64,000 bases of DNA from a virus. The notes beneath the pieces are model-generated. The model saw only the letters and a list, made by a program, of their open reading frames with translations. It was not told where the DNA came from and did not search any database. This document shows positions 1 through 64,000 of this stretch, one piece after another. Where the stretch lies: positions 1 through 64,000 of the IMG/VR virus record IMGVR_UViG_3300020183_000001; one strand, 5' to 3'. A program made the translations under genes and the position numbers. The first letter of the stretch is position 1. Every line of letters begins with the position of its first letter.

Positions 1-446
1 AGTACCATGCTCAAGTGAGTCAAGCAGGCCAGGGAATGGCGGCCTTAGAAACCCTGGAAAATTTGACTCCTGAAATGCGTAGTCAGGTTGCAGCAAAAGC
101 AAATCAAATGATGAACCAAGGTTTTAACCAAGTTGAAGATTTAATTAATACACAAGCCTCTTCTCGACTAGATGAAAACTTAGCTCGGATGGCCCAAAAA
201 ACAAGCGGAAAAGAAATTCCAGGTATCGGTCAAGACATTGGAGAGATTTACGAAGCCTTATTAAAAGAACCGACATCAATTACGGGTGAACATATTGGAC
301 GCGCAATAGGTCGTTTTGCCGGAGATGAAATTGGTGTTGTTACTGGAATAGGAGTAGGAGGAATGATATCAAATGCCATGGGAATTGAAAATGAAAAAGA
401 TAAAAAAATTAAAGAACTTAAATCACAATTAGCTAGGGGTTATTGA
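1..446 (+). CDS. C-terminal part of a virion-type protein (cut by window edge)
   Basis: The reading frame is open to the left edge, so the true start lies outside the window; the GTG at 15 is only an internal candidate. The visible part has a charged helical stretch, then a Gly-rich hydrophobic segment (around IGVVTGIGVGGM), and ends in a Lys-rich helix. The composition matches the Gly/Ala-rich structural proteins at 41-43 kb, and it lies on the late strand, so it is probably the tail of the late operon. The family is not recognised. It converges on speD and overlaps it by 18 nt. Confidence 0.6.
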   Translation, partial: YHAQVSQAGQGMAALETLENLTPEMRSQVAAKANQMMNQGFNQVEDLINTQASSRLDENLARMAQKTSGKEIPGIGQDIGEIYEALLKEPTSITGEHIGRAIGRFAGDEIGVVTGIGVGGMISNAMGIENEKDKKIKELKSQLARGY

Positions 447-782
447 GCGTAGCAACTCTTTTTCTTTTGTTGTTTTTGCACGTAGTTTTTCTTTCCAATA
501 TTCAACAGCTTTTCTTGTATTCATATTCTCTCCACAGGTATAAACATCCAACGCTGCATACTCCTCCTGGGGCCAAGTATGAATTGATGCATGGGACTCA
601 GCCAGTAGTGCCAATAAGGTCACACCTTGTGGTTCAAACTTATGTCCAGCCAAATCCAAGAGGTGTGCATTAGCCAATTCCATGGCATCACGCATCACTT
701 TATACAGATAGTCATAGTCATCCAAGACGTACGGATCACAGCCGTACAAATCAAGGATGACATGATGCCCCTGTTTACTCAT
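429..782 (-). CDS. speD: S-adenosylmethionine decarboxylase proenzyme
   Basis: Makes decarboxylated S-adenosylmethionine, the aminopropyl donor for spermidine synthesis. The 117 aa length fits the short bacterial class 1B enzyme. The self-cleavage site is intact at Glu62-Ser63, where Ser63 becomes the pyruvoyl group, within the ESHASIHTWP block; His68 and Cys83 (YTCG) match the processing and catalytic residues. speD is a known auxiliary metabolic gene of cyanophages, thought to support host polyamine levels during infection. The start overlaps the end of the primase-helicase gene by 8 nt, so the two are probably translated together. Confidence 0.95.
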   Translation of the reverse strand: MSKQGHHVILDLYGCDPYVLDDYDYLYKVMRDAMELANAHLLDLAGHKFEPQGVTLLALLAESHASIHTWPQEEYAALDVYTCGENMNTRKAVEYWKEKLRAKTTKEKELLRSITPS

Positions 783-3405
783 CTAACCAATCTTCATCAA
801 TATCCTCCATTCTCGCATTAGGATCTGCTTTTATTTTCACCCCATAATTTGGTTCAAACTTATCCGGGTTGGCAGCCGCTGTTACGGCACTGGGATACCC
901 CTCATACTTTGGATCCGAACCTCGAACAGCTACATTAAACACCCGCATTCCTTTTTTATTTCTTACGCTATACACATTTAAATTAAGCTGGTGCTTACAA
1001 ATGTCAAGGAACAACGGTTCAAACCGGTTCCGAGACATAACATTTACGTTGCACTCTTTACAGAACGCTGCGTAACTTGGATATAACCACTGTTCTTGGT
1101 ATTTGTACATATGTGTATTTCCAGGTGCCTCAATCTTCACAAAACCTATAGCAGCCGACACCCCTGGTTCGTACACAACCTTGTGCGCCATCCAATCCAA
1201 AATTGAGTTGGAACGCAGGTTTTGTGTGTGCGAGTACTTCTTAAAGAACTCCACCTTCTGGTTGGTTTCCATCAAGTACTCTCTCATTTCTGTTTCTGTC
1301 ATGTCCAACAACCAGTTCACCAGTCCTGGAAGCAATGCCGCAAACTCACCCTGAGGTTCACCCTTCGTGTTGAACTTGATGAGATCCCTCTGCTCACTGG
1401 AACCACCAGTAAACGGACGATCGAATGGAACAGTTAAACGCCGACGTGCCAAACCAGATGTGTAGTCAGTTGACTGGATGGCTTCGTTAGCAGTGACGAT
1501 TACCAACCCCTTGAACTGGAACGGTTCGTAATTCTCATTCTGATACTTACGTTCTGCACGAATCCAGTCGTTACCAGTAATTGCCTTCAACCTGGAGACC
1601 GAACCACCCCACCTATCTGCATCTTGGAACAGCAGCAACTTCTTACCCATGTAACTCGCTGCTTCAAACCGGTTCTTTTCCAGGTTCTCAAAGTCAGTTG
1701 AGTACACATTCTTCTTACCAACCAGTGCTACAGCCAGGTTTGCATACGTCGACTTCCCTGACTTCCCTGGTCCAACAATCTCAATAAACTTCTGGATCTC
1801 GTAAGTACTCAACAGGGTGGCACGTAACCAAGCTCTTAACACCTGAGTCCGCTGCCAGTTATCAAATTGTGTGTGCTTCAACCACTTAACGATTGGTTCA
1901 CAGGTAGCCGCTGGGTTGTATGCGTACGGAATCTGTTGTGTCAGGTACAGCTCCCTCTTAAACGGAAGTAATTCCCTAGTTGTTACATCCAACACCCCGT
2001 TGGTAAACAGTAGGTACTTATTCCCTTCATACCATTCTTTTATACACAGCACTGCCTGAAGCTGCTCGTATACATCATTTAGGAATCGAGCCGTAAATCC
2101 CTGAGGAATTAGTTTACTTATTGCCGGATCTTGTAGTTTGTTTCGGATGTCTCCCATCATTTCAACTTTCATGATCGGAGACCAGAGACCAGCCCTCTCC
2201 CGCTGGTACATAAAGAATTGACTGTGAGGAATACTGAATCTCAAATCACCTTTATAAAGAGTTAACAGCATGTCTGAAATTTCACTAGCCGCTTTATTTT
2301 TTGTTTTACTGTCATCCCCATCTTCTTTACCACGCAGTCTTTTTTGTTGCTTGGTTTCTTGCCGCACTTCTTGCAGCTCAGCTTCCATTACAGGTGCCAT
2401 GTTTTTTTCAGCCTCTTCTAGTACTTTGGTGATGTGATCGAGCATGTCATCAGAGACATTAAGTGCAGCCGGGTGTTCTTTTGGTTGCCAACCATTTTCT
2501 TTTGCGATATGAATGAGAGAGCCGACCCCCCGTCCACCACTCTTCGAGAATGATTTCCACCTCCGCTGGCACTCACCTGGCCGATACTTATCACTCTGTT
2601 TGGACCAGTCTTCCCAAACATCAAGGAGTGACTCATCGAGTGAATGAAGTGCCTGGCCCGCCGTAATCCAGATGTCATAATCATCTGCAGCTTCCGGGGG
2701 CATGGCCCAAGTAGCTTCAATAGCAAGTTGAATATCCCTTTCCAATGAAATCCTGGTATTGATTGCAAACCCTGGTCCTACCACCCGACCCCTCTCTTCT
2801 GCCGGAAAACCCTGCCGTTCGTTTTTATTCTTAATACCTTCCAAGATCCAGGACGGAAGTTCAGGAATTGTAGAACACCACTCAAATCCCAACCCTTCTG
2901 GCGTGAAGTAACCAGCAGTTTCCGGATGAGACCCCATCAACACACCCTGGTGCCGCCTCCAAAGAATCTCTAGTTTTTCTTTTTCCGCGTCGGAATGCCA
3001 GACGTACTTGTTGCGGATTAAATGCTCCCAATCTTTTTGTAACAATTTATACAATCGGCGTTCTCTTCCTTCTTTGCCGCTGCAAATTGTTAAGGTTGGA
3101 GGAAGTGCCTGTTCAAATACATAACCCGACACCTGCTCAACCAACTGATAAACACTCGGCCCATCAACGTCTACCCATACAAAACCGTACGGGTGGTTGT
3201 AGCAAGGACCACCAATCAAACCAACAGCATGGCAGTGACCATCTTTAATCTCTGCCGCAATCTCTTCTTTGGTTTGCGGTTTGTTCTGCCAACCTGTCAG
3301 ATAAGGATTTTTACTTTCTCCCAACGGAGTAAGGGGCCATTCCAGTGGCACCCAATCCAAATTGATCTCCCCTGGCAGTAAATTCATACTATTAGCGTTT
3401 GTCAT
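775..3405 (-). CDS. Primase-helicase (prim-pol-like N-terminus, PriCT, SF3 ATPase)
   Basis: Probable replicative primase-helicase of 876 aa. The N-terminal part has an archaeo-eukaryotic primase-like acidic motif (DVD, residues 79-81). Residues about 225-310 resemble the PriCT linker (alternating Trp and the WSKQSDKY block). The C-terminal half is a D5/SF3 helicase: Walker A GPGKSGKST at 545-553, an acidic Walker B in LLLFQDADRW, and a sensor stretch (VTANE) followed by an Arg-rich finger. The start at 3405 is chosen over 3411 because AGGAG lies 8 nt before it and only 2 nt before the upstream ATG. This is one of the few leftward genes with a clear Shine-Dalgarno sequence. Confidence 0.9.
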   Translation of the reverse strand: MTNANSMNLLPGEINLDWVPLEWPLTPLGESKNPYLTGWQNKPQTKEEIAAEIKDGHCHAVGLIGGPCYNHPYGFVWVDVDGPSVYQLVEQVSGYVFEQALPPTLTICSGKEGRERRLYKLLQKDWEHLIRNKYVWHSDAEKEKLEILWRRHQGVLMGSHPETAGYFTPEGLGFEWCSTIPELPSWILEGIKNKNERQGFPAEERGRVVGPGFAINTRISLERDIQLAIEATWAMPPEAADDYDIWITAGQALHSLDESLLDVWEDWSKQSDKYRPGECQRRWKSFSKSGGRGVGSLIHIAKENGWQPKEHPAALNVSDDMLDHITKVLEEAEKNMAPVMEAELQEVRQETKQQKRLRGKEDGDDSKTKNKAASEISDMLLTLYKGDLRFSIPHSQFFMYQRERAGLWSPIMKVEMMGDIRNKLQDPAISKLIPQGFTARFLNDVYEQLQAVLCIKEWYEGNKYLLFTNGVLDVTTRELLPFKRELYLTQQIPYAYNPAATCEPIVKWLKHTQFDNWQRTQVLRAWLRATLLSTYEIQKFIEIVGPGKSGKSTYANLAVALVGKKNVYSTDFENLEKNRFEAASYMGKKLLLFQDADRWGGSVSRLKAITGNDWIRAERKYQNENYEPFQFKGLVIVTANEAIQSTDYTSGLARRRLTVPFDRPFTGGSSEQRDLIKFNTKGEPQGEFAALLPGLVNWLLDMTETEMREYLMETNQKVEFFKKYSHTQNLRSNSILDWMAHKVVYEPGVSAAIGFVKIEAPGNTHMYKYQEQWLYPSYAAFCKECNVNVMSRNRFEPLFLDICKHQLNLNVYSVRNKKGMRVFNVAVRGSDPKYEGYPSAVTAAANPDKFEPNYGVKIKADPNARMEDIDEDWLDE

Positions 3406-3590
3406 ACGCATGTCTCCTGGGAAGTAACTTTTACTTTAAAATCTCGTCCATTGAACTGTGTATCCTTAATCAAATTGAAAGCATGGAGATGCATTTCAGT
3501 TGGGAGAAGAAAACAATCTCCTTCCATCGCACTATTCATGCGAAGACAAAGGGATTGCATCCACTCCCCAGTTGACACGGGGATGTCCAT
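3402..3590 (-). CDS. Small hypothetical protein, 62 aa
   Basis: No family is recognised. The C-terminal half (FLLPTEMHLHAFNLIKDTQF then FKVKVTSQ) reads like a compact alpha/beta protein rather than noise. It overlaps the primase-helicase start by 4 nt, a typical coupled arrangement. No good Shine-Dalgarno is visible at the ATG. Confidence 0.5.
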   Translation of the reverse strand: MDIPVSTGEWMQSLCLRMNSAMEGDCFLLPTEMHLHAFNLIKDTQFNGRDFKVKVTSQETCV

Positions 3591-3662
3591 GGGGCGGATT
3601 TGTTTTCAGTTCTTTTATCCTACGCTGCCCAACCTTCCTGCAACCTTATAACTTAACTAAGA

Positions 3663-3839
3663 TCAGCAAGTCTTATTGGACTCAATCCTGGATGAGGACT
3701 CAACTGCTAGTTGAATTCTCGCCTGTTTCTCCTCTTCCGTTAAGTTTTTCCACTTCTGCCTCAGCTTCTGCAACCCATTTGGCAACGAGTCGCATCTCTC
3801 CTCCGAGCAACCGGGATTCTCCTGTTTGCAGTTCATCAT
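3663..3839 (-). CDS. Possible nested small gene, 58 aa
   Basis: This frame overlaps the 3700-4017 gene in another register. It is kept because a strong AAGGAGG lies 3-6 nt before tandem ATG codons (3839 and 3836), and because its C-terminal half (LRQKWKNLTEEEKQARIQL) looks like a real amphipathic helix. The N-terminus carries three Cys in 13 residues. It could instead be a chance open frame within its neighbour. Confidence 0.35.
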   Translation of the reverse strand: MMNCKQENPGCSEERCDSLPNGLQKLRQKWKNLTEEEKQARIQLAVESSSRIESNKTC

Positions 3840-4017
3840 CAACCTCCTTCTCCTGGTAGACCGGTTCAAATCTTTCCTTCCGCTCCTGCTCCGATTCCCA
3901 CTGGTTCTCAAGTTCGATCATCTTGAGACGAGCCGTTAGCTTGGCTTCAAACCAAACCTTCTTCCACCACTTGAGTAGCGCCTTCCAAATCTCAGACCAG
4001 ATCGGGGTCATAATCAT
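3700..4017 (-). CDS. Hypothetical protein, 105 aa, helical
   Basis: The N-terminus is Trp-rich (IWSEIWKALLKWWKKVWFEAK), followed by a long Glu/Lys-rich, probably coiled-coil segment and a polar tail. The amphipathic aromatic start suggests membrane or protein contact. No family is recognised. It overlaps the exonuclease gene end by 26 nt. Confidence 0.6.
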   Translation of the reverse strand: MIMTPIWSEIWKALLKWWKKVWFEAKLTARLKMIELENQWESEQERKERFEPVYQEKEVDDELQTGESRLLGGEMRLVAKWVAEAEAEVEKLNGRGETGENSTSS

Positions 4018-4843
4018 CTACCTCTTTAATTTGATCGTAGTACTCTTTTACTACCTTCAACCATTTCTCCCTCATAATATTGAGGTGATTCCTGGTAATA
4101 ATGAAGAGTTGCGTACGTTCTTCCGTTGCAACCAAAATGGCTCCTTGCTGGACCCTCATCCCCAAAGTCTGTTCAATCCCCAGGTCGTAAGCACCCAACT
4201 GAAGACAGCACTTTGAGAACTTCATATATCCGCCCAGCCCTTGTCTCCATTCAGGCGAACCTTTCTCCAAAGTTTTAGGCCACCGCCTGTGGTACGGACC
4301 GTTCGAAGTTTTTAAGTCGGCAAGCGTCAGTTTATTTCCAGCTACACCAATGATGTCTGGTGATCCAGCCCATGCTCGTCCGTCATCATCACAACCCCAT
4401 ACCCTGCCAACACCATCATCTGATAATGCAAACTTATGTTTTTCCCACAGCGGTGTTTCAGCCCAGATAACTTCCTGGAACTGATCCAACATTGGTGGCA
4501 TCCCATCCCAAAACTTCGAATACTCTTCTGGTACAGAAAACTCTTCCCGTTTGAGGTAATGCTCCATACAGGAGTGGATCGAAGTACCACGCTCTGCAGC
4601 AGCTTCCTTCTTCCCTGGGTTGTTTTTGGCCCACATCTCCAACTTTTTTTTGTTGGCTTCTGATGCCGTCTGGCCAATAATCGTTGTTACCGATGGCGCT
4701 GGACCAGTTAGGAACGGAGTGTGGTAGTGGCGCTTACCATTTATCTCTACTCGTGCAGGCTTAGAGTTTAACTCCTCAAGAAGCTCAGGCTCCTCAATGT
4801 ACCGCTGGTGCCAAGGTTCGGTCGGAATATCAGCTACAACCAT
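3992..4843 (-). CDS. PD-(D/E)XK exonuclease, RecB/lambda-exonuclease-like
   Basis: Probable DNA exonuclease for recombination or DNA processing, 283 aa. Visible motifs fit the PD-(D/E)XK fold: His90 in RGTSIHSCMEHYL, Glu129, Asp163 in GSPDIIG, then Asp176-Leu-Lys178 in LADLKTS, followed by the Gln-rich helix (QLGAYDLGIEQ). Two-metal catalysis is typical of the family. It starts the leftward group that continues into the primase-helicase. The 80-nt gap to 4924 separates it from a divergent gene and must hold promoters for both directions. Confidence 0.85.
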   Translation of the reverse strand: MVVADIPTEPWHQRYIEEPELLEELNSKPARVEINGKRHYHTPFLTGPAPSVTTIIGQTASEANKKKLEMWAKNNPGKKEAAAERGTSIHSCMEHYLKREEFSVPEEYSKFWDGMPPMLDQFQEVIWAETPLWEKHKFALSDDGVGRVWGCDDDGRAWAGSPDIIGVAGNKLTLADLKTSNGPYHRRWPKTLEKGSPEWRQGLGGYMKFSKCCLQLGAYDLGIEQTLGMRVQQGAILVATEERTQLFIITRNHLNIMREKWLKVVKEYYDQIKEVDDYDPDLV

Positions 4844-4923
4844 GAAAGATTGTGTGTATTCCTTATATTCTAATTCTTTTTTAAAATTCTGCGCTACGCT
4901 ATGAGCACTGGGACCCCAGAAAA

Positions 4924-5079
4924 ATGACCGCAGATCTTACCCGTTTTTACTACGAAGACTTAACGGATGAGCCCCCGCGTTTAGATCAAGTGTTCGAAGA
5001 TATTGACAAAGAGGATGCCGACGCCCACGAAGCGATGCTCATCAACCAAAAAATTGATTACATTCGTATCGAGCTATGA
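4924..5079 (+). CDS. Small acidic protein, 51 aa
   Basis: An ATG-to-TGA frame encoding an acidic peptide (FYYEDLTDEPPRLDQVF, then DIDKEDADAHEAM). Its stop overlaps the next start as ATGA (5076-5079), indicating translational coupling with the glycosyltransferase. No family is recognised and no strong Shine-Dalgarno is seen. Confidence 0.6.
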   Translation: MTADLTRFYYEDLTDEPPRLDQVFEDIDKEDADAHEAMLINQKIDYIRIEL

Positions 5080-5921
5080 CCGCAACTCTTGCAGTCCTTT
5101 CCCTTTGGCGCGACTCCGAATCTTATTTAAAGTATTCCCTCTCACAGTTTGATGAGATGGAAGAAGTCTTGCTGGAAAAGGGAATTAACACAGTTTACGG
5201 ATTTTTTGAGAATGATTCAGAGGACAAAACTCCTCAACTTCTCCAGTCCTGGCTGAAAGATCGGATGGGTTTTGTGGTTTCAGAACGGATTGGTGCACCC
5301 AAATGGGGAAGTGTCGCCTCCTTGGAACGCGTCCGTTACCAAGCCAGGTACCGCAACATGGCACTCCAACTGTTAAGTAATTATTACAACTTCGATTACC
5401 TCTTGGTTGCTGACAGTGATGTGCACTGGGAACCTTCCCTCATCACTGGAATGATCGATCGATTGGATTCGAATGAGGATTGGGGAATGGTCTCTCCCAA
5501 CACAACGCAAAACGTTCGTGATTTTATTGAGGATACTGACCGCCCTTCTTACTTTGATAGTTGGTCGCTCCTTGATTCTCATGGGACTCAGTGCATGACC
5601 TTTGCTGCCAACCCATTTCTTACCAAAGAAGATCGCGACCTGTGGGACCAAAACAAACCAGTTTCTTGCAATAGTGCATTTGGTTCAATCGCCATGATTA
5701 AAGCAGAAGCTCTTGACGAAGTGAATTGGTCAGTCATCGACGGTGTCGAACACTGGGAATTTTGTAAGGGCATCCGTTTAAATGACTACCTTGTGATCGC
5801 AGATCCCTCGTTGCAGGCCGAAGTCATCCACAAAAAAGAGGTGGTTCCCCACCCCGATGTAGTACGGATGCACCAGGAAAGACTCTCCAGTAGTCTCATG
5901 GCAACATTCGTTAAACGTTAA
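5076..5921 (+). CDS. Glycosyltransferase (CAP59/mannosyltransferase-like, DXD motif)
   Basis: Likely transfers a sugar from a nucleotide donor. Recognisable blocks are FFENDSEDKT near residue 44, a basic ARYRNMAL stretch, and the metal-binding DSDV motif (LLVADSDVHW, about residues 113-118). This pattern resembles CAP59/cryptococcal-mannosyltransferase-type enzymes; the assignment rests on motifs only. The gene at 8153-8887 is a divergent relative with the same FENDSTDNT block. It overlaps gmd by 11 nt, tail to tail. Confidence 0.75.
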   Translation: MTATLAVLSLWRDSESYLKYSLSQFDEMEEVLLEKGINTVYGFFENDSEDKTPQLLQSWLKDRMGFVVSERIGAPKWGSVASLERVRYQARYRNMALQLLSNYYNFDYLLVADSDVHWEPSLITGMIDRLDSNEDWGMVSPNTTQNVRDFIEDTDRPSYFDSWSLLDSHGTQCMTFAANPFLTKEDRDLWDQNKPVSCNSAFGSIAMIKAEALDEVNWSVIDGVEHWEFCKGIRLNDYLVIADPSLQAEVIHKKEVVPHPDVVRMHQERLSSSLMATFVKR

Positions 5922-6942
5922 TTTGCCTGAGATCGTGGTCAACCATTTCAAAAACCAACTCATCCAACGAAATCTCTGGTGCCCACCCAAGCAATTCTTC
6001 TGCTTGTTTTGAATCTCCAAGGAGAGTATCTACTTCTGCCGGACGGTAATACTCAGGATTAATTTTGATTACTTCTTTACCAAGTCGGTAGCAGTACCCA
6101 ACTTCATCAACACCTTTCCCACGCCAACTTAAATCAAGGCCCGCAGCTTTAAACGCTTTCTCACAAAAGGTACGAACACTAGTCTGAATCCCAGTTGCAA
6201 TCACATAATCCAACGGACCCTCCTCCCTCTGGAGCATGAGGTACATTGCTCTCACATAATCTTTTGCATGACCCCAATCTCTACGTGCATCTAAATTCCC
6301 CAACTCAATCCAATCCTGGGACCCAGCCCAAACACCTGCTACACCCTTCGTAATCTTCCGAGTGACAAACTCTTCTCCCCGGATGGGAGATTCGTGGTTG
6401 AAGAGGATGCCATTACAACCGAACAGTCCATAGCTTTCTCGGTAGTTAACCGTTAGCCAGTACCCAAACAACTTGGCGACACCATACGGACTACGCGGAT
6501 GGAAATACGTTCCCTCATTCTGCGGAACTTCCCTCACCTTCCCAAACATCTCCGACGTTGATGCCTGGTAAAACTTAGGCATGTGTTTTGTGTTGCGACA
6601 TGCTTCCAAAATATTAAGGACTCCAAGTGCATTGATATGTGCCGTACTTCCTGGAGACTTAAAACTGACACCCACATGACTCTGGGCCGCCAAGTTGTAC
6701 ACCTCATCTGGTCCAAAAGAATCCACAAGCCGATGCATTGATGTTGCATCAGTCATATCTGAGTACTCAAACTGCACTTCCCCTGGTACGGACCCATCAA
6801 AAATCCACTTGAGTTTATTTAGCTTCCCTGGATTTGCATTGTTCCTAACCAACCCCATCACCTGGTACCCCTCATCCACCAGTAATTTGGTGAGATATGC
6901 ACCATCTTGGCCAGTAATTCCTGTCACCAAAGCTTTTTTCAT
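5911..6942 (-). CDS. gmd: GDP-mannose 4,6-dehydratase
   Basis: Converts GDP-D-mannose to GDP-4-keto-6-deoxy-D-mannose with bound NADP. A full-length extended SDR enzyme (343 aa): GITGQDG nucleotide loop at 8-14, catalytic Thr129/Glu131 in STSEMFG, Tyr153 and Lys157 in SPYGVAK, and the GMD-specific NLDARRDWGHAKDYV block. The product is the known substrate of ColD-type dehydratases, one of which is encoded divergently at 6993. It is on the opposite strand from the rest of the cassette, so the two strands may be transcribed independently from the 50-nt gap. Confidence 0.97.
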   Translation of the reverse strand: MKKALVTGITGQDGAYLTKLLVDEGYQVMGLVRNNANPGKLNKLKWIFDGSVPGEVQFEYSDMTDATSMHRLVDSFGPDEVYNLAAQSHVGVSFKSPGSTAHINALGVLNILEACRNTKHMPKFYQASTSEMFGKVREVPQNEGTYFHPRSPYGVAKLFGYWLTVNYRESYGLFGCNGILFNHESPIRGEEFVTRKITKGVAGVWAGSQDWIELGNLDARRDWGHAKDYVRAMYLMLQREEGPLDYVIATGIQTSVRTFCEKAFKAAGLDLSWRGKGVDEVGYCYRLGKEVIKINPEYYRPAEVDTLLGDSKQAEELLGWAPEISLDELVFEMVDHDLRQINV

Positions 6943-6972
6943 TTGATTTATTCTTTATACTGGCAGTATAAC
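6943..6972 (+). promoter_or_regulatory. Candidate sigma70-type promoter for colD
   Basis: TTGATT (6943-6948), an 18-nt spacer and TATAAC (6967-6972) lie in the short divergent gap upstream of the colD-like gene. The start of transcription would be about 6979, giving a 14-nt leader. Confidence 0.45.
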
Positions 6973-6992
6973 GAATAAGAAAGGTTTGAGGA

Positions 6993-8165
6993 ATGACCAA
7001 ATTTGATTGGCCTCTTCAAAAAAATACCATTGGGTTTGACGAAAAGTTTGCACTGATCAAATTTATTCTTACCTCCGACCGTTTTACCAACGGTCCAAAG
7101 TGTCTTGAATTTGAAAAAGCATGGTCCAAATGGCAAGGACGCAAATACTCCCTCTTCGTCAGCAGTGGTACAACAGCTAACACCCTACTACTGGATTCAG
7201 TACGGGACCTGTTCTTTGGAAAGAAAACCAAATTAAAAATCTTGTGCCCTGCCGTCAACTGGGCCACAAACATCTCAACGTTTAAGCAGCAAGGACACGA
7301 TATTTTTTTCTATGACATCGACTACGTTGACTACTCACCAACTTATGCGTCTCTAAAACGATATCACGATGTTGGTATTGAACCAGATGTGGTGTATGCA
7401 ACGCACATCATGGGGTTTGCCAATCGCCTGGACCAAGTGAAAAAGTTCTGGCCCAACGCCATCATCCTAGAAGACTGCTGCGAATCCCATGGTGCTCTGA
7501 ATGGCGACTTCAAGAAGGTGGGTAATAAAGGACTTGGGTCAACCTTCTCCTTTTACTTTGGTCATCACATGACAACAATTGAAGGGGGTATGGTCTGCAC
7601 TGATGACGAAGATCTTTACAATCTAATGAGAGCCAAACGTTCTCATGGGATGTCCCGCGAGATGTTTGGTAAATACCGTGAGCTGGAGGAACGCCTAACC
7701 CCTGACATTGATCCGTCATTCCTATTCCCAACCGAAGGCTACAACTTTCGGAACACAGAAATTGGCGCTGTCCTTGGCCTGGTTCAACTTAGGAAGCTCG
7801 ACTCTTTCATTAAGCAACGACAAAAAAACTACTTCTTCTTTGTCAACTGTTTAGCTGGTCACCCCTGGATCAAATCCCTCCCATCTCCCGTGGGTAACAG
7901 TGCAATGACACTTCCATTCCATTGCAAATCACCAGAAACTAAACAAATCCTTAAAGATCAACTCAAAGAGATGGGTGTTGAAACTCGACCGTTTCTAGTA
8001 GGTAATCTACTCAGGCAGCCCTTTATGTCTGACTACAAGCAACAACCGTACCTACCGAACAGTGAAGAGATTCATACCCATGCTTTTTACATTGGTAACA
8101 ACCACTTTGTAAACCAATTTCAAATCCTTCGTCTTAGTGAGGAGCTTTACAAATGCGCTTCTTAA
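6993..8165 (+). CDS. colD: ColD-like GDP-4-keto-6-deoxy-D-mannose 3-dehydratase
   Basis: DegT/DnrJ/EryC1-fold PLP enzyme of 390 aa, about the length of ColD. The decisive residue is at the usual Schiff-base lysine: SFYFGHHMTTIEGG has His191 there. This is the hallmark of 3-dehydratases such as ColD and E1 rather than aminotransferases. ColD removes the 3-hydroxyl from GDP-4-keto-6-deoxymannose, the product of the adjacent gmd, using glutamate and PMP/PLP. Further ColD-like blocks are LEDCCESHGA, EGYNFRNTEIGAV and RPFLVGNLL. No ColC-like epimerase/reductase is visible, so the final sugar is open. It overlaps the next gene by 13 nt. Confidence 0.85.
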   Translation: MTKFDWPLQKNTIGFDEKFALIKFILTSDRFTNGPKCLEFEKAWSKWQGRKYSLFVSSGTTANTLLLDSVRDLFFGKKTKLKILCPAVNWATNISTFKQQGHDIFFYDIDYVDYSPTYASLKRYHDVGIEPDVVYATHIMGFANRLDQVKKFWPNAIILEDCCESHGALNGDFKKVGNKGLGSTFSFYFGHHMTTIEGGMVCTDDEDLYNLMRAKRSHGMSREMFGKYRELEERLTPDIDPSFLFPTEGYNFRNTEIGAVLGLVQLRKLDSFIKQRQKNYFFFVNCLAGHPWIKSLPSPVGNSAMTLPFHCKSPETKQILKDQLKEMGVETRPFLVGNLLRQPFMSDYKQQPYLPNSEEIHTHAFYIGNNHFVNQFQILRLSEELYKCAS

Positions 8166-8887
8166 TCTCTACCATCATTCGCAACCGTGGAATCCACATT
8201 CCAACCTGGTGCGAACAATTAATTGCACTTACCAAATACAACAAACAACATCAGTTTGACCTATACGTATTCGAAAATGACTCAACAGACAACACCAAAC
8301 AGGTCCTAAATCTGGTCCAAAAGAAACTCAAACCTCATTTTGGTATTGTTTCAATTGAGATTGAGGACTGTGGGTGGCCATACTTTGGTTCAATCAAAGC
8401 AGAGGAACGTGTCCGTTACTTAGCGCAGGCACGTAACCGAACCTTAAATAAGGCAGACGAATTAATTGGCCTGGTTGAATATGATCAAGTTATCTGTATT
8501 GAACCAGATGTATCGTATTCCATCGAGGAAGTAAGCAAACTCCTTGGTACCAGACACCATATCACTTCTGGATACAGTGTTCTTCCCCCTGGGCATGGAG
8601 TAAAAGATTGGATCTACGATAGCTGGGCCACAAGAATTAACGCAGATGATTCCGAATATTTTGGCCCAAAAATTTCTGATCTCCCAATGAGCCTAAAAAC
8701 TGCCTCGACCTTTAATTGTTTCTGCGTGTATGACGCAAAACCATTTATGATTGGGCTGCGTTTTTCGGATATCAACCCACGAACAAATCAATGGGACTGC
8801 GACACCACAAACATTTGTTTCGCGTTTACCGCACTTGGGTGTGACGATATTGTTATGTATAGGATTCCTATACTACATAAAGTCTGA
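8153..8887 (+). CDS. Glycosyltransferase, relative of the 5076 gene
   Basis: A 244 aa protein with the same order of blocks as the 5076-5921 product: VFENDSTDNT, a RVRYLAQARNRTL stretch, and a putative metal site (ICIEPDVSY) in place of DSDV. It probably transfers the deoxysugar made by Gmd/ColD or acts on the same glycan. The start lies within the end of colD, so the two are co-translated. Acceptor and donor cannot be read from the sequence. Confidence 0.7.
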   Translation: MRFLISTIIRNRGIHIPTWCEQLIALTKYNKQHQFDLYVFENDSTDNTKQVLNLVQKKLKPHFGIVSIEIEDCGWPYFGSIKAEERVRYLAQARNRTLNKADELIGLVEYDQVICIEPDVSYSIEEVSKLLGTRHHITSGYSVLPPGHGVKDWIYDSWATRINADDSEYFGPKISDLPMSLKTASTFNCFCVYDAKPFMIGLRFSDINPRTNQWDCDTTNICFAFTALGCDDIVMYRIPILHKV

Positions 8888-8945
8888 CCGCTGACACCAA
8901 GTGTTTCCAAATACGATTATATTAAAAGGACCGAGTGAATCTCAA

Positions 8946-9155
8946 ATGTCTCTTAGCACCCAAGTAAAAGAATCTCTTAACCAAGCAGCAACTCACCTGC
9001 GTGATGCACTTGCATTTGCTGCACGTTCTGAGCATCCCCTTTGCATTACTACTATTTCTGAACTGCTGATGCGTGTTGAATCCATTGAACAGATGGACGA
9101 GATCATGCAAAAGTTTGGTAGCCCCAACAAGTCATCCGGGACTGCGCCCCATTAA
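8946..9155 (+). CDS. Small conserved-type phage protein, 69 aa
   Basis: The ATG at 8946 is preferred to the upstream GTG at 8901 because the protein proper begins MSLSTQVKESLNQAATHL. It is largely helical (residues 5-55) with a polar tail. Function unknown. A TATATT-like box lies upstream, suggesting its own promoter. Confidence 0.65.
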   Translation: MSLSTQVKESLNQAATHLRDALAFAARSEHPLCITTISELLMRVESIEQMDEIMQKFGSPNKSSGTAPH

Positions 9156-9194
9156 CCTCAAGTACAATAGGTAAATAGTTGGTTGGGTCTGTGC

Positions 9195-9479
9195 GTGGCG
9201 CAAGACGATAGTAAGTACACAAAACCAGAGTTACGTGAACGAATTAAAAATCGCGTAATGGCTGGTACCAAAGGTGGGAAGGCGGGCCAATGGAGTGCTA
9301 GGAAGGCTCAACTTGTGGCACAAGAATACAAAGAAGCTGGCGGTGGATACAAAGGTGGCAAGGGCGAGAAACAAAAAGATTTAGAGAAGTGGGGCAAAGA
9401 GAAATGGTCCACTAAAGATGAATATGAAAAGAGGCAGAAAGCTAAGTCTGCTGCTAAAAAATACAAGGAGTCAAAGTAA
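9195..9479 (+). CDS. DUF5872-like basic protein, 94 aa
   Basis: Very Lys/Gly-rich. The block KYTKPELRERIKNRVMAG, then GGKAGQWSARKAQLVAQEY and GGGYKGG, fits the DUF5872 family found in phages and large viruses; its function is unknown. The GTG at 9195 starts just before the conserved part; a TTG at 9183 is also possible. Neither has a clear Shine-Dalgarno. Its stop overlaps the next start as TAATG. Confidence 0.75.
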   Translation: MAQDDSKYTKPELRERIKNRVMAGTKGGKAGQWSARKAQLVAQEYKEAGGGYKGGKGEKQKDLEKWGKEKWSTKDEYEKRQKAKSAAKKYKESK

Positions 9480-9688
9480 TGGCTGTCGATAAAGCTATCC
9501 AACCTGGGCATACTAAGCGATACTTACCAGAGAAAGCATGGGCTTCTTTATCAAAAGAAGAACGTGAGAAAACTGATCGCAAAAAGAAAGAAGCTAGTAA
9601 GTCCGGTAAACAATTTGTACCTAACACCAAGGCCGCCAAAGAGGCTGGCAAAAAAGCAAGACAATCTAAACCAACGAAAAAGAAGTGA
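9479..9688 (+). CDS. Basic protein, 69 aa, DUF5872 partner
   Basis: The sequence RYLPEKAWASLSKEEREKTD followed by KQFVPNTKAAKEAGKKAR is a motif often seen next to, or fused with, DUF5872 proteins. It is very basic and so may bind nucleic acid (inference). It overlaps the upstream stop by one nucleotide. Confidence 0.7.
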   Translation: MAVDKAIQPGHTKRYLPEKAWASLSKEEREKTDRKKKEASKSGKQFVPNTKAAKEAGKKARQSKPTKKK

Positions 9689-9717
9689 TTTATAATTAAC
9701 AAAGAATAAGTATTCCA

Positions 9718-9888
9718 ATGGAAAAGAAAAAGCCTGTTCCTCCCAAAGGTAAAGCAATGCCCCGGAAAGGCAAAGAAGCTGCAGCTAAAAACAAAGGTGG
9801 CGCAACTGACAAACAAGCTGCTGCCCGTGACAAGTTTAAAGAAATGATTGCGAAAAAGAAAGAAGCTGCCGCCAAGAAGAAAAAATAA
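9718..9888 (+). CDS. Lysine/alanine-rich small protein, 56 aa
   Basis: Begins MEKKKPVPPKGKAMPRKGK and ends in AAAKKKK, resembling histone-tail-like nucleic-acid-binding peptides. It is preceded by TATAAT-like sequence and followed directly by the terminator at 9940. It probably belongs with the two basic genes upstream. Confidence 0.6.
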   Translation: MEKKKPVPPKGKAMPRKGKEAAAKNKGGATDKQAAARDKFKEMIAKKKEAAAKKKK

Positions 9889-9939
9889 CCTATACTTAAA
9901 CTGCTCAAAATCCTAAGGAGGGATTCCGAAAGTTCGATG

Positions 9940-9967
9940 TCCTGGCTTGAGCAACCAGGATTTTTTT
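9940..9967 (+). terminator. Rho-independent terminator
   Basis: TCCTGG and CCAGGA form a 6-bp stem (9940-9945 with 9955-9960), followed by seven T. It ends the 8946-9888 transcript. The same DNA carries the -35 box of the next promoter in its loop. Confidence 0.75.
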
Positions 9968-9975
9968 GTTATAAT
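9947..9975 (+). promoter_or_regulatory. Strong sigma70-type promoter of the non-coding RNA
   Basis: TTGAGC (9947-9952), exactly 17 nt, then the perfect TATAAT (9970-9975). There is no reading frame directly downstream, so it must serve the structured RNA that begins about 9982. Confidence 0.7.
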
Positions 9976-9981
9976 TTGAGA

Positions 9982-10271
9982 GATAGAGACCAGGTCCCTG
10001 TGCGCGTTGAGCACATAGCTCAGAAGGCGACACACCTGGTCCATCTACCACCCCTACTGCTCTGCCGGTAGGGTTCCAGCTCAGATACGCTTTATCGTTT
10101 TTGAGTCTGTGCTAAGTCCTACTTCGGTAGGCCAGGGATTTGATCACCCCTGCGTTGACCCCCTAAGCCTCTCAACGATGCTCAAACCTGGGGGCACACC
10201 GACCGTTAGTCCATTGGTAAGGACACCCCGACAAGGGAGTTGGATAGCTGGTTCGATTCCAGTCCGGTCGA
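9982..10271 (+). ncRNA. Structured non-coding RNA of unknown family, with tRNA-like 3' end
   Basis: About 290 nt without a credible reading frame, with dense pairing. GACCAGGT/ACCTGGTC closes a domain that contains TGTGC/GCACA with a 7-nt loop GCGTTGA. CCCTAC/GTAGGG and CCTAC/GTAGG (the latter with a TTCG loop) follow. CGTTGA pairs with TCAACG, while CCCCC inside that loop can pair with GGGGG beyond it, giving a pseudoknot. The last 72 nt resemble a tRNA. It matches no standard family that I recognise (not RNase P RNA, 6S or an ordinary tmRNA). The end is set by the leftward gene that begins at 10272. Confidence 0.6.
10200..10271 (+). tRNA. Degenerate tRNA-like element
   Basis: The acceptor pairs CGACCG/CGGTCG, the D stem is GTCC/GGAC, and the T arm is good (GCTGG, TTCGATT, CCAGT). 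The anticodon arm is abnormal: there is no U33, and pairing works only as a mismatched stem around CGACAA. Total length is 72 nt, one short of normal, and CCA is not encoded. GAC (Val) would be the nominal anticodon, but decoding is doubtful. It may be a processing signal or tRNA mimic at the end of the non-coding RNA. Confidence 0.45.
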
Positions 10272-10607
10272 TTACTTACCAAACAATCGTTTAACGCGAT
10301 TAACAAGATCCATCACACGTCCAGTGATGTTGACACTACGTTTCCAACTGCCTAACTCTGGTTGGTAACAGATAATTTCCCAGTCAGGAAAGTTGTAATC
10401 ATTATCAAACTTTCCTGTGAACATGTCATATGATCTGTAGTACGCCGTGCGTAATTCCCAATATTGTCCCCAGCCCAGATAAAAGGATCCGTCATCACAC
10501 CCGTCTGGATTAAACCAAGTCAGCTCCAGTTGACCTAATTTAATCTTTCCATAATCTGCCCCTGGGTCAATACGCAGAAATAGTAAGTAGGTATCTTCCG
10601 GTTCCAT
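10272..10607 (-). CDS. Hypothetical protein, 111 aa, aromatic-rich
   Basis: Rich in Trp and Tyr (YLGWGQYWELRTAYYRSYDMF), with a basic helical C-terminus (MDLVNRVKRLFGK). It looks like a folded beta-rich protein. No family is recognised. The stop abuts the end of the tRNA-like element. Confidence 0.6.
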   Translation of the reverse strand: MEPEDTYLLFLRIDPGADYGKIKLGQLELTWFNPDGCDDGSFYLGWGQYWELRTAYYRSYDMFTGKFDNDYNFPDWEIICYQPELGSWKRSVNITGRVMDLVNRVKRLFGK

Positions 10608-10651
10608 GTGAATAAATTAGCTATACTCAGTGTACATGTTTTAAGAAGCCT

Positions 10652-10900
10652 GTGCCATCAACCAAAAGCACACTTCAACGAAACAAAGAAAAAGTTTTGG
10701 AGTACAAAAAAACGTTAGCTTGTAAACGTTGTGGACTAACCGATTACCGCGTATTAGATTTTCACCACAAAGGAGATAAAGATAAAAGTGTATCAGAACT
10801 TTTAACTCAAGGCTACGCTTGGCGGCGTATCCAAGAAGAGATCGACAAATGTATTCCGTTATGCGCTAACTGTCATCGGTTAGAACATTGGGTTAATTAA
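10652..10900 (+). CDS. HNH-type zinc protein, 82 aa
   Basis: Likely DNA endonuclease or zinc-binding DNA-interacting protein. Cys24/Cys27 (CKRC), His38-His39 (DFHHKG) and Cys71/Cys74-His75 (CANCHR) form a compact HNH-like module common in phages. GTG start. It is convergent with, and overlaps by 4 nt, the 10897 gene. It may be a free-standing homing-type nuclease. Confidence 0.75.
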   Translation: MPSTKSTLQRNKEKVLEYKKTLACKRCGLTDYRVLDFHHKGDKDKSVSELLTQGYAWRRIQEEIDKCIPLCANCHRLEHWVN

Positions 10901-11703
10901 ACACCTTCAAATTGATTTTGAACACCGGGTACAATTAAAGGAGGATCCGTCTGTTTTATATACTTTTGAAGCCACTGTTGAGGTCCTAAAGCATTTTTTT
11001 GTTTTATATAATCAATCATACTTTCATTTGTTGTACCTGCAAATTTACTTATGGCTTTTTTAATTGCTCCCTGAACATTTCCTCGACCAGTATTTATGTT
11101 TTCACCACTTGCTTCATAGATTAATTTGTTGGTATTTACACCTTGTTTTAGTTGTTCTTGTACTCCTTGCTCAAGAACATTTATTTGTCCTGGAGTTAAA
11201 TAATCGCTTATGTCCCCAAGTATTCCATAAGAATTTGGCACTTTAAGTAGTGTATCAAAAGCATTTTTCGATACACTGCGAGCAACGTTTGCAAATGTAT
11301 TAAAACTTGCTTGACTCGGTTTACTTCTAGGGGTTGGGTTTAATTTATTTTCTCTTTCTTTCCATTCGGCTTCAAGTGGATCCCATGTTTGACGAACTTT
11401 TTCAACTGCTTGAGCACGATTAATAATTGCTTGATTGCGCTCTGGATTTGGTTTAAGTTGTTGTTTTATTTCTTTTCTTGTTACATTTCCATATAACTCA
11501 TTTTTAGTTTTTTCAAATTCACTATATAATTTATTAAGCGGTCTTCCCATTTGTCGTAACATTTTTTGCAACGGAAGAGGTTGCAATCCTGCAATATCTT
11601 CATATTCTGTTCCCAAAGATGCATTAAAAAAGTTTTTTGGTGCGTTAAAAGAACGCGCAGTATTTAAATACTGTTCAAATAAAACAGGATTTTGCGTGTT
11701 CAT
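10897..11703 (-). CDS. Hypothetical protein, 268 aa
   Basis: Gln/Asn-rich and mostly helical, for example QINVLEQGVQEQLKQG and MIDYIKQKNALGPQQWLQKYIKQ. The composition is like the internal virion proteins of the late operon, although it is on the early strand. The start sits 5 nt after the stop of the Dps-like gene, so they form one unit. No family is recognised. Confidence 0.6.
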   Translation of the reverse strand: MNTQNPVLFEQYLNTARSFNAPKNFFNASLGTEYEDIAGLQPLPLQKMLRQMGRPLNKLYSEFEKTKNELYGNVTRKEIKQQLKPNPERNQAIINRAQAVEKVRQTWDPLEAEWKERENKLNPTPRSKPSQASFNTFANVARSVSKNAFDTLLKVPNSYGILGDISDYLTPGQINVLEQGVQEQLKQGVNTNKLIYEASGENINTGRGNVQGAIKKAISKFAGTTNESMIDYIKQKNALGPQQWLQKYIKQTDPPLIVPGVQNQFEGV

Positions 11704-11707
11704 TTTA

Positions 11708-12259
11708 TTAATTATTCCTCAAACTAGCTTTAATCATCCATGCAGCCTTAAATGCTTCACCACACAACTCAGCCATGTAATTTTGGATATCAATAGCACC
11801 AACCTTGGCAGCAACAGGCTCTAGCTTTTTAGTTTTCATACCTAGCTCTTCAAGGTTTTTGTAGTACACACCAAGCATTTCAGTTGCCTTGTAACTGGTG
11901 CAATGTTTGAACTCTGGGCCTGCTTCCATCAAACCGTTGTGGCACATAGGAAGCAAGTAATCCATTGAACGAATAAACTCACCTAGTTTATCAAACTGTT
12001 CAAGGTGAGCTTCATACTGTTTACCAAGAAATTTATGAACACCTAAAAAGTTTCCAGCCTCATAGTTGAAATGAATCAAATGACTTTGTACCTGGAGCTG
12101 GTGCACATAAGCCATCAGTGCAATCAACTGCTGGATAAAAGAACCAACATCGGTACCCTTAGATTTAGCAGGTGCTTTGGGCTTTTCTTGTGCCTGGGGA
12201 ACCACTTGAAGGGGAGGGGTTTGAGGCTCCTGCACCAGTTGAGGACCGGGGGTATACAT
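11708..12259 (-). CDS. Dps-like ferritin-fold protein
   Basis: Dps proteins oxidise and store iron and can protect DNA. The core HFNYEAGNFLGVH places His63 and His75 twelve residues apart, and Asp90 and Glu94 sit at the expected spacing, reproducing most of the intersubunit ferroxidase site. The position four residues after His75, usually Asp, is Gly79. The Pro/Gln-rich N-terminal 35 residues end in KPKAPAKSKG, possibly a DNA-binding tail. At 183 aa it is near the usual Dps length. The fold is inferred from spacing, not from a search. It lies upstream of the 268-aa gene in the same transcript. Confidence 0.6.
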   Translation of the reverse strand: MYTPGPQLVQEPQTPPLQVVPQAQEKPKAPAKSKGTDVGSFIQQLIALMAYVHQLQVQSHLIHFNYEAGNFLGVHKFLGKQYEAHLEQFDKLGEFIRSMDYLLPMCHNGLMEAGPEFKHCTSYKATEMLGVYYKNLEELGMKTKKLEPVAAKVGAIDIQNYMAELCGEAFKAAWMIKASLRNN

Positions 12260-12347
12260 AGTCTTTAGTCGTTAGTTCCAGTTTAGTACACAGTAATTGC
12301 ATGACTTAAAATAAATAAAAAGACATAGAACCATAAACGAACAAGGG

Positions 12348-12771
12348 TTGTTTATTACATATCCAGCATTAACCGCACCAGGATCGGGTACTTCAACCCT
12401 GGCGCAATACTATCCCACAATTAAAACACAAAATTATGTACTGTTTGCAACAGCGTGCCGCGCTACTAGGCCTCGGCACAGGAGCTGTCGCGGGCAGCCA
12501 TTTCCAGCATCGGAAGCTCGCCAAAACATGCATTAAGCTTGCGCCAAAATACGCAGTGTCTGGAATTAATACCAATGTAATTGTTGCATTAAACGGTTCA
12601 ATTGATGGTACAAACTGGTCAAAAGTAATTGAAAATCAAACTATTACATCTAATGGAACTAGCCATTACAACGTAGCCAATCATCCTGTGCAATACATTC
12701 AACCAGTCTTTGTATCTGAATCTGGTGGCACAGCAGCCGAAGTTTTATTTAGCATTGGTGCTACTGCTTAA
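12348..12771 (+). pseudogene. Frameshifted gene of an apparent 140-aa protein
   Basis: Two adjoining frames make one sensible protein. The first begins TTG at 12348 and runs ITYPALTAPGSGTSTLAQYY through ASEARQNMH. It meets TAA at 12534. One base later the sequence continues KLAPKYAVSGINTN, IDGTNWSKV and VQYIQPVFVSES to 12771. Removing one T at 12533-12534 restores it. The C-terminal part is beta-rich, like small phage surface proteins. It could be a real mutation, a sequence error or a +1 recoding site. It is the only + gene between two leftward groups. Confidence 0.55.
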
Positions 12772-12949
12772 TTAAGTATCCAAAATCTCTAGGTTCAGTT
12801 ACTGCTACATCACTGGTACCACACACGTCACAGGTATCAAGATGATAGGTAGCACAATGCTGCTTGGGAGCAATTGCCCCAGGCTGGTACCACCTACCGT
12901 ATTTAACACCGCAATCATTACAAACCCAGTCAATTTGTTTATTTTTCAT
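12761..12949 (-). CDS. Zinc-ribbon-like protein, 62 aa
   Basis: The CNDC knuckle near the start (Cys10, Cys13) and a second site with Cys32, His36, Cys40 and Cys43 (CDVC) suggest one or two bound zinc ions. The ending TEPRDFGYL is typical of this small phage family. Function unknown. It overlaps the 12939 gene start region and converges on the frameshifted gene. Confidence 0.75.
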   Translation of the reverse strand: MKNKQIDWVCNDCGVKYGRWYQPGAIAPKQHCATYHLDTCDVCGTSDVAVTEPRDFGYLIKQ

Positions 12950-13190
12950 TGAGTTTAAACCGAAGAGTTGTCTTAAGGTTGTTGTAAAAATGTTCTTTAG
13001 TTTTGTAGAACAAACGTTGTTCTTCTAGTGCATCAATAAATGCTTTAGATATTTCATCTTCAGTGAACATGTCTTCTGCTACAGCAAGCGTGTCACAGAA
13101 TCCATCTACCATTTGTTTATAGCCAGTTGATTTAAGATCCATTGATGTTAACTCTTGAATAGTTTGCATTACGTTGGTTGTGTCGTGCAT
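12939..13190 (-). CDS. Hypothetical protein, 83 aa
   Basis: Helical and acidic (MVDGFCDTLAVAEDMFTEDEI). The ATG at 13190 is preferred because it lies 5 nt after the stop of the 13195 gene. The same frame extends to an ATG at 13310, but that would overlap the neighbour by 116 nt. Confidence 0.6.
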   Translation of the reverse strand: MHDTTNVMQTIQELTSMDLKSTGYKQMVDGFCDTLAVAEDMFTEDEISKAFIDALEEQRLFYKTKEHFYNNLKTTLRFKLNEK

Positions 13191-13194
13191 GTGT

Positions 13195-13449
13195 TCACGT
13201 AGTTGTTTGGCATCCCCCGGAGCAGCCGTCGCAGGATTCCCCAGTCTTTTGGTTGCGTTGTACTCCGAAATCAAATCCGAGTCTTTGGGTTTCATTAAGA
13301 AAATCTTCAATACACTTGTGATATCCCTGAAGGAATTCTTCAGGGTAAGGAACTTCGTCGTCAGGTGGATAACCTACATACGAAAGAAAGGTAAGATCAA
13401 GGGTTTGTGTAATTTTTTTTAATACTTGAATAGTAGTAGGTTCATTCAT
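13195..13449 (-). CDS. Hypothetical protein, 84 aa, Cys-rich tail
   Basis: A helical N-terminus, the acidic/proline stretch YPPDDEVPYPEEF and a C-terminal CDGCSGGC cluster that could bind metal. No family is recognised. A hairpin (13463-13489) precedes it. Confidence 0.6.
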   Translation of the reverse strand: MNEPTTIQVLKKITQTLDLTFLSYVGYPPDDEVPYPEEFLQGYHKCIEDFLNETQRLGFDFGVQRNQKTGESCDGCSGGCQTTT

Positions 13450-13462
13450 AAGCCTGGTTCAA

Positions 13463-13489
13463 ACTAGGCCCACCTTACGATGGGCCAGT
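13463..13489 (-). promoter_or_regulatory. Intergenic leader hairpin
   Basis: GGCCCA/TGGGCC stem extended by outer ACT/AGT, between the stop at 13496 and the start at 13449. There is no T-run, so it is not a standard terminator. It occupies the position taken by the repeated leader hairpins further right. Confidence 0.5.
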
Positions 13490-13495
13490 GTTTTG

Positions 13496-13756
13496 TCAAG
13501 TAGCAGATGATTCTTTTAACGATTGTTCGTAAGCTTCTACCGCAGCCTTGAACTCAAAGTACTGATCGCGCATGGCAGGACCAGCTTCTTTAATACAGAA
13601 GTCTTGCCAGAGCCCTGTGTACAAGCCGTGCATTGGATGACTCTTGTGTTGCCGTCCCGCACAGTTGTACATGTGTTCAAGAAAGTCAACCTTTTGTTGT
13701 TCTTTTTTTACATCCCAATTGTCAAGGATTTTTTGATAATCAAAGTCAAATCTCAT
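13496..13756 (-). CDS. Hypothetical protein, 86 aa
   Basis: Charged helical protein (FDYQKILDNWDVKKEQQKVDF, then CAGRQHKSHPMHGLYTGLW). No family is recognised. It overlaps the upstream gene stop as ATGA. Confidence 0.6.
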   Translation of the reverse strand: MRFDFDYQKILDNWDVKKEQQKVDFLEHMYNCAGRQHKSHPMHGLYTGLWQDFCIKEAGPAMRDQYFEFKAAVEAYEQSLKESSAT

Positions 13757-13944
13757 GAGCGTTCTTGAATTTGCATGTGATAAATTTCTTGCACTTCTGG
13801 ACGTGCTTCACGAATGGCATCGAACACATCGTCTTCAACCATCTGAATAAACTGCTCTTTGGTGCGACCTTTAAAGCAGTCCCATTCGATTTCTAAATCG
13901 ATAGTAAGCCGTAAGTCCAGAATTACTTTAGGTGGCGCTTCCAT
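13753..13944 (-). CDS. Hypothetical protein, 63 aa
   Basis: Starts MEAPPKVILDLRLTIDLEIEWD: a beta strand pair, then an acidic helix with FIQMVEDDVFDAIREA. A TTG at 13965 would add seven residues. Coupled to the 13756 gene by a 4-nt overlap. Confidence 0.6.
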   Translation of the reverse strand: MEAPPKVILDLRLTIDLEIEWDCFKGRTKEQFIQMVEDDVFDAIREARPEVQEIYHMQIQERS

Positions 13945-13975
13945 TGCTAGAAGTGAGGTACCCAAATAGGTTACA

Positions 13976-14239
13976 TCATTTTTCTAGTAAACGTTCAAGT
14001 GAGTGCATTTGATTTTGTTGGTAATAACCAAGACGTTCTTGGATAACGTGTGTGTAGTTGATGGCGGCATCAACCATTTCTTCTGCAGTCATAGAAGCTG
14101 CAAGGTTTTCATTAGCCAACATTGCAGCAGTTAATACTGTTGCTTGCCATTCCAACTTGTTACCAATCAATGCTGGTAACGGGGTACCACCTTGCGTAAA
14201 CGATTCAATTAGACGTACTAACCCGTCGTCTGTTGCCAT
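13976..14239 (-). CDS. Hypothetical protein, 87 aa
   Basis: Alpha-helical, with an Ala/Met-rich centre (TVLTAAMLANENLAASMTA) and a C-terminal helix ending in LERLLEK. No family is recognised. Confidence 0.6.
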   Translation of the reverse strand: MATDDGLVRLIESFTQGGTPLPALIGNKLEWQATVLTAAMLANENLAASMTAEEMVDAAINYTHVIQERLGYYQQNQMHSLERLLEK

Positions 14240-14272
14240 GATACCCCTTACGTTTTCTTTAGTTTACCTCGG

Positions 14273-14494
14273 TCATGCTTTACCCTTCATCAAGTAATAC
14301 CAGTAAGCATTCCTTGAGTTTTGGTGGAACCGTTTACCGCTCAGTAATTTAAGCTTACGTTCTTCCAACTCTTGTGCTTTTGCTTCGTTGTACGGAAGTG
14401 TATCTCCGTTATCACAAAGCATTGCTAACTCAAGTTCAACCATTTCAATCTGAAGCTGGAAGTCATCTACTGCTTGTTCATGGCAGCGGCACAT
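14273..14494 (-). CDS. Hypothetical protein, 73 aa, coiled-coil
   Basis: Long amphipathic helix FQLQIEMVELELAMLCDNG plus KAQELEERKLKLLSG. The ATG at 14494 follows the Gp157-like gene stop by 19 nt and has GGAAG upstream. The longer frame (to 14731) only mirrors the upstream gene. Confidence 0.6.
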   Translation of the reverse strand: MCRCHEQAVDDFQLQIEMVELELAMLCDNGDTLPYNEAKAQELEERKLKLLSGKRFHQNSRNAYWYYLMKGKA

Positions 14495-14513
14495 GATGTG
14501 TGCATCTTCCAGA

Positions 14514-15242
14514 TCAGTCGGTGGCGTCAGATTCTGATAGAAACTCTTTTGGATATTCGGATGAAAGATTGTCCATTCCTTTGGTGTGGAGGATGCGATT
14601 TCGTTTGATGTTGTAGTCTTGGTGGATTTTGACACCTTGGGGGATACGGGTTCCTTCTTGGTAAGCACGGCAGAGCTTGTCGACATTTGGAATAATTTCA
14701 ATTTTCGTGACAGGTTTAATAGTTTGTTCAACCATTTCCCCCTCCATGGAAGTTACCACAACTTCTTTCGTTGTTGTGATCGTTTGCTTCAAACAAAAAT
14801 CAAGTTGGTCTTGTTGGTCCCACTCTTCTACAGGAGTAGAGATTTCAACAGTCAGTTCTTTCTTTTTGCTTAAGACAAACTCGTAGTCTTTGCCAACAAT
14901 ACGATTGGAATCCAGTGGTGCAGACCGTCGCAACCAGTTGATAAGACCACGAATGTTGTTGACCTGAGACTCGTGATGTTTACGTGCTGCCATCAAAAGA
15001 TCTTGTTCTTTCTTGGCACGCTCAACTGCATCTTCATGGTGAACCCATGCGTAGTACAGTCGATCTATTTTTTCAGACCGAAGGTTTCTGCACTGGTCCA
15101 GCTCAGCTTGTGCCAACTCCTGGGACTCAGTAGTAAGCAAAGGAAGAGAGCGCTCCAGGGCACCATAGTGTTCGTAAAGTTTTAAGATGGACAGTTCATT
15201 TAGTTTAGTTTGTGTAACTTGTTTTTGTTGAGTTGAGTTCAT
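14514..15242 (-). CDS. Gp157-like protein
   Basis: Resembles the siphovirus Gp157 family. A long coiled coil (residues about 40-105: VERAKKEQDLLMAARKHHES then VNNIRGLINWLRRSA) is followed by the small beta segment (DYEFVLSKKKELTVEIS) typical of it. Gp157 proteins usually sit next to recombination genes, and their role is unclear. The C-terminal part is more divergent. It starts 3 nt after the 37-aa gene stop. Confidence 0.55.
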   Translation of the reverse strand: MNSTQQKQVTQTKLNELSILKLYEHYGALERSLPLLTTESQELAQAELDQCRNLRSEKIDRLYYAWVHHEDAVERAKKEQDLLMAARKHHESQVNNIRGLINWLRRSAPLDSNRIVGKDYEFVLSKKKELTVEISTPVEEWDQQDQLDFCLKQTITTTKEVVVTSMEGEMVEQTIKPVTKIEIIPNVDKLCRAYQEGTRIPQGVKIHQDYNIKRNRILHTKGMDNLSSEYPKEFLSESDATD

Positions 15243-15245
15243 GAT

Positions 15246-15359
15246 TTAAGCAAAGTGATTGGTGAGTTTGTTCATCAAATAAGCCAGCATTGCTCCGCAT
15301 GCTGCCCAAAGAATATCTTTGAGAACAGGGACAACAATACCAAGAAGAGTTTCAAACAT
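15246..15359 (-). CDS. Membrane micro-protein, 37 aa
   Basis: Begins MFETLLGIVVPVLKDILW, then AACGAMLAYLMNKL: one or two hydrophobic helices. No Shine-Dalgarno; a class A leader repeat lies 28-51 nt upstream. Its stop is followed at once by the Gp157-like start, which supports a real gene. Confidence 0.5.
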   Translation of the reverse strand: MFETLLGIVVPVLKDILWAACGAMLAYLMNKLTNHFA

Positions 15360-15386
15360 TGGTTTGGATTGGATTAATGAGTAGGT

Positions 15387-15410
15387 AGTTTAACGTCATA
15401 CCCAGGACGG
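15387..15410 (-). repeat. Class A leader repeat 1
   Basis: Read leftward: CGTC, 8-nt loop CTGGGTAT, GACG, then TTAAACT. It lies just after the stop at 15415 and before the 37-aa gene. Confidence 0.75.
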
Positions 15411-15414
15411 TTAA

Positions 15415-15687
15415 TCACTCTTTGATGTTGCTTTCAAACGAATACTGACGCCGTTTAATTGCATCAGGGTTTTTTTCTTTTTGGATGACACGTGCATCCT
15501 CTGATGCAGCATACAAAACTTCCTGGAACGAATCCCAAACAAACTTAGGATCTTTTAAATAACCAGTAAATTCAAAAGCATCAAGCGTAATAACGTGTTG
15601 TCTAAGTAGTTGACAAAGCAAATCAGCTTTACTCTGGACAAGGTGTTTGAAATCTTCTTCAGGAAGATCGTAGGTATCAAGGTTCAT
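15415..15687 (-). CDS. Hypothetical protein, 90 aa
   Basis: Helical (YDLPEEDFKHLVQSKADLLC, then FVWDSFQEVLYAASEDARV). The ATG at 15687 overlaps the upstream stop by 11 nt; an upstream ATG at 15720 is less likely. Unknown function. Confidence 0.55.
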   Translation of the reverse strand: MNLDTYDLPEEDFKHLVQSKADLLCQLLRQHVITLDAFEFTGYLKDPKFVWDSFQEVLYAASEDARVIQKEKNPDAIKRRQYSFESNIKE

Positions 15688-15934
15688 TGTCAAAAGATTC
15701 CTCAGGAAGGTGTTGTTCAATAGCCGCAGTTAAGGCATCAGTAATAAACTGTTTTTGTTTTTCTTCTCCAAGGTCTGTCCACCATTGGAGATCAGCATCT
15801 GCCTCATCCCATTCAATGTGAATGGTACCAGAACCATCTTCTTCTTCAATGAATGTGCATTGAAGTTTAAAGACGGTGTCAGGATTCATACCTGAGACAC
15901 AGAGTTCTGCTCTGTAGTCTTGTTTGTTTTCCAT
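15677..15934 (-). CDS. Hypothetical protein, 85 aa
   Basis: Beta-rich N-terminal half (YRAELCVSGMNPDTVFKLQC), with IHIEWDEADADLQWW in the middle and an acidic helix at the end. No family is recognised. It overlaps both neighbours (49 nt with the SWIM-finger gene). Confidence 0.6.
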   Translation of the reverse strand: MENKQDYRAELCVSGMNPDTVFKLQCTFIEEEDGSGTIHIEWDEADADLQWWTDLGEEKQKQFITDALTAAIEQHLPEESFDNEP

Positions 15935-16872
15935 GCATTTGCTAGCTGAGGTAATGCAAGTCCTGGGAAAGGAACAAAGCCGTTATCTAACATGTTATCA
16001 AAAAGATTCCATGCATCGTGTTGTGTGAATACCTCCTTTGGTTTGTAGGTTTTCCATGCAGGCAGTGGGGCCATTGACCCATGTTTGGTATACAGAACCA
16101 AGAAACGACCCTTATCTAATTTACCTTCTGGTGGCGCGTACCACCAAGCAGTAGCATCTTGAGCTGTTGCACCACGACCTGCACTACGTACTTCACCACG
16201 CTTAACGAGGAGTTGTCTGTAGCGTTTGATCCAGGTCAGATGAATACACCAAGGTTTGTAATCACTAATCTCAGCCTGGAACTCAGACAGATTATTTAGT
16301 TGTCGCTGGAAAGATCCGCAAGAGCAGTACGGTGCTTTCTCATATTCTTTGTTGCTACTAACCTCAGCAGTCTCACCATCTTCACCTGCATCAAAATAAG
16401 ATTCCTCAACAACATGGAAGCCGTCAGGGGCAACCAGATGTCCAAGGTCAAGCTGATCACTTTGTAATAGTGTCTCAAGCTTAATCCGATCTTGTATGTG
16501 AATGAACTTATCCGCCCACGAACGTTGAGCTTGCGCTGCAGGCGAGAGGTGCCCAAGTGCGTGGCTGTAGTGCCAACCTTTGAAGAGTACGTATGCATTG
16601 TGACGCCAAATGGATGGACCACGGAAGTTAGGACCTAGGTAAGAGAAAAAATCTTTTAGTCGAAATGTAAACTGCTGGTACGCAGCCTTAATCATTTCCC
16701 TGTCATAAGTTTGCTCAGTACCATCGTTACGCACCACGATAGCAGAATTATCTCGCAAATAAATTGCGGAGATTTCCGTGTCATCAAATTCCGGAAACGC
16801 ACGTCTGATATTGCTACGGGTGTAAATAATTTGTTGAGCTTGGTTGAGTTGAGTAATAAGTTCGGTTGTCAT
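15886..16872 (-). CDS. SWIM zinc-finger protein
   Basis: A 328 aa protein with a SWIM-type motif: Cys183-x-Cys185 (YCSCGSFQ) and Cys209-x-His211 (WCIHLTW). SWIM fingers bind DNA or proteins, and in phages their role is unknown. The start at 16872 is chosen because the AACTCAAC-type leader ends just before it; the ATG at 16905 sits inside a CCTGA/TCAGG hairpin, like other leaders here. Aromatic-rich regions around residues 70-105 and 255-300 suggest further globular parts. Confidence 0.7.
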   Translation of the reverse strand: MTTELITQLNQAQQIIYTRSNIRRAFPEFDDTEISAIYLRDNSAIVVRNDGTEQTYDREMIKAAYQQFTFRLKDFFSYLGPNFRGPSIWRHNAYVLFKGWHYSHALGHLSPAAQAQRSWADKFIHIQDRIKLETLLQSDQLDLGHLVAPDGFHVVEESYFDAGEDGETAEVSSNKEYEKAPYCSCGSFQRQLNNLSEFQAEISDYKPWCIHLTWIKRYRQLLVKRGEVRSAGRGATAQDATAWWYAPPEGKLDKGRFLVLYTKHGSMAPLPAWKTYKPKEVFTQHDAWNLFDNMLDNGFVPFPGLALPQLANAWKTNKTTEQNSVSQV

Positions 16873-16907
16873 GGTCGAGTTGAGTTTGTGTTGATTTCCT
16901 GACATGC

Positions 16908-17078
16908 TCAGGATTTGGATTTAAACTTTTCAGCCTGGTACACACTGGTAGTAATTTTGTATGTACCCCAGACTGCTGTGGCAAGGGCGACGGGCGTGCC
17001 AATCATAGCAGCTAATCCACCAGTAATCAGACCAGTTGCAATCCCTGTAACAAATGCAACTTTTTCTTCGTGTTTCAT
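16908..17078 (-). CDS. Small membrane protein, 56 aa
   Basis: Two hydrophobic stretches (VAFVTGIATGLITGGLAAMIG and PVALATAVWGTYKI) between charged ends; the first is Gly-rich. It resembles small phage membrane peptides; a holin-like role is possible but unproven. First gene of its leftward unit, divergent from the 17122 gene. Confidence 0.55.
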   Translation of the reverse strand: MKHEEKVAFVTGIATGLITGGLAAMIGTPVALATAVWGTYKITTSVYQAEKFKSKS

Positions 17079-17121
17079 TTAATTAATGTGAGTAGAATTA
17101 ATTATCTTCAAATAGAAACTT

Positions 17122-17376
17122 ATGGAAGAAGTTTACATTCCCCTACATAAGTTTGATATAGAACCATCGATTGATGATTTGTTTTGGGAAGAGAAAATTA
17201 AACGGTCAATTCAAGAGTGTAACTCCGTAAGTACATTGAAAGAAATGGCTACCCTCTTGGCGAGGATAGCCACACAACGCCAAGGAATAATTAAAGGGTT
17301 GGTCAAAGACATTAACATTTTTAACAACGTGTTGATTGATGCTAATGAAATTGCCAACCCTGAAATCAAACCTTAA
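17122..17376 (+). CDS. Lone rightward gene, 84 aa
   Basis: Helical and charged (WEEKIKRSIQECNSVSTL, then MATLLARIATQRQGIIKGL). The only + strand gene in the 12.8-36.5 kb leftward region. AT-rich sequence just upstream can serve as a promoter. It converges on the 17373 gene with a 4-nt overlap. Inserted or regulatory gene is possible. Confidence 0.55.
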   Translation: MEEVYIPLHKFDIEPSIDDLFWEEKIKRSIQECNSVSTLKEMATLLARIATQRQGIIKGLVKDINIFNNVLIDANEIANPEIKP

Positions 17377-18470
17377 AACGAATAGTTTTCACCAGTGTCA
17401 GGATCTTGTGCAGATGCAAGAGCTTTTACTTCTACATCCACAGCCCTGGACACTGGAAGAATCTCTACTCCCTGCTTGATTCCGTAAGCACCACCAAGTT
17501 TTTCAGCATCTTGTTTTGCATGCTGGTTGATGTAGTCATCAAACATCTCTTGGTACTTCCAAGTTGATTCACGATCTTCATCGGGAATACTGAGGCGATG
17601 CAGTGAACTCATTGCTTCATCTTGAGTGTTGTATTCTGGAATCTCAAAGGATTCAATTGCGCAAATCTCAACGTTGTTGGCACCGCGCATCTCATTAGCA
17701 AGCACTGGTACAAACACTGTGGTTGCATAAAACTTTTCGTTGAATGCAAGCGGCACTTCAGAGTCCAGTGCTTTACTCAAACACTTGGACATCTCACGTT
17801 CGTACATCTTGATCTTATCGCTCGCATCCGTGCCATTAAGTCCCTTCAAGGTAAGAACCATAGGGATCTTGTGTGCACGTTTGTTATCCTGGGTCAGGAT
17901 ATAAACCAGATACTTGGTACGTACACTGTACTTACGACGGTACATCTCACCCTTGCTGTTAGCAAGATCAGATGCAACCTTGTCTGCATCCCAAAGTTCT
18001 TTGACCTCAGGGTTATCAAACGTACCAATCGTTTGCCTCATCCCTGAAGTTTCTTCCACCATAAGCGGGGAACGCAAAAGGATTTGAATTCGAGGCTCAG
18101 TGAAATTGAGTCCCTCTTCAATTGAAGTGTTGGGAGCCATACCGAAAGTTTGCTTGTAGTTCCAAATGACTGAACCTTTAGCAAACTGATCTTCAGTGGC
18201 GTTCCATCCGCAAGTGTCAAGATCTGTGTTCCGCACAAACCAACCTCGTGTCTTGGACTTGTTAAGAGGCTGGATCGTGACGAGGTTTTGATACCCCGAA
18301 ACAAATTCTTTAGATTGAAAAAGCTTGAACGAGTCAAGGCTCCTGGTAGCAAGCGCAGATGTTTTCTTAGTAGTCATAACTTTGGTCGGAAGTTTTTCGG
18401 TAGTAGTTTCTTTGGTGGGTTCTTCAGCAGGGTCAGGTTTTCTTAGTAGGTCAAGGACTGATTCAGTCAT
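17373..18470 (-). CDS. DUF5895-like protein, 365 aa
   Basis: Blocks such as RGWFVRNTDLDTCGW and EPRIQILLRSPLMVEETSG recall the cyanobacterial DUF5895 family, whose function is unknown; the match is from memory of the pattern. It lies between the replication genes and just downstream of SSB, so a role in DNA metabolism is a fair guess. The first 45 residues are Thr/Lys/Pro-rich and probably disordered. A class A repeat sits in its leader. Confidence 0.6.
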   Translation of the reverse strand: MTESVLDLLRKPDPAEEPTKETTTEKLPTKVMTTKKTSALATRSLDSFKLFQSKEFVSGYQNLVTIQPLNKSKTRGWFVRNTDLDTCGWNATEDQFAKGSVIWNYKQTFGMAPNTSIEEGLNFTEPRIQILLRSPLMVEETSGMRQTIGTFDNPEVKELWDADKVASDLANSKGEMYRRKYSVRTKYLVYILTQDNKRAHKIPMVLTLKGLNGTDASDKIKMYEREMSKCLSKALDSEVPLAFNEKFYATTVFVPVLANEMRGANNVEICAIESFEIPEYNTQDEAMSSLHRLSIPDEDRESTWKYQEMFDDYINQHAKQDAEKLGGAYGIKQGVEILPVSRAVDVEVKALASAQDPDTGENYSF

Positions 18471-18495
18471 TGGATTGTTGAGTTGGTGGATGGGA

Positions 18496-18519
18496 AGTTT
18501 AACGTCGTACCCAGGACGT
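18496..18519 (-). repeat. Class A leader repeat 2
   Basis: ACGTC, loop CTGGGTAC, GACGT, then TAAACT: the best-paired member (5 bp). Between the stop at 18523 and the start at 18470. Confidence 0.75.
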
Positions 18520-18522
18520 ATC

Positions 18523-18789
18523 TCACTTTAGACCAAGGTCAAGGTTTGGAGCTGGAAGATTAAACTTCCTTAACAGTTCATTGTTGCGGCGTTCTTCCAT
18601 ATCAAAATATTCTTCTGATACAGAAGACATGTGCTCATAAATTGCTTTGTCGTAATGACCGCATCCACGAAGAAAACAAATGAATGAATCAATAATTTCA
18701 CCAACAAACATTGCGTTAACAGTGTTTGTTATTGTGGTGTTATCATCAACATGTTTGAATTCAAAGTGGTTAAACTGTTTTTCAGTCAT
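18523..18789 (-). CDS. Hypothetical protein, 88 aa
   Basis: Mixed alpha/beta, with MFVGEIIDSFICFLRGCGHYD in the middle and DMEERRNNELLRKFNLP near the end. No family is recognised. It starts 3 nt after the SSB stop. Confidence 0.6.
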   Translation of the reverse strand: MTEKQFNHFEFKHVDDNTTITNTVNAMFVGEIIDSFICFLRGCGHYDKAIYEHMSSVSEEYFDMEERRNNELLRKFNLPAPNLDLGLK

Positions 18790-18791
18790 GA

Positions 18792-19607
18792 TCAGAAAGG
18801 AGGTTCTCCATCGTCATCGGTAACTGAAGCCATTGCGTAACCAGGAAGATCAGGAAGGCTGGTACCAGTCTGCGCACCCCAAGGTTCAGCAAGATCTTCA
18901 GCAACCTTTCCACCCCACAGGCTAGCTACTCCTGAGCCAGAAGCAACGGTTGTTTGCGGTTGAATTGGTTTGGCTTCATTGTTTCCTTTAGGTGCCAAGG
19001 TCATTGACACCAACTGAATCTTGGTAGCAACCTTCTTCTCTTTGGTTTCTTTATCTGTCCAGGCATCTGTTACCAGTCTCCCCTGGATCGTAAGCCCCAC
19101 ACCTTTACGTGTAAAGTTAACAAGAAGTTCAGCATAGTTTAACTTATCTTCTGCAGCGTTAATTGCATAGAAGTTAAACAGATCTGATTGATTACGACCT
19201 GTATTAACACCAAGGGTTTGATTACAGATCATCAACCCATCGGCCGTAGTTTTGAATGCACGTGCATCATCTTGATCGATGTCCTTAACACAGCGTCCGC
19301 TGAGAACAACTGTATTGAGGATTGGGAATGATGCGTCAACTTGCGCAACAATTCCTCCATGTAAGGAATACGTTTTCGTATCGAGATCATATCGAAGCTT
19401 GGCGCCGTGAATGTAGATCTGTGCACCGGCTGGAATACGGGCAAATCGTTCAGCAGCTTTACCATAAACATTTAGTTGAATTGGGGTTGGAGCTTTGTTA
19501 CCTACTGGAGGCAACAACACATTACATACGGTTGCAAAAGAGCTTTCGCTAATTGCTTTTTCTTTAGGAGCTTCGGCAGTTTGTGCACAAAGGAATGAAA
19601 GATTCAT
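18792..19607 (-). CDS. ssb: Single-stranded DNA-binding protein
   Basis: Protects ssDNA and recruits partners during replication. 271 aa, longer than typical SSB, with two OB-fold-like halves: residues about 25-95 (IQLNVYGKAAERFARIPAG) and about 98-200 (VVLSGRCVKDIDQDDARAF, then KGVGLTIQGRLVTDAW). The last residues are DDDGEPPF, the acidic-aromatic tip by which bacterial SSB docks other proteins. The ATG at 19607 is chosen because the longer frame runs through a class A leader repeat. Confidence 0.85.
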   Translation of the reverse strand: MNLSFLCAQTAEAPKEKAISESSFATVCNVLLPPVGNKAPTPIQLNVYGKAAERFARIPAGAQIYIHGAKLRYDLDTKTYSLHGGIVAQVDASFPILNTVVLSGRCVKDIDQDDARAFKTTADGLMICNQTLGVNTGRNQSDLFNFYAINAAEDKLNYAELLVNFTRKGVGLTIQGRLVTDAWTDKETKEKKVATKIQLVSMTLAPKGNNEAKPIQPQTTVASGSGVASLWGGKVAEDLAEPWGAQTGTSLPDLPGYAMASVTDDDGEPPF

Positions 19608-19632
19608 GAGATCAAACAGTTGGTGGTAAGGC

Positions 19633-19656
19633 AGTTTAACGTCATACCTGGGACGG
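19633..19656 (-). repeat. Class A leader repeat 3
   Basis: CGTC, loop CCAGGTAT, GACG, then TTAAACT. It lies 26 nt before the SSB start. Confidence 0.75.
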
Positions 19657-19661
19657 AACAA

Positions 19662-19808
19662 TTAAAATTCTTTTTTTATCTCATCTAAATACTCTACATA
19701 CTTTTCAAAAAGAGCACCATCATTTCTTAATGATGAATCAAAATGAGAATGAAAAAAGAAAGTTGCAATTTCATGCAGTTGTTTTGCAGTAGCTTTCCAA
19801 TCAGTCAT
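19662..19808 (-). CDS. Small hypothetical protein, 48 aa
   Basis: Begins MTDWKATAKQLHEIATFFF and ends VEYLDEIKKEF; two helices. It starts 1 nt after the polymerase stop, a coupled arrangement. Unknown function. Confidence 0.55.
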   Translation of the reverse strand: MTDWKATAKQLHEIATFFFHSHFDSSLRNDGALFEKYVEYLDEIKKEF

Positions 19809-19809
19809 G

Positions 19810-21675
19810 TCAGTGCGTATCAAACCAGGTGCAGCCTACTTTAGCATCGCCATCGATAGGACAACGGAAGTTAAAGAATTGTTGAGCCTTTGGAAAAGCA
19901 TCCAGTGCTACAGACTTAAGAATGTCTGTTAATTCGGGTTTGCAAGCTAACTGAACTTCATCATGAATCATCGCAGCTTGTTGCCAATCAACACCATGTA
20001 CATAACCAAGTTCATCCATATCTGTATGAATGTTAATAACAACTTGCTTCATAATTAATGCACCTGCTGATTGCAATAAAACATTTAATGCTTTGAAATC
20101 TGATCTACAATAAAGAATACGTTTATCTAAACCACGTAACCAATTGTTTTCTTGTAGTGTTTTTGCAAGATGCTCTTTAAGTTTACGTAGTGCTGGTACA
20201 CCATCCATGAATGAATTAATTGCAGTACTACCTAGTTTGCGCAGAACTACTTCATTTTTTTCATTCGGATCAATAACAGTTCCTGCTTTAAGTGCACCAG
20301 CTCCATAAGCCACAGCATAAAGTAAACGCTTACTTATGTCTCTGGTAGCCACACCAAAACGTTCTTGATTATAAACGTGAATATCAATTGATTCATCTGT
20401 TACTACACGTGCATACTCGCCATCATCCCAGTAAGCAAGGTAACCAGCAAGGCACCTAAGTTCAAGAGCTTTAGCATCTACACCAATTAAGTTCCAACCA
20501 TCTGGTGCATGAAACAAAGATCTACATTCTTTTCCGTAAGGTGAGTATGCTGCTGGTACCTGAGCCATGTTGGGGTTGCGATGACTGCAGCGACCAGTAA
20601 TACATCCGTTTGTTACAACGTCACCATGAATACATCCTGTTTCATTGTTGACTAACTTAAGCCAAGCATTTTTACCATCAGCAATCTGACCAAGACGTTT
20701 CTCAATCAGCATGTACTCAGCTAATGGTTTGGCTTCTGGGTAAGGCAACTGTTCAAGTACGTCATCATCAAGGACAGGGTTTCCTTTTTCAGTTGATTTA
20801 CTTGATTTCCATCCATACTTCTGCTGGAGCCTACTGACAATTTGTTGCCTGGATCCAGGATTAAATTCTTCCAGTCGAACTTTTTCAAATGGAACCCCCT
20901 TTACATAACCACGTGTTTTGTTATTGACCTTTGGTACAAATACTTCTTTGTGTTCAATGGGTGGAAAGATTTCTTTTAAGTGTGTTTCAAGTTCTGTTTC
21001 TTTTGCTCTGAGACTATCCACCAGATCAAGAGCTGCATCCACATCAAAAGAAAAACCTGTTCGCACTTGTGCTTCAATGCATCCAGCAAAGTCATGTTCA
21101 AGTTTGAGTGCAGGTTCTGGATAGTTTTGTTTTTGGATTTTTTCAAATAGTTTTGTGGTAACTGCCACGTCTTGACGGCAGTAGTCTGCCATTGCTTCGG
21201 AGTATTCTGAAAAATCTTTGAAGTCAATCTTGTAATCAGCCAACCGATAACCCCACGCTTTAAGTGAGGCTGAACCACGGAGGCCCTTTGGAACCTCCGT
21301 ATATTGTTCTTCATCAAGGTCATACAGTTTTTCTTTGGGCCAGATGAGTCGAGTACAAATGAGTGTATCAATAATTCGTGCAGCTCTAAACGTATAGAAC
21401 GGATAAAGTTTACGAATTACAGGTAAGTCGTAGAACAGGATGTTATGGCCAATGAGCACATGAGCCCGAGCCAAATGCTCGAGACCACTAGCAATATCAT
21501 CAGGCCCATAAGTAAAAGTTTGTTTTCGCTGGACATCATACAGTACCAAGCAATGTATCTTCGTGACTTTGTCATAAAGATTATCGGTCTCCAAATCGAA
21601 CACGTAATACTTCTCAACCTCTGAACTTGCCTTCAGCGGAAACTTCAAGTTTTTGACAGGCGAGATCTGAGTCAT
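19810..21675 (-). CDS. DNA polymerase, family A (T7-like) with 3'-5' exonuclease
   Basis: Replicative polymerase, 621 aa. Exonuclease motifs are intact: Asp27-Leu-Glu29 (FDLETD), IGHNILFYDLP, and YCRQDV. Polymerase motif A is GVDAKALELR; motif B is RDISKRLLYAVAYGAG, matching T7 with Tyr at the position of E. coli Phe762; motif C HDE is at about 571-573. The start at 21675 (MTQISPVKN) overlaps the upstream gene by 62 nt; a GTG at 21711 is also in frame. No 5'-3' nuclease domain is present, as in T7. It forms a unit with SSB and ThyX. Confidence 0.95.
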   Translation of the reverse strand: MTQISPVKNLKFPLKASSEVEKYYVFDLETDNLYDKVTKIHCLVLYDVQRKQTFTYGPDDIASGLEHLARAHVLIGHNILFYDLPVIRKLYPFYTFRAARIIDTLICTRLIWPKEKLYDLDEEQYTEVPKGLRGSASLKAWGYRLADYKIDFKDFSEYSEAMADYCRQDVAVTTKLFEKIQKQNYPEPALKLEHDFAGCIEAQVRTGFSFDVDAALDLVDSLRAKETELETHLKEIFPPIEHKEVFVPKVNNKTRGYVKGVPFEKVRLEEFNPGSRQQIVSRLQQKYGWKSSKSTEKGNPVLDDDVLEQLPYPEAKPLAEYMLIEKRLGQIADGKNAWLKLVNNETGCIHGDVVTNGCITGRCSHRNPNMAQVPAAYSPYGKECRSLFHAPDGWNLIGVDAKALELRCLAGYLAYWDDGEYARVVTDESIDIHVYNQERFGVATRDISKRLLYAVAYGAGALKAGTVIDPNEKNEVVLRKLGSTAINSFMDGVPALRKLKEHLAKTLQENNWLRGLDKRILYCRSDFKALNVLLQSAGALIMKQVVINIHTDMDELGYVHGVDWQQAAMIHDEVQLACKPELTDILKSVALDAFPKAQQFFNFRCPIDGDAKVGCTWFDTH

Positions 21676-21847
21676 GTTCAATAATCCATTGCAAGATCTG
21701 TGCTGCACCAACGCGATATGGATGGCAAAAAACTTTGGACAGATCCGAATCAGATTCTACAGGAATCAAGACGAACTTGTTCTTATTTGAATCTGCTCGG
21801 ACGCAATAGTTAACACCATCTTTACATGTAGCAATAACGTAAGACAC
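21614..21847 (-). CDS. Hypothetical protein, 77 aa
   Basis: Small, with YVIATCKDGVNYCVRAD at the start and AAQILQWIIEHDSDLACQKL near the end; mixed alpha/beta. Its end overlaps the start of the polymerase gene by 62 nt, so one of the two boundaries may be shorter than drawn. Confidence 0.55.
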   Translation of the reverse strand: MSYVIATCKDGVNYCVRADSNKNKFVLIPVESDSDLSKVFCHPYRVGAAQILQWIIEHDSDLACQKLEVSAEGKFRG

Positions 21848-21924
21848 AAAAAGTTCCAGAAGAAAGAACAGTTAAATGATACTGTCCTTCTTCTGGAATG
21901 CAACTATGTCAGCCAATCAGTATT

Positions 21925-22695
21925 TTATTTTTTGTAACCAGTCCATTGACCGTTCTTGCGTCGAGCCGCCAGTGCTTTGGATGCTTCGGATCCAGCACGT
22001 TGAACATTATGTACAAGTAAAGCAAAAGAGCTGGGACCAAAGCAATGACTGTCATCGTGGTCAATTTCCAATCCCATTTGCTCAGCCTGTTCTTCTGTGT
22101 ATACAACATAAGCAACACGATAAAATACTTCTGGATACTTGGGAAGCAGGTAGTCAAGCGTACCACCAACTGATGCAGTCAGATAAAAGTTATCTGGAAT
22201 TACATGACGTAACTCATACCACATACCCAAAGATTTTGTGTAGGCATAAAACTTAACATCAGGATTTTGTCTAGCAACCTGGAGCCATGCACGGAAATAC
22301 AACTCAGTATAAAAATCACCACTCTCATGTACACGTACAAGATCACAAGGTTCACGTACGGGTTGTGCAGCTTGAATTGATTCATGAATAAGTTGAGTTA
22401 ACAATACAAGTTTTTCTTCTGGTCGATCAACAGAATACATTACTTCCTTGATCAGATCCCAGTTACCCCAACGTGAATCACGTACGCCTGGCCTAGTCTC
22501 TGCCATTGCAGCAAAGCAGCGATAGTCTTGCCAGCTAGGACCATTCTCTTGTGGCAGATCAATGATCTTCCCTGTGGTACGATCAGCCATAGTTTTGCAC
22601 ACACCAGCGTGCGGACATGTATAACCAGCAGGCAACGAAAAGATTAATCGTTTACCAAGTTTGGCATTGCCGGTAGAAAAACTAAGTTGTTCCAT
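21925..22695 (-). CDS. GP88-like phage protein
   Basis: Matches the pattern of the 'gene product 88' family of phages: FSTGNAKLGKRLIFSLPAG, Cys-rich YTCPHAGVC and YRCFAAM, then VRVHESGDFYTELYFRAWL and FYAYTKSLG. The conserved Cys and His residues suggest metal binding. The function of the family is unknown. The ATG at 22695 follows an AACTCAAC leader and a class A repeat; the ORF extension upstream reads through these. Confidence 0.8.
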   Translation of the reverse strand: MEQLSFSTGNAKLGKRLIFSLPAGYTCPHAGVCKTMADRTTGKIIDLPQENGPSWQDYRCFAAMAETRPGVRDSRWGNWDLIKEVMYSVDRPEEKLVLLTQLIHESIQAAQPVREPCDLVRVHESGDFYTELYFRAWLQVARQNPDVKFYAYTKSLGMWYELRHVIPDNFYLTASVGGTLDYLLPKYPEVFYRVAYVVYTEEQAEQMGLEIDHDDSHCFGPSSFALLVHNVQRAGSEASKALAARRKNGQWTGYKK

Positions 22696-22721
22696 GGTTG
22701 TGTTGAGTTGAGTGAACAAGC

Positions 22722-22743
22722 AGTTTAATGTCGTGCTCAGGAC
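22722..22743 (-). repeat. Class A leader repeat 4
   Basis: GTC, loop CTGAGCAC, GAC, then ATTAAACT; the arms carry a coordinated change (TGTC/GACA instead of CGTC/GACG), which favours selection on pairing. Confidence 0.75.
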
Positions 22744-22761
22744 AAATCAATTGTTTGTAAC

Positions 22762-23388
22762 TTAACTAAATGCAGCCTCACCAATAATTGGAAACTGTTT
22801 ACAAAAAATTTCTTTACACTGTTCTGCAATACGTCTGTGTTCAAGTTGTGTGCTTACATCAGTTCGTATTTGAATGTAATGTAGCCAACTACGTAATGTA
22901 CCTGACATGTGCATAGTTGTTTGTGTACACAAAGGAAGTATGCGCCTGGCACACTCCTTTGCTACACCCGCTTCCAACAACTCTTCATACAGTTGAGTAA
23001 CAGCAAGTAATACTTCTGTTGTTTTATTTTTTAAATTTACTTTAACGACTGGATCAATATTATCAATTGAATTCTGTCTGTTCTTCAAGTCTTGTCTTCT
23101 GTAATCAGGGATTGTAAATGGTTGAGCTTTAGCATAACGAGTTGAATATTCTTGAAATGAAAATGAACGATGCCTAAGTATTTGTGCAGCAATATCACGT
23201 TCTGTGTGAATAGTTAAAGTCATGTGCGCCATTTCAAATGGCGACCAGTGTTTGTGTGTAATTAAATAACGCAACAACTTTGGAGCGGTCACCATATTAG
23301 TTGCGTTATCAGGATTAGAAACCCTGGCTAACTCAACAATAATTTCTTCTGCATTAGGTGTTGCAGATTTAAAAACAACTTGCGTCAT
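22762..23388 (-). CDS. thyX: Flavin-dependent thymidylate synthase
   Basis: Makes dTMP from dUMP using FAD, NADPH and methylene-tetrahydrofolate. The ThyX signature is intact: RHRSFSFQEYSTRY at residues 72-85. Length 208 aa is usual. The C-terminal RTDVSTQLEHRRIAEQ block contributes to the active site in the family. Many cyanobacteria and their phages rely on ThyX. The neighbours are the GP88-like gene and the polymerase. Confidence 0.96.
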   Translation of the reverse strand: MTQVVFKSATPNAEEIIVELARVSNPDNATNMVTAPKLLRYLITHKHWSPFEMAHMTLTIHTERDIAAQILRHRSFSFQEYSTRYAKAQPFTIPDYRRQDLKNRQNSIDNIDPVVKVNLKNKTTEVLLAVTQLYEELLEAGVAKECARRILPLCTQTTMHMSGTLRSWLHYIQIRTDVSTQLEHRRIAEQCKEIFCKQFPIIGEAAFS

Positions 23389-23411
23389 AGTAGTTTGTTT
23401 AGATGATCGGA

Positions 23412-23606
23412 CTAAGAGGCTGAAGGATAGTTAAACAGTTTCTCAATTCGGGCTACTTCGTTTTCGTAAAACTCCATAGCTTCAAACGGGTCCATGTCGT
23501 AGGTAAAAGCCAGCACATCTAGTTTGTCCCTCAGTTCACCAGGCTCTTGTAGTTGCCGAAGAATAAACAGCCGGACTTCGTCTTTGTGGGATTTTTTCAA
23601 AGTCAT
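23412..23606 (-). CDS. Hypothetical protein, 64 aa
   Basis: Helical (DEVRLFILRQLQEPGELRDK, then DPFEAMEFYENEVARI). No family is recognised. Upstream lies the box TCCTTTCCTCTACTGT (+ strand), which recurs before the 23671-23952 gene. Confidence 0.6.
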   Translation of the reverse strand: MTLKKSHKDEVRLFILRQLQEPGELRDKLDVLAFTYDMDPFEAMEFYENEVARIEKLFNYPSAS

Positions 23607-23670
23607 TAGTGGTGTTGATTACTAGGTTTAAGCATTCCTTTCCTCTACTGTGTTGGTTTAAATTGATAGA

Positions 23671-23952
23671 TTATTTTTCAAACTCTTTTTTTAATTCTTC
23701 GTATTCCTTGCGCCGTTTTTCTTCTCGTTTTTTCAACGATTTTATTCGTCTTTCGTATTCTTTGTCGGTCTCCAAACGATGTTTGTAAACGTAATATTCC
23801 ACACCATCGTATCCCCTGTTTTCCATTTCAATTCCTTCCCAACCATCATCTAGCTCTGATTGCAATAAAGAAATAATCTTTTCAAGAGGACCTTGGAAAT
23901 CATCCCAAAATCGTTCGGTTTCTTTAACTTGAATTTTAAAAGAAGTAGTCAT
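23671..23952 (-). CDS. Hypothetical protein, 93 aa, charged coiled-coil tail
   Basis: The N-terminal part reads as a beta/alpha unit (ELDDGWEGIEMENRGYDG, VEYYVYKHRLET); the last 30 residues are a Lys/Glu-rich helix. It has a GAGGAAAGGA Shine-Dalgarno-like stretch before ATG, unlike most genes around it. Confidence 0.6.
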   Translation of the reverse strand: MTTSFKIQVKETERFWDDFQGPLEKIISLLQSELDDGWEGIEMENRGYDGVEYYVYKHRLETDKEYERRIKSLKKREEKRRKEYEELKKEFEK

Positions 23953-23964
23953 TAGTCCTTTCCT

Positions 23965-24279
23965 CTACTGTTCAAGAATGAAGTTCAGTGGCATTGCTGA
24001 GTAGTCCAATTCGCGGGCAATTTGAAGCAGTTCAGGTGCGGCAATCATCCCTTGGCCGTCTTGGCACTGGTTAATCACTTCACGCAAAGCGGCGGCCAGC
24101 ATTTCCTTGTCGCTGACCTCACGGTTGCGCAGATCAGCAAGTGTGCAGTAGGCGTCAAAGATTGCTTCTGTTTTCTCTTCAACCTTTTTGCGGGCAGCCT
24201 TCTGCCACCAACACGGTTCAAGTTTAACGCCAGATACATCAGCGCTGGCTTGGCGCAGGTTATTCATGGGGTCACTCAT
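23965..24279 (-). CDS. Hypothetical protein, 104 aa
   Basis: Helical protein starting MSDPMNNLRQASADVSGV, with RNREVSDKEMLAAALREVIN. The start overlaps the upstream gene by 8 nt. The longer ORF start (24339) would lie inside that gene. Confidence 0.6.
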   Translation of the reverse strand: MSDPMNNLRQASADVSGVKLEPCWWQKAARKKVEEKTEAIFDAYCTLADLRNREVSDKEMLAAALREVINQCQDGQGMIAAPELLQIARELDYSAMPLNFILEQ

Positions 24280-24472
24280 CAGAAGAAAACCGCCAGAAAC
24301 TAATCTTGAAAAACGGGAAAGACTTAATAGGAAATACAATCCACGTTTTTTGGCTAGTCAAATCAATCCATCCGGTAAGCCCTCGTGGATTAAGACACCC
24401 TTGGTTGTGCCAGACCAAACCAAATACTTTGCCCCAGTCAGACGTGATCTGGATAGGAAGGTCGTCAGTCAT
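24272..24472 (-). CDS. Hypothetical protein, 66 aa
   Basis: Beta-rich, aromatic (DWGKVFGLVWHNQGCLNP, WIDLTSQKTWIVFPIKS). No family is recognised. Preceded by AGAGAAAGCGACTAATG. Confidence 0.55.
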   Translation of the reverse strand: MTDDLPIQITSDWGKVFGLVWHNQGCLNPRGLTGWIDLTSQKTWIVFPIKSFPFFKISFWRFSSDE

Positions 24473-24502
24473 TAGTCGCTTTCTCTTGTGTGTGTAGTTA
24501 AG

Positions 24503-24802
24503 TTATTCAATAGCATTGCGGTAATCCTGGAGCACACCAGCTAGTTCATGTTCGTGGCACAGACGGAACTGTGCATGTGTTGATGATCTGCCGTTGTCCC
24601 AAGCTACATCGTAGTAGGTGTAGGTGTGTTTGCGTGCATCTTTTTTTTCAAATACATTGGTTACAACACCAATGCGTTGAGTTGAATTACGCAACACAAC
24701 AATTGTTTTTTCTGGTCTGATAGTTGGGATGTAATTGTCTTTTGGTTTTTCAGCAACGCGATCACCAACCTTGAATCGAATAATCTTAACGTGTTTAGAC
24801 AT
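24503..24802 (-). CDS. Hypothetical protein, 99 aa, possible SH3/Tudor-like barrel
   Basis: From MSKHVKIIRFKVGDRVAEKP on, the series of short strands (TIVVLRNSTQRIGVVTNVF, YTYYDVAWDNGRSS) resembles a small beta barrel. The ATG at 24802 overlaps the upstream regulator gene by 8 nt. Fold call is inference only. Confidence 0.6.
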   Translation of the reverse strand: MSKHVKIIRFKVGDRVAEKPKDNYIPTIRPEKTIVVLRNSTQRIGVVTNVFEKKDARKHTYTYYDVAWDNGRSSTHAQFRLCHEHELAGVLQDYRNAIE

Positions 24803-25133
24803 GGGTCCAGACTTTGTAGTTAACAATACGTGACACGTGGCCACTGTTGATTCCGTAGATAACAGCAATAGCACGGTTTGATTTGCCTTGACGTTTTAAT
24901 CTACGAATATCAAGGATGTTCTTTTCAATTAATATTGCATTACCATTTTTAACTCCTTGTGTGTCAGGTAGTTTACCACCACGCTTAGGTCCTCGCTGGT
25001 ACTTGAGATACCGTTCAACTGTTAAGAACTTTTTGTTGCAATCAAAGCATTGACAATACCGTTTGGTAAAAGTGTCATAACGATCTGTTGAACTAATTTT
25101 TGTATTAGTGCTGTGACATTTAGGACAACGCAT
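24795..25133 (-). CDS. Zinc-ribbon plus helix-turn-helix protein, likely DNA-binding regulator
   Basis: 112 aa. The N-terminal zinc ribbon resembles that of NrdR (Cys3/Cys6 and Cys29/Cys32). The C-terminal segment from about residue 70 contains DIRRLKRQGKSNRAIAVIYG followed by NSGHVSRIV, a resolvase-type HTH. The combination suggests a site-specific DNA-binding protein, a candidate for binding the inverted repeats in the leftward leaders. The start overlaps the previous stop as TAATG. Confidence 0.7.
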   Translation of the reverse strand: MRCPKCHSTNTKISSTDRYDTFTKRYCQCFDCNKKFLTVERYLKYQRGPKRGGKLPDTQGVKNGNAILIEKNILDIRRLKRQGKSNRAIAVIYGINSGHVSRIVNYKVWTHV

Positions 25134-25294
25134 TAATTCTTTTCAGTAACTAAGTTGTCTACTACTGCAGGTAAGTATTCATCCAACCAATCTTCAACAG
25201 TAAGCTGATCTTCTGCAGCAATAGCAACAAGTTTCCAATAGGTGCTTTCTTTTAAAGAAAGACGTACATCAATAAACTTTTCTCGTTCAGTCAT
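25133..25294 (-). CDS. Small protein, 53 aa
   Basis: Begins MTEREKFIDVRLSLKESTYW, then LVAIAAEDQLTVEDWLDEYL; the pattern strand-helix-helix resembles a ribbon-helix-helix DNA-binding protein (inference). It is flanked by a 4-nt ATGA overlap upstream and a 1-nt TAATG overlap downstream, which supports a real gene. Confidence 0.6.
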   Translation of the reverse strand: MTEREKFIDVRLSLKESTYWKLVAIAAEDQLTVEDWLDEYLPAVVDNLVTEKN

Positions 25295-25569
25295 GATTCA
25301 ATTTCAGTAGGAACTTTATTAAGCTGGAGCGAATCTAACACATGTACTGTGGTATCAATACCAACAAAAGAAATAAGATCTTGAATGATCTCATCTTTAT
25401 GTTCGTGATAATACTCAGAGAGTGATAGTTCTGCAAGCTTAAGCAATGTATTGAGATCCATCAAATCTACAATCTGTGCAATAGCTGCATCTCTTACTAG
25501 ATCCCATGTGTGGTCAGGAATGTTGTCGTTGATTTGTTGGATGAGCTGTTGAAGTTCTTCTGGTTGCAT
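25291..25569 (-). CDS. Hypothetical protein, 92 aa, helical
   Basis: Repeated acidic helices (LQQLIQQINDNIPDHTWDLV, IVDLMDLNTLLKLAELSLSE). No family is recognised. A GC-rich hairpin (25580-25597) lies 11 nt upstream of the ATG. Confidence 0.6.
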   Translation of the reverse strand: MQPEELQQLIQQINDNIPDHTWDLVRDAAIAQIVDLMDLNTLLKLAELSLSEYYHEHKDEIIQDLISFVGIDTTVHVLDSLQLNKVPTEIES

Positions 25570-25577
25570 AAAATAAA

Positions 25578-25599
25578 TACCCCCGTTTGCACGGGGGCT
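25578..25599 (-). repeat. Class D leader hairpin 1 (TGCAAAC loop)
   Basis: CCCCC/GGGGG arms around GTGCAAAC. The leftward strand continues TATTTATTTT, so this copy could also act as a weak terminator. Confidence 0.6.
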
Positions 25600-25620
25600 G
25601 AGTTGTGTTTCGTAAGTAGT

Positions 25621-25977
25621 TTAAACAGCTTGAGCACTGGTGTCAATGATGTTATCCATCATGCCAGCCTCACGCATCTTATCCAACATTGCGCACATAA
25701 TGGTAGCGTGTTCATGTGTTTTATCCATGAATGCTTTAGCGCGTTCAGGAGTAATGGCATGAACAGTACCATTGGCTTCTACGTATTGCCAGCTACCATC
25801 AGGCATTGGTTCTCCCTGGAGTGCAAGACGCTCTGAGTTGCGTACGTACCTGAACTCAAGATTGTGACAATCAGTAAGACCGTCTACATCAGTCCAGGTC
25901 AAGCCAAGGTTGTAACGCTTGTCCTCATCCATGTAACCATGGGGTTGAGGAATGAGATGTTTGAAGTAGGAAAACAT
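25621..25977 (-). CDS. Hypothetical protein, 118 aa
   Basis: The centre is beta-rich (YNLGLTWTDVDGLTDCHNLEF, then GSWQYVEANGTVHAI), the end helical and Met-rich (IMCAMLDKMREAGMMDNII). Leader contains a class B hairpin and an ACTCAATTC stretch, with no Shine-Dalgarno. Confidence 0.6.
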   Translation of the reverse strand: MFSYFKHLIPQPHGYMDEDKRYNLGLTWTDVDGLTDCHNLEFRYVRNSERLALQGEPMPDGSWQYVEANGTVHAITPERAKAFMDKTHEHATIMCAMLDKMREAGMMDNIIDTSAQAV

Positions 25978-26009
25978 GGTGTGAATTGAGTAAATGAACT
26001 ATTAAACCT

Positions 26010-26037
26010 GGGACTTACACTGTATAGATGCCCAGTT
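26010..26037 (-). repeat. Class B leader hairpin 1
   Basis: Leftward: CTGGGCATC, short apical part, TGTAAGTCCCAG. It begins just after the stop at 26040. Confidence 0.75.
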
Positions 26038-26039
26038 AG

Positions 26040-26537
26040 TCAAACGTTTTTCCAAGTAACTCCCCTGTGGATAAATTGAATACACATATAAGTAACACCA
26101 TAAACGCCAGCAATTTCTTTATATGCTTGATAACAAGATGGATAAGTAGCCATAAACTTTGGATCGTAAAGCATTGTTTTAATTTCCATAACTTGTGATC
26201 GAGTAAGTTTAGATGTAAATGGTTTTAGGTTTTGATTTCTATTTTTTATATATTTCTTGGGTTCTTCTCTTGGAAGTTTTGTAATCTTTGGTTCAATACG
26301 TTGTTCAATTTGCCGACCATCTTCTGTATAATCAATGCGTACAACAGTAGGTTTACTAACTTTTGGTTTGGTTACAACAGGAGCTTGTTCTACTTTTTTA
26401 ATTACTTTGGTTGTACTGGTTGGCAACTTAATTGATTGCTCAATTCCATTGTCATCAGTAACAGAGATGTGGAAATAGTTATCTGTTTTAAATACAGATA
26501 CTTGTTGTGGCTTGGTGTAAGTAACAATAGGTTGCAT
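26040..26537 (-). CDS. Basic protein with C-terminal HTH-like segment, 165 aa
   Basis: Residues 1-105 are a beta-rich, then Lys/Pro-rich linker. The last 55 residues (LTRSQVMEIKTMLYDPKF, SCYQAYKEIAGVYGVTYMCI) resemble the HTH end of the 24795 product and of phage HNH/regulator proteins. Probable DNA-binding protein. The ATG at 26537 is required because a longer ORF would run into the tRNA at 26558. Confidence 0.6.
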   Translation of the reverse strand: MQPIVTYTKPQQVSVFKTDNYFHISVTDDNGIEQSIKLPTSTTKVIKKVEQAPVVTKPKVSKPTVVRIDYTEDGRQIEQRIEPKITKLPREEPKKYIKNRNQNLKPFTSKLTRSQVMEIKTMLYDPKFMATYPSCYQAYKEIAGVYGVTYMCIQFIHRGVTWKNV

Positions 26538-26557
26538 GATTTTAATAGCAAATGGAT

Positions 26558-26633
26558 TGGTACCTGAGGTGAGATTTGAACTCACGCTGGAACGATTTTA
26601 AGTCGTTTGCCTCTTCCGCTGGGCTACTCAGGC
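26558..26633 (-). tRNA. tRNA with UAA anticodon (nominally Leu), short variable loop
   Basis: A full 76-nt cloverleaf with encoded CCA (26558-26560). Acceptor GCCTGAG/CTCAGGT, D stem GCC/GGC, anticodon stem AACGA/TCGTT with loop CTTAAAA (anticodon at 26598-26600), T arm GTGAG/CTCAC with loop TTCAAAT. The variable loop is only CCAGC, a class I form, whereas bacterial tRNA-Leu has a long class II arm. Its first 10 nt overlap the end of the 26624-26839 gene. Charging identity is therefore uncertain. Confidence 0.85.
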
Positions 26634-26839
26634 ATACTTGGATTTACACTCACATCTATTGATGTGTGATACCAAGTATGATCATGAGGCAGCGGTTCGC
26701 AGCCATAGTTCCACGTATCGTAATCATTCTCGTTACGTGGGTCTTCAATCAGGATGTACTGAGGTGAGTTGTCATGAATGTAGTTACTAATAGTTGCCAT
26801 TGCCATGGCAAGAAGTTGATCGTCTGTGTAGTCAGTCAT
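26624..26839 (-). CDS. Hypothetical protein, 71 aa
   Basis: Acidic (YTDDQLLAMAMATISNYIHD, DPRNENDYDTWNYG). Its stop codon TAG is formed inside the 5' end of the tRNA (GCCTGAGTAG), so tRNA 5' processing would cut the message at the end of this gene. Confidence 0.6.
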   Translation of the reverse strand: MTDYTDDQLLAMAMATISNYIHDNSPQYILIEDPRNENDYDTWNYGCEPLPHDHTWYHTSIDVSVNPSMPE

Positions 26840-26845
26840 TAAGTG

Positions 26846-26880
26846 TGACCCGTCCTATCCTCGACAATAGGGCGGGTCAG
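26846..26880 (-). promoter_or_regulatory. Long leader hairpin
   Basis: Arms TGACCCG/CGGGTCA extended by CCTAT/ATAGG give a stem of about 13 bp with an 8-nt loop. No T-run follows on either strand. It lies between the PcfJ-like gene stop and, leftward, 7 nt before the 26839 start. Confidence 0.6.
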
Positions 26881-26890
26881 CCTGTGGGGG

Positions 26891-28648
26891 CTAAGCAGAT
26901 GCTAGCGCAGACTCACGTTGCGTCAACGCCTTGCTGAATGCAGTTGTGTACAACTCACGTTCCTCATCCGTAAGCCTGGCGTTGCTAATACCAGCGATCT
27001 GTTTAACGGACATCATACCCATGTTGACTTCCAATTGGATTGTGAACATGGGTTTGCTATCAATCATGCACAGCACAATGAAGTGCTTCTTCTTACGAAC
27101 ACCATCTGCATAACCACTGGCACTACCGACGCAATTACGTACGGCTTGTCCCCATGCAGCTAGTTGATGGGTATCAACTGGTTGGAAAAATGTCCACCTA
27201 CTGGAACCAAGTTCAAGCTTGACTGGTTCTGGGAACAAATCCTGGGGTAGTGATTCGTTTTTGTTCTTGACCTTCCATGCAACAGACTGAACGTGATCAT
27301 GGAACTCCATGAGACGCCAACGTTTTGGAACATCAAGAGTTAGTGGTTCCGTTGCACATGCATTGTGTGCAAGGATTGTATCTAGCATTGATACCGTATC
27401 ACTCCAGTTGGAATAATAAAAACGTGGACACTGTAGATCTGAGTCATAATAGTAACGAGTGTGCGTATTGTTTATTTCTCGTTCATATTCTTTTTCAAGA
27501 ATAGAAAAGAATGAAGCAACAGGCATGTGTTTGTTCAACCATGCTTGTGTAATAATTGTACCTTGACGTGTTGATTTAAAACTTAACAGTTGAACAATGT
27601 AAGTTTGATAGTAATCAATGGGACACTCAGGCCATACGTCATACACAAAAGCAATAGCATTAAATAGTACATGGATCTGAGCCCATGGTCCACGGATACA
27701 CCTAAGATATTGATTACTAGTATCGTTAAACATTGCATTGACTTGATCACATCTTGCTTGAATCCATTTCTTAAAGAACGGAGTAGCAATAATGTGCAGC
27801 ATCTTGTTTAGTTGCCTATAGATATCACCGTCATATCCACTGTCGTGTGCATAATGAGTGATAAGTTTGAACAACAAGTCATATGAGATTACAGCTTTGG
27901 TAATGTCATGTTGTTGCCAGAATGTTCTACATTCTTGACCATAATGATAACCATTAGTGAAGATAACAGAAGCTGGATTGATTGCCCGGAGCCGAGCAAA
28001 AGTTGATTGACTGTCAGACCACATAGGGATTGTGTTAAACAGTTGATCTTCAAATGCTTTTACTTGTTGGCACAGATTACCAGACTTTTTGTAGTAAGCT
28101 TGAGCACCTGGGATGTTCCAGTTCTTTGCATCGTAACCATCAATAATATCTTGTCTGGTTACTAGTTTGTTGAATGTAAAATACTGAACGCGGCCAAGCT
28201 GATATGTAGATAGTTTGTTTGGATTGTCAACGTATAAGTGCTTACGAACTCTATGTGGCAGCATCTTGTGTGCAGATGCGTTGTCTTTGAATGCAAACGA
28301 GTATCCATAAATGTACTGATCTTTTTGATGCTTAGGTGGTAGCCATGCTGCATACCACACTTGCTCAAAGTGATACAAGATTGCATACGGAGTTACTGCA
28401 CCTTCAACAATTCGTGTAAACAGTTGGTAACGATCAGGTGCAGCCTGCAAATTAATATTGTCAATAGCATCGTTATATAACGATACTGGCAATACTTCAG
28501 TTGGAATCAGTTGGTTGGGTTTACCCAGTGGGTGTGCAGCTTTCTTAGTCTTGTTGTTAATTGTTTTCTGTTGTTTAGCCAGTGCTTTAAGAGCTGGGTC
28601 ATACGCCAACAACTCTTGTTGTAGTTGAGTAGGAAGACGGAATTGCAT
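26891..28648 (-). CDS. PcfJ-like protein, 585 aa
   Basis: The C-terminal 100 residues carry the PcfJ pattern: AAWGQAVRNCVGSASGYADG, then HFIVLCMIDSKPMFTIQLEV and QIAGISNARL. PcfJ-like proteins occur on plasmids and phages; their function is not established. The remaining 480 residues are helical and aromatic-rich and resemble nothing I know. The ATG at 28648 is chosen because the class A repeat and A/C-rich leader lie just upstream. It is the largest protein in the leftward region after the polymerase. Confidence 0.75.
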   Translation of the reverse strand: MQFRLPTQLQQELLAYDPALKALAKQQKTINNKTKKAAHPLGKPNQLIPTEVLPVSLYNDAIDNINLQAAPDRYQLFTRIVEGAVTPYAILYHFEQVWYAAWLPPKHQKDQYIYGYSFAFKDNASAHKMLPHRVRKHLYVDNPNKLSTYQLGRVQYFTFNKLVTRQDIIDGYDAKNWNIPGAQAYYKKSGNLCQQVKAFEDQLFNTIPMWSDSQSTFARLRAINPASVIFTNGYHYGQECRTFWQQHDITKAVISYDLLFKLITHYAHDSGYDGDIYRQLNKMLHIIATPFFKKWIQARCDQVNAMFNDTSNQYLRCIRGPWAQIHVLFNAIAFVYDVWPECPIDYYQTYIVQLLSFKSTRQGTIITQAWLNKHMPVASFFSILEKEYEREINNTHTRYYYDSDLQCPRFYYSNWSDTVSMLDTILAHNACATEPLTLDVPKRWRLMEFHDHVQSVAWKVKNKNESLPQDLFPEPVKLELGSSRWTFFQPVDTHQLAAWGQAVRNCVGSASGYADGVRKKKHFIVLCMIDSKPMFTIQLEVNMGMMSVKQIAGISNARLTDEERELYTTAFSKALTQRESALASA

Positions 28649-28680
28649 GGTGAGTTCGTAGTGAGTGTGTGGTGTTGAGC

Positions 28681-28703
28681 AGTTTAACGTCATGCTCAGG
28701 ACG
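28681..28703 (-). repeat. Class A leader repeat 5
   Basis: CGTC, loop CTGAGCAT, GACG, then TTAAACT, in the leader of the PcfJ-like gene. Confidence 0.75.
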
Positions 28704-28708
28704 ATGGA

Positions 28709-28909
28709 TCAGATACGCATTACCTCTTCACCGTTACAGGTAAAGACTAGTTGATCGTCATAGTCATCCATGTATTCCTGCAATGTCATAGTCTTCTCTG
28801 GTGTGAAGACAGGCATTTCGTTTGCAAAACCAAACGCACTGTACACACGACCTTTGGGACCACGAATTACCAGGTACCACCGTTTGAATTCGATAGAGAA
28901 ACCAATCAT
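28709..28909 (-). CDS. Hypothetical protein, 66 aa
   Basis: Beta-rich start (MIGFSIEFKRWYLVIRGPKG), acidic end. The ATG at 28909 overlaps the preceding stop as ATGA. Confidence 0.6.
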   Translation of the reverse strand: MIGFSIEFKRWYLVIRGPKGRVYSAFGFANEMPVFTPEKTMTLQEYMDDYDDQLVFTCNGEEVMRI

Positions 28910-29166
28910 GATGCTAGGTACCAATCAGATGTGTCGACAAGTTGCCATTGAAGATCTCTGTCAGCAAGATACTGACAGAAGCCATCTTCATCAACAGGGA
29001 TTTGTTCATCCTCATCCAATTCAAAATCTGCAATACAAAGTGCTGGAGCCCATTCATCAGGTTCAAAGTAAGTTGCTTTGTGTAGAAGAAGCATGTCTTC
29101 AACAAGTGCAGTAACTGTGACATGGGATTGATTGATGGTTGTTTCTTCAATTGATAAGATTGTCAT
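28906..29166 (-). CDS. Acidic protein, 86 aa
   Basis: Very acidic centre (EPDEWAPALCIADFELDEDE), which could mimic DNA or bind a basic partner (inference). No family is recognised. Confidence 0.6.
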   Translation of the reverse strand: MTILSIEETTINQSHVTVTALVEDMLLLHKATYFEPDEWAPALCIADFELDEDEQIPVDEDGFCQYLADRDLQWQLVDTSDWYLAS

Positions 29167-29258
29167 GAGTGTAGTTAGTAGAGATAACTATTGTCACTAA
29201 TAGTGCCTCCGTGGTACAGGTTTGCAGGGGGGTCCAGGGGGGACCCCATGCATGTACC
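29167..29258 (-). promoter_or_regulatory. Structured gap with nested hairpin
   Basis: GGGGTCC/GGACCCC with a CCCCT loop, enclosed by GGTACA/TGTACC, and containing TGCAAAC. It fills most of the 92-nt gap between two leftward genes. Confidence 0.5.
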
Positions 29259-29435
29259 TTAGTCAGGTTCTACAAACTGACAAGCAGTTGTGATGTAACA
29301 CTTGTATTTGTTCCAGGCACGTGCTGTGCAGAACTCGCCATGGAACCGTTGTTCATCACTGCAGTATTCACGTGCACGCTTAGCTGCACACTGTGCAAGA
29401 TTGATGCGATCAAACATGCTAATGTAGTTGTCCAT
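29259..29435 (-). CDS. Small Cys-containing protein, 58 aa
   Basis: Five Cys in 58 residues (LAQCAAKRAREYC, FCTARAWNKYKCYITTAC). Probably helical. Supported by a class B hairpin and an A/C-rich leader upstream. Confidence 0.55.
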   Translation of the reverse strand: MDNYISMFDRINLAQCAAKRAREYCSDEQRFHGEFCTARAWNKYKCYITTACQFVEPD

Positions 29436-29466
29436 AGTTAAGTTGTTGTTGGGGTTGAAGTTGATG

Positions 29467-29505
29467 CTGGGACTTACACCACGTACTTATGTAGGTGATG
29501 CCCAG
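29467..29505 (-). repeat. Class B leader hairpin 2
   Basis: CTGGGCAT, CACC...GGTG inner stem, TGTAAGTCCCAG; the longest-paired copy. It follows the stop at 29510. Confidence 0.75.
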
Positions 29506-29509
29506 TGTT

Positions 29510-29770
29510 TCAGTCTTCTTTATCAAATGATTTCATAATTGATTCAGGCATAGACATTTCAATTGAAGGCAAGTCATAGTCGTCATTTGTATCAACAATA
29601 ATTTTATGTAACGGAAAATATCCATCACTAAGATCAGCGTTGAGTTTCCAAATTTCTACTAATAGTTCTCGAAAAAATCTTTTTCGGTCCTCTATGCCTG
29701 TAAACTCATCAGCACCATAAACTTTTTTAGTGTCAGTAAATTTAAATTCAATAGTAAATGAATCGATCAT
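29510..29770 (-). CDS. Hypothetical protein, 86 aa
   Basis: Mixed alpha/beta (SFTIEFKFTDTKKVYGAD, RKRFFRELLVEIWKLNADLS). No family is recognised. Confidence 0.6.
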   Translation of the reverse strand: MIDSFTIEFKFTDTKKVYGADEFTGIEDRKRFFRELLVEIWKLNADLSDGYFPLHKIIVDTNDDYDLPSIEMSMPESIMKSFDKED

Positions 29771-29775
29771 GATCT

Positions 29776-29973
29776 TTAGATTATCTTTATGTTTCGTTTG
29801 CTTAAACCGGTGCCTGGGATTGAGATAGATCCAAGGACACCAGACTGCCGTGCGTTAAGTGTTAGTTGGAATGGACCAAGTTTAATTGATTTGGTGTACG
29901 ATTTGATACCATGTTCAGTTAAGTTAAAGCCAGCGATAGTACGGTCAAAGTTAATAGGTGATTTCTTTGTCAT
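29776..29973 (-). CDS. DUF4236-like protein, 65 aa
   Basis: The segment SIKLGPFQLTLNARQSGVLG then SISIPGTGLSKRN follows the repeated beta pattern of DUF4236 proteins (function unknown). The start at MTKKSPINF is preferred to the upstream ATG at 30000. Confidence 0.6.
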   Translation of the reverse strand: MTKKSPINFDRTIAGFNLTEHGIKSYTKSIKLGPFQLTLNARQSGVLGSISIPGTGLSKRNIKII

Positions 29974-30190
29974 AACCAAAGTCGTGAATTTGTTTAACAA
30001 GTTTGTGTTCGTCTTGAGTTAATTGTGAATATAAATATTCAACCATATCATCATCAGATGATAATGAATTGATTGCAGCAATTGCACGATGTTTGTCATG
30101 TGTTGTTGTATAAGAATGTGGATGAGAAATAATTTTAGATATGCAATCTAAAATTTTATTGTAACGAGCTTCGTTTACTTCATTTGTCAT
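29951..30190 (-). CDS. Hypothetical protein, 79 aa
   Basis: Helical (NEARYNKILDCISKIISH, DDMVEYLYSQLTQDEHKLV). The ATG at 30190 overlaps the upstream stop by 1 nt; its end overlaps the next gene by 23 nt. Confidence 0.6.
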   Translation of the reverse strand: MTNEVNEARYNKILDCISKIISHPHSYTTTHDKHRAIAAINSLSSDDDMVEYLYSQLTQDEHKLVKQIHDFGYDKEITY

Positions 30191-30513
30191 CACCAGTCTC
30201 CACAAGTAAATGTTTGAGTAACAACAAATGAAAGAGCAAAGGTCTCCTCTTCAATCTCGTCTTCTTCTGCTGGATAGTAACGAGCTTCGAATCCGCCAGT
30301 GCCTACCGATCGATCATTAATAGATCGATACAAAAGATTCCGACATGAACGCTTCATACGTTCAATGGTTGGAACAGTTAAGCTACCGTCTTCCATAACG
30401 TTAGCCCACTTCCAATCAAGTGCAGTCATTGCAATTTGGACTTTCTCAAAGTTAAAACGTTCGAGAAGGTCTTCAATAAGTTGGGATTGATGTTCAGTGA
30501 TTGTGAATGTCAT
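30190..30513 (-). CDS. Hypothetical protein, 107 aa
   Basis: Starts MTFTITEHQSQLIEDLLERF; the middle has TIERMKRSCRNLLYRSIND and a short acidic stretch. Unknown function. It starts 5 nt after the 25-aa gene stop. Confidence 0.6.
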   Translation of the reverse strand: MTFTITEHQSQLIEDLLERFNFEKVQIAMTALDWKWANVMEDGSLTVPTIERMKRSCRNLLYRSINDRSVGTGGFEARYYPAEEDEIEEETFALSFVVTQTFTCGDW

Positions 30514-30518
30514 TGCAG

Positions 30519-30596
30519 TTATTCAAACATTTTGATAAAGAGAATTGTGCCACATATAAAAAATGTGCACAATACTAATGCATCAGGCCAGCTCAT
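30519..30596 (-). CDS. Membrane micro-peptide, 25 aa
   Basis: ALVLCTFFICGTILFIKMF forms a single transmembrane helix. It is kept because the ATG overlaps the preceding stop (ATGA) and the stop lies 5 nt before the next start, leaving no spare sequence. Confidence 0.45.
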   Translation of the reverse strand: MSWPDALVLCTFFICGTILFIKMFE

Positions 30597-30874
30597 GGTT
30601 TGTTGTAAATAGTTCCGTTGCGTTTGTAAAGATCAAACCCATGCATAGTCTTTGTGTCAAGTGTAGTGTAAGGACCAATGTTGGCACAGCCAATTAAGTA
30701 GTAGAACTTAAAGAAGCCTGGGTGTTCATCCCACTCTTCATCAGTACACATAAGTTTAGATCCAACACCAAACGTATTCTTACGTTGGGTAGTCCATATG
30801 TCACCTGGCTGAGCAGGCAGGTGACGTGTCTTAGATTGAGTCTTAGGTTGAGTCTTTGGTTTAGTTGTAGTCAC
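30593..30874 (-). CDS. Hypothetical protein, 93 aa
   Basis: Thr/Lys/Pro-rich basic first 20 residues, then an aromatic core (EHPGFFKFYYLIGCANIGPY). Overlaps both neighbours by 4 nt. Confidence 0.6.
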   Translation of the reverse strand: MTTTKPKTQPKTQSKTRHLPAQPGDIWTTQRKNTFGVGSKLMCTDEEWDEHPGFFKFYYLIGCANIGPYTTLDTKTMHGFDLYKRNGTIYNKP

Positions 30875-31089
30875 TGCAGATCTCCTGGCATGAGTGCATT
30901 GGTGTCTTCATCAGACATATTGGACATAACAAATTTGTTTCCATCGGCGTCTACAAAGCCGCCGACAAAACCAATACCATGTCGATCAGCAGATTCTTTC
31001 ATCTTTGCAACGATTGACATAGCTTGCAACCGTTGGTTATCAATGGCATCAGGGATGCGTGGTTTGGGTGCGTCGTTAAGTGCAGTCAT
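30871..31089 (-). CDS. Hypothetical protein, 72 aa
   Basis: Contains AMSIVAKMKESADRHGIGFVG and a Gly/Asp-rich end. No family is recognised. Preceded by a class B hairpin and an unusual long structured leader. Confidence 0.6.
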   Translation of the reverse strand: MTALNDAPKPRIPDAIDNQRLQAMSIVAKMKESADRHGIGFVGGFVDADGNKFVMSNMSDEDTNALMPGDLQ

Positions 31090-31115
31090 GGTGAGTTAAG
31101 TGTGTAGTAGTTGAG

Positions 31116-31160
31116 CAAGCTGGGACTTACACGCCTTCTGTCAGAGCGATGCCCAGCTTG
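31116..31160 (-). repeat. Class B leader hairpin 3
   Basis: CAAGCTGGG/CCCAGCTTG, a 9-bp base, with inner CGC/GCG and the conserved TGTAAGT side. Confidence 0.75.
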
Positions 31161-31165
31161 TGTTT

Positions 31166-31242
31166 ATAAGCTTACCACCCTCTGTCAAGGGTGACCACCC
31201 CGTTCATGAGTGGGAGCGTGCATATTTGGGGTGAAAGCTTAT
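31166..31242 (-). promoter_or_regulatory. Second structured leader element
   Basis: ATAAGCTT/AAGCTTAT close a 77-nt domain with inner ACCCC/GGGGT pairing and a small ACCC/GGGT hairpin. Located between the HNH gene stop and class B hairpin 3. No coding potential. Confidence 0.5.
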
Positions 31243-31269
31243 TGAGAATTTAAATAAATGTTTAATTTA

Positions 31270-31641
31270 TTAATTAGCTTTTGTTAATTCAAATGTATTT
31301 AAGTTATTGTTCATTGTTTTAAAACCCCATTTTCTACGGTTAGTATTTTGTTCAGATTTTATTGCCCATTTTAAATTATTTGGATTATTGTTAGATGGAC
31401 AATTATCAATGTGATCAATAGTCATAGATAATTTGTATTCATTAAAAGTTAAAACATACACTATTAAATGTACTGGATATTGTTTACCTTTATATGTAAC
31501 ACGCCAATATCCATGTGAAGTTAAACAACCTGCAACGTTGTTTGCTTTAACACGATTAGTAATTGATATTTTCCATCTTAAAAAAGATGGAGAAGTTTCA
31601 TCTACATAAAACAAATTTTTAAATAAGGTTAAATTGTTCAT
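31270..31641 (-). CDS. HNH homing-type endonuclease, 123 aa
   Basis: The pattern YWRVTYKGKQYPVHLIVYVL, then MTIDHIDNCPSNNNPNNLKW and SEQNTNRR is that of HNH_3/homing nucleases; His in IDHID is catalytic in the family. Its DNA is visibly more AT-rich than its neighbours, which suggests recent arrival. The ATG at 31641 lies 6 nt after the previous stop. Confidence 0.8.
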   Translation of the reverse strand: MNNLTLFKNLFYVDETSPSFLRWKISITNRVKANNVAGCLTSHGYWRVTYKGKQYPVHLIVYVLTFNEYKLSMTIDHIDNCPSNNNPNNLKWAIKSEQNTNRRKWGFKTMNNNLNTFELTKAN

Positions 31642-31646
31642 TGCAG

Positions 31647-31970
31647 TTACCGATGCATTTCTTGGTGTTCTTTCCATGCAGCAGTGTGCATTTCATCCAT
31701 AGTTATCGGTGGTTCACCAACCCATTCATCTGGTTCATCAGGCCATTCGATAGCTTGCTCAAGTTGACCAATGGCTTCTAACAGATATTCTTCGTAATGA
31801 TACGGAAGATCATTGTATCCCAAGGGACGATTCTGTTCCCGTTGGTAGATAGCCATAAGTTCTTCGATGATCAGCGTGATGCGCATGTCATCGTTGAGCT
31901 GGTAGGTATGTGTACTACCATCATGACGGGTGTACGTGTTGCTGGTGAATTGAAGTTGATGTTTAGCCAT
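31647..31970 (-). CDS. Acidic hypothetical protein, 107 aa
   Basis: Begins MAKHQLQFTSNTYTRHDGST; the second half is helical and acidic with many Trp/Pro (IEWPDEPDEWVGEPPITMDE). Unknown function. Confidence 0.6.
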   Translation of the reverse strand: MAKHQLQFTSNTYTRHDGSTHTYQLNDDMRITLIIEELMAIYQREQNRPLGYNDLPYHYEEYLLEAIGQLEQAIEWPDEPDEWVGEPPITMDEMHTAAWKEHQEMHR

Positions 31971-31997
31971 GGTGTGTTTGTTGATAGTTGATTTGAT

Positions 31998-32038
31998 GCT
32001 GGGACTTACATCACGTACTTATGTAGTAAATGCCCAGC
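31998..32038 (-). repeat. Class B leader hairpin 4
   Basis: CTGGGCAT, a variable apical part with ACATAAGTACGT (as in copy 2), TGTAAGTCCCAG. Confidence 0.75.
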
Positions 32039-32055
32039 TTGTAGTATTAGTACTA

Positions 32056-32082
32056 TTGCCAATACATGGATAGTATTGGCAA
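32056..32082 (-). promoter_or_regulatory. Strong intergenic hairpin
   Basis: TTGCCAATAC and GTATTGGCAA form a perfect 10-bp stem with a 7-nt loop. No T-run follows leftward, so it is more likely a processing or stability element than a terminator. Confidence 0.55.
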
Positions 32083-32103
32083 GTTTTATGTGCGCTTCAA
32101 TAC

Positions 32104-32385
32104 TTAGATTAAGCCAAGGATTGAGAGCCAACTGTTGGGGTCGTCGGGTTCGACCTCGTCCTCCTCTGGCGTGAAACAGACTGAGTCGAAGACCCACTCT
32201 TCAATTTCTTCGAGCGTGGGGACGGGGTACCACTCACGTTTCCAGAAGATGTGCGGCCAACCGTCTCTGATTTCAACGTCGTGGAAGCAGAGTGTGGTGT
32301 CGGCTGGCTCTTGTCCCTCTTCGTTGGTGAGTGGGGTGTAACCGACGATTGCAGCAATGTCGTGTTGGATGGGTTGGAGGGCCAT
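32104..32385 (-). CDS. Acidic hypothetical protein, 93 aa
   Basis: Trp-rich, acidic (DGWPHIFWKREWYPVPTLEE, then CFTPEEDEVEPDDPNSW). No family is recognised. Its leader holds the 32436 hairpin and an A/C-rich stretch. Confidence 0.6.
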   Translation of the reverse strand: MALQPIQHDIAAIVGYTPLTNEEGQEPADTTLCFHDVEIRDGWPHIFWKREWYPVPTLEEIEEWVFDSVCFTPEEDEVEPDDPNSWLSILGLI

Positions 32386-32435
32386 AGTAGTGAGATGAAT
32401 TGAAGGAACAGTGTAGTGAGAATGGTCAGGATAAC

Positions 32436-32459
32436 GATGATGTGTAGTATTACATCATC
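32436..32459 (-). promoter_or_regulatory. Leader hairpin
   Basis: GATGATGT/ACATCATC, perfect 8-bp stem with 8-nt loop, between the stop at 32482 and the start at 32385. Confidence 0.5.
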
Positions 32460-32481
32460 ATTATATTGTTGAGGCTGAGTG

Positions 32482-32619
32482 TTAGTCATCAGTTAGTTCA
32501 TCAGTTGGGTTAGGTGGTTGCATCTCTTCTTGCATAGCTTGTTCCTGCTGGTACGCAAGGTCAGACCATGCGTCAAGAAGATCTGCATTGTAGTTCTCAT
32601 CGAGTTGTTGAGTTGTCAT
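32482..32619 (-). CDS. Small acidic protein, 45 aa
   Basis: MTTQQLDENYNADLLDAW, then Gln/Glu-rich. Preceded by class A repeat 6; no Shine-Dalgarno. Confidence 0.5.
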   Translation of the reverse strand: MTTQQLDENYNADLLDAWSDLAYQQEQAMQEEMQPPNPTDELTDD

Positions 32620-32642
32620 CGAATGAGTTGATAAAGGACTGA

Positions 32643-32666
32643 GCAGTTTAACGTCATACTCAGGAC
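32643..32666 (-). repeat. Class A leader repeat 6
   Basis: CGTC, loop CTGAGTAT, GACG, then TTAAACT. A separate palindrome, ATAAACG-A-CGTTTAT (32682-32696), lies 16 nt upstream and could be an operator. Confidence 0.75.
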
Positions 32667-32716
32667 GGATATCAAGAATATGAATAAACGACGTTTATCA
32701 GAATTCCAAGTAATAG

Positions 32717-33100
32717 CTAGTCAAATGGTTTAAAATCTGTATCTTTCAAGAGAGAGTCAATGTGTGCAACATCGCATTCTCTCATGTATTCACTTAAGTT
32801 TTCTGATGGATCAATCTCATAGTCATCAGTTTGATTCTCAACAACTTCGCATCCAATGTCTTCGAGTTGATCAACGTAGTTATCCCAGCTATTGGCATTG
32901 CCATAGACATGGGCATAACGCCCGGTCTGGTCAACGACAAGTGCTACATAAGTCATGGGTTGAGCCTCAGGTAGTGTGAAGGGTCTTTGTTCTGCAGCCA
33001 TTAACTTTGCAGTAATGGCACGCAAATCGTGCCTAGATAGTTCTCCATTTGGTCTCCACTTCAACGCGGTATTTGCAAATGTTGTAGTAGGTAAGACCAT
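32717..33100 (-). CDS. Hypothetical protein, 127 aa
   Basis: Starts MVLPTTTFANTALKWRPNGE; the second half is acidic (DIGCEVVENQTDDYEIDPSE). The longer ORF overlaps the next gene upstream, so the ATG at 33100 is used. Confidence 0.6.
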   Translation of the reverse strand: MVLPTTTFANTALKWRPNGELSRHDLRAITAKLMAAEQRPFTLPEAQPMTYVALVVDQTGRYAHVYGNANSWDNYVDQLEDIGCEVVENQTDDYEIDPSENLSEYMRECDVAHIDSLLKDTDFKPFD

Positions 33101-33125
33101 TGGAATAACAGATAGGTTAATTAGT

Positions 33126-33344
33126 TTACCGTGGTTCGACCAAGGTTTGTTGGCATGACCACTGTAGTAAAGACTTTGTAAAGTCGGTACCAAGCATAGC
33201 GCCTGTTACGACAAAAGCGATACCGATAACAATGGTTGCAGATAAAAAGTTACAAAGGTAACGTCCTGCTCTACTGCTGTGGTACTCAGGGTACACATCA
33301 GTGTGAATAAATTGTTTAGGTCCAAGTTTAGTAATCTGTTTCAT
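33126..33344 (-). CDS. Single-pass membrane protein, 72 aa
   Basis: One hydrophobic helix (FLSATIVIGIAFVVTGAMLG) after a polar N-terminus (MKQITKLGPKQFIHTDV). Unknown role. The ORF extension above 33344 reads through leader hairpins. Confidence 0.6.
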   Translation of the reverse strand: MKQITKLGPKQFIHTDVYPEYHSSRAGRYLCNFLSATIVIGIAFVVTGAMLGTDFTKSLLQWSCQQTLVEPR

Positions 33345-33503
33345 TGGAGAAAGTCCTGTGTAGTAGGAATCAACCTTCGGTTGATGGACGGAGTAATACA
33401 ACTGTACTACGTTGCAATAGGCAGGAGAGGAAGAAGATCTCCTGCAGAAAACCCACTCATCAATGATGAGCAGGGTTAAGTGCAAGAATCAGTTAGTCAA
33501 GAG
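33345..33503 (-). promoter_or_regulatory. 159-nt structured leader with class C element 1
   Basis: From right to left: CTCATC/GATGAG, then CTCCTGC/GCAGGAG (class C tandem pair, 33421-33477), then TCAACC/GGTTGA. No reading frame is convincing here. Confidence 0.55.
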
Positions 33504-33896
33504 TCAGGCCGCAGCAGTTGCAGCCTTCTTCTTACTAGCAGCCTTCGTTCCTTCCTCAGCTTTGGGCTGAGGCTTGGAACCAAAGGCATAATCAGTCACT
33601 TTCAGTTGAAACTCTGGTTGCTTGAGCGGCATGAGCTCTTCATCTTTCATATAGAAAGCACGGATGCCTTGAATTTTACCAGACACCGTGAGCTCTTGGC
33701 CTACAACCAGATTGTCATTGGTATAAGCAGTAAGCAAACCATTGCTGTTGAAGAATTTGATTGTGACCACAGCATCTTTAGAGATACGGTGGTACAAAGT
33801 AACAACCAAACAGTCACGCTCATCTTCCGTTTTGATAACGATAAGACTTGCAATGCGACCAACAACAGTAAACGTTTGCAGATCAGCGTAAGTCAT
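33504..33896 (-). CDS. Probable OB-fold protein, 130 aa
   Basis: Strand pattern FTVVGRIASLIVIKTEDERD, VTIKFFNS, LTVSGKIQGIRAF is that of an OB fold, as in single-strand-binding proteins; a Lys/Ala-rich tail ends the chain. It might bind ssDNA or RNA as a second SSB-like factor (inference). The ATG at 33896 directly follows an AACTCAACTCAA leader. Confidence 0.6.
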   Translation of the reverse strand: MTYADLQTFTVVGRIASLIVIKTEDERDCLVVTLYHRISKDAVVTIKFFNSNGLLTAYTNDNLVVGQELTVSGKIQGIRAFYMKDEELMPLKQPEFQLKVTDYAFGSKPQPKAEEGTKAASKKKAATAAA

Positions 33897-33926
33897 AAAA
33901 TTAAATTGAGTTGAGTTGATAAGCAA

Positions 33927-33966
33927 GCAGAGATGAACTCTGCAGAAACCCATCGAAATCGATGGG
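33927..33966 (-). repeat. Class C tandem hairpin 2
   Basis: CCCATCG/CGATGGG, the conserved link TTTCT, then GCAGAG/CTCTGC. It lies 31 nt before the OB-fold gene start. Confidence 0.7.
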
Positions 33967-33978
33967 AATATGCAAAGA

Positions 33979-34131
33979 TCACCAGTCGTAAACACGAATG
34001 GCTTTAAGGTTAACAGGAGAGATATCCAGTAGTTCAGCACCAGCAAGCAATGCTTCTGTTTGTGTGCGAGCCATTAGCTCAATAACAAACTCACTACTAA
34101 ACACTTTCCAAATAACCAAGGGACGTTCCAC
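33979..34131 (-). CDS. Small hypothetical protein, 50 aa
   Basis: GTG start 2 nt after the preceding stop. The sequence ERPLVIWKVFSSEFVIELMA then ALLAGAELLDIS looks like a strand-helix unit. Unknown function. Confidence 0.5.
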   Translation of the reverse strand: MERPLVIWKVFSSEFVIELMARTQTEALLAGAELLDISPVNLKAIRVYDW

Positions 34132-34133
34132 GA

Positions 34134-34376
34134 TTAGTCCACTAGATGTTCTTGTTCCCATTTAAGAAGTGCACGGTTGAGATCAACCTTCTTCTCAAGG
34201 ACAACACAGAACGGGACCAAGTCTTGGAACTGTACCAAGCCATCTTGCCATTGATAAAAGATCTCCAGTGCAGCCTGGCGCTGACTTTCAATCTCCTGAT
34301 CAATGATAGGAGTGTCTCGACGTGCAAGAAGACGAGCTTCTTGGGTAAGGAGACGTTCAACAGCTTTAGGAGTCAT
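34134..34376 (-). CDS. Hypothetical protein, 80 aa, helical
   Basis: MTPKAVERLLTQEARLLARR and ESQRQAALEIFYQWQDGLV form long helices; ends KWEQEHLVD. The leader has three ACTCA units and class C element 3. Confidence 0.6.
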   Translation of the reverse strand: MTPKAVERLLTQEARLLARRDTPIIDQEIESQRQAALEIFYQWQDGLVQFQDLVPFCVVLEKKVDLNRALLKWEQEHLVD

Positions 34377-34407
34377 AGCGAAACCAAGTGGAGTTGAGTT
34401 GAGTTGT

Positions 34408-34449
34408 GCAGATGTAAAGTCTGCAGAAACCCATCTTGTTACAGATGGG
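34408..34449 (-). repeat. Class C tandem hairpin 3
   Basis: CCCATCT/AGATGGG, the link TTTCT, then GCAGA/TCTGC. Stem bases differ from copy 2 but pairing is kept. Confidence 0.7.
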
Positions 34450-34461
34450 AATTTGTAGACA

Positions 34462-34728
34462 TCACATCATTTGTTCGATGCGTTCTTGCTCCATTGTGGT
34501 GGAATAGTCGTAATACTCTTGCATCTCCATCAGCATGTCTTTCATGCTGGTAGGAATTGAACCAAGAGTACGTACGTCGCGATCAATCCACTCTTGCCAT
34601 GTGGCACCAGTGTCTAGATCATACATGTTCCACAACTTCTCAAAGTGAAGCTGTGTAGTTTCAACGTTGTACCAAGTAACGCGATACCGTCCTTCGTCAG
34701 GACGGTAGGTAAGTGTTGGGGTAGCCAT
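34462..34728 (-). CDS. Hypothetical protein, 88 aa
   Basis: Beta-rich start (TLTYRPDEGRYRVTWYNVET), helical Met/Glu-rich end. No family is recognised. Confidence 0.6.
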   Translation of the reverse strand: MATPTLTYRPDEGRYRVTWYNVETTQLHFEKLWNMYDLDTGATWQEWIDRDVRTLGSIPTSMKDMLMEMQEYYDYSTTMEQERIEQMM

Positions 34729-34731
34729 AAG

Positions 34732-34917
34732 TCAATTAGTTTTGTAACCGTTAGAAGCACACCAATTCATATGAATTTGATGCGCAGGCTTAGGCCAGTC
34801 ATGTTGAAGGCATTGTTTAGCAGTTGCTTCGTGCAACAAACGTGCACCAATGCAACTAGCAATACCTCCACCAATAACAACGGTAGCAATGTAAATAACC
34901 AATTGATTCTTAGTCAT
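34732..34917 (-). CDS. Membrane protein, 61 aa
   Basis: N-terminal hydrophobic helix (QLVIYIATVVIGGGIASCIG) and a soluble tail with HDWPKPAHQIHMNWC. The ATG overlaps the previous stop (ATGA). Confidence 0.6.
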   Translation of the reverse strand: MTKNQLVIYIATVVIGGGIASCIGARLLHEATAKQCLQHDWPKPAHQIHMNWCASNGYKTN

Positions 34918-35090
34918 GAGTTGATGTGCAGTTGACAATCGTTAGGCATAATAAGTGCAGCCGCACGAATGCGGTATTCACTTATCTTCTGTCCAAGCTG
35001 CTGTTTAGATGGCAGCTTAGCAGTTTCTACTGCAGATGCTGTTAGTTTCAGCAATGCAGCAGTATTCTTTCGAATGTGTAGTGCAGTCAT
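34914..35090 (-). CDS. Small basic protein, 58 aa
   Basis: Begins MTALHIRKNTAALLKLTASA; helical and basic. It is supported by the ATGA coupling to the next gene and an ACTCAATTC leader. Confidence 0.5.
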   Translation of the reverse strand: MTALHIRKNTAALLKLTASAVETAKLPSKQQLGQKISEYRIRAAALIMPNDCQLHINS

Positions 35091-35107
35091 AAGTTGAATT
35101 GAGTTAA

Positions 35108-35155
35108 GCCACTCTCAGTGAGTGGCAATAGTTAGGCAGGGGTTTGCACCCTGCC
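35108..35155 (-). repeat. Class D leader hairpin 2 (TGCAAAC loop)
   Basis: GGCAGGG/CCCTGCC with loop TGCAAAC on the leftward strand, next to a second hairpin GCCACT/AGTGGC. Confidence 0.65.
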
Positions 35156-35170
35156 ACCCGCTTGTACGGA

Positions 35171-35416
35171 TTAACCGTAGTTCTCGGGAAGCTCTACAAG
35201 CTCTGCAAGAACTTGGTGTTGCAGCTCGCGTTCGCCAGCAATCTTCAGTCCCCATGCGGCAATCTGAAGAGCTTGCTCACGGCTTAGTAGCTGCGAGTGG
35301 CCTGACTCCATCCAAAACTGGATGAGATCGTAGGCCGTAGCCGCTAGTTCTTCCCTGGTAGGAAGTACAGCAGCAGTAGTGTTGGTCACGGTATTCTCCG
35401 TGTGTGCGGTACCCAT
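35171..35416 (-). CDS. Hypothetical protein, 81 aa
   Basis: Helical (REELAATAYDLIQFWMESGH, ALQIAAWGLKIAGERELQHQ). The ATG at 35416 has GGAG just upstream, and the context GCGGAGATGGGTACCGCA nearly recurs at the next gene. Confidence 0.6.
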   Translation of the reverse strand: MGTAHTENTVTNTTAAVLPTREELAATAYDLIQFWMESGHSQLLSREQALQIAAWGLKIAGERELQHQVLAELVELPENYG

Positions 35417-35437
35417 CTCCGCTGAGGGTAATAACTG

Positions 35438-35458
35438 GGACAGGGTTTGCACCTGTCC
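35438..35458 (-). repeat. Class D leader hairpin 3 (TGCAAAC loop)
   Basis: GGACAGG/CCTGTCC around TGCAAAC, between the stop at 35474 and the start at 35416. Confidence 0.65.
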
Positions 35459-35473
35459 TCCCGCTTTAACGGA

Positions 35474-35641
35474 TCAGTTAAGAGACCTAAACTTAATTAA
35501 AGCCTCACGAATTGCTTCTTGTACCCAGTGCTTTGGTACTGGATACAGCTGCCATTGCTTCCACGTCTCAAAAACAAGACGCCGTTCGACAGCTGAAAGA
35601 TGTTTGTAGCTCACAGGAATCTCCTGTTGTGCGGTACCCAT
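35474..35641 (-). CDS. Small hypothetical protein, 55 aa
   Basis: MGTAQQEIPVSYKHLSAVE then RRLVFETWKQWQLYPVPKHW, helical. The first codons and leader repeat those of the 35416 gene (MGTA), a sign of duplication. Class A repeat 7 lies in its leader. Confidence 0.55.
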   Translation of the reverse strand: MGTAQQEIPVSYKHLSAVERRLVFETWKQWQLYPVPKHWVQEAIREALIKFRSLN

Positions 35642-35662
35642 TTCCGCTGGGGGTAATGCTAC

Positions 35663-35687
35663 GGTTTAACGTCCATCAGCTAGACGT
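35663..35687 (-). repeat. Class A leader repeat 7 (divergent)
   Basis: ACGTC, a longer loop, GACGT, then TAAACC. Position and the TTAAAC end agree with the other copies. Confidence 0.6.
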
Positions 35688-35767
35688 GAATCGCTGAGAT
35701 CCCTTGCTACGACTGGGTTCTAAGAACGACAGTCATTCCTGAACCGCTACCTCGCGGGAGGTTCCCC

Positions 35768-35800
35768 ATATCCACATACTTTTCCACAGGGTGTGGAAAA
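35768..35800. other. Candidate replication origin: three DnaA-box-like 9-mers
   Basis: ATATCCACA (35768-35776), TTTTCCACA (35780-35788) and, inverted, TGTGGAAAA (35792-35800). TTTTCCACA is the form used as DnaA box in cyanobacteria. The two perfect copies also make a 9-bp hairpin. A fourth near-match, TGTGGAGAA, is at 36290. They lie in the 255-nt gap at 35642-35896, next to the strand switch between early and late genes. Confidence 0.5.
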
Positions 35801-35860
35801 CGTAGTCAGATGTGTGGGTTCCCTGACATGCGGTGTGCAGGTTAGTGAGAGCTGCATAAA

Positions 35861-35884
35861 CCCCTGCCGTAAAGACGACAGGGG
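35861..35884 (-). terminator. Hairpin after the 35897 gene, possible weak terminator
   Basis: CCCCTG/CAGGGG plus inner CGT/ACG, followed leftward by only TTTAT. Confidence 0.4.
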
Positions 35885-35896
35885 AAGAGGCAACTA

Positions 35897-36178
35897 TCAG
35901 ATCTTGTGAATCACAACGATCTTCAACCCGTCCTTGTCTTGGTAAATGCGCATGCTCAGCTTATCGCTTTGCATGTCACATACCACTTGGAACAAGTACT
36001 GAGGCTGGCATACCTGACGCAGATCGCTATAAACAAAGTCGGCGGAGCCAAGCTCCTCCAACATCTGGTAAGCAAATTCCACATAGTTGCGGAAAAGCTC
36101 AGCATTCTGTTGCGTCGGACGCTCACCAACTTGCTGGCGCCAGTCGTGTTGCCAACGCTTAGCCTGTTTCGTTTGCAT
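35897..36178 (-). CDS. Hypothetical protein, 93 aa, first gene of the long leftward group
   Basis: Basic start (MQTKQAKRWQHDWRQQVGER), helical middle, beta end (MRIYQDKDGLKIVVIHKI). First position in the early group suits an early regulator or host-takeover protein, but no family is recognised. Confidence 0.6.
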   Translation of the reverse strand: MQTKQAKRWQHDWRQQVGERPTQQNAELFRNYVEFAYQMLEELGSADFVYSDLRQVCQPQYLFQVVCDMQSDKLSMRIYQDKDGLKIVVIHKI

Positions 36179-36431
36179 TGAATTAAACGCGATGGATTAC
36201 CTGCGTTGCACGGATGCGCAGCCCCCGTTACACTTATATACCTACACACCTATTCTTTTTTTCTACCCACAACTCACTACGTATATGTATGTGGAGAACA
36301 CTCAGACAATTATTACCCCAAAAGGGTTAAAAAGTTGGTACCCTCATCTGTAATAATGAGTATTTATACTTAAAAAAATATATAAAATACCCATTTGTAC
36401 ACCAAAAGTGCACGTAGCCCAAACTTTTACA
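36179..36431. promoter_or_regulatory. AT-rich non-coding region upstream of the leftward genes
   Basis: No reading frame is supported. It includes a very AT-rich tract (36358-36395, with AAAAAAATATATAAAAT) that could be an unwinding element, a DnaA-box-like site at 36290, and TATATA-type boxes that may hold the early promoter. No single promoter could be fixed. Confidence 0.45.
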
Positions 36432-36461
36432 CAAAAATGCCGGGGTTATTTATGCCCCGGC
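36432..36461 (-). terminator. Rho-independent terminator
   Basis: GCCGGGG/CCCCGGC, 7-bp stem, followed leftward by ATTTTT. It ends the 36486-36707 transcript and insulates the region to its left. Confidence 0.75.
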
Positions 36462-36485
36462 TTGGTTAATAAACTTTACTTATGT

Positions 36486-36707
36486 TTATTTTTGTTTTTT
36501 ACTCATGTAAGCTTTGGTTGCACCCACTGCTTTTCTAAATGCTTCTTCATCTGGAAGCCCATATGCCAATTCTTTTTTTGCTTCGGTTACAAAATCACGC
36601 ACTTCTAGCGAATCGCGTCCAGTTTTAGCCATATCCATGGCTTTTTCTTTAATTTTCTCCAGGGCTTCTACCCGTTGTTGGCGCACACCTGCGTCCATTT
36701 CACACAT
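36486..36707 (-). CDS. Hypothetical protein, 73 aa
   Basis: Charged helices (QQRVEALEKIKEKAMDMAK, VRDFVTEAKKELAYG). The ATG at 36707 starts the sensible part; the longer ORF overlaps the divergent late gene. It is a single-gene unit with its own terminator. Confidence 0.6.
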   Translation of the reverse strand: MCEMDAGVRQQRVEALEKIKEKAMDMAKTGRDSLEVRDFVTEAKKELAYGLPDEEAFRKAVGATKAYMSKKQK

Positions 36708-36799
36708 TACTTCTGTATTTAAATAATATAACGTACGTACGCTCCAGATTTCTAAACAATAGAATGTAAAAAGATTAAAAGTCGGTTTAAAAGTAATAA

Positions 36800-39700
36800 A
36801 TGGCGCTTTCTCAAGCTGATTTCTACGCTTACAGTCGTGCCACTGGTGCTCCTGTCCCAGAAGATCCCAGGGAACGGGCAGAGATGGCGCCCGAAGTACT
36901 GGCATTCCGCCGTAATCAGCTCAAAGCACCTGAACAACAGGGTCCAGACCCCTTATCTGTAGGAATTGGGGTAGGTTTGGCTCTTGCTGGAGCAGGTGGA
37001 GCATATTTTGGTGCGCGTCGGTTGATGCGTGCGCCAAAACAAGCTGCAAACGCAGGCGTTCGTGTAGCAGATATTAAAGAAGCAGTTGCGCGAACTCCTG
37101 ATGTAACAAAAGTTTCTAAAACTTACACACCTGACCCTTCTAAAGTTGCAACACCGTCAACTGTTGCAGTAGATATACCAGATCCCTGGAGCGATGCAGA
37201 AACAAAATTTACACCACGTTCTTTTTTAGAAGAGCGAGGTTCAGTTGCTCCACGTGTAGACGTTATTGATAATGCCGATCTTACTTCTAAACAAAAACAG
37301 TTAGGTCCTTCACTAACTGATCAAACATACGACGCAGTTGAGTCGGGTATTAATCAAGAAGAACAACGAATTGACGTTAAACTTCAACGTCATACAGGTG
37401 TTGATGTTCCAGAAGTAGATATTCCTCAAGTAGAGGATACTTTTGAAGCATATGGTTTATTACCACCTGTCCAACGTACTTTAACAAAAGAAGAAAAAGA
37501 AGCAAAGATATTTGCACGTTTAGAAACAGAAGCATTAAAACTTGGCAAGACAACGCATTCAGCAGCTAATCCCTTTGGACCAGAAGGAAAACGCATTCCC
37601 CCTGGGCCATTGCTATATCCTTCTCAGATTCCCGCACAAGAAGGTCAAACGGTTGCAGGTGTTTCAAGCCCTACTCGTGAGTTTTTAAGTGCATATGCAC
37701 AAGGTGATCCCCGCGTACAAGATGTTGTTCGACGTGAAAATGTTACAGGGTTTGAACGGATTAAAACTTATGGCGGCGTAAAAGGAGCTTCTTTATTAGA
37801 AGGTGATGTTTTTGATCCTTTATCTGGTGAGTTAATTTCTCAAGGAGAGCAAATTTCTGGTACTGGAAAAACTAAACAGGTACTTAATCCTGCCTGGACC
37901 GAGGCGTATAAAACATATTGGGAACGTCGCGCAGCAGAACTTCCGCATACCCTTGATGATTATGAGGCACGTAAAGCTGTTGGTAAATTAAATTATCAAT
38001 TACCTGCAGAAGAACAAACTGAAAACAATAATGCACAAATGTTTGCAAAGTGGGATAAACAAACATCAGGAGCTTTGCAAGAATTGTATGCTGAAACAGT
38101 TGGTGATACGCCTCAATACATTACCGAGATTGTAGAACCCAAAACAAGTTTTGCGGGAACCGAAACCCAATATCGTGGACAAGCTGGAACAACAGGCGAA
38201 ACAACTGGTGCACCTGTGCCCGTATTAAATCCAAAAGGGATTGTCTTTGGTGCTCGAAAAAAAGAAGGACCATTTGTTTCTGTCGAAGAAAAGGCTCTTG
38301 CTCGCGCGGCGCAAGACCCCTCTTACGCTTCAGGAAAAGTACTTCGCTTTAAAGGAGAAGGCGGTTCAACCAAACTTGATGTAATGCCTCTTAGTTACGA
38401 TACTGAAGGCGATGTTCTTCTACCTTCTTCTGTTTCAGGCCAACAAGTTAGGGGTAAAGCAAAAGTAACGCGCACAGCCCTAGTTCCTTTACAAAAAGCT
38501 GTTTTAGTAAAAGACGCAAGAACGGGACAACAAAAAACACAACTTGTTAATTTTTCTGTTGATTTAATGGCTCCTGTTGGTACGCGCACGGGTATAGATG
38601 AATCAGGCAAAGAAATTGCAAAAACAGTAACTTTACAAGAAGCTGTTAATGATTTACGTAATTATCACGGAAATGATTACGCATCTTTAAATCGTGATGT
38701 AGATGCATTGTTAAAACGTACTCATAATGCTTATGACGTTCCAGTAATGACACGAAGTGCGTTTGATAAATATGACGAAGGACGCAACGAGTTTATTCGT
38801 ATGCTTTCTGGTAGTCAATATGAAGCAAAAGAATATGGGTTTTTAACATCTGTAGAAGGACAAAAATTACCCTACACAGGACCTATTGGTCCAGGTCAAA
38901 AAGGAAATAGAGCCGAAAACGTAGCAAATGCACGTTTAATGCTTTCACAAGCAGGTGTTCCTTTGGATAAACTCTCTGATTATTTACCTGATCTAGAAGA
39001 GTTGGGAGAAACTCCTCGTGTTGAAACAACATCTAAACGTGACCTTGGAATTCCCAAGCCAGATGTTATGTCAACTGGTACAGATTTGGGTATTCTTACC
39101 AGTACATATGAACGTATTTCTCCCAGGATGGGAGGTGCTGTCACAAGTCAATTAAGAGATTTAATTTCTAAAGGTGCCAAAGTTGAAAATATTGATGGTA
39201 ATGTAATTTATTCAACTGAACGAGGTAAGGTTTCTTATCCAGAAAATCAATTAATTCAAACTTTAAAATCAGAAAACCAAGACGCACCTTCTATTGCTGC
39301 TTTAGTTGGCAGATCTATTGCTACAGAAAAAACTGATCCTTTAGCTATTCGCAAAGAACCAAGCGTTCTTGCACAAGAGCGAGGTAGTGAAACTGGTTAT
39401 TATTACGACGAAGCTGGTCAACGGCGTAAAGAGCCTGTTACAACTCCCTGGGGCTCTTTTACAGGAGCAGCTCGTTTTGCTGCTGGTCCAGCTTCCGTTG
39501 CTTCCATGGGAACGTATCCACAAGGAGGCAGTCGGGTACGCGTAAAAACTTCGCCTACAGATTTAAGTCAACTTCAAGAACGTAATCAATTTGCTTTAAC
39601 TGCTAACCTTACTCCTGGTGGAACAGTTCGTCAAGGTGCAATAAACCTGGGCGGCGGCCTTGGTTCAATTGCAGCAGGTATTGAATCGTTACCTAGTGAA

Positions 39701-40018
39701 TCGGCAACGATTGAGCGCTATGGTGTAACCGGCGGACAACTCAAACAAGTTGGAGAAACTCTTATGTCTCGTGCTGCACAAAAAAAAGCATCACAACAAA
39801 CCGCAGCTTCCTTGCCTATTAATCAAGAAGAGATTGCCCGTGACCGAGCAACCGCACAACATCTAGCTAATTACATTACAGCAGCAGCTCAACGTTTGGA
39901 AGGCCCAGAGACTTGGCAAGGTGATGTTAAGCTAAAAGGCAGGGGTCAGAGTGCGTTAAGACCGTATCAAGCACCTTCTGAAGCAATGCTTCAACAATTA
40001 ATGCGTGCGTATCGTTAA
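36800..40018 (+). CDS. Large virion-type protein, 1072 aa
   Basis: First gene of the late operon. Residues about 52-70 (LSVGIGVGLALAGAGGAYFG) form a Gly-rich hydrophobic segment; the rest is polar and mostly helical or disordered. Late position, size and composition suggest an internal or ejected virion protein, an inference. No catalytic motif is visible. The C-terminal 150 residues again become Gly/Ala-rich. The start has no Shine-Dalgarno. Confidence 0.65.
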   Translation: MALSQADFYAYSRATGAPVPEDPRERAEMAPEVLAFRRNQLKAPEQQGPDPLSVGIGVGLALAGAGGAYFGARRLMRAPKQAANAGVRVADIKEAVARTPDVTKVSKTYTPDPSKVATPSTVAVDIPDPWSDAETKFTPRSFLEERGSVAPRVDVIDNADLTSKQKQLGPSLTDQTYDAVESGINQEEQRIDVKLQRHTGVDVPEVDIPQVEDTFEAYGLLPPVQRTLTKEEKEAKIFARLETEALKLGKTTHSAANPFGPEGKRIPPGPLLYPSQIPAQEGQTVAGVSSPTREFLSAYAQGDPRVQDVVRRENVTGFERIKTYGGVKGASLLEGDVFDPLSGELISQGEQISGTGKTKQVLNPAWTEAYKTYWERRAAELPHTLDDYEARKAVGKLNYQLPAEEQTENNNAQMFAKWDKQTSGALQELYAETVGDTPQYITEIVEPKTSFAGTETQYRGQAGTTGETTGAPVPVLNPKGIVFGARKKEGPFVSVEEKALARAAQDPSYASGKVLRFKGEGGSTKLDVMPLSYDTEGDVLLPSSVSGQQVRGKAKVTRTALVPLQKAVLVKDARTGQQKTQLVNFSVDLMAPVGTRTGIDESGKEIAKTVTLQEAVNDLRNYHGNDYASLNRDVDALLKRTHNAYDVPVMTRSAFDKYDEGRNEFIRMLSGSQYEAKEYGFLTSVEGQKLPYTGPIGPGQKGNRAENVANARLMLSQAGVPLDKLSDYLPDLEELGETPRVETTSKRDLGIPKPDVMSTGTDLGILTSTYERISPRMGGAVTSQLRDLISKGAKVENIDGNVIYSTERGKVSYPENQLIQTLKSENQDAPSIAALVGRSIATEKTDPLAIRKEPSVLAQERGSETGYYYDEAGQRRKEPVTTPWGSFTGAARFAAGPASVASMGTYPQGGSRVRVKTSPTDLSQLQERNQFALTANLTPGGTVRQGAINLGGGLGSIAAGIESLPSESATIERYGVTGGQLKQVGETLMSRAAQKKASQQTAASLPINQEEIARDRATAQHLANYITAAAQRLEGPETWQGDVKLKGRGQSALRPYQAPSEAMLQQLMRAYR

Positions 40019-40020
40019 TT

Positions 40021-40239
40021 ATGGCTGAAGAAAAGAAAAAAGAGAAAAAATGGATTCAAAAAGCTGATATTAAAGAAGGTGTTTTTACAGCTAAGGCTAA
40101 GCGTAAAGGAATTACTTCTGCTCAGCTCCAGGAGAACGTTCTTGCTAATCCTGAGAAGTACGACGAGCGTACGGTAAAACAAGCTAACCTTCGTAAAACT
40201 CTTGTAGGATTACATAACAAGAAAAAAAATAAAGAATGA
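40021..40239 (+). CDS. Lysine-rich protein, 72 aa
   Basis: Begins MAEEKKKEKKWIQKADIKEG and ends LHNKKKNKE. Similar very basic small proteins are common in cyanophage structural regions; possible DNA-binding virion component. It overlaps the next gene as ATGA. Confidence 0.65.
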   Translation: MAEEKKKEKKWIQKADIKEGVFTAKAKRKGITSAQLQENVLANPEKYDERTVKQANLRKTLVGLHNKKKNKE

Positions 40240-40880
40240 AAGATGCACGCCTGGAGCTAGGTCGATACATATCCAATCCTTTTGATAACAAAGGACGAAT
40301 TCCGTCTCAGTTAAATTTTCGTGAGTTGTTTCGTGATAAATATGCAACGGAATATGGTGGCTCCCCCTGGGTACCGTCTCGATATACTTTTGAAGATTTA
40401 ACTAAGGCCGTTCAAAATCGTAAAGTAATTCATAATCCCCGTCTTAACTACGTTTCTAATTCTCCTTTTTGGGATGACAAGAACGAGCTTCCTCAAGAAG
40501 GGTATGAAATGTTCCAGGGGCTGGGGCGATTTAAAAGAACTGATTATAACTTTGATGAAGGCCGCGCTTTAACACGTGTGCGCCCAGAAGAACAACCAGA
40601 TTTTAATCCTGGCTGGATAGAAGCTTATAAGTTAAGTCCTACAGTGCGCCCTGATAAACGCGCTAAAAATCCTATGCCACGTACCAGGAATCCAGATCCA
40701 AATGGATTCATTATGCAGCTTGCAGAAAAGCGTGCAGAAAATGAATTTAAAGATAACGTATCTGTTGCACAACTTCTTGCTGACAAAAAATTAAACCCAA
40801 CAGAAGAACGGGTTGGCCAAGAAAAAATTACGGAAGAAGAAGAAAACATATCTCCGGGCAAGACGATTACAACAACGTAA
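40236..40880 (+). CDS. Hypothetical virion-operon protein, 214 aa
   Basis: Polar, with aromatic/proline stretches (YGGSPWVPSRYTFEDLTKAV, YEMFQGLGRFKRTDYNF) and an acidic tail. No family is recognised. Confidence 0.6.
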   Translation: MKDARLELGRYISNPFDNKGRIPSQLNFRELFRDKYATEYGGSPWVPSRYTFEDLTKAVQNRKVIHNPRLNYVSNSPFWDDKNELPQEGYEMFQGLGRFKRTDYNFDEGRALTRVRPEEQPDFNPGWIEAYKLSPTVRPDKRAKNPMPRTRNPDPNGFIMQLAEKRAENEFKDNVSVAQLLADKKLNPTEERVGQEKITEEEENISPGKTITTT

Positions 40881-40910
40881 AATAAGTACAGAATCATAAG
40901 TTAGATATCT

Positions 40911-41528
40911 GTGGTTAAAGCGCAACCCCTAAAAAATTTATTGTCTTTTTTAAGGTTAGGTAGCCCCGGCTCTAAAGGAGCTGCTCAGTCTGCTGCAATG
41001 GGAGCTGGTTTAAGTGGAGCTGTAGGTTTATTAACGGGTGGTCCAGTAGAGGCATTGGCTTATGGTGCAGGAGATTTTTTAATTAACTATCCTATTCTTA
41101 GGGCGACACGTAAAGTATTTAAACCAACACCTAAACAGATTTTAGATAAAAAAACTAATAAATACGTAGAAGCACCAGGCGACCCTCATTTTGTTGAGAA
41201 TATTGTTAACGTTGGCGCTTCTCTTGGCGCAAGCCAATTGATTGGAAGTATGCTGCCACAACGCGTTGAATCTGTTCAACCTGATGCACAACAGTTTTTA
41301 GCGCAACAAGCTCAACAAGTTATTCCTCAAGTTGAATCTCAAGCGGCGCAAAATACTCAACAAATGATTCAACGATCTCGTGTAAACAGTCTTCCGTTGG
41401 GTAGTCTTGATGTTGCTCCCAACACAATGTATCAAACACAAGGAATTGAACATACCGCTTTTCATTATCCTGGTTTGACGTTGCCTCCTGAACTACTCGC
41501 TCAGTTGCAAGAGCAAGGAATGACATAG
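40911..41528 (+). CDS. Gly/Ala-rich hydrophobic virion-type protein, 205 aa
   Basis: GTG start. A hydrophobic region (AQSAAMGAGLSGAVGLLTGG then YGAGDFLINYPIL) precedes a Gln-rich helical part (AQQFLAQQAQQVIPQVE). It may insert into membrane during DNA delivery (inference). Confidence 0.6.
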   Translation: MVKAQPLKNLLSFLRLGSPGSKGAAQSAAMGAGLSGAVGLLTGGPVEALAYGAGDFLINYPILRATRKVFKPTPKQILDKKTNKYVEAPGDPHFVENIVNVGASLGASQLIGSMLPQRVESVQPDAQQFLAQQAQQVIPQVESQAAQNTQQMIQRSRVNSLPLGSLDVAPNTMYQTQGIEHTAFHYPGLTLPPELLAQLQEQGMT

Positions 41529-41530
41529 TT

Positions 41531-42493
41531 ATGTTAAAGCAATATCAAGGTTTTCGTGGTGGTGTCAGAGCTGCTCAACAATCTTTAGAAACCTTAGGAA
41601 CGGGCAAGTCTTATCGTCCAAGGCGTAATATTTTTTATGATCCAGAGTTTAGGGAGGATATTAAAAAAGCAGGGATTAGTAAAGAAACACCGTTAGCTTT
41701 TCTTGGTGCATATGCAACACGTCTTGGTGCTGACTTAACCACTGATGAGTTGCGTTCATTGTATTGGCAAATGAGTCATCCATTGGAGATGGCTGATCAA
41801 ACAATGCGTAAAGTTGTTGATCCAGATAAGCAACTTGGTTACGCACGTGGCTTGCTTGCATTAACTGCTATTGCTCCAGCCGCAGCTCTTACTGGTGCAT
41901 ACAACCCATTAAACATTGGAGAGTTAGGTAGGCCAACTGGTTACAAGCAAAATGCTCCTGACCCAGAAGATCCAACTAAAACAACAGAACCTGGTACTGA
42001 ACTGTTTCAACGTTTCTTCCAAGGAAGAACAGGTCGTCCTTTAGCTTTTGAGAAAGCTCGTGAAGAAATTCCTGATTTAACAAAGCAACGGTATGCCAAT
42101 TACATGAATTTTCTTTATAACGATCCTGGTCCAATTGGTAAGGCAACTATGGGTATTGTTAAAGTTACACCAGAGAACCTTCAGGGCGACCCAGAGGCCC
42201 GTGTTCTTGGTTACCCGGTCAGTATCCCTTCTGTTACTGCACTAGCTGGTGGCATCACTGGGTCACGTATGGGAATCCTTTCTTCTCCCACTGTTGAGCG
42301 AACTGTCCAGCCAAGCCTGCTCAAAGGTGAGAGGGCGACTATTACTCGGACGATGGGAAGAAAAAGCCCAGTTCTTGTGCGTGGTTTAGCAGGCGGAGCA
42401 ATTGGATCTGCCGCTGGTGCAATTGCAGGTGTTCTTGTCAACCAGGCTATTGCTGCCGCTGGCAATACACAAGATAAATTACCGATGCAATAA
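41531..42493 (+). CDS. Virion-type protein, 320 aa
   Basis: Helical N-terminal half; residues about 105-125 (LLALTAIAPAAALTGAY) and the last 45 (GGAIGSAAGAIAGVLVNQAI) are hydrophobic and Gly/Ala-rich. It belongs with its neighbours as probable internal virion proteins. No family is recognised. Confidence 0.6.
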   Translation: MLKQYQGFRGGVRAAQQSLETLGTGKSYRPRRNIFYDPEFREDIKKAGISKETPLAFLGAYATRLGADLTTDELRSLYWQMSHPLEMADQTMRKVVDPDKQLGYARGLLALTAIAPAAALTGAYNPLNIGELGRPTGYKQNAPDPEDPTKTTEPGTELFQRFFQGRTGRPLAFEKAREEIPDLTKQRYANYMNFLYNDPGPIGKATMGIVKVTPENLQGDPEARVLGYPVSIPSVTALAGGITGSRMGILSSPTVERTVQPSLLKGERATITRTMGRKSPVLVRGLAGGAIGSAAGAIAGVLVNQAIAAAGNTQDKLPMQ

Positions 42494-42539
42494 ATGTTGC
42501 TTCTGGTAGAATTTAAACATCTCAAGAAATATTATTAAT

Positions 42540-43367
42540 ATGGACGACGGGTCCTCTTTTGGGTATTTAAGAAACCTTGTAGCATCGCGTGAAAAAGGTG
42601 GACAAGGCGTAAACCCGCTTTTAATTCGTTCTTTGGGGCCAGAAAAAGCGCAGCAATTTCAACAGGGAGTTGGAAATATAGGTCCACAAGCAGAAGCAGT
42701 AAGAAAAGGATATATGAAGAAGCCTGGTGCATATAGCACTATTGCAGCAACCGCAGGTACTTCTGCTTTACAGGCGTTAGGTGGTGATCCTCTTGGTGCA
42801 GTTACTTCTATTCCTGGAACTTTAGCGGGAGGCGGAGCTGGAAGTCTTCTTGCAGGTCTTATGCCAAAAAGTATTCAACCTATTGCAAAAGCAGTCTTTC
42901 CTTTAATCGGCGCTACAGTTGGTGGTAGCGCATCAGAACAAGCTGCACGTGCGGGCCTTAATTATCTTGGAGCTAAAATTCCAGGGTCAGAAGAAGTTTC
43001 TGCAAAGAGTAAAGAAGAACGGGATCGTGAGTTTATTCGTGAGCAAGCAAGGAAAGATATTGAAACTCAATCACGGGCCGATCTTGCGCGTGACGTAGAG
43101 TATGCAAGGGCAATGCTGCCGTTAACAATTGAGCAAGAAAAAGCATTAATGCCTCTTCGAGAGCGCCTTATGCGTACACAACTTGTTAACCAACAGGCTC
43201 TCAACGCAAGTAACGCAGCCCTTTATCAACAAATGGGACGTAGTGCAACGATGGGTAAATACGTGTTAGGAGCACAAGCAGAAGCTGGAGCTACAACTCG
43301 CACACTATTATCCCAAAATCCATACGCTGGTTCTGTTCTTCAAGCTCCTCAAATTAGCTTTGGTTGA
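42540..43367 (+). CDS. Virion-type protein, 275 aa
   Basis: A Gly/Ala-rich middle (LGAVTSIPGTLAGGGAGSLL) and a charged coiled segment (KSKEERDREFIREQARKDIE). It resembles the previous two genes in build, perhaps an old duplication. An ATTATTAAT-ATG context precedes it. Confidence 0.6.
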   Translation: MDDGSSFGYLRNLVASREKGGQGVNPLLIRSLGPEKAQQFQQGVGNIGPQAEAVRKGYMKKPGAYSTIAATAGTSALQALGGDPLGAVTSIPGTLAGGGAGSLLAGLMPKSIQPIAKAVFPLIGATVGGSASEQAARAGLNYLGAKIPGSEEVSAKSKEERDREFIREQARKDIETQSRADLARDVEYARAMLPLTIEQEKALMPLRERLMRTQLVNQQALNASNAALYQQMGRSATMGKYVLGAQAEAGATTRTLLSQNPYAGSVLQAPQISFG

Positions 43368-43369
43368 TC

Positions 43370-43819
43370 ATGGCTTTTTCTGATACTCTTTCTAAAGGTA
43401 ATCAAATAGGTATGTTTGGTTGGAATCCTCTTGCCAATATTCGCTCTCAAGAAGATTACAACAAATTACCTGACGATCTTAAAAAGGTTTATAATGAAGC
43501 TCTTGGGTACAGAAATATTGTTCGCGACTTAAACGAAACTCCAGATGAACGTCGCGAAAGATTGCAAGTTGAACTTGATGCACAAAAACAAATGCTTAAT
43601 TTTGCACAAGGCTTAGGCAAAGAATCTGTAAAAGAAGCATATAAATATTCAACACTTGCTAATATTCCTAAAACCATTGCTCAAGGTTTTGGTAATATTG
43701 CGGCAACAAATTTATATGCAGGCCAAGCTGTAGCAGATACTTTTGCTAAAACTCTTGCTAATTATCCCAGGGCGCAATTCGCTTCTTATCAGTTTCAGCC
43801 TGAAAAATACTTTGGGTAG
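43370..43819 (+). CDS. Hypothetical virion-operon protein, 149 aa
   Basis: The start at ATG 43370 follows the previous stop by 2 nt. Helical (LPDDLKKVYNEALGYRNIV, RERLQVELDAQKQMLNFAQ). No family is recognised. Confidence 0.6.
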   Translation: MAFSDTLSKGNQIGMFGWNPLANIRSQEDYNKLPDDLKKVYNEALGYRNIVRDLNETPDERRERLQVELDAQKQMLNFAQGLGKESVKEAYKYSTLANIPKTIAQGFGNIAATNLYAGQAVADTFAKTLANYPRAQFASYQFQPEKYFG

Positions 43820-43825
43820 AATATA

Positions 43826-44380
43826 GTGAGTTACAGTTTTCCGTCATCATTTTCAACTTTTGATCCGTCAAAAGCTTTTTCTGGTGGTTATGGAAATTTT
43901 TCTAGCCTTGGCACGTTAAAAAGTGGAAGTGGAGGTGGAATGGATCCCTTAAGTCTTGGCCTTGGTTTGGGTGGCAGTTTGATTAGCGGTTTGTTTGGCA
44001 TGGGCCAGGCACAGACCTCTGCAAGCATTGCACAAGCGCAACTTGCCGCTCAGAACCAAGCTATTCTTGAAGGACGTGAGCAAACTAAAGCAGCTCTTGG
44101 TTCTTCAATGTGGGGACCTCTGTTTGCTGCTGGTGCAGGCGGTGATATTGCTTTTGGTCGAGAAAAAGCTGCTAAAAAATGGCTGCAAGGATCTTTTGCA
44201 GAGCGTCAACTTGGCCTTGGTTCAGAAGCAGCAAAACGTGAGCGCCTGGCACGCATTTCACCAGAATCGAAAGAAGCCGCTCAATTTGAAAACCGTTTGG
44301 CTATTGAGCGTTCTTTGGCCGAAAAACGCGCATTAACTGATGCGATGTTTGGTCGTACATCTTCTAGTTACTTTGCATAA
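43826..44380 (+). CDS. Hypothetical virion-operon protein, 184 aa
   Basis: GTG start. A Gly/Ser-rich hydrophobic segment (LSLGLGLGGSLISGLFGMGQ) is followed by an Ala/Gln-rich helix. A pattern like this is seen in phage internal proteins that cross membranes (inference). Confidence 0.6.
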   Translation: MSYSFPSSFSTFDPSKAFSGGYGNFSSLGTLKSGSGGGMDPLSLGLGLGGSLISGLFGMGQAQTSASIAQAQLAAQNQAILEGREQTKAALGSSMWGPLFAAGAGGDIAFGREKAAKKWLQGSFAERQLGLGSEAAKRERLARISPESKEAAQFENRLAIERSLAEKRALTDAMFGRTSSSYFA

Positions 44381-44389
44381 GGAGAAAAT

Positions 44390-45271
44390 ATGGGAGGAGG
44401 TCCTACCATTAAATATACTCCGCCACCGCCGGACGATAGTTTTGCAAAGTATTTGCAATACACAAAAGAAAAAGAATCTTTAGCAGAAGAACGTGCTGCA
44501 ACAGAACGTGCAGAAGCTAAAGCTGCAGAACAAGCACGTAAGGCTTCTGGCGCCGCTGCTTACGGTGGGCTTAAACAAACCACTCAACAACAACTTGCTC
44601 AAGGTTTAATTGGTTACGAAAGTGCCGCTAACCAATTACGTGACTATGCAGCTAAATATGATTTAACTCCTCCTGAAGCAGATATTCAAGAGCTGACCCA
44701 ACAGTACACAGCAGCTTTACCTGGTAAACGTGAGACCGGTATTAAAGCATCTTATGAAGAACTTCTTGGTCGTCAAGCAACTACTGAAGAACTTGCCAAA
44801 GCTCAAGAGCGTTTTGGACAGGGTTATTATGGTTCGATGGAAGACTTTAAGTCTTCTCTTACCAAAAGTTCTGAGTATCAAGATAAATTCAATCAAAGCT
44901 ATCTTGATAATTATTACGACACCATGTACGGTAAGCAAACGCTTACCGCAGAGGGAAAGAAAACAGGTCAACGCACCTTCAAATTTGATTCCTCTCTTCT
45001 TCCCCAGTATGGCGGAGATCTTCAGGCGCGTACCAAGGTCACGACACCTGACTTTGGGAAAGAGTTTGTAGGCACTCCGGCAGAGCTGGAAGCGCAACAA
45101 CAAAACATTCGTGATACTAGACAGTATCTGTACAGTGCAGGTCTTACCAACCTCCAAGGTGAGATTGATAAAGAGACACAGAAGCTTAAGAATGAAGGTA
45201 CAGAAAAAGTTGCAAAGATTGCTTCTGCCGGTAGCCTGTATTCAAATCTTGTTTCTGGGTTCTGGTCTTAA
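44390..45271 (+). CDS. Hypothetical virion-operon protein, 293 aa
   Basis: Strong AAGGAGA Shine-Dalgarno. The N-terminal part is a charged Ala/Glu-rich coiled coil (AEERAATERAEAKAAEQARK); residues about 120-170 (YEELLGRQATTEELAKAQER) resemble a DUF4214-like helical repeat. No firm family. Confidence 0.6.
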   Translation: MGGGPTIKYTPPPPDDSFAKYLQYTKEKESLAEERAATERAEAKAAEQARKASGAAAYGGLKQTTQQQLAQGLIGYESAANQLRDYAAKYDLTPPEADIQELTQQYTAALPGKRETGIKASYEELLGRQATTEELAKAQERFGQGYYGSMEDFKSSLTKSSEYQDKFNQSYLDNYYDTMYGKQTLTAEGKKTGQRTFKFDSSLLPQYGGDLQARTKVTTPDFGKEFVGTPAELEAQQQNIRDTRQYLYSAGLTNLQGEIDKETQKLKNEGTEKVAKIASAGSLYSNLVSGFWS

Positions 45272-45314
45272 ATTCATATTGTTATAATTAATCAAGAGTC
45301 AATACTTATACAAG

Positions 45315-45494
45315 ATGACCAGCTCTGTTCCTGCAGGACAAGGTACTGCCGACGATTACTTTGATATCAATAAGTTCGAGCAACTGCTTGCTCGTCTTGA
45401 AGCTTCCAAAGGTCGTCAACAACGTCAGAAATCTCTTGAAGGCCGTCGCGATATCTTTTCGCAAGGTCTTGCCAGCATGATGTCTAACTTCTGA
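45315..45494 (+). CDS. Small protein, 59 aa, tandem family member 1
   Basis: MTSSVPAGQGTADDYFDIN, then a Gln/Arg-rich helix (LLARLEASKGRQQRQKSLEG). The N-terminus is nearly the same as that of the 45656 gene. The stop overlaps the next start (TGATG). Confidence 0.65.
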   Translation: MTSSVPAGQGTADDYFDINKFEQLLARLEASKGRQQRQKSLEGRRDIFSQGLASMMSNF

Positions 45495-45646
45495 TGCAAG
45501 AAGAAATTCAAGAAGGTCAAATGCCTGAACAAGGATTTGATCTTGACAGTTACCGAAACCTTCTTGAGCGTTTGCAAGCAAACAAACGTGATCAACAACG
45601 GTTGGCTAAAAAACTTCCTGATTCTTCGCAACAACAAACTGTATAA
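45494..45646 (+). CDS. Small protein, 50 aa, tandem family member 2
   Basis: The core FDLDSYRNLLERLQANKRDQ parallels member 1. Lacks the MTSSVPAGQ start. Helical, basic. Confidence 0.6.
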   Translation: MQEEIQEGQMPEQGFDLDSYRNLLERLQANKRDQQRLAKKLPDSSQQQTV

Positions 45647-45655
45647 TTCGTTATC

Positions 45656-45904
45656 ATGACTAGCAGTGTTCCCGCTGGACAAACTGATGTTGATGATTGG
45701 TTTGATCTAGATAAATATCGTCAGGCGGCTGGCGTTGCCTACGAATTTTCCAAAAAGAAAATGGAGACTGCTGGTGAACAAGAGCGAGAAACTATCGGTA
45801 AGGGTGCAGAAGAGCAGAGAACTTCCTCTGAGCAATCCCAGCGATTTAAACAAGAAGACGAAGCCCGAGACTACGGTCAGTCTCAACGAGCATATCGATA
45901 TTAA
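45656..45904 (+). CDS. Small protein, 82 aa, tandem family member 3
   Basis: MTSSVPAGQTDVDDWFDLDKY as in member 1, then a long charged helix ending QSQRAYRY. Function unknown; position just before the terminase suggests a head or packaging accessory. Confidence 0.65.
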   Translation: MTSSVPAGQTDVDDWFDLDKYRQAAGVAYEFSKKKMETAGEQERETIGKGAEEQRTSSEQSQRFKQEDEARDYGQSQRAYRY

Positions 45905-46391
45905 AGTTTTTGACCACTGGTTAGACAACTTAGATTCTCCCACCAGGGAAAGTTTTGTTGCGTTTGCTGAAAGTAATAATTCAGTAATTGAAATTTATCT
46001 TTATTCTCGGTTCCTTGGTTACAACGGTTCAATTACTTGTTGTAATCTTTGGATTAACGAACACTACTCAAAGCCTGATCACAGGAGTGTACTTCTTGCT
46101 GAGATCATGGAGATGCAAGAAGACATCCGTAAACTCAGGGAAGATATTGAAAACTTTGCTGTTAAACGTGATTCAGGAGTTGCACGTATTGCTGGTATGC
46201 AAAAAGAATTGCGCGGTACTATTGCACAGGTAGAAAACTATACAGCTAATAAAGATCGTAAAGGTTTGTTGATGGCTGGTGCTGACCAGGCCATTCGTGA
46301 GTTATTGATGATTTTTAAAGACGATCCAATTGAAGGTCCCCTGCAAGAAGCATCAATGTCAGTGTGGGCTAAAATGCAATTAAGTGAATAG
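45900..46391 (+). CDS. Possible small terminase or DNA-binding protein, 163 aa, non-standard start
   Basis: The sensible protein starts around KVFDHWLDNLDSPTRESFVA and continues to MSVWAKMQLSE. No ATG/GTG/TTG is near; an ATT at 45900 overlaps the previous stop as ATTAA. The only ATG in frame (45735) would overlap member 3 by 170 nt and add an unlikely basic stretch. The middle has a long helix (AEIMEMQEDIRKLREDIENF). TerS is suggested only by position, two small genes before TerL. Confidence 0.55.
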   Translation: MKVFDHWLDNLDSPTRESFVAFAESNNSVIEIYLYSRFLGYNGSITCCNLWINEHYSKPDHRSVLLAEIMEMQEDIRKLREDIENFAVKRDSGVARIAGMQKELRGTIAQVENYTANKDRKGLLMAGADQAIRELLMIFKDDPIEGPLQEASMSVWAKMQLSE

Positions 46392-46396
46392 TAGTA

Positions 46397-46555
46397 ATGC
46401 AACAACTACCAAACTATCAACATCCCCTTCCTGAGTCGCAACTGCGGACTGGTATTGTCTTTGGACCAGGGAGAACTACTCGTCTACCTGAGAAAGGTAC
46501 ACGCGAGTATCAAGAGCTTATTAATCGTATCCGTGGTACTGCAGCACAGAACTAA
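46397..46555 (+). CDS. Small protein, 52 aa
   Basis: Begins MQQLPNYQHPLPESQLRTG; basic helical end. Overlaps the next start by 1 nt (TAATG). Confidence 0.55.
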   Translation: MQQLPNYQHPLPESQLRTGIVFGPGRTTRLPEKGTREYQELINRIRGTAAQN

Positions 46556-46710
46556 TGAGTAAGATGCCACCAGAGCTTCTTGAGCACTTTAAGAAGAAAG
46601 AAGCCAAGAAAGAAGACGGTACTGAGATGAACGATAAGGAAAAACGTAAAGCGGCTCTTGATAAAGCACGTAAGTATCAAGAACAAAAACGCAGTAAAAA
46701 AGAAGAATAG
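46555..46710 (+). CDS. Lys/Glu-rich small protein, 51 aa
   Basis: Nearly all charged (LLEHFKKKEAKKEDGTEMND and so on), likely a single coiled helix. Unknown role. Confidence 0.55.
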   Translation: MSKMPPELLEHFKKKEAKKEDGTEMNDKEKRKAALDKARKYQEQKRSKKEE

Positions 46711-46731
46711 GTTAGTATCAGATTACTAACT
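46711..46731 (+). promoter_or_regulatory. Hairpin before terL
   Basis: GTTAGTA/TACTAAC, perfect 7-bp stem with 6-nt loop, directly after the preceding stop and 10 nt before the terL start codon. No T-run. Confidence 0.5.
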
Positions 46732-46741
46732 GGTCTTTTCT

Positions 46742-48268
46742 GTGCCTGCGTATCTTCATCAAGCTTATCGACGTAACGCCCAGGCTGCTGCTAAGAATCA
46801 CAGGGTACGTAAAAAAAATAATGAAGATCTTCTGGAGCTGGCACGAGAAGACTTTGGTTATTTCTGTGAGTATGTAGCAGATAAACCACCTGCCCAACAT
46901 CACCAAGAGTGGCACCGTCAATTGGTTACCAACCAAGACAGCTCTTGTTTACTGAAGATTGCCGGTCCAAATATTGATCTATTAGCACCACGCGGAAGTG
47001 CCAAATCGACTGTTGCAGGTTTGTTTGCTGCCTGGGCTATTGGTATTCATACAGCAGCTAAACGTCCACTGCAGATTCTTTATCTTTCCTACACGGTTGA
47101 TATTGCTCGTTCCAAGTCAGCAACAATCAAAAGACTTATTGAAAGCAAAAGATATCAAGATGTTTTTCCGACAGTAAAACTTTTAAAGAATGTCACCAGT
47201 AATGAGTACTGGTCAATTGATCATCGTTTTGCTGGTATTGATATTGCTGGTGAAGAACAGTTTACACTCTGCGCTGCTGGCCTAAAAGGTTCAGTTACTT
47301 CTAAGCGTAGCCAATTGGTAATCATCGATGACGCAATCAAAAGCTCATCAGATATTGCCAACCCTGATATCAGGAAGATGATGCAGGATAACTGGAATGC
47401 TGTGATTGCACCCACCATGTTTGAAGGGGGAAGGGCAATCTGTCTTGGTACCAGATTCAGACATGATGACATCCATGCAACTACTTTTAATGAACAAAAT
47501 AATTGGATGCAGATTGTTCTTTCTGCAATCCAAAACAATGAGATAACTGGAGAAGAAGAATCTTATTGGCCCGAGATGTGGTCATTGGATTACTTAAAGG
47601 AAAAGAAACGGCAAGCACCAATTGCTTTTTCTTTCCAGTACATGAATCAAATTGTCAGGCAAAACGAGTTGTCATTGGCGCCTGAACTATTGGTCAAAGC
47701 AGAGATTGCTACTGAGTTTGATTCACTGGCTGTTGGGGTTGACCTCTCCGCTGGTACAAAAGAAAAAAATGATTACACCGTTTTTGTGCTCGGTGGAAAA
47801 TTAGGTGATCAGATTCACATTATTGATTACCGGCGTATGCGAGTGATGGGTAATCTAGAAAAACTAGATGCTCTTAAAGAATTGCTTAATGATTGGTCCA
47901 TTCTTGGGCGCGACGAGAACGGCAATTACTTCCCCACGTACAACACTTGTGATGTCTACTCAGAAGCTGTAGCGTACCAAGCATCTCTTGAAGCTGACTT
48001 CAAACGAATTTGTTTGAGAAACGAGAATCTTTACAACATTAACTGGCATGCCGTTAAAGGTTTTAGGGCAGATAAACTTGCTCGCTTCCGTGGTTGCATG
48101 GGTCTTTTTGAAGATCGAAAAGTTATCTTCAATCGGTATCGAAACTTTACTTCAATGTTTGAAGAGCTTACTAACTTTGGCGTGAGTAGTCACGACGATT
48201 GTGTTGATGCGCTTGTTTGGTTAATCAATGGATTAACACGAAAAGGTACTCTTCAGGTTGATTATTAG
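46742..48268 (+). CDS. terL: Terminase large subunit
   Basis: Packages DNA into the prohead with an ATPase and cuts it with an RNase H-like nuclease. 508 aa. Walker A APRGSAKST at 82-90, Walker B VIIDD with Asp196/Asp197, then the nuclease acidic residues Asp334 (VGVDLSAG), Glu408 (DVYSE) and Asp489 (HDDCVDALVW). GTG start. The family is clear, but the cutting mode (cos, pac or direct repeats) cannot be read from it. Confidence 0.93.
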   Translation: MPAYLHQAYRRNAQAAAKNHRVRKKNNEDLLELAREDFGYFCEYVADKPPAQHHQEWHRQLVTNQDSSCLLKIAGPNIDLLAPRGSAKSTVAGLFAAWAIGIHTAAKRPLQILYLSYTVDIARSKSATIKRLIESKRYQDVFPTVKLLKNVTSNEYWSIDHRFAGIDIAGEEQFTLCAAGLKGSVTSKRSQLVIIDDAIKSSSDIANPDIRKMMQDNWNAVIAPTMFEGGRAICLGTRFRHDDIHATTFNEQNNWMQIVLSAIQNNEITGEEESYWPEMWSLDYLKEKKRQAPIAFSFQYMNQIVRQNELSLAPELLVKAEIATEFDSLAVGVDLSAGTKEKNDYTVFVLGGKLGDQIHIIDYRRMRVMGNLEKLDALKELLNDWSILGRDENGNYFPTYNTCDVYSEAVAYQASLEADFKRICLRNENLYNINWHAVKGFRADKLARFRGCMGLFEDRKVIFNRYRNFTSMFEELTNFGVSSHDDCVDALVWLINGLTRKGTLQVDY

Positions 48269-48297
48269 ATCTTAGAATAAAAGAAAATCTTTTTGCC

Positions 48298-48588
48298 ATG
48301 GGACCCGAGTACCTGGCGATCCTCGTTACAACTTGTGTAGCTGGAATCTCAGGTGGTACCTGGGCCGCAAATAAGTTACTATCTAGGTCGCATGAAAGAA
48401 TCAAACAACTTTCTGATCGCGTGACAATTCAAGAAAAAAAACTTGAGCATCTTGACGAAAGTTTTAATCGGATGCCACTGGAGTACGTGTTAAAAGTTGA
48501 TTTTCTTCGCGAAATTCAGCACATGCACGACACCTTTAAGGAAATTAATAGTAAGCTGGACAGAATGATGGATCGCCTTCTCAAATGA
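48298..48588 (+). CDS. Membrane-anchored coiled-coil protein, 96 aa
   Basis: N-terminal hydrophobic helix (YLAILVTTCVAGISGGTWAA), then heptad-like coiled coil to the end (IQEKKLEHLDESFN, MHDTFKEINSKLDRMMDRLL). This build fits a lysis accessory (holin or inner spanin) or a virion protein; undecided. Overlaps the next gene by 4 nt. Confidence 0.6.
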   Translation: MGPEYLAILVTTCVAGISGGTWAANKLLSRSHERIKQLSDRVTIQEKKLEHLDESFNRMPLEYVLKVDFLREIQHMHDTFKEINSKLDRMMDRLLK

Positions 48589-48770
48589 CCAGCTACATCG
48601 TCGAAGTACAAGAGGATCAAGACGGAGAACTTTTTATTGAGTTTCCCGAAGAAATCATCGAAGAACTCGGTTGGCAAGAAGGAGATATTCTTTCGTGGGA
48701 TCTGAAAGGCGAAGGTATTGTCCTTTCTAAACTTAATGATGAGTCTGGTTACGAAGTTATAGAAGAGTAA
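48585..48770 (+). CDS. AbrB/MazE-like small protein, 61 aa
   Basis: FIEFPEEIIEELGWQEGDIL is the swapped-hairpin AbrB/MazE core. Such domains bind DNA or act in toxin-antitoxin pairs; in cyanophages the role is unknown. No toxin gene is adjacent. Confidence 0.65.
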   Translation: MTSYIVEVQEDQDGELFIEFPEEIIEELGWQEGDILSWDLKGEGIVLSKLNDESGYEVIEE

Positions 48771-48796
48771 GATAGAAACAAGATAATAACAGGGAC

Positions 48797-49147
48797 ATGG
48801 CTGGTTTTTACGGCGGATACATGGGTAACGCTGGTATAGAGCAATTAATGGCTGGTAATCCCAGTTTTGATATTAACCGTACCCCTGGCGCTTTAGGTGG
48901 AAGAAGTGGGGAACAACTAAAAAGACTGTATGAAGGTGGTACGCAACAAAATCAACAACTAAATGATGAGTTGAGGCAACGGGGAATTATGCCAGGGGGA
49001 GCTAAACTTTTTCCGCTTTCTTTACAAAACAATATGCAAGGTGCCGCCATGGGTAATATGGCTGGTCTTACTAACGCTCAGTTTTATGGCGGTCCACAAA
49101 TGGGACAACAAGTCCCCCCTGGATTTCAAAATAAAATGGTCTACTAA
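48797..49147 (+). CDS. Gly/Gln/Asn-rich protein, 116 aa
   Basis: Low-complexity (FYGGYMGNAGIEQLMAGNPS, GAAMGNMAGLTNAQFYGGPQ). Probably disordered virion component. No family is recognised. Confidence 0.55.
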   Translation: MAGFYGGYMGNAGIEQLMAGNPSFDINRTPGALGGRSGEQLKRLYEGGTQQNQQLNDELRQRGIMPGGAKLFPLSLQNNMQGAAMGNMAGLTNAQFYGGPQMGQQVPPGFQNKMVY

Positions 49148-49194
49148 TACTTTGTAAAACTGTTAAACTAATTCCAGTGGGTTGAAAATAGTTA

Positions 49195-51549
49195 ATGTCT
49201 GCAGACGCTAAATCCAGGCTCAAAGAAATTGTTGATTCCTATCTTGAAAAAGATGGTGGGGTTGGCGTTGATACTGGTGTCGTAGCAGCACACTTGGCAC
49301 AAATGAAACTCTTTGGTATCCGCCAGGGGGTAGAATTTTTCCCAGCTCAAGACAACTTTGGTAATCAACGCAAAGATTTTATTGATCGCGTAGTTAAATA
49401 CAATCAGATTGACACAAGGCTTGATTCCATTTGGGATTACTTTTTGTGTGATGGCCAGGGGTTGTTTTACATCCGGCCTACTATCAGCAATTACCGTCTT
49501 TATTTTTTCAGGAAGCACGAGTATCGTACCTACTACAACGTAGATGGAGAGCTTGATGAAGTTGTCATTATCTACAGTTATAAAGTTAAAAATGGTTTTG
49601 GCGTTAATCAAGATATTCAGCAAACTTCAATCACGGGGATGGATGGCCTTGGTTCCCCAGGCCAAAAGAAGTATATAAAATTATCAATCAAACGTAAGAC
49701 TATTGAAGAGACTCATTCAGATGGTGAACTCTCTTTTGACCAACCTGTGTCTGTGGTACCAGGCAAAACACAAACTTATCGCAACACTCTTGGATTTATT
49801 CCTTGTGTAGAGATCTTCAACAACCCCAAAGGTTTCTCTACTGAAGGTGTTGGTGAGTTTGATTCACTTGCAAATCATATTGTTACGCATGACGAGATGA
49901 TTCGTACGATGCGGAAGAACGTTCAATTCTTTGGTAATCCAACTCTTCTTTCGTCTCGTCCCAAGACTGATCTGATTGAGTCAGGTGGAGAAGGCGTGGT
50001 ACAGCGCCCATCAATCGCTGCCAACTCTGGGTTTGCAAGCCCGTCTTCTCTTAGTCGTTCCATGTTTAAGGCTGATCCAATCAGCCGTGGAATGGATGGT
50101 CAAATTCGTGTTCCAAGGATTATTGCCAACCTGGAACCAAACGATCGTGTTGGTTACATTGTCCCAGATGCTATTACTGGAGATCAAAACGCGTTTGCTC
50201 GCCAATATCGAGAAGAGATTCGTACGGCACTTGGCGGTGTTGACGAGTTGTCAATTTCTGCAGGTGTGACTGCAACTGAGTACAAGTCACTGTTTGGTCG
50301 TGTCTCTGCCACATCCAAGAAAAAAGCAAATTCTATTTACACATATGGCATCTGCCGTTGCCTGGAACTCATTATTTTCCAAGAAGAACGTTTGTTCCGC
50401 GAAACGCTTGCTGCTGCTGCAGGATTAGAGAAGCCTGTGGAGCCTGACGAAGGTGCAGATGAAAGTATTGTGCAGATGTATAAAGATGCCTTAGTTGGGT
50501 TTGAAGATCGCATCAAGCAATTGATGATGGCTTGTGTGCGCACACAACAAATTCCTCCTGGTGTCCTTGGTTTAATTCCAGATGGCGATCTAACTATTCA
50601 GTGGCGCTGGCTCGGACCAGTGTACGAAGATTCAACGCAAGACATTCTTAACAACTCGATTGTTGTTAGAAACTTACAAGAATTAGGTGTTGATAGCATT
50701 GAAGCACTGAAATACCTCTTCCCGTCAAAAACGGATGAGGAACGGGCCGAGATGTTATCTGGGTTCCCGTTCAGGATGGTGGGTGAACTACAGAATGCAT
50801 ATTCTTCGTTCGCACGCCTGGTGGGGGGCATGATGCAGACTCCTCATCCGCAATCACCGGACTTACCGATGGCTGCAGATCCAAGACTGGATTTAACCCC
50901 ATATCTGTATCGAACTCTTGAAGCATTACAAAAGGAGATGAGTTATGCAGGACGCTACCGTCCAGTCGATCCCACAGACGAGCCAAGTACCGGCGGCAGT
51001 GGCACCAAGCAGCTACGTGGCACCGGCTCCGTCCAGCCAACCGGTCAATTACCAGGTGGCACCTCAGGCGTATCAGGTGGGTACCAGTTACCCCCAAGCG
51101 GTACCTCAGGCAGCCCCCAGCTACCAATCAGCCCCTATTCAGTACGCCCCCCAATCCCAACCGGAAGCGCCCCAGGGCAATCCATGGGAATCGGCGTTCA
51201 ACAAGGTGGTGAACCTGCTGAGCGCACCAGTCCAATCCCCGTTCCAGGGTCAACCCTCAGCGCCGAGTCCGCAGTACGCCCCGGCGAACTTCGGTCAAGT
51301 CAGCAGCCCAGCTACGCAACAATCGGCTCCGCAGACCTGGTCGCCCAGCCCGGCATACTCGCCCAACTATTCCCAAACCTCCTCGACAGTCTCTTTAGAG
51401 CAGGTGGCCGACCTGGTGGGAATGAGCCAGGAAAGCCGTCAGGTGATGGACGCGTTCGGAATCGAAACACCGGCAATTCTGAACAACTACGCCCTGAATC
51501 TGGAAGGAATGCTGGACAGCGCCGTCGCGTGGGGAAACCGCGCCGCTGA
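49195..51549 (+). CDS. Portal protein, 784 aa, with unusual C-terminal tail
   Basis: Portal: dodecameric DNA gate of the head, inferred from position (after TerL, before scaffold and capsid), size and the features of residues 1-583, such as MKLFGIRQGVEFFPAQDNFG, the long central alpha region (YKDALVGFEDRIKQLMMACV) and SIEALKYLFPSKTDEERAEM. Residues about 584-784 are Pro/Gly/Ser/Arg-rich and lie in a frame that overlaps the next gene by 605 nt. The real portal could end earlier by frameshift or processing, or the tail may be used. Confidence 0.75.
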   Translation: MSADAKSRLKEIVDSYLEKDGGVGVDTGVVAAHLAQMKLFGIRQGVEFFPAQDNFGNQRKDFIDRVVKYNQIDTRLDSIWDYFLCDGQGLFYIRPTISNYRLYFFRKHEYRTYYNVDGELDEVVIIYSYKVKNGFGVNQDIQQTSITGMDGLGSPGQKKYIKLSIKRKTIEETHSDGELSFDQPVSVVPGKTQTYRNTLGFIPCVEIFNNPKGFSTEGVGEFDSLANHIVTHDEMIRTMRKNVQFFGNPTLLSSRPKTDLIESGGEGVVQRPSIAANSGFASPSSLSRSMFKADPISRGMDGQIRVPRIIANLEPNDRVGYIVPDAITGDQNAFARQYREEIRTALGGVDELSISAGVTATEYKSLFGRVSATSKKKANSIYTYGICRCLELIIFQEERLFRETLAAAAGLEKPVEPDEGADESIVQMYKDALVGFEDRIKQLMMACVRTQQIPPGVLGLIPDGDLTIQWRWLGPVYEDSTQDILNNSIVVRNLQELGVDSIEALKYLFPSKTDEERAEMLSGFPFRMVGELQNAYSSFARLVGGMMQTPHPQSPDLPMAADPRLDLTPYLYRTLEALQKEMSYAGRYRPVDPTDEPSTGGSGTKQLRGTGSVQPTGQLPGGTSGVSGGYQLPPSGTSGSPQLPISPYSVRPPIPTGSAPGQSMGIGVQQGGEPAERTSPIPVPGSTLSAESAVRPGELRSSQQPSYATIGSADLVAQPGILAQLFPNLLDSLFRAGGRPGGNEPGKPSGDGRVRNRNTGNSEQLRPESGRNAGQRRRVGKPRR

Positions 51550-51910
51550 TACCATCAAGGGTTACGCTGAGTTTGCCGTTAATGAGCACCAGGAAAACCT
51601 GGCTTACAACGAGATCCTGACCAATCCCGATGTCCTGAGCGATTACACGCTGAAGTTCTTCGGTCCTGAAGGTCCGTATCCTGTGTATGAAAATGAACAA
51701 CAGCTTGAGACTCCTGGGTATCGCACTGAGCCTGTGAATCCTCAGTATGGTCAGTTCCCCGCTCCTCCTGCTGCAGCCGCTCCTCAGCAACCTGAGAACT
51801 TCTGGGGTTCGTTTAATGAGATGATGGCTCGTGACCCACAGAATGCCTGGCGCGTCATTAACCAAGCTCAACCTCAAGTCCTGGCAAACAAACTGTTTGT
51901 GATGGAGTGA
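50945..51910 (+). CDS. Probable capsid scaffold/assembly protein, 321 aa
   Basis: Sits between portal and capsid genes, the usual place of scaffolds. The first 150 residues are Pro/Gln/Ala/Ser-rich (YQVAPQAYQVGTSYPQAV) and likely disordered; from VADLVGMSQESRQVMDAFGI on it is helical and acidic, ending ANKLFVME. The first 605 nt overlap the portal tail in another frame. The ATG at 50945 lies 5-14 nt after AAAGGAGATGAG, a good Shine-Dalgarno, which argues that it is a real start. Confidence 0.7.
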   Translation: MQDATVQSIPQTSQVPAAVAPSSYVAPAPSSQPVNYQVAPQAYQVGTSYPQAVPQAAPSYQSAPIQYAPQSQPEAPQGNPWESAFNKVVNLLSAPVQSPFQGQPSAPSPQYAPANFGQVSSPATQQSAPQTWSPSPAYSPNYSQTSSTVSLEQVADLVGMSQESRQVMDAFGIETPAILNNYALNLEGMLDSAVAWGNRAADTIKGYAEFAVNEHQENLAYNEILTNPDVLSDYTLKFFGPEGPYPVYENEQQLETPGYRTEPVNPQYGQFPAPPAAAAPQQPENFWGSFNEMMARDPQNAWRVINQAQPQVLANKLFVME

Positions 51911-51914
51911 GGCC

Positions 51915-52499
51915 ATGCGTCCACTTCTTAAACTGGGTATTCCTGCTGCCGCTGGTTTAGCTACCGGCGGCTATGCCCTCTCCCAAGGTGAAGATCCAGG
52001 TTCTGCTGCACTTGCCGGTATTGCTGGAGGCCTGGGTGGGGCAGCAGGTTTGCTTGGTGCTCGCGGTCTTGCAGGTAAGTACAACCCGGCTTTAATTTCA
52101 GCAGCTCAAAAGCAAGTATCCAATCTTGGTAACAAGGTGGGTGATGTTGCACGTAATCTTCCTGAAAAGGGATTACGCCGCGGAACCGCTAACATTGCGG
52201 CGGATGTTGTATCCGCAGTAGATACACGGTTGTTTGGTAGCCCTTATGCTGGAATCTCTGCAGCACTACCTTTCCCCACGCAGAATGTTCAAAGAAACAT
52301 TGGGCGTGGCTTAGCTGCTGGCCTTGTTCCTGCTTCCGCAGTCGCTGCTGGCCTTGGTGGTGTAGCCCTTGGTGCCATCCCCGGCTCAATGGGAGTTCCA
52401 GGTTTCCAGCAAAATGTAATTGCTGATCCCGAACTTGCTGCTTCTAGTAATACTCCGATGGCCCGGAGTTATACTCCTACGCTTAAATATCTTGGTTGA
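51915..52499 (+). CDS. Gly/Ala-rich hydrophobic protein, 194 aa
   Basis: Two hydrophobic zones: residues 8-55 (AALAGIAGGLGGAAGLLGAR) and about 130-160 (GLAAGLVPASAVAAGLGGVA). Membrane-active virion protein is a fair guess. Starts 4 nt after the scaffold stop with GGAGTGAGG upstream. Confidence 0.6.
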   Translation: MRPLLKLGIPAAAGLATGGYALSQGEDPGSAALAGIAGGLGGAAGLLGARGLAGKYNPALISAAQKQVSNLGNKVGDVARNLPEKGLRRGTANIAADVVSAVDTRLFGSPYAGISAALPFPTQNVQRNIGRGLAAGLVPASAVAAGLGGVALGAIPGSMGVPGFQQNVIADPELAASSNTPMARSYTPTLKYLG

Positions 52500-52532
52500 T
52501 AAATTATCAACTGTTAAAATTTGTTTTAGATG

Positions 52533-52550
52533 AGACAATATCTATTGTCT
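52533..52550 (+). promoter_or_regulatory. Hairpin in the capsid-gene leader
   Basis: AGACAAT/ATTGTCT, 7 bp with a 4-nt loop, in the 98-nt gap before the capsid gene. A TAAAAT box lies at about 52515, so this may stabilise a capsid message. Confidence 0.5.
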
Positions 52551-52597
52551 GAATCTTTCACCAAATAATCGTCCTGTGTACTGGAGGATAAACTAAA

Positions 52598-53761
52598 GTG
52601 TTCCTTGATACCGACTTCCCTAAGATTCTGGGTGCTGAGCTGTATCGCCCTCACCCCGCTTATATCTGTGAGATGGCGGTAGAGCCTGTGGTTGTCCACG
52701 ACTTTACCCGTCAACCTGGTCAAACTGTTCAACTTGATCGCTACAAGTTCTGGGGTAACCCTGGCACTAAGGACAGCCGTGCTCGTGTGGCTGACCAAAC
52801 CATTGGTACCGCCAATAGCCGTAACATCACCAAGGAGAAAGTCCTGGTGGTGCTTAACGAATACACTGGCCCTGCTGATCCTGGCGATCCGACCCAGCCT
52901 TCGACCTTTAAGATTGCTCGCGAAACTCTGATTACCGCTCAGCGCCTTCTGCTGGACACTGGTAATCTCAACATGTTCCACCAGTCAATCGGTAGCCTGA
53001 CGCTGCTTGACGACTATCGCCGTTGGCGTGACCGCGTCTTCATTGACGAACTGTCCAAAGCAGAAGCTAATGGCGCTGCTTCCAGCACTCAAGGCGGTTA
53101 CTTCTTCCCTGGTGGTAAGACCAAGAATTCTTCTGGTCAAATCACCTACACTGCCGCTGAATATACTGCTGATCAACAACAGTTTTCGGTTCGTACCGAC
53201 TTGCTGAACGTTGTTAAGGATCTGCGCAAGCGTAACGTTCCGACCTTTGCTGATGGTCTGTATCGTTGTATTTGCGATCCTGTGTTCATGATGCATCTGC
53301 GTCGTGACCCCGACTTCCGTGAGATCGCCCGTTACAGCGGCAACCCTGGTCAAGGCATGTACATGGGCAATCCCATGATGCCTAACAACGCCAGCTTCTA
53401 CATGGGTCCCCAGGCTGGTCAAGGTTACTTCCTGGCTGGTGAACCCGTCATGCCGACTGGTGTTCAGTTTGAAGGTGTTAAGTTCTTCGAATCGACCAAC
53501 TTCCCCAACAAGACCATTGCTGCTTCGTTTACTGGTGGTGCTCCTTACGCCAACCAAGACGTTGCTCAAGGTTTCTTCTTCGGTCCTCAGGCCGTTGGTG
53601 TTGGTATCGGTGGTCCGAACGCTCAAGTGCTCATCAATAACAACGATGACTTTAGCCGTTTCATCATCTTGATCTGGCAACTGTACGCTGGTTTTGAAGT
53701 TCTGAACAACGACTTCATCACCACTGCCTACAGCTTCGTCTCTGATGACGGTACCGTCTGA
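52598..53761 (+). CDS. Major capsid protein (by context)
   Basis: 387 aa, GTG start with GGAGGAT 11 nt upstream. Marked codon bias for C-ending and optimal codons, as expected for the most abundant protein; this bias also creates a long antisense ORF. Contains HDFTRQPGQTVQLDRYKFWG, NSRNITKEKVLVVLNEYTGP and RNVPTFADGLYRCICDPVFM, in the style of HK97-type coat proteins. The call rests on context and codon use. Confidence 0.8.
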   Translation: MFLDTDFPKILGAELYRPHPAYICEMAVEPVVVHDFTRQPGQTVQLDRYKFWGNPGTKDSRARVADQTIGTANSRNITKEKVLVVLNEYTGPADPGDPTQPSTFKIARETLITAQRLLLDTGNLNMFHQSIGSLTLLDDYRRWRDRVFIDELSKAEANGAASSTQGGYFFPGGKTKNSSGQITYTAAEYTADQQQFSVRTDLLNVVKDLRKRNVPTFADGLYRCICDPVFMMHLRRDPDFREIARYSGNPGQGMYMGNPMMPNNASFYMGPQAGQGYFLAGEPVMPTGVQFEGVKFFESTNFPNKTIAASFTGGAPYANQDVAQGFFFGPQAVGVGIGGPNAQVLINNNDDFSRFIILIWQLYAGFEVLNNDFITTAYSFVSDDGTV

Positions 53762-53794
53762 TCTATAACATAAACATACATAAAGGAGAAATAA

Positions 53795-54592
53795 ATGTCC
53801 TACCTTTCGTCTAAAAAAATCTACCCCGGCAACTGGGCAGAGCCTCTCAACGGTTGGTACAAGAATATTGATACTGACTACAGTGGTGCTAACGACGGTT
53901 CGGAAGCAGGTCCTACTTCGGTTCTTGCTATCCCTGGCTATCGTTATTTCCAACAGCGTGGTTATGTTGCAGTGTCCAACACCTCTGGTGATGGTGCCAT
54001 TGCTTCTGGTAGCGTTATCGTTCCTTCGCCTTACCGCCAAGACGATACCCGTACTGATATCACCGGCATGGTGATCAGTGGTTCTTCCACCTATCCCATC
54101 TACGTGTACCGCACCGCAATGTCGGTTGCTTCCGGTTGGGGTGATGGTCGCGTTGCCTCCGGTATCTACACCGCTACTGGCCGTGTGATCTCGTTTGCTA
54201 CTGGCCTTGTTTCCAGCGCAGCTTCTGGTGAAGGTGTGGCCCAGGTCAACTTGGCCTCTACCGTGTCTGGTTCGCAAGAAGGTGAAATCTTCTTTGCTGC
54301 TGGTACCAATGCAGTTGCTGCTGTTCCCGTTCCCGTGGTTAGCGGTGCTGTTGGTATCACCGATGGCAACGTCTACAAGCCTCACACTGCAGCCGCTACT
54401 TATAGCGTCTTTACCCGTACTGCTTCTACCGTTACTTCTGGTACCGCCGCTGGTTGGTACATCTCTGCTGCTGATAAAGCTGCTGGTCGTACCGGTTACT
54501 TTGTTGTTGAAGTCTGCTACATCCAACCCGATGAAGCTCCTGGTTACAACGACATCGAAGCTTATCTGGTCAACCGCATCGTGAGTAACTGA
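53795..54592 (+). CDS. Abundant virion protein, 265 aa (decoration or tail-tube type)
   Basis: AAAGGAG Shine-Dalgarno and the same strong codon bias as the capsid gene. Beta-rich, with repeated Ser/Gly/Thr/Ala strands (TGRVISFATGLVSSAASGEG, AVPVPVVSGAVGITDGNVYK). The 260-aa gene at 58484 has a similar style. Which structure it forms cannot be settled here. Confidence 0.65.
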   Translation: MSYLSSKKIYPGNWAEPLNGWYKNIDTDYSGANDGSEAGPTSVLAIPGYRYFQQRGYVAVSNTSGDGAIASGSVIVPSPYRQDDTRTDITGMVISGSSTYPIYVYRTAMSVASGWGDGRVASGIYTATGRVISFATGLVSSAASGEGVAQVNLASTVSGSQEGEIFFAAGTNAVAAVPVPVVSGAVGITDGNVYKPHTAAATYSVFTRTASTVTSGTAAGWYISAADKAAGRTGYFVVEVCYIQPDEAPGYNDIEAYLVNRIVSN

Positions 54593-54624
54593 GTTAAACT
54601 AGGACCAGGTATTTTCTTGGTCCT

Positions 54625-55056
54625 ATGTCAGTTGCCACAGAGTTACTCTTGCATCGTCATAAAAAAACAGGTGCACGGGTACGAATCATTAGTGAGTGGG
54701 ATGAAGGCGATTGGTTCATGGTCGAAGATCAGGACGGTCGCCTTTACACCGCTTACAAAACTGAACTTGAACCTGATGAGTCGGCAACTAAAAAAGTAAA
54801 GACTCTTCAAGTAAAAGACAAAGCAGCTAACGAGGAACCTCGTAATTTTCCACCCGATACGCGTCTTAATATTAATGGTGCTACTGCACAAATGATTGCA
54901 GACCATATCAAAGGAATTGGTTTGAAAACTGCCCGAGAAATCAAGGACCTTCAGTTGTCCCTGTCTGGTGAAAGATTCAGTAGTCTTGAGCAGCTACGCC
55001 AAATCAAACGAATTGATTGGGATGCAGTATTTGCCGCAGACCTGGTACGTGTATAA
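54625..55056 (+). CDS. Protein with helix-hairpin-helix motif, 143 aa
   Basis: N-terminal beta region (RVRIISEWDEGDWFMVEDQD), charged linker, then LNINGATAQMIADHIKGIG and FSSLEQLRQIKRIDWDAV, the ComEA-type HhH that binds DNA without sequence choice. In this place it may be a head-completion or packaging factor (inference). A terminator follows. Confidence 0.65.
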   Translation: MSVATELLLHRHKKTGARVRIISEWDEGDWFMVEDQDGRLYTAYKTELEPDESATKKVKTLQVKDKAANEEPRNFPPDTRLNINGATAQMIADHIKGIGLKTAREIKDLQLSLSGERFSSLEQLRQIKRIDWDAVFAADLVRV

Positions 55057-55076
55057 CTAACATCTCCAACTACAAG

Positions 55077-55100
55077 CCCCTGAGTAATCAGGGGTTTTTT
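55077..55100 (+). terminator. Rho-independent terminator inside the late operon
   Basis: CCCCTG/CAGGGG with AGTAAT loop and six T. It would limit the capsid transcripts relative to downstream genes. Confidence 0.85.
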
Positions 55101-55126
55101 AGTTTTAAAATAAAAAGAAAAGTATA

Positions 55127-55867
55127 ATGTCATATTTAACAGAGCGATCTGGTTTTACCGCTCCAAAGGGAAAGGGTGGAGTAGGTGATGAATATCATAT
55201 TGATTTAAAACTTTTATCATCTTTGCCAATTGCTGAACGAGTAAAAATGTTTGACGCCTTGGCGCGTCAAAAACAAGCAATTGGTAGAGAGATTGAATTT
55301 TCTAATCCAGCAGTTTCAGGTCGCCGCTGGAATCTCAATGCAGAACTGGCTGAAAAAGTAGATTTATTAGAAAGAGCTGCGGGGGCACACAGTCACAGTC
55401 AACATCCTGACTGGCAGTCTTTTGATTATTACGTACCCTTTAAAGGAAAAAGTAGGTTTGATAAAGGGGCGGTAGAAGACGCTTCTATTTATATTCCTGC
55501 TGTTGCGGGTGGGAAAGTGCGCAGGGGATCTGGTGGTGGTTATGGTTATTTTTCTGAGTCCTTAGATCCCAGTGGAAAAGTTATTGCTCGTGTTGGTCAC
55601 GGTAATGTCGATCGACCCGAAGTGGGCGATGTAAATGTTTTAGGCGCTCCTCCGGAAGCCCCACAACTTCCTAGCACAAACACACCAGATCAAAATACAG
55701 ATAAACTTCTTGAACAGTTACTGGGTAAACAGCCCACAATAAAAGATATTCTTTTGTCGCGAGCATTAGGTCAAGCCTTGGAACGTAGACAAGAAATGTC
55801 AAATTTGTTTAACACACCTCAAGCTGGTTACATTTCTCCACAACAAGCAATGAAAATGTTTAGTTGA
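55127..55867 (+). CDS. Possible M23-peptidase-like virion protein, 246 aa
   Basis: Residues about 85-165 resemble a LytM/M23 fold: HSHSQHPDWQSFDYYVP, IYIPAVAGGKVRRGSGGGYG, then ARVGHGN. Active M23 enzymes use H...D and HxH zinc ligands; here the second motif is GHG, so activity is doubtful. Helical C-terminus. It may be a virion-bound wall enzyme or a derived structural protein. Confidence 0.5.
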   Translation: MSYLTERSGFTAPKGKGGVGDEYHIDLKLLSSLPIAERVKMFDALARQKQAIGREIEFSNPAVSGRRWNLNAELAEKVDLLERAAGAHSHSQHPDWQSFDYYVPFKGKSRFDKGAVEDASIYIPAVAGGKVRRGSGGGYGYFSESLDPSGKVIARVGHGNVDRPEVGDVNVLGAPPEAPQLPSTNTPDQNTDKLLEQLLGKQPTIKDILLSRALGQALERRQEMSNLFNTPQAGYISPQQAMKMFS

Positions 55868-55906
55868 TTGTTTGAATTTATAATGTTAAGTAAATGGGTG
55901 TAGTTT

Positions 55907-56368
55907 GTGAAACTCAGTGACTTTGATAAGAGTAGAGTCAGGTATCACCTAGGTTACTACGTGGTTTCTGTCCCAGCAGGCGACTACGCCCGTTTGGAAG
56001 AAGCTATGAACACGGTTCCTGATTCATACTTTTATAGTAAAATTATTATTCAGATCGATCGTTGTGATACGGCCGAAAAGAAAACTGAGGTTGCAACCAC
56101 GCCTTCAACAAGGGTTGAAAACATTGCTGGTGACGTGGATCGTACCATCCGATCTAGCAATGCCAAAGAAGCATTAAAGACCTGGGATGAGATTTATCTT
56201 TACGAGACAAATCGACTTGCCCACATTCTTTACGTTCCTAACTACAAAGATCCTTTCCAGGCTCGTTATCGTTACGAACGCTCAGGTGCTGAATTCATTC
56301 AGGCCATGCCTGGACCTGCTGACGTATCTGTTGGCTCTAACATTTTCTTAGCGGAGAATTACCGATGA
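55907..56368 (+). CDS. Hypothetical virion protein, 153 aa
   Basis: GTG start. DFDKSRVRYHLGYYVVSVPA and NTVPDSYFYSKIIIQIDRCD look like a small head-tail connector-type protein of cyanophages, but this is not certain. Overlaps the next start by 4 nt. Confidence 0.6.
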   Translation: MKLSDFDKSRVRYHLGYYVVSVPAGDYARLEEAMNTVPDSYFYSKIIIQIDRCDTAEKKTEVATTPSTRVENIAGDVDRTIRSSNAKEALKTWDEIYLYETNRLAHILYVPNYKDPFQARYRYERSGAEFIQAMPGPADVSVGSNIFLAENYR

Positions 56369-57252
56369 TTGGACCTGCACTACAAGGAGCACAGTTTTTA
56401 TCACGAGCAGGGCAAATTGCTCCCTGGGCTTTAAACGTTGGACTTGCAAGCGCACAGTTCGCACCTCAAATTGTTAGTGGTTTAAACGCTTTTGGGGGAG
56501 TCTTCAGTCGCCCCGGAGCGCCCTACACTCCTGGCGGTGGAGGTATGGGAGGGCGCCGTGGGGCCACGAGAACACAAGTAAGTAACTTGGGTAAAAACTA
56601 TCGTGGTGAAGAGCTTGCCTTGTCTGCTGCCGCTAGGGCTGCCGCTGGTCCCAGTGCGGGAGGTGGTATTGGCGGAGGGAATATGGCAAGCTACGTTCCC
56701 CGCTCAACAACTTTTGCTTCTGTTGATACACCGAGCCAACGTGAAGAAAAAGTTGAACGCTCACGTATTGCTCAGTTGAGTGAACAAGATCCTCTGTTTA
56801 AAAAGTATCGTGTTGCTGAATTAACTAAAGCTTATAACACTGCTAGTCCAGAAGATAAAGAAAAGATTGGTCTTGAGATCTGGGCCACCACAAATCCACA
56901 GTTGGCACAAAAACTTAAACCAGGCCAACTTGGTTACACACAAGCTACCTCTGCCGTCATGTCCCAAAGTCCTCTGGGTCAATTCCAGGCACAGACTGGT
57001 GATATGCAGTATGCCAATAAAATGGATCAGGTACCAGGTGCAATGGCTGGATTCCAACCACAAACTCCGCTTACTGGTATCCCAACTCCAACAGTTCCTC
57101 AGTTTGGTGCTTCTGAAGTTTTTGCCAAAGCAACACCAATTCCTGGTGCCACCGAGATGTTTACAGATCCACGTAAGTTTTTAAGCCAGGAAGACCTTGA
57201 TCAGACTAAGCTTGCACTCCTTAAAAGAGCGTATGAAAGCCGCTTAAAATAA
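56365..57252 (+). CDS. Hypothetical virion protein, 295 aa
   Basis: A Gly-rich hydrophobic start, a Gly/Ala/Arg-rich zone (GGGGMGGRRGATRTQVSNLG), then helical and Pro/Thr-rich tail. No family is recognised. Confidence 0.6.
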   Translation: MIGPALQGAQFLSRAGQIAPWALNVGLASAQFAPQIVSGLNAFGGVFSRPGAPYTPGGGGMGGRRGATRTQVSNLGKNYRGEELALSAAARAAAGPSAGGGIGGGNMASYVPRSTTFASVDTPSQREEKVERSRIAQLSEQDPLFKKYRVAELTKAYNTASPEDKEKIGLEIWATTNPQLAQKLKPGQLGYTQATSAVMSQSPLGQFQAQTGDMQYANKMDQVPGAMAGFQPQTPLTGIPTPTVPQFGASEVFAKATPIPGATEMFTDPRKFLSQEDLDQTKLALLKRAYESRLK

Positions 57253-57487
57253 CCCTTTGATAAACTAGGGTTACTTGGCACCACACCTGTGGGTAAGACC
57301 ACCAACTGGACACAAGACTTTTAGTCGCCGGGGGCCAGTGTAGTTGCATTATTTCCAATGATTCTCTGCCGTAATTTTGTCCGTCGACTTACTGCTAAAT
57401 TGAGTCTGATCGTAGCTCTACAGGCAGTATTTGTCCCCGGTCTTAAGGCAGAGTCAAATTGGGTAGGAGAATAAGGAAACAATTACA
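57253..57487 (+). ncRNA. Structured 235-nt leader with candidate pseudoknot
   Basis: No reading frame. AACCCT/AGGGTT forms a hairpin at 57250-57271. CCGGGG (57329-57334) can pair with CCCCGG (57435-57440), and CTCTGCC (57364-57370) with GGCAGAG (57447-57453); these cross, giving a pseudoknot. ACTGC/GCAGT nests inside. The structure ends just before the GGAG near 57463, so it could control the lysozyme-like gene. Confidence 0.5.
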
Positions 57488-58183
57488 ATGGCACAACCAA
57501 AAGCCAAACTTCGCGTCGGTACTCTTCCCCAAGAAGAGCGTATGGCGATTATTGAAGGTGCTAGAAAATTAGGACTTGATCCTTACGAGTTTGGTGGGTT
57601 TCTTTCTTTAGAATCCGGTATGAATATGGATCCCAACATAGTTGGGGGAGCTGGAGGTCGCCATAGAGGTTTAATTCAATTTGGTCAAAATGAACAAAGA
57701 ATGTATGGTATTACGGGTCCGCAAACGCGAGTCGGGCAAATGCCTAAAGTTCTTCAATATTTTCAAGACCGTGGATATAAACCTGGCATGGGTATTGAAC
57801 GTGCTTACGCCACAGTATTAGGTGGAAATCCAAACGTATCTTTAAATGCTAAAGATTCTTTTGGTACATCAGTGGCAAGTGCTTCAAAAAGATTTAAAAA
57901 AGGTGGTGATCTTTATGCGAATGCGCAACGTGTTCTTGGAGATTTTACGCCGCCCGCTCCAGCACTTCCACCCGCTTCATCTACAGCAGCAGCAAGTCCT
58001 AGAGAACAAGGTAATAGCCTTGGTGCAAGTTTTTTGAATTTAATTAAAGGTTCAGGTTTAGGTACCATATTTCGTCCACAAAGTTCTCTCCCTGGTTACG
58101 ACGAAATTTTAAACACAATTCCTGATCCACAATCTTATCTTCAAGCTTTCGCAAACCGTTTAATGGAAGAGGAAGAGGTCTGA
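57488..58183 (+). CDS. Lysozyme/transglycosylase-like virion protein, 231 aa
   Basis: Likely cuts peptidoglycan during DNA entry. The block YEFGGFLSLESGMNMDPN with Glu42 as candidate catalytic residue, followed by RHRGLIQFGQNE and AYATVLGGNP, fits the lysozyme-like SLT fold of phage virions. The C-terminal 80 residues are Pro/Ala-rich and helical. It overlaps the next gene by 1 nt. Confidence 0.75.
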   Translation: MAQPKAKLRVGTLPQEERMAIIEGARKLGLDPYEFGGFLSLESGMNMDPNIVGGAGGRHRGLIQFGQNEQRMYGITGPQTRVGQMPKVLQYFQDRGYKPGMGIERAYATVLGGNPNVSLNAKDSFGTSVASASKRFKKGGDLYANAQRVLGDFTPPAPALPPASSTAAASPREQGNSLGASFLNLIKGSGLGTIFRPQSSLPGYDEILNTIPDPQSYLQAFANRLMEEEEV

Positions 58184-58446
58184 TGGCTAGGTTTTCTGAA
58201 TACGTTGATAGCAACGATTATTTACCCGGAGACATCTATTCTGCCGGGTTAAGCGATTATCAACTTTATCCACAGTTGCGGACAGATTACGTCAATCGCA
58301 AACGCTGGAAATTTCAACCAAGAAAAGAAGATGAGGATGGAACATCATTTCAAACATTTTTAGCATTACAAAACAATCCAGAAGCTTTAATGCCGCGCTT
58401 ACCAGATACTCCGTTTGGTAATTTAAAATCCTTTATGGGCGGCTAA
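58183..58446 (+). CDS. Hypothetical virion-operon protein, 87 aa
   Basis: MARFSEYVDSNDYLPGDIYS, Tyr-rich; then basic and Pro-containing. Coupled to the lysozyme-like gene through TGATG. Confidence 0.6.
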   Translation: MARFSEYVDSNDYLPGDIYSAGLSDYQLYPQLRTDYVNRKRWKFQPRKEDEDGTSFQTFLALQNNPEALMPRLPDTPFGNLKSFMGG

Positions 58447-58483
58447 ATCGTTTATAATTGGAAATAAAAGTTTGAGTTGGTAA

Positions 58484-59266
58484 ATGAGCAGCACAAGTTC
58501 CAATAAACAACCCGTTTTCGTAGATCGTCCTCTTTACGATTCGGTTCGTGTAACTACTCAGGTTGCTGGTAGTGCAACTTCCAATACGCTTTTTGTGCAG
58601 GGTGGTCAAGTTCCGGCAATTCTTGTGGACATGGATGCCACACTTAGCGAAGATAATAACAGCGGTGGCATTGTTGATTCGGTAAAGATTGTTCGTAATG
58701 ATTTCTACCGTGATCCTGATTACACGGTAAGTGCTTCTACTTCTGGTACTGTTATTTCTTTTGTAAGTGGACAGATCGTTAATATTGCTGCTACAGGTGT
58801 ACTCACTGGTAGTGGCGCTGCAAGTGGGGTTGGTTATTACACTTACACTGGCGCGGCCACTCTTACAGGGGTAAACACAGCTCTCCACTATTCTGGTGGA
58901 CTGGTTAATGGCTTTACTTACAACGGGGTAAACTACGGTAATCAACCAGCAGTAACCTTCGTGTTTTACCACACCCGTGGTACGACACAACCCGTCCCGG
59001 CCTCTGGTGACTACAAAGTTGTGTTCGCCAAAACAATCCCTGGTAATGCACAAGAAGCTGACTGTTCTGATGTGATGCCAATCATTGCTACTCCAGCAAT
59101 GTCCGCAGGCAACACCACAGGGCTCGGGGAGACCGCTCCACTACGCAATAAGGGTGTGTACCTGGAACGAGGCGATAGGCTGTACGTAGGCGTCTTTCCG
59201 GACGGTCCCAACATCTCTGGTTACATCCCTGGTGCGCACGTTGTTGCACAAGGTGGTTTCTTCTAA
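58484..59266 (+). CDS. Beta-rich virion protein, 260 aa
   Basis: Ser/Thr/Gly-rich strands (SASTSGTVISFVSGQIVNIA, TGSGAASGVGYYTYTGAATL) like the 53795 product. Good candidate for tail tube, fibre or decoration protein. No Shine-Dalgarno of note. Ends 2 nt before the next gene. Confidence 0.6.
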   Translation: MSSTSSNKQPVFVDRPLYDSVRVTTQVAGSATSNTLFVQGGQVPAILVDMDATLSEDNNSGGIVDSVKIVRNDFYRDPDYTVSASTSGTVISFVSGQIVNIAATGVLTGSGAASGVGYYTYTGAATLTGVNTALHYSGGLVNGFTYNGVNYGNQPAVTFVFYHTRGTTQPVPASGDYKVVFAKTIPGNAQEADCSDVMPIIATPAMSAGNTTGLGETAPLRNKGVYLERGDRLYVGVFPDGPNISGYIPGAHVVAQGGFF

Positions 59267-59268
59267 AG

Positions 59269-60789
59269 ATGGCTAAAAAAATTGGAAGTAGCTTTGGTAA
59301 CTTCCAAGAGGTTAAATCTTTAACACCAAATAAAATAAAACCGATCACTACAGAGTTTTCTAGGGGCAGCGTCCCTGATTCAATCTACTCTGCAAACAGG
59401 GAATCGGCCTGGACCAGATGGAGAAAGGGTTACGAACTGGCAACATCTCTTACCTATAACGGTGAGTACACATTCCCTTTTTCTTACACAGTTCCCAACA
59501 CAACTACTTCTGGTAATCCATCAGTTACAATCTCTGGTGCATTTGTAGGTTTTCCTACAACCAATAAAGAGTTTGGTATGCATTGGGCCATTTGGCGTTA
59601 TGCGGGATCTTTTCGCACCGACTCTGTACAAGATCCAGTTAGCAGTCAGAAGCTGTTTGTTGAATCCGTCACAGAAGACGCTAGTTACTGGTATGTGAAG
59701 TTAGCTGGAACCTGGAGTCCATCTAATCCACTTCCTCCACCTTTTTACATCCCCGTAACGGGGCAACCCAATGGATTAAAACCTGCCAACACAGAGATCT
59801 TTGAGGATCGAATCGTTGTTGATGGTGGTCCGCTTATTGATAAAGAGACGATTAACCCTGCAAACCAAAGACGATATGGTTATGTCCAGGCAGTTGTTGT
59901 CAACATAAACCAAAACACAGGAGTACTGACATTTAAAAAAGCAGGTTCTGTGTATGTAACTCCTGATGCTGTATTTACCACACCATCACCACAAGGATTT
60001 GAAGTTGGTAGATACTTGGTAACAGGATCTAGATATTCATGTACTTGTCAAGATTTTACCCATCGCGATTATTCCTTTATTTCAAATGGTGGGAAAAATA
60101 ATCAACGTCAATTTCCTCGAAGTTCCAGAGCATCTGTTAAGCCTGGTCGATTTGAAGAAATTAAAACCAATGGGAGAATTGACAACAGAGCGATGACACG
60201 CCCTGATGTTAACAGGGTGCTTGAAACGTATGCTCCACAGGGTTTTGAGTTGGATTACACCGTAAATGAATCTACTACAGATACAAAAGCAACACGTGAT
60301 AATCCTGGAGTGTACAGAGATTTTGGGATGATTTATACACGAAGTACTAGTAACATTGCAACGGTTGGTTCACAGGCAGAGGGTATGCCTGGATACGGCG
60401 ACTACAGCTCTGCAGCATTCGAGACAGATGCAAGTGTTGTTCCACAAGATGTCATCTTGACGATTAGTGACAACTGGACGCCACTACTTGATGAGTTACG
60501 ATACTGCAAACATATTTATGCGCTTAGGTTTAAAGATCGTGTGTTTCCTCCAGAACCATCTGATTTCCCTGTGGGACCAGATAGCATGGCCAACTGGGAG
60601 CAACGGTTAGTTAAACAAACAGAAGAAGATTTGACAAAGGCACGCACATTGCAAGAGACCAAACGTGCATTGGCAGTCATGGATGTTCCGCCATATAACT
60701 GTCAATCACCAATGATTTATCCAATGGTGCAAAAAATATTTAACATTGCAACAGATAAGATCACAATCGATAACTTTACAATGCTTTAA
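59269..60789 (+). CDS. Structural protein with Cys-containing motif, 506 aa
   Basis: Mostly beta-rich, probably tail or adsorption apparatus. A short motif SRYSCTCQDFTHRDYSF (about residues 252-268) resembles the Cys/His group seen in some phage tail proteins and could bind a metal. The C-terminal 90 residues are helical (TEEDLTKARTLQETKRALAV). No family is recognised. Confidence 0.6.
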   Translation: MAKKIGSSFGNFQEVKSLTPNKIKPITTEFSRGSVPDSIYSANRESAWTRWRKGYELATSLTYNGEYTFPFSYTVPNTTTSGNPSVTISGAFVGFPTTNKEFGMHWAIWRYAGSFRTDSVQDPVSSQKLFVESVTEDASYWYVKLAGTWSPSNPLPPPFYIPVTGQPNGLKPANTEIFEDRIVVDGGPLIDKETINPANQRRYGYVQAVVVNINQNTGVLTFKKAGSVYVTPDAVFTTPSPQGFEVGRYLVTGSRYSCTCQDFTHRDYSFISNGGKNNQRQFPRSSRASVKPGRFEEIKTNGRIDNRAMTRPDVNRVLETYAPQGFELDYTVNESTTDTKATRDNPGVYRDFGMIYTRSTSNIATVGSQAEGMPGYGDYSSAAFETDASVVPQDVILTISDNWTPLLDELRYCKHIYALRFKDRVFPPEPSDFPVGPDSMANWEQRLVKQTEEDLTKARTLQETKRALAVMDVPPYNCQSPMIYPMVQKIFNIATDKITIDNFTML

Positions 60790-60805
60790 GAAAGGTTTGT
60801 ATAAT
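60775..60805 (+). promoter_or_regulatory. Candidate promoter before the integrase-like gene
   Basis: TTTACA (60775-60780), 19-nt spacer, TATAAT (60800-60805). A TTGAGTC/GACTCAA hairpin follows in the leader. The gap to 60909 holds nothing else. Confidence 0.45.
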
Positions 60806-60908
60806 GTATACTAATGTTGAGTCTATTAAGACTCAAAAAGATTTGTCCACCACGGCGTCCCTGGGCTAAGTAAGGTCTAAGGTTTGGTTAGCTCATACGC
60901 ACCAACCA

Positions 60909-61340
60909 ATGAAGCACCTACACCCTCCTCCGCCTGACCAGGCGATTGTTGACGACTATTTCAAACTTCTTCACAAGAAGTCTTTTGGACAAGCAGCCTG
61001 GTTTTATGGTATGCTTGCGACTTACGGCGTACACCCAAAAGAGCTAAAAGGATTTACCTGGAACGCTGACAACACAATTAATATCAACTCAAAGAAGAAA
61101 AAAGTTCGTCCTATGCATCCACAGTGGGTTCTCCTTTTCCAACTAAAAGAAAAGCAGCCCTCAAAACTTGAGAACTGCTTTAAAGAAATTCAAGACAAAC
61201 TCGAAGCTGGTATCAAGAACAAAGTAATTAATTTAAACTTGACGGATCTGATTCTTTCCTATCGAATCAGGAAGGATTTTTATCAGCCGAAGAAAGTGGA
61301 TCAGCAAATGCAATACCCTGTTTACGCAGTGCTTTCCTGA
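60909..61340 (+). CDS. Tyrosine-recombinase-like remnant, 143 aa
   Basis: The first 70 residues follow the start of an integrase catalytic domain (WFYGMLATYGVHPKELKGFTW, then a strand pair with INSKKKKVRPMHPQW). The catalytic Arg expected in the T-G-L-R position is His42. No HxxR box or Tyr nucleophile follows, and the gene ends where a leftward gene overlaps by 74 nt. Probably inactive or reused as a DNA-binding protein. Confidence 0.55.
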   Translation: MKHLHPPPPDQAIVDDYFKLLHKKSFGQAAWFYGMLATYGVHPKELKGFTWNADNTININSKKKKVRPMHPQWVLLFQLKEKQPSKLENCFKEIQDKLEAGIKNKVINLNLTDLILSYRIRKDFYQPKKVDQQMQYPVYAVLS

Positions 61341-61512
61341 CGCTGGTCACATTCCAACGATACGAATCACGCGAAAACGTATCCTTAAAAGCTGCAAAGT
61401 GAGGACCTAGTTTCATGGTGCCGTCATCTCGCATCTTAAACAGTTGTTTTTTGTCGAGCCCAAGAAGCTCGCACGCTTTGTTGGCTGTGACCCAGCCGGT
61501 AGAAGCAGTCAT
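61267..61512 (-). CDS. Excisionase/MerR-like DNA-binding protein, 81 aa
   Basis: GWVTANKACELLGLDKKQLF and RWNVTSVRKALRKQG fit a winged-HTH of excisionase type, here leftward inside the late operon. It could be a recombination directionality factor or a small repressor. An AGTGT/ACACT inverted repeat (61523-61540) lies 10 nt upstream of the start and is a plausible operator. Confidence 0.65.
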   Translation of the reverse strand: MTASTGWVTANKACELLGLDKKQLFKMRDDGTMKLGPHFAAFKDTFSRDSYRWNVTSVRKALRKQGIAFADPLSSADKNPS

Positions 61513-61522
61513 AAGAACAGGA

Positions 61523-61540
61523 AGTGTTCATATATACACT
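61523..61540. promoter_or_regulatory. Inverted repeat upstream of the excisionase-like gene
   Basis: AGTGT, 8 nt (TCATATAT), ACACT. The position suggests self-regulation. The remaining gap to 61637 contains a TAAAAT box near 61609 that may serve the HNH gene. Confidence 0.4.
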
Positions 61541-61636
61541 ACCCATAAACCAAGGTGCGTCAAGGATTTTTAGCAAATCTTAAGACTTTTGGCTCGGTTA
61601 AGCAACCTTAAAATAAGGTAACGGCAACTAAAGAGT

Positions 61637-61999
61637 ATGTTCAGTGACGAGAACGCACCACTCGCCCTACTGATCGAAGTAACTCCAAGGTTAGCAAAGA
61701 AACGATTTAAAGAAGATATCTACAAATCCTGGGACTACAAATGTGGTTATTGCGAAGATGTAGCAACAAGCCTGGATCACATTGTCCCAAGGTTCAAGTC
61801 AGGTTCTAGTAATAGGAACAATCTGATTCCTGCTTGTCGTCGCTGCAACAGCAATAAAGGCAGCACTGAAGTAGAAACCTGGTACAGACAACAAGAATTC
61901 TTTACTCAGGCTAGGATGGAAAGAATTAGTTCTTGGATGTCGCAAGAGATTATCGACATCTTTTCTTGTCATTTAGACGCATTGCAGGTGGCTGTTTGA
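61637..61999 (+). CDS. HNH endonuclease, 120 aa
   Basis: Complete HNH: Cys36/Cys39 (CGYC), Asp47-His48 (LDHIVPRF), Asn62 (SSNRNNL), Cys67/Cys70 (CRRC) and Asn71/Lys74. In phages this type acts in packaging or as a free-standing homing nuclease; next to integrase- and excisionase-like genes, mobile origin is more likely. It stops 1 nt before the next gene. Confidence 0.85.
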   Translation: MFSDENAPLALLIEVTPRLAKKRFKEDIYKSWDYKCGYCEDVATSLDHIVPRFKSGSSNRNNLIPACRRCNSNKGSTEVETWYRQQEFFTQARMERISSWMSQEIIDIFSCHLDALQVAV

Positions 62000-62000
62000 G

Positions 62001-64000
62001 ATGGGACTTTCATATGATCCTGGTTCGCGCAAGTGGAATTTAATTTATGAAAAAGTAGATTACAAGACCGATAATCCAACAAACCTTCCCGAAACTAATC
62101 AAGTTCAAAGAACTTTTGCGGATCTTCGCTCAGATCCTGATATTGAATTTAGGCGTCAGTGGGGAGGACCACAGTTCCCTTGGAGTAAATCTCGACAAAG
62201 ATATATAGGCCCTGGTAATTTAGGTACCAAAGCTGTACCGAATGAAGCCAATATAACAACTAATAAGAGGAACAAAGAATTAAATGATTTAAATGCATCT
62301 TTAAACACAAGTAACGCAGCCAAGAACGCTGCTTACGATAAAACAATGGCAGCCGTTAATTCAACACGAGGAGGTGATTATGTTCAACAAAGAGAGTTAA
62401 TTCGTCAAATTGGTGGAGTTGATTCAGGTTTAAAAAATACACTCGAAAATTATTACAAGGCGTATTACAGTAATGAAAAACTGCAACCATGGGATTCAAA
62501 CCTTGGAGCTAAACCTCCCTATGGTACGTTTGATCCCAGCTATTACAAAGCTCAAAACCCAGCAGCTACACAACAATGGCAAGCTGCTGTTGCCAACGAT
62601 GATATTGATATTACACAACGGTATGGTGAGAATGGGTTTTACTTAAATCACTACACAACGCAGGGAAAACCAGCAGGTGCCCGTGGGAACAAAGCAGAAG
62701 AACTCGCAGCGGCTAAACAATATGTAGAACGTAAACCAACTGATGTAGACCTCCAACAAGTACGTACAGTTCAACTTGGCGTAGATACAGATACACAAAC
62801 GGAACGTCTTTTGCGTGTACCAGAAGTGGCTGCAGCCTGGGAAGCAGCCAAAGCAGGAGATAGTTATTGGAAAGCAAAAGGAAAAGAATTCTTCCTGGAC
62901 CCCAACAAACCAGATGAGTTTGCTGTTCTCTTCCGGATGTCTGATCGACCGGAAGATAAAGAGATTGCTTTCAAGTACAACATTAATGCAGATTACGGTA
63001 TTACTGAGCTGGAAGATGCTCTTAACGTTGCTGTTGGTGAAAAAGCAATTGTTGACGTAAAGCGTTTTGGTGCGTTAACTCAGAACGTCTTAAAAGATAC
63101 AATTGATCAGATGAAGCAAGCAAAAGCACGAGAACAAGAGCTTGCCATCTTTAATAGCTTTGATACTTTTGGTGAGATCACAAATATTAATAAAGATTTA
63201 ACAAATTCAATTCTTGGTGATTCTGGGATTGGTGGAGTTCTTTCATTTATGGGTGGCGATAAAGCTCAGAAATCTTTAGAAAAATCTCTGCGTGGAATTA
63301 CTGGTATTAATAACGAAGTCACTTATAACTGGCAGCAATGGTTTGATGATACTCTTAAGAAAAAGTACCAGGAAGATATTGAGCTGGGACTTACAAAAGA
63401 TGAAGCACAAGAACAAGTAAAAATTCAAGGGCAGTTTGCACGTGACTTCATTGATCAATATTTGATTCCGCGTTTTAACGAATCAAGATCGATGAATGAA
63501 TTTGTCGAGTATCTTGATGTACGTCAATCAGAGCAAAACCCATTTCAGACTCAAGACATTCTTAATGCTGTAAAATTGGTTGCCGATTTGAAAGCTAATC
63601 AATATATTGAAGAGTTGCGTAAAACACCAGAACGATACTTTAATGCTGAGTTTTATTTCAACCCATCGGGAGACAAAGCAAGAGAAGGTGCTTATGCAAC
63701 ACAAGCGCAAACAGTTAACGCCGACTGGGAAGCAGCTAAAAATGGAGATCCCTACTGGGCATCACAAGCTTATCGCTTTGGTGTAGACATCAATGACAAA
63801 GATGCCTTTGCACGCATGCACTTCCAAGTCAAAGGACAAGGACAAGGATATGATCCAGCGGATGACATCTTAAATGCTTCTAAAGTCAGCGATTACATCT
63901 ACAGTAAAATTCTGCCTGCACTTAACGAAGAGGCCCTGGCGCAAGGGACAGTCTTTGGTCAGTTCCTGCGGCCAGAAGAGTTTGCTGATGAAATGCTAAA
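62001..64000 (+). CDS. Large virion protein, at least 666 aa (cut by window edge)
   Basis: Open from ATG 62001 to the right edge. Polar and helical with internal repeats: AAAWEAAKAGDSYWKAKG (near residue 275) recurs as NADWEAAKNGDPYWASQA (near residue 573), each followed by a D-N-K-x-D-F/A type stretch. Size, repeats and late position suggest an internal, tail-associated or tape-measure-like protein. No catalytic motif is visible. Confidence 0.7.
   Translation, partial: MGLSYDPGSRKWNLIYEKVDYKTDNPTNLPETNQVQRTFADLRSDPDIEFRRQWGGPQFPWSKSRQRYIGPGNLGTKAVPNEANITTNKRNKELNDLNASLNTSNAAKNAAYDKTMAAVNSTRGGDYVQQRELIRQIGGVDSGLKNTLENYYKAYYSNEKLQPWDSNLGAKPPYGTFDPSYYKAQNPAATQQWQAAVANDDIDITQRYGENGFYLNHYTTQGKPAGARGNKAEELAAAKQYVERKPTDVDLQQVRTVQLGVDTDTQTERLLRVPEVAAAWEAAKAGDSYWKAKGKEFFLDPNKPDEFAVLFRMSDRPEDKEIAFKYNINADYGITELEDALNVAVGEKAIVDVKRFGALTQNVLKDTIDQMKQAKAREQELAIFNSFDTFGEITNINKDLTNSILGDSGIGGVLSFMGGDKAQKSLEKSLRGITGINNEVTYNWQQWFDDTLKKKYQEDIELGLTKDEAQEQVKIQGQFARDFIDQYLIPRFNESRSMNEFVEYLDVRQSEQNPFQTQDILNAVKLVADLKANQYIEELRKTPERYFNAEFYFNPSGDKAREGAYATQAQTVNADWEAAKNGDPYWASQAYRFGVDINDKDAFARMHFQVKGQGQGYDPADDILNASKVSDYIYSKILPALNEEALAQGTVFGQFLRPEEFADEML

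What the first reader, a model, noticed from the sequence alone, without database searches (positions are those of the whole stretch)
15387..35687. Class A leader repeat: CGTC-N8-GACG followed by TTAAACT, seven copies
Seen directly at 15387, 18496, 19633, 22722, 28681, 32643 and 35663. Each copy lies between a stop and the next leftward start, 15-50 nt before the ATG, and ahead of genes as different as SSB, GP88, PcfJ and micro-peptides. The loop is also conserved (CTGRGYAY), and copy 4 keeps pairing with changed bases. Two readings: an RNA hairpin for processing or translation, or a DNA inverted repeat bound by a phage activator next to a TAAACT -10 box (a middle promoter family). The position and spacing are fixed enough to suggest a real regulon.
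Basis: partly seen in the sequence, partly recalled or inferred. Interest (0 to 1): 0.78.

Follow-up and report, generated by a model that had tools for sequence, protein, structure and literature searches.

The report
Phage pseudoknot between gene ends
The repeat is half of a tiny, strongly conserved knotted RNA fold of 27 bases that viruses of many different bacteria place just after the end of one gene and before the next gene or tRNA; it is absent from the RNA family database, and it most likely caps and protects messenger RNA ends.

Summary
Six of the seven copies are real and alike. Each is a 27-nt RNA pseudoknot: stem 1 CGUC/GACG, loop CU, stem 2 (for example GAGC/GCUC), AU, then UUAAACU. 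The bases right after TTAAACT pair with the "conserved loop". The seventh copy (35663) belongs to another repeat.

Both stems covary strongly when left free in the search, while the loops stay fixed. I collected 657 copies from viral contigs; the main subtype scores 0 on reversed sequence. Named phages with a clear copy infect Synechococcus, Nostoc, Roseobacter, Mycobacterium, Arthrobacter, Lactobacillus and Staphylococcus. Rfam has no match. One S1 class, searched in 84,980 bacterial genomes, gave one spurious hit.

Position is strand-specific. Stem 1 starts at least 5 nt after a stop codon (sharp peak at 5). The knot lies at least about 18-20 nt before the next AUG, or 3-14 nt before a tRNA (23 cases, 0.2 expected). 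S-EIV1 keeps it in five equivalent gaps.

Best explanation: an intercistronic mRNA element that stays folded between terminating and initiating ribosomes and blocks 3' exonucleases at ends made by cleavage downstream (inferred). The DNA-operator/promoter reading is rejected.

The parts
15383..15409 (-). Pseudoknot copy 1: CGTC CT GGGT AT GACG TTAAACT ACCT; 5 nt after the stop of the ORF ending at 15415, 23 nt before the ATG at 15359 of a 37-aa peptide
   Evidence: equivalent gap in S-EIV1 has AGTC CT GAGC AT GACT TTAAACT ACTC
18492..18518 (-). Pseudoknot copy 2: CGTC CT GGGT AC GACG TTAAACT TCCC (three clean stem-2 pairs); 4 nt after the stop of the 88-aa ORF, 21 nt before the ATG of the DUF5895 gene
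   Evidence: S-EIV1 equivalent CGTC CT CGGC AA GACG TAAAACT GCCC
19629..19655 (-). Pseudoknot copy 3: CGTC CC AGGT AT GACG TTAAACT GCCT; 6 nt after the stop of a 48-aa ORF, 21 nt before the ATG of the SSB gene
   Evidence: S-EIV1 equivalent has AAGC/GCTT as stem 2
22718..22744 (-). Pseudoknot copy 4: TGTC CT GAGC AC GACA TTAAACT GCTT; 17 nt after the thymidylate synthase (Thy1) stop, 22 nt before the ATG of the GP88 gene; stem 1 changed on both sides
28677..28703 (-). Pseudoknot copy 5: CGTC CT GAGC AT GACG TTAAACT GCTC; 5 nt after the stop of a 66-aa ORF, 28 nt before the ATG at 28648 of the PcfJ-like gene (the ATG at 28693 lies inside the knot)
   Evidence: S-EIV1 equivalent TGTC CT GAGT AT GACA TTAAAGT GCTC
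32641..32667 (-). Pseudoknot copy 6: CGTC CT GAGT AT GACG TTAAACT GCTC; 49 nt after the stop at 32717, 21 nt before the ATG at 32619 of a 45-aa ORF
   Evidence: the same site is found in contig L031
35656..35686 (-).

Best explanation
Shown: the element is a minimal H-type RNA pseudoknot (stem 1, 4 bp; loop 1 CY; stem 2, 4 bp; loop 2 AN; loop 3 NNAAACU or NNAAAAG; then a G-poor tail of about 8 nt), shared by phages of many bacterial phyla and set between cistrons on the coding strand. It keeps at least 5 nt from the upstream stop codon and at least about 18-20 nt from the next AUG, or sits 3-14 nt before a tRNA. Inferred: those distances keep the knot outside both a terminating and an initiating ribosome, so it stays folded while both genes are translated. 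A cut in the unstructured tail or linker (RNase E or Y), or RNase P cutting at the tRNA, would leave the upstream message with a 3' end a few bases after the knot. The knot, compact and probably stabilised by loop 3 packing on stem 1, would then block 3'-to-5' exonucleases and stabilise the upstream cistron. It would need no phage protein, which would explain its use in unrelated hosts.
For: Stem 2 left free (stem 1 and TTAAACT fixed): 116 of 147 sites form all four pairs, slid controls 0-3; covariation 0.322 against 0.164 +/- 0.013 in shuffles, 0 of 500. Stem 1 left free: 135 of 166 form all four pairs with 48 stem-1 combinations; covariation 0.451 against 0.138. Loops left free: CT in 81 of 110, A first in loop 2 in 94, loop 3 mostly NNAAACT or NNAAAAG. 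511 AAACT-type copies with 0 in reversed sequence, 146 AAAAG-type with 4. Stop-to-knot gap peaks at exactly 5 nt with almost nothing below (58 at 5, 34 at 6, about 6 below). Knot-to-ATG edge near 18-20 nt. Reading frame of the next ATG relative to the stop is not preserved (16/26/28), so not readthrough. Strand-specific. tRNA 3-14 nt downstream in 23 copies (0.2 expected), against 2 tRNAs upstream (16 and 59 nt away); 20 of the 23 also have a gene stop 5-18 nt upstream. The DUF932 gene family carries the knot after its stop whether a tRNA, another gene or a long gap follows. Neighbouring genes are otherwise unrelated. 3' exonucleases remove upstream fragments after endonuclease cleavage in E. 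coli and B. subtilis (PMC3997798).
Against: No RNA decay or 3'-end data were available, so the nuclease step is inference. In S-EIV1-like phages the same downstream gene families (PcfJ, GP88) keep the knot with seven different upstream families each, and with long upstream gaps the knot stays near the next ATG; both also fit a 5' leader role. Sixteen of the 23 tRNA cases are tRNA-Asp, nearly all behind the same DUF932 gene, so they are not independent. The strict loop conservation could also mean a bound protein.
Confidence: 0.42

Rival explanations
1. 5' leader element: the pseudoknot acts on the downstream gene, as a translational operator bound by a protein (as T4 gp32 binds its own leader), as a ribosome or S1 recruiting site, or as a cap protecting the 5' end of a processed message.
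For: Knot-to-ATG distance is tight in the window (21-28 nt) and in S-EIV1-like phages; PcfJ and GP88 families keep the knot behind different upstream genes; it precedes SSB and capsid scaffold genes; T4 gene 32 has a leader pseudoknot (PMC3014915).
Against: In 23 copies what follows is a tRNA, not a coding region; the DUF932 family keeps the knot after its end whatever follows; downstream genes are unrelated; stem 2 does not overlap a Shine-Dalgarno site; one phage-encoded binder is hard to imagine in Staphylococcus, Mycobacterium and Synechococcus phages alike.
Confidence: 0.25
2. Ribosome boundary: the knot is a mechanical barrier at the mRNA entry of the terminating ribosome. It stops post-termination ribosomes from sliding or reinitiating, or sharpens termination, and so insulates neighbouring cistrons and tRNAs.
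For: A 5-nt spacer to the stop codon equals the 5-9 nt spacer of frameshift-stimulating pseudoknots, which wedge at the mRNA entry channel (PMC7618472); the fold resembles those of luteoviral frameshift signals; it also precedes tRNAs, where ribosome entry would disturb folding.
Against: The gap distribution is a sharp lower edge with a long tail (many copies at 7-60 nt or more), which looks like packing rather than a functional distance; no preference for one stop codon.
Confidence: 0.17
3. DNA operator: inverted repeat CGTC-N8-GACG bound by a phage activator next to a TTAAACT -10 box (middle promoter).
For: Palindromic half sites and a T/A-rich heptamer; six copies in one genome.
Against: Half-site sequence is free if paired (48 combinations) and differs among copies in one contig; the second pairing and G-U pairs need RNA; strand-specific position after stop codons; no -10-like enrichment upstream; present in phages of unrelated hosts.
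Confidence: 0.03
4. Co-transcriptional element: the nascent pseudoknot binds RNA polymerase and makes it resist pausing or termination between genes (as the put RNAs of phage HK022 do), or is a small ligand-binding or self-cleaving RNA.
For: Short structured RNA with conserved loops and free stems, in phages of many hosts.
Against: No Rfam riboswitch or ribozyme match; no terminator enrichment downstream or upstream (5 and 3 of 455, random 5); no expression platform; position tied to gene ends, not promoters.
Confidence: 0.08

Closest known systems
T4/T2/RB69 gene 32 leader pseudoknot (PMC3014915)
   Same: H-type pseudoknot in a phage message; one window copy lies upstream of an SSB gene
   Different: The T4 one lies 67 nt upstream of the start and serves one gene; here unrelated genes and tRNAs follow, stems and loops differ, and it is shared across phages of many phyla
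Luteovirus-type (BWYV) minimal frameshift pseudoknot (PMC7618472; loop details from my knowledge)
   Same: Very short stems, 2-nt loop 1 starting with C, A-rich 7-nt loop 3 likely packing on stem 1; about 5 nt from the ribosomal A-site codon
   Different: No slippery site; the codon upstream is a stop; the next gene's frame is not preserved
STAXI motif (Weinberg 2010, PMC2864571)
   Same: Pseudoknot repeats near SSB and DNA-handling genes
   Different: STAXI occurs as tandem repeats and often has UUCG tetraloops; no Rfam STAXI match here
Intercistronic stabilising hairpins: enterobacterial REP elements and CUUCGG hairpins of T4 (from my knowledge)
   Same: Compact RNA fold between cistrons, soon after a stop codon, across unrelated genes
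   Different: Those are hairpins; this is a sequence-conserved pseudoknot seen in phages
Pistol self-cleaving ribozyme (from my knowledge)
   Same: Stem, pseudoknot and a UUAAA-type segment in a similar order
   Different: No further stems or cleavage site; no Rfam match

Membership tests
H-type RNA pseudoknot | Two stems, the second formed by the hairpin loop and the downstream strand, both supported by covariation | tested here: met
Any Rfam 15 family (riboswitches, ribozymes, STAXI, manA, wcaG, PhotoRC and others) | Score at or above the family threshold | tested here: not met
   No family at any element, gathering or relaxed thresholds:
T4 gene 32-type autogenous operator | Leader of the SSB gene bound by its own product | tested here: inconclusive
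   One of six window copies precedes an SSB gene; in other phages other genes and tRNAs follow; binding not testable here
Programmed frameshift or readthrough signal | Recoding joins upstream and downstream frames | tested here: not met
   Stop-to-ATG distance modulo 3 is 16/26/28 for gaps 5-6
Programmed frameshift or readthrough signal | Stimulating structure 5-9 nt after the A-site codon | tested here: met
   Gap peak at 5-6 nt, with a long tail
Intercistronic 3' exonuclease barrier | Compact structure near the 3' end of a cistron | tested here: met
Intercistronic 3' exonuclease barrier | Blocks PNPase or RNase R and stabilises the upstream message | not testable with these tools
   needs decay assays
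Activator-dependent middle promoter | Fixed DNA half-site sequence beside a -10 box, no RNA pairing | tested here: not met
Intrinsic terminator | GC-rich hairpin followed by a U run | tested here: not met
   No terminator enrichment at the elements

The most novel reading that the evidence does not exclude
A phage-wide RNA family: phages of Cyanobacteria, Proteobacteria, Actinobacteria, Firmicutes and Bacteroidota use one 27-nt pseudoknot as a universal, host-factor-independent cap that separates cistrons and tRNAs on polycistronic messages, keeping cleaved messages alive in infected cells.
Probability: 0.35. Interest if true: 0.88.

Novelty: new variant of a known kind. Interest (0 to 1): 0.76.

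Why it matters
Only one phage pseudoknot with a regulatory role was noted in the T4 review read here (gene 32, PMC3014915). A second family, common in metagenomic phages, found in phages of several bacterial phyla and missing from Rfam, would be a basic feature of phage messages that annotation overlooks. Its fixed distances from stop codon, start codon and tRNA give direct, testable predictions about how phages keep long polycistronic messages functional, and it could serve as a small genetic part for insulating genes.

Tried and rejected
Rfam at gathering and relaxed thresholds on the window, on cyanophage loci, on loci outside that group and on named phages: nothing at the element.

Hairpin-only folding: stem 1 alone gives -2.3 kcal/mol, not exceptional; the nested-structure folder cannot see the pseudoknot.

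Readthrough or frameshift fusion: rejected by random frame.

Promoter reading: no -10-like enrichment upstream.

Terminator link: 5 downstream and 3 upstream of 455, against 5 at random.

Extension of stem 2 by U(loop 1)-A(27): A follows in 298 of 431 with U but 8 of 24 with C; G does not replace it, so suggestive only. Extension of stem 1 outward: 159 observed against 190 expected, rejected.

Bacterial host element: one genome-contig hit (Armatimonadetes MAG), whose stem 2 does not pair; E. coli genomes none, plasmids one weak hit.

E. coli phage flopper, Vibrio phage D456 and Synechococcus S-CRM01 matches looked partial or lay on the opposite strand to the nearest annotated gene, and are not counted on.

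Full report
OBSERVATION. The window lies in an 82,633-base virus record whose nearest named relative is Synechococcus phage S-EIV1. Six minus-strand sites carry CGTC/TGTC-N8-GACG/GACA-TTAAACT. I treat it as a different element.

WHAT IT IS. Lining up the hits showed that the four bases after TTAAACT complement the middle of the "loop": GGAC/GTCC, GAGC/GCTC, AAGC/GCTT, GGTC/GACC. This is an H-type pseudoknot. A descriptor scan of the first 1.14 Mb found 193 hits against 12 in reversed sequence, and also found stem 1 replaced by other pairs.

I then tested each part with the others fixed. With stem 1 and TTAAACT fixed, 116 of 147 sites form all four stem-2 pairs, and slid partners give 0-3. With stem 2 and TAAACT fixed, 135 of 166 form all four stem-1 pairs, 48 combinations in all. 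The tool's own controls agree: covariation 0.322 against 0.164 +/- 0.013 (stem 2) and 0.451 against 0.138 +/- 0.015 (stem 1), 0 of 500 shuffles each; rows are related, so the shuffle count is not a probability. With both stems fixed and loops free, loop 1 is CT in 81 of 110, loop 2 starts with A in 94, and loop 3 is mostly NNAAACT, with a second form NNAAAAG. In all loci fetched, the AAACT form gives 511 copies with 0 in reversed sequence and the AAAAG form 146 with 4. These loci were fetched by overlapping patterns and several come from the same contig, so counts are of sites, not independent events.

DISTRIBUTION. Named phages with a clear copy include S-EIV1 and S-H35 (Synechococcus), NMeng1 (Nostoc), SIO1, Lentibacter and Celeribacter cobaviruses and Paracoccus ParMal1, Molivia (Arthrobacter) and Labelle (Mycobacterium), phig1e and phiEF-1.1 (Lactobacillus), D6E, MTATph1 (Moorella), staphylococcal phages, and a crAss-like phage. 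The bacterial-genome scan, limited to stem 1 of the type NGTC/GACN, gave one hit whose stem 2 fails. Rfam has no match. Literature searches of the held library found no description; most subscription papers are not held.

POSITION. Gene ends within 60 nt upstream are on the element's strand 281 times, on the other strand 29. The gap from stop codon to stem 1 has a hard edge: 58 at 5 nt, 34 at 6, about 6 below 5, then a long tail. The gap from the knot to the next ATG has an edge near 18-20 nt (the ORF calls are naive). In the window the six ATGs are 21-28 nt away. The next reading frame is random relative to the stop. The first 8-9 bases after the knot are G-poor (4-9% against 23%), whether or not an ATG is near. 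Counting the stop codon as the A-site codon, a 5-nt gap puts stem 1 just outside the ribosomal mRNA entry, the spacing of frameshift pseudoknots (5-9 nt; PMC7618472).

NEIGHBOURS. Genes on both sides are varied: SSB, PcfJ, GP88, DUF5895, Thy1, ribonucleotide reductase, polymerase A, Hsp20, DUF932, head, scaffold and endonuclease genes. S-EIV1 keeps the knot in five equivalent gaps, several with changes on both sides of a pair. In 23 copies a tRNA starts 3-14 nt after the knot (0.2 expected); 20 of these also have a gene stop 5-18 nt before it. Sixteen are tRNA-Asp, nearly all behind the DUF932 gene; the others are Arg, Gly, Gln, Ser and Trp. Molivia (SSB, knot, tRNA-Gly) and NMeng1 (knot, tRNA-like gene) add named examples.

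MECHANISM. A knot between a stop codon and a tRNA cannot be a translation leader. RNase P cutting at the tRNA would leave the upstream message ending a few bases after the knot. The same geometry with an unstructured linker before the next gene would serve RNase E or Y. Upstream cleavage products are normally destroyed by 3' exonucleases (PMC3997798), so a knot at the new end is a natural cap. This is inference from position. The 5' leader model keeps real support in the S-EIV1 group, where PcfJ and GP88 keep the knot behind seven different upstream families each, and one element may serve both sides. Stem-1 sequence differing among copies in one contig, pairing with G-U, and strand dependence exclude a DNA operator.

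VERDICT.

Noticed in passing
window 35656-35720, minus strand: Second repeat class: CAAGGGATCTCAGCGATT then CGTC-TA-GCTG-ATG-GACG-TTAAACCG-TAGC. Relatives CGTC-RA-GCTG-GACG-TTAAACG-YAGC gave 100 viral loci, often followed by AGACAACTCGGCGGTCGGTCACGACCTTGGCATCC; possibly a larger noncoding RNA.
   Followed up: partly
window 15246-15359, minus strand: 37-aa membrane-like peptide MFETLLGIVVPVLKDILWAACGAMLAYLMNKLTNHFA; small genes starting ATGTTTGAA follow the pseudoknot in many related phages, S-EIV1 included.
   Followed up: no
window 10159-10195, plus strand, with a doubtful tRNA call at 10200-10271: Rfam match to abiF RNA (RF03085, 53 bits), the RNA of an abortive-infection system, inside a phage.
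   Followed up: no
window 26558-26633, minus strand: tRNA-Leu (TAA) whose span overlaps the start of an ORF called at 26040-26585.
   Followed up: no
L226 5443-5632, plus strand: Three pseudoknots in a row in one noncoding gap, of both the AAACU and AAAAG forms; L146 also has a second, altered copy about 75 nt after the first.
   Followed up: no
L215, L219, L226, L455, L489 and others: Recurrent unit DUF932 gene, pseudoknot, tRNA-Asp in many viral contigs.
   Followed up: partly
L134 about 1465-1500 and L132 about 1460-1500: Terminator-like hairpin with U run just upstream of the knot before scaffold genes in phages D6E and phiEF-1.1, unlike most copies.
   Followed up: no
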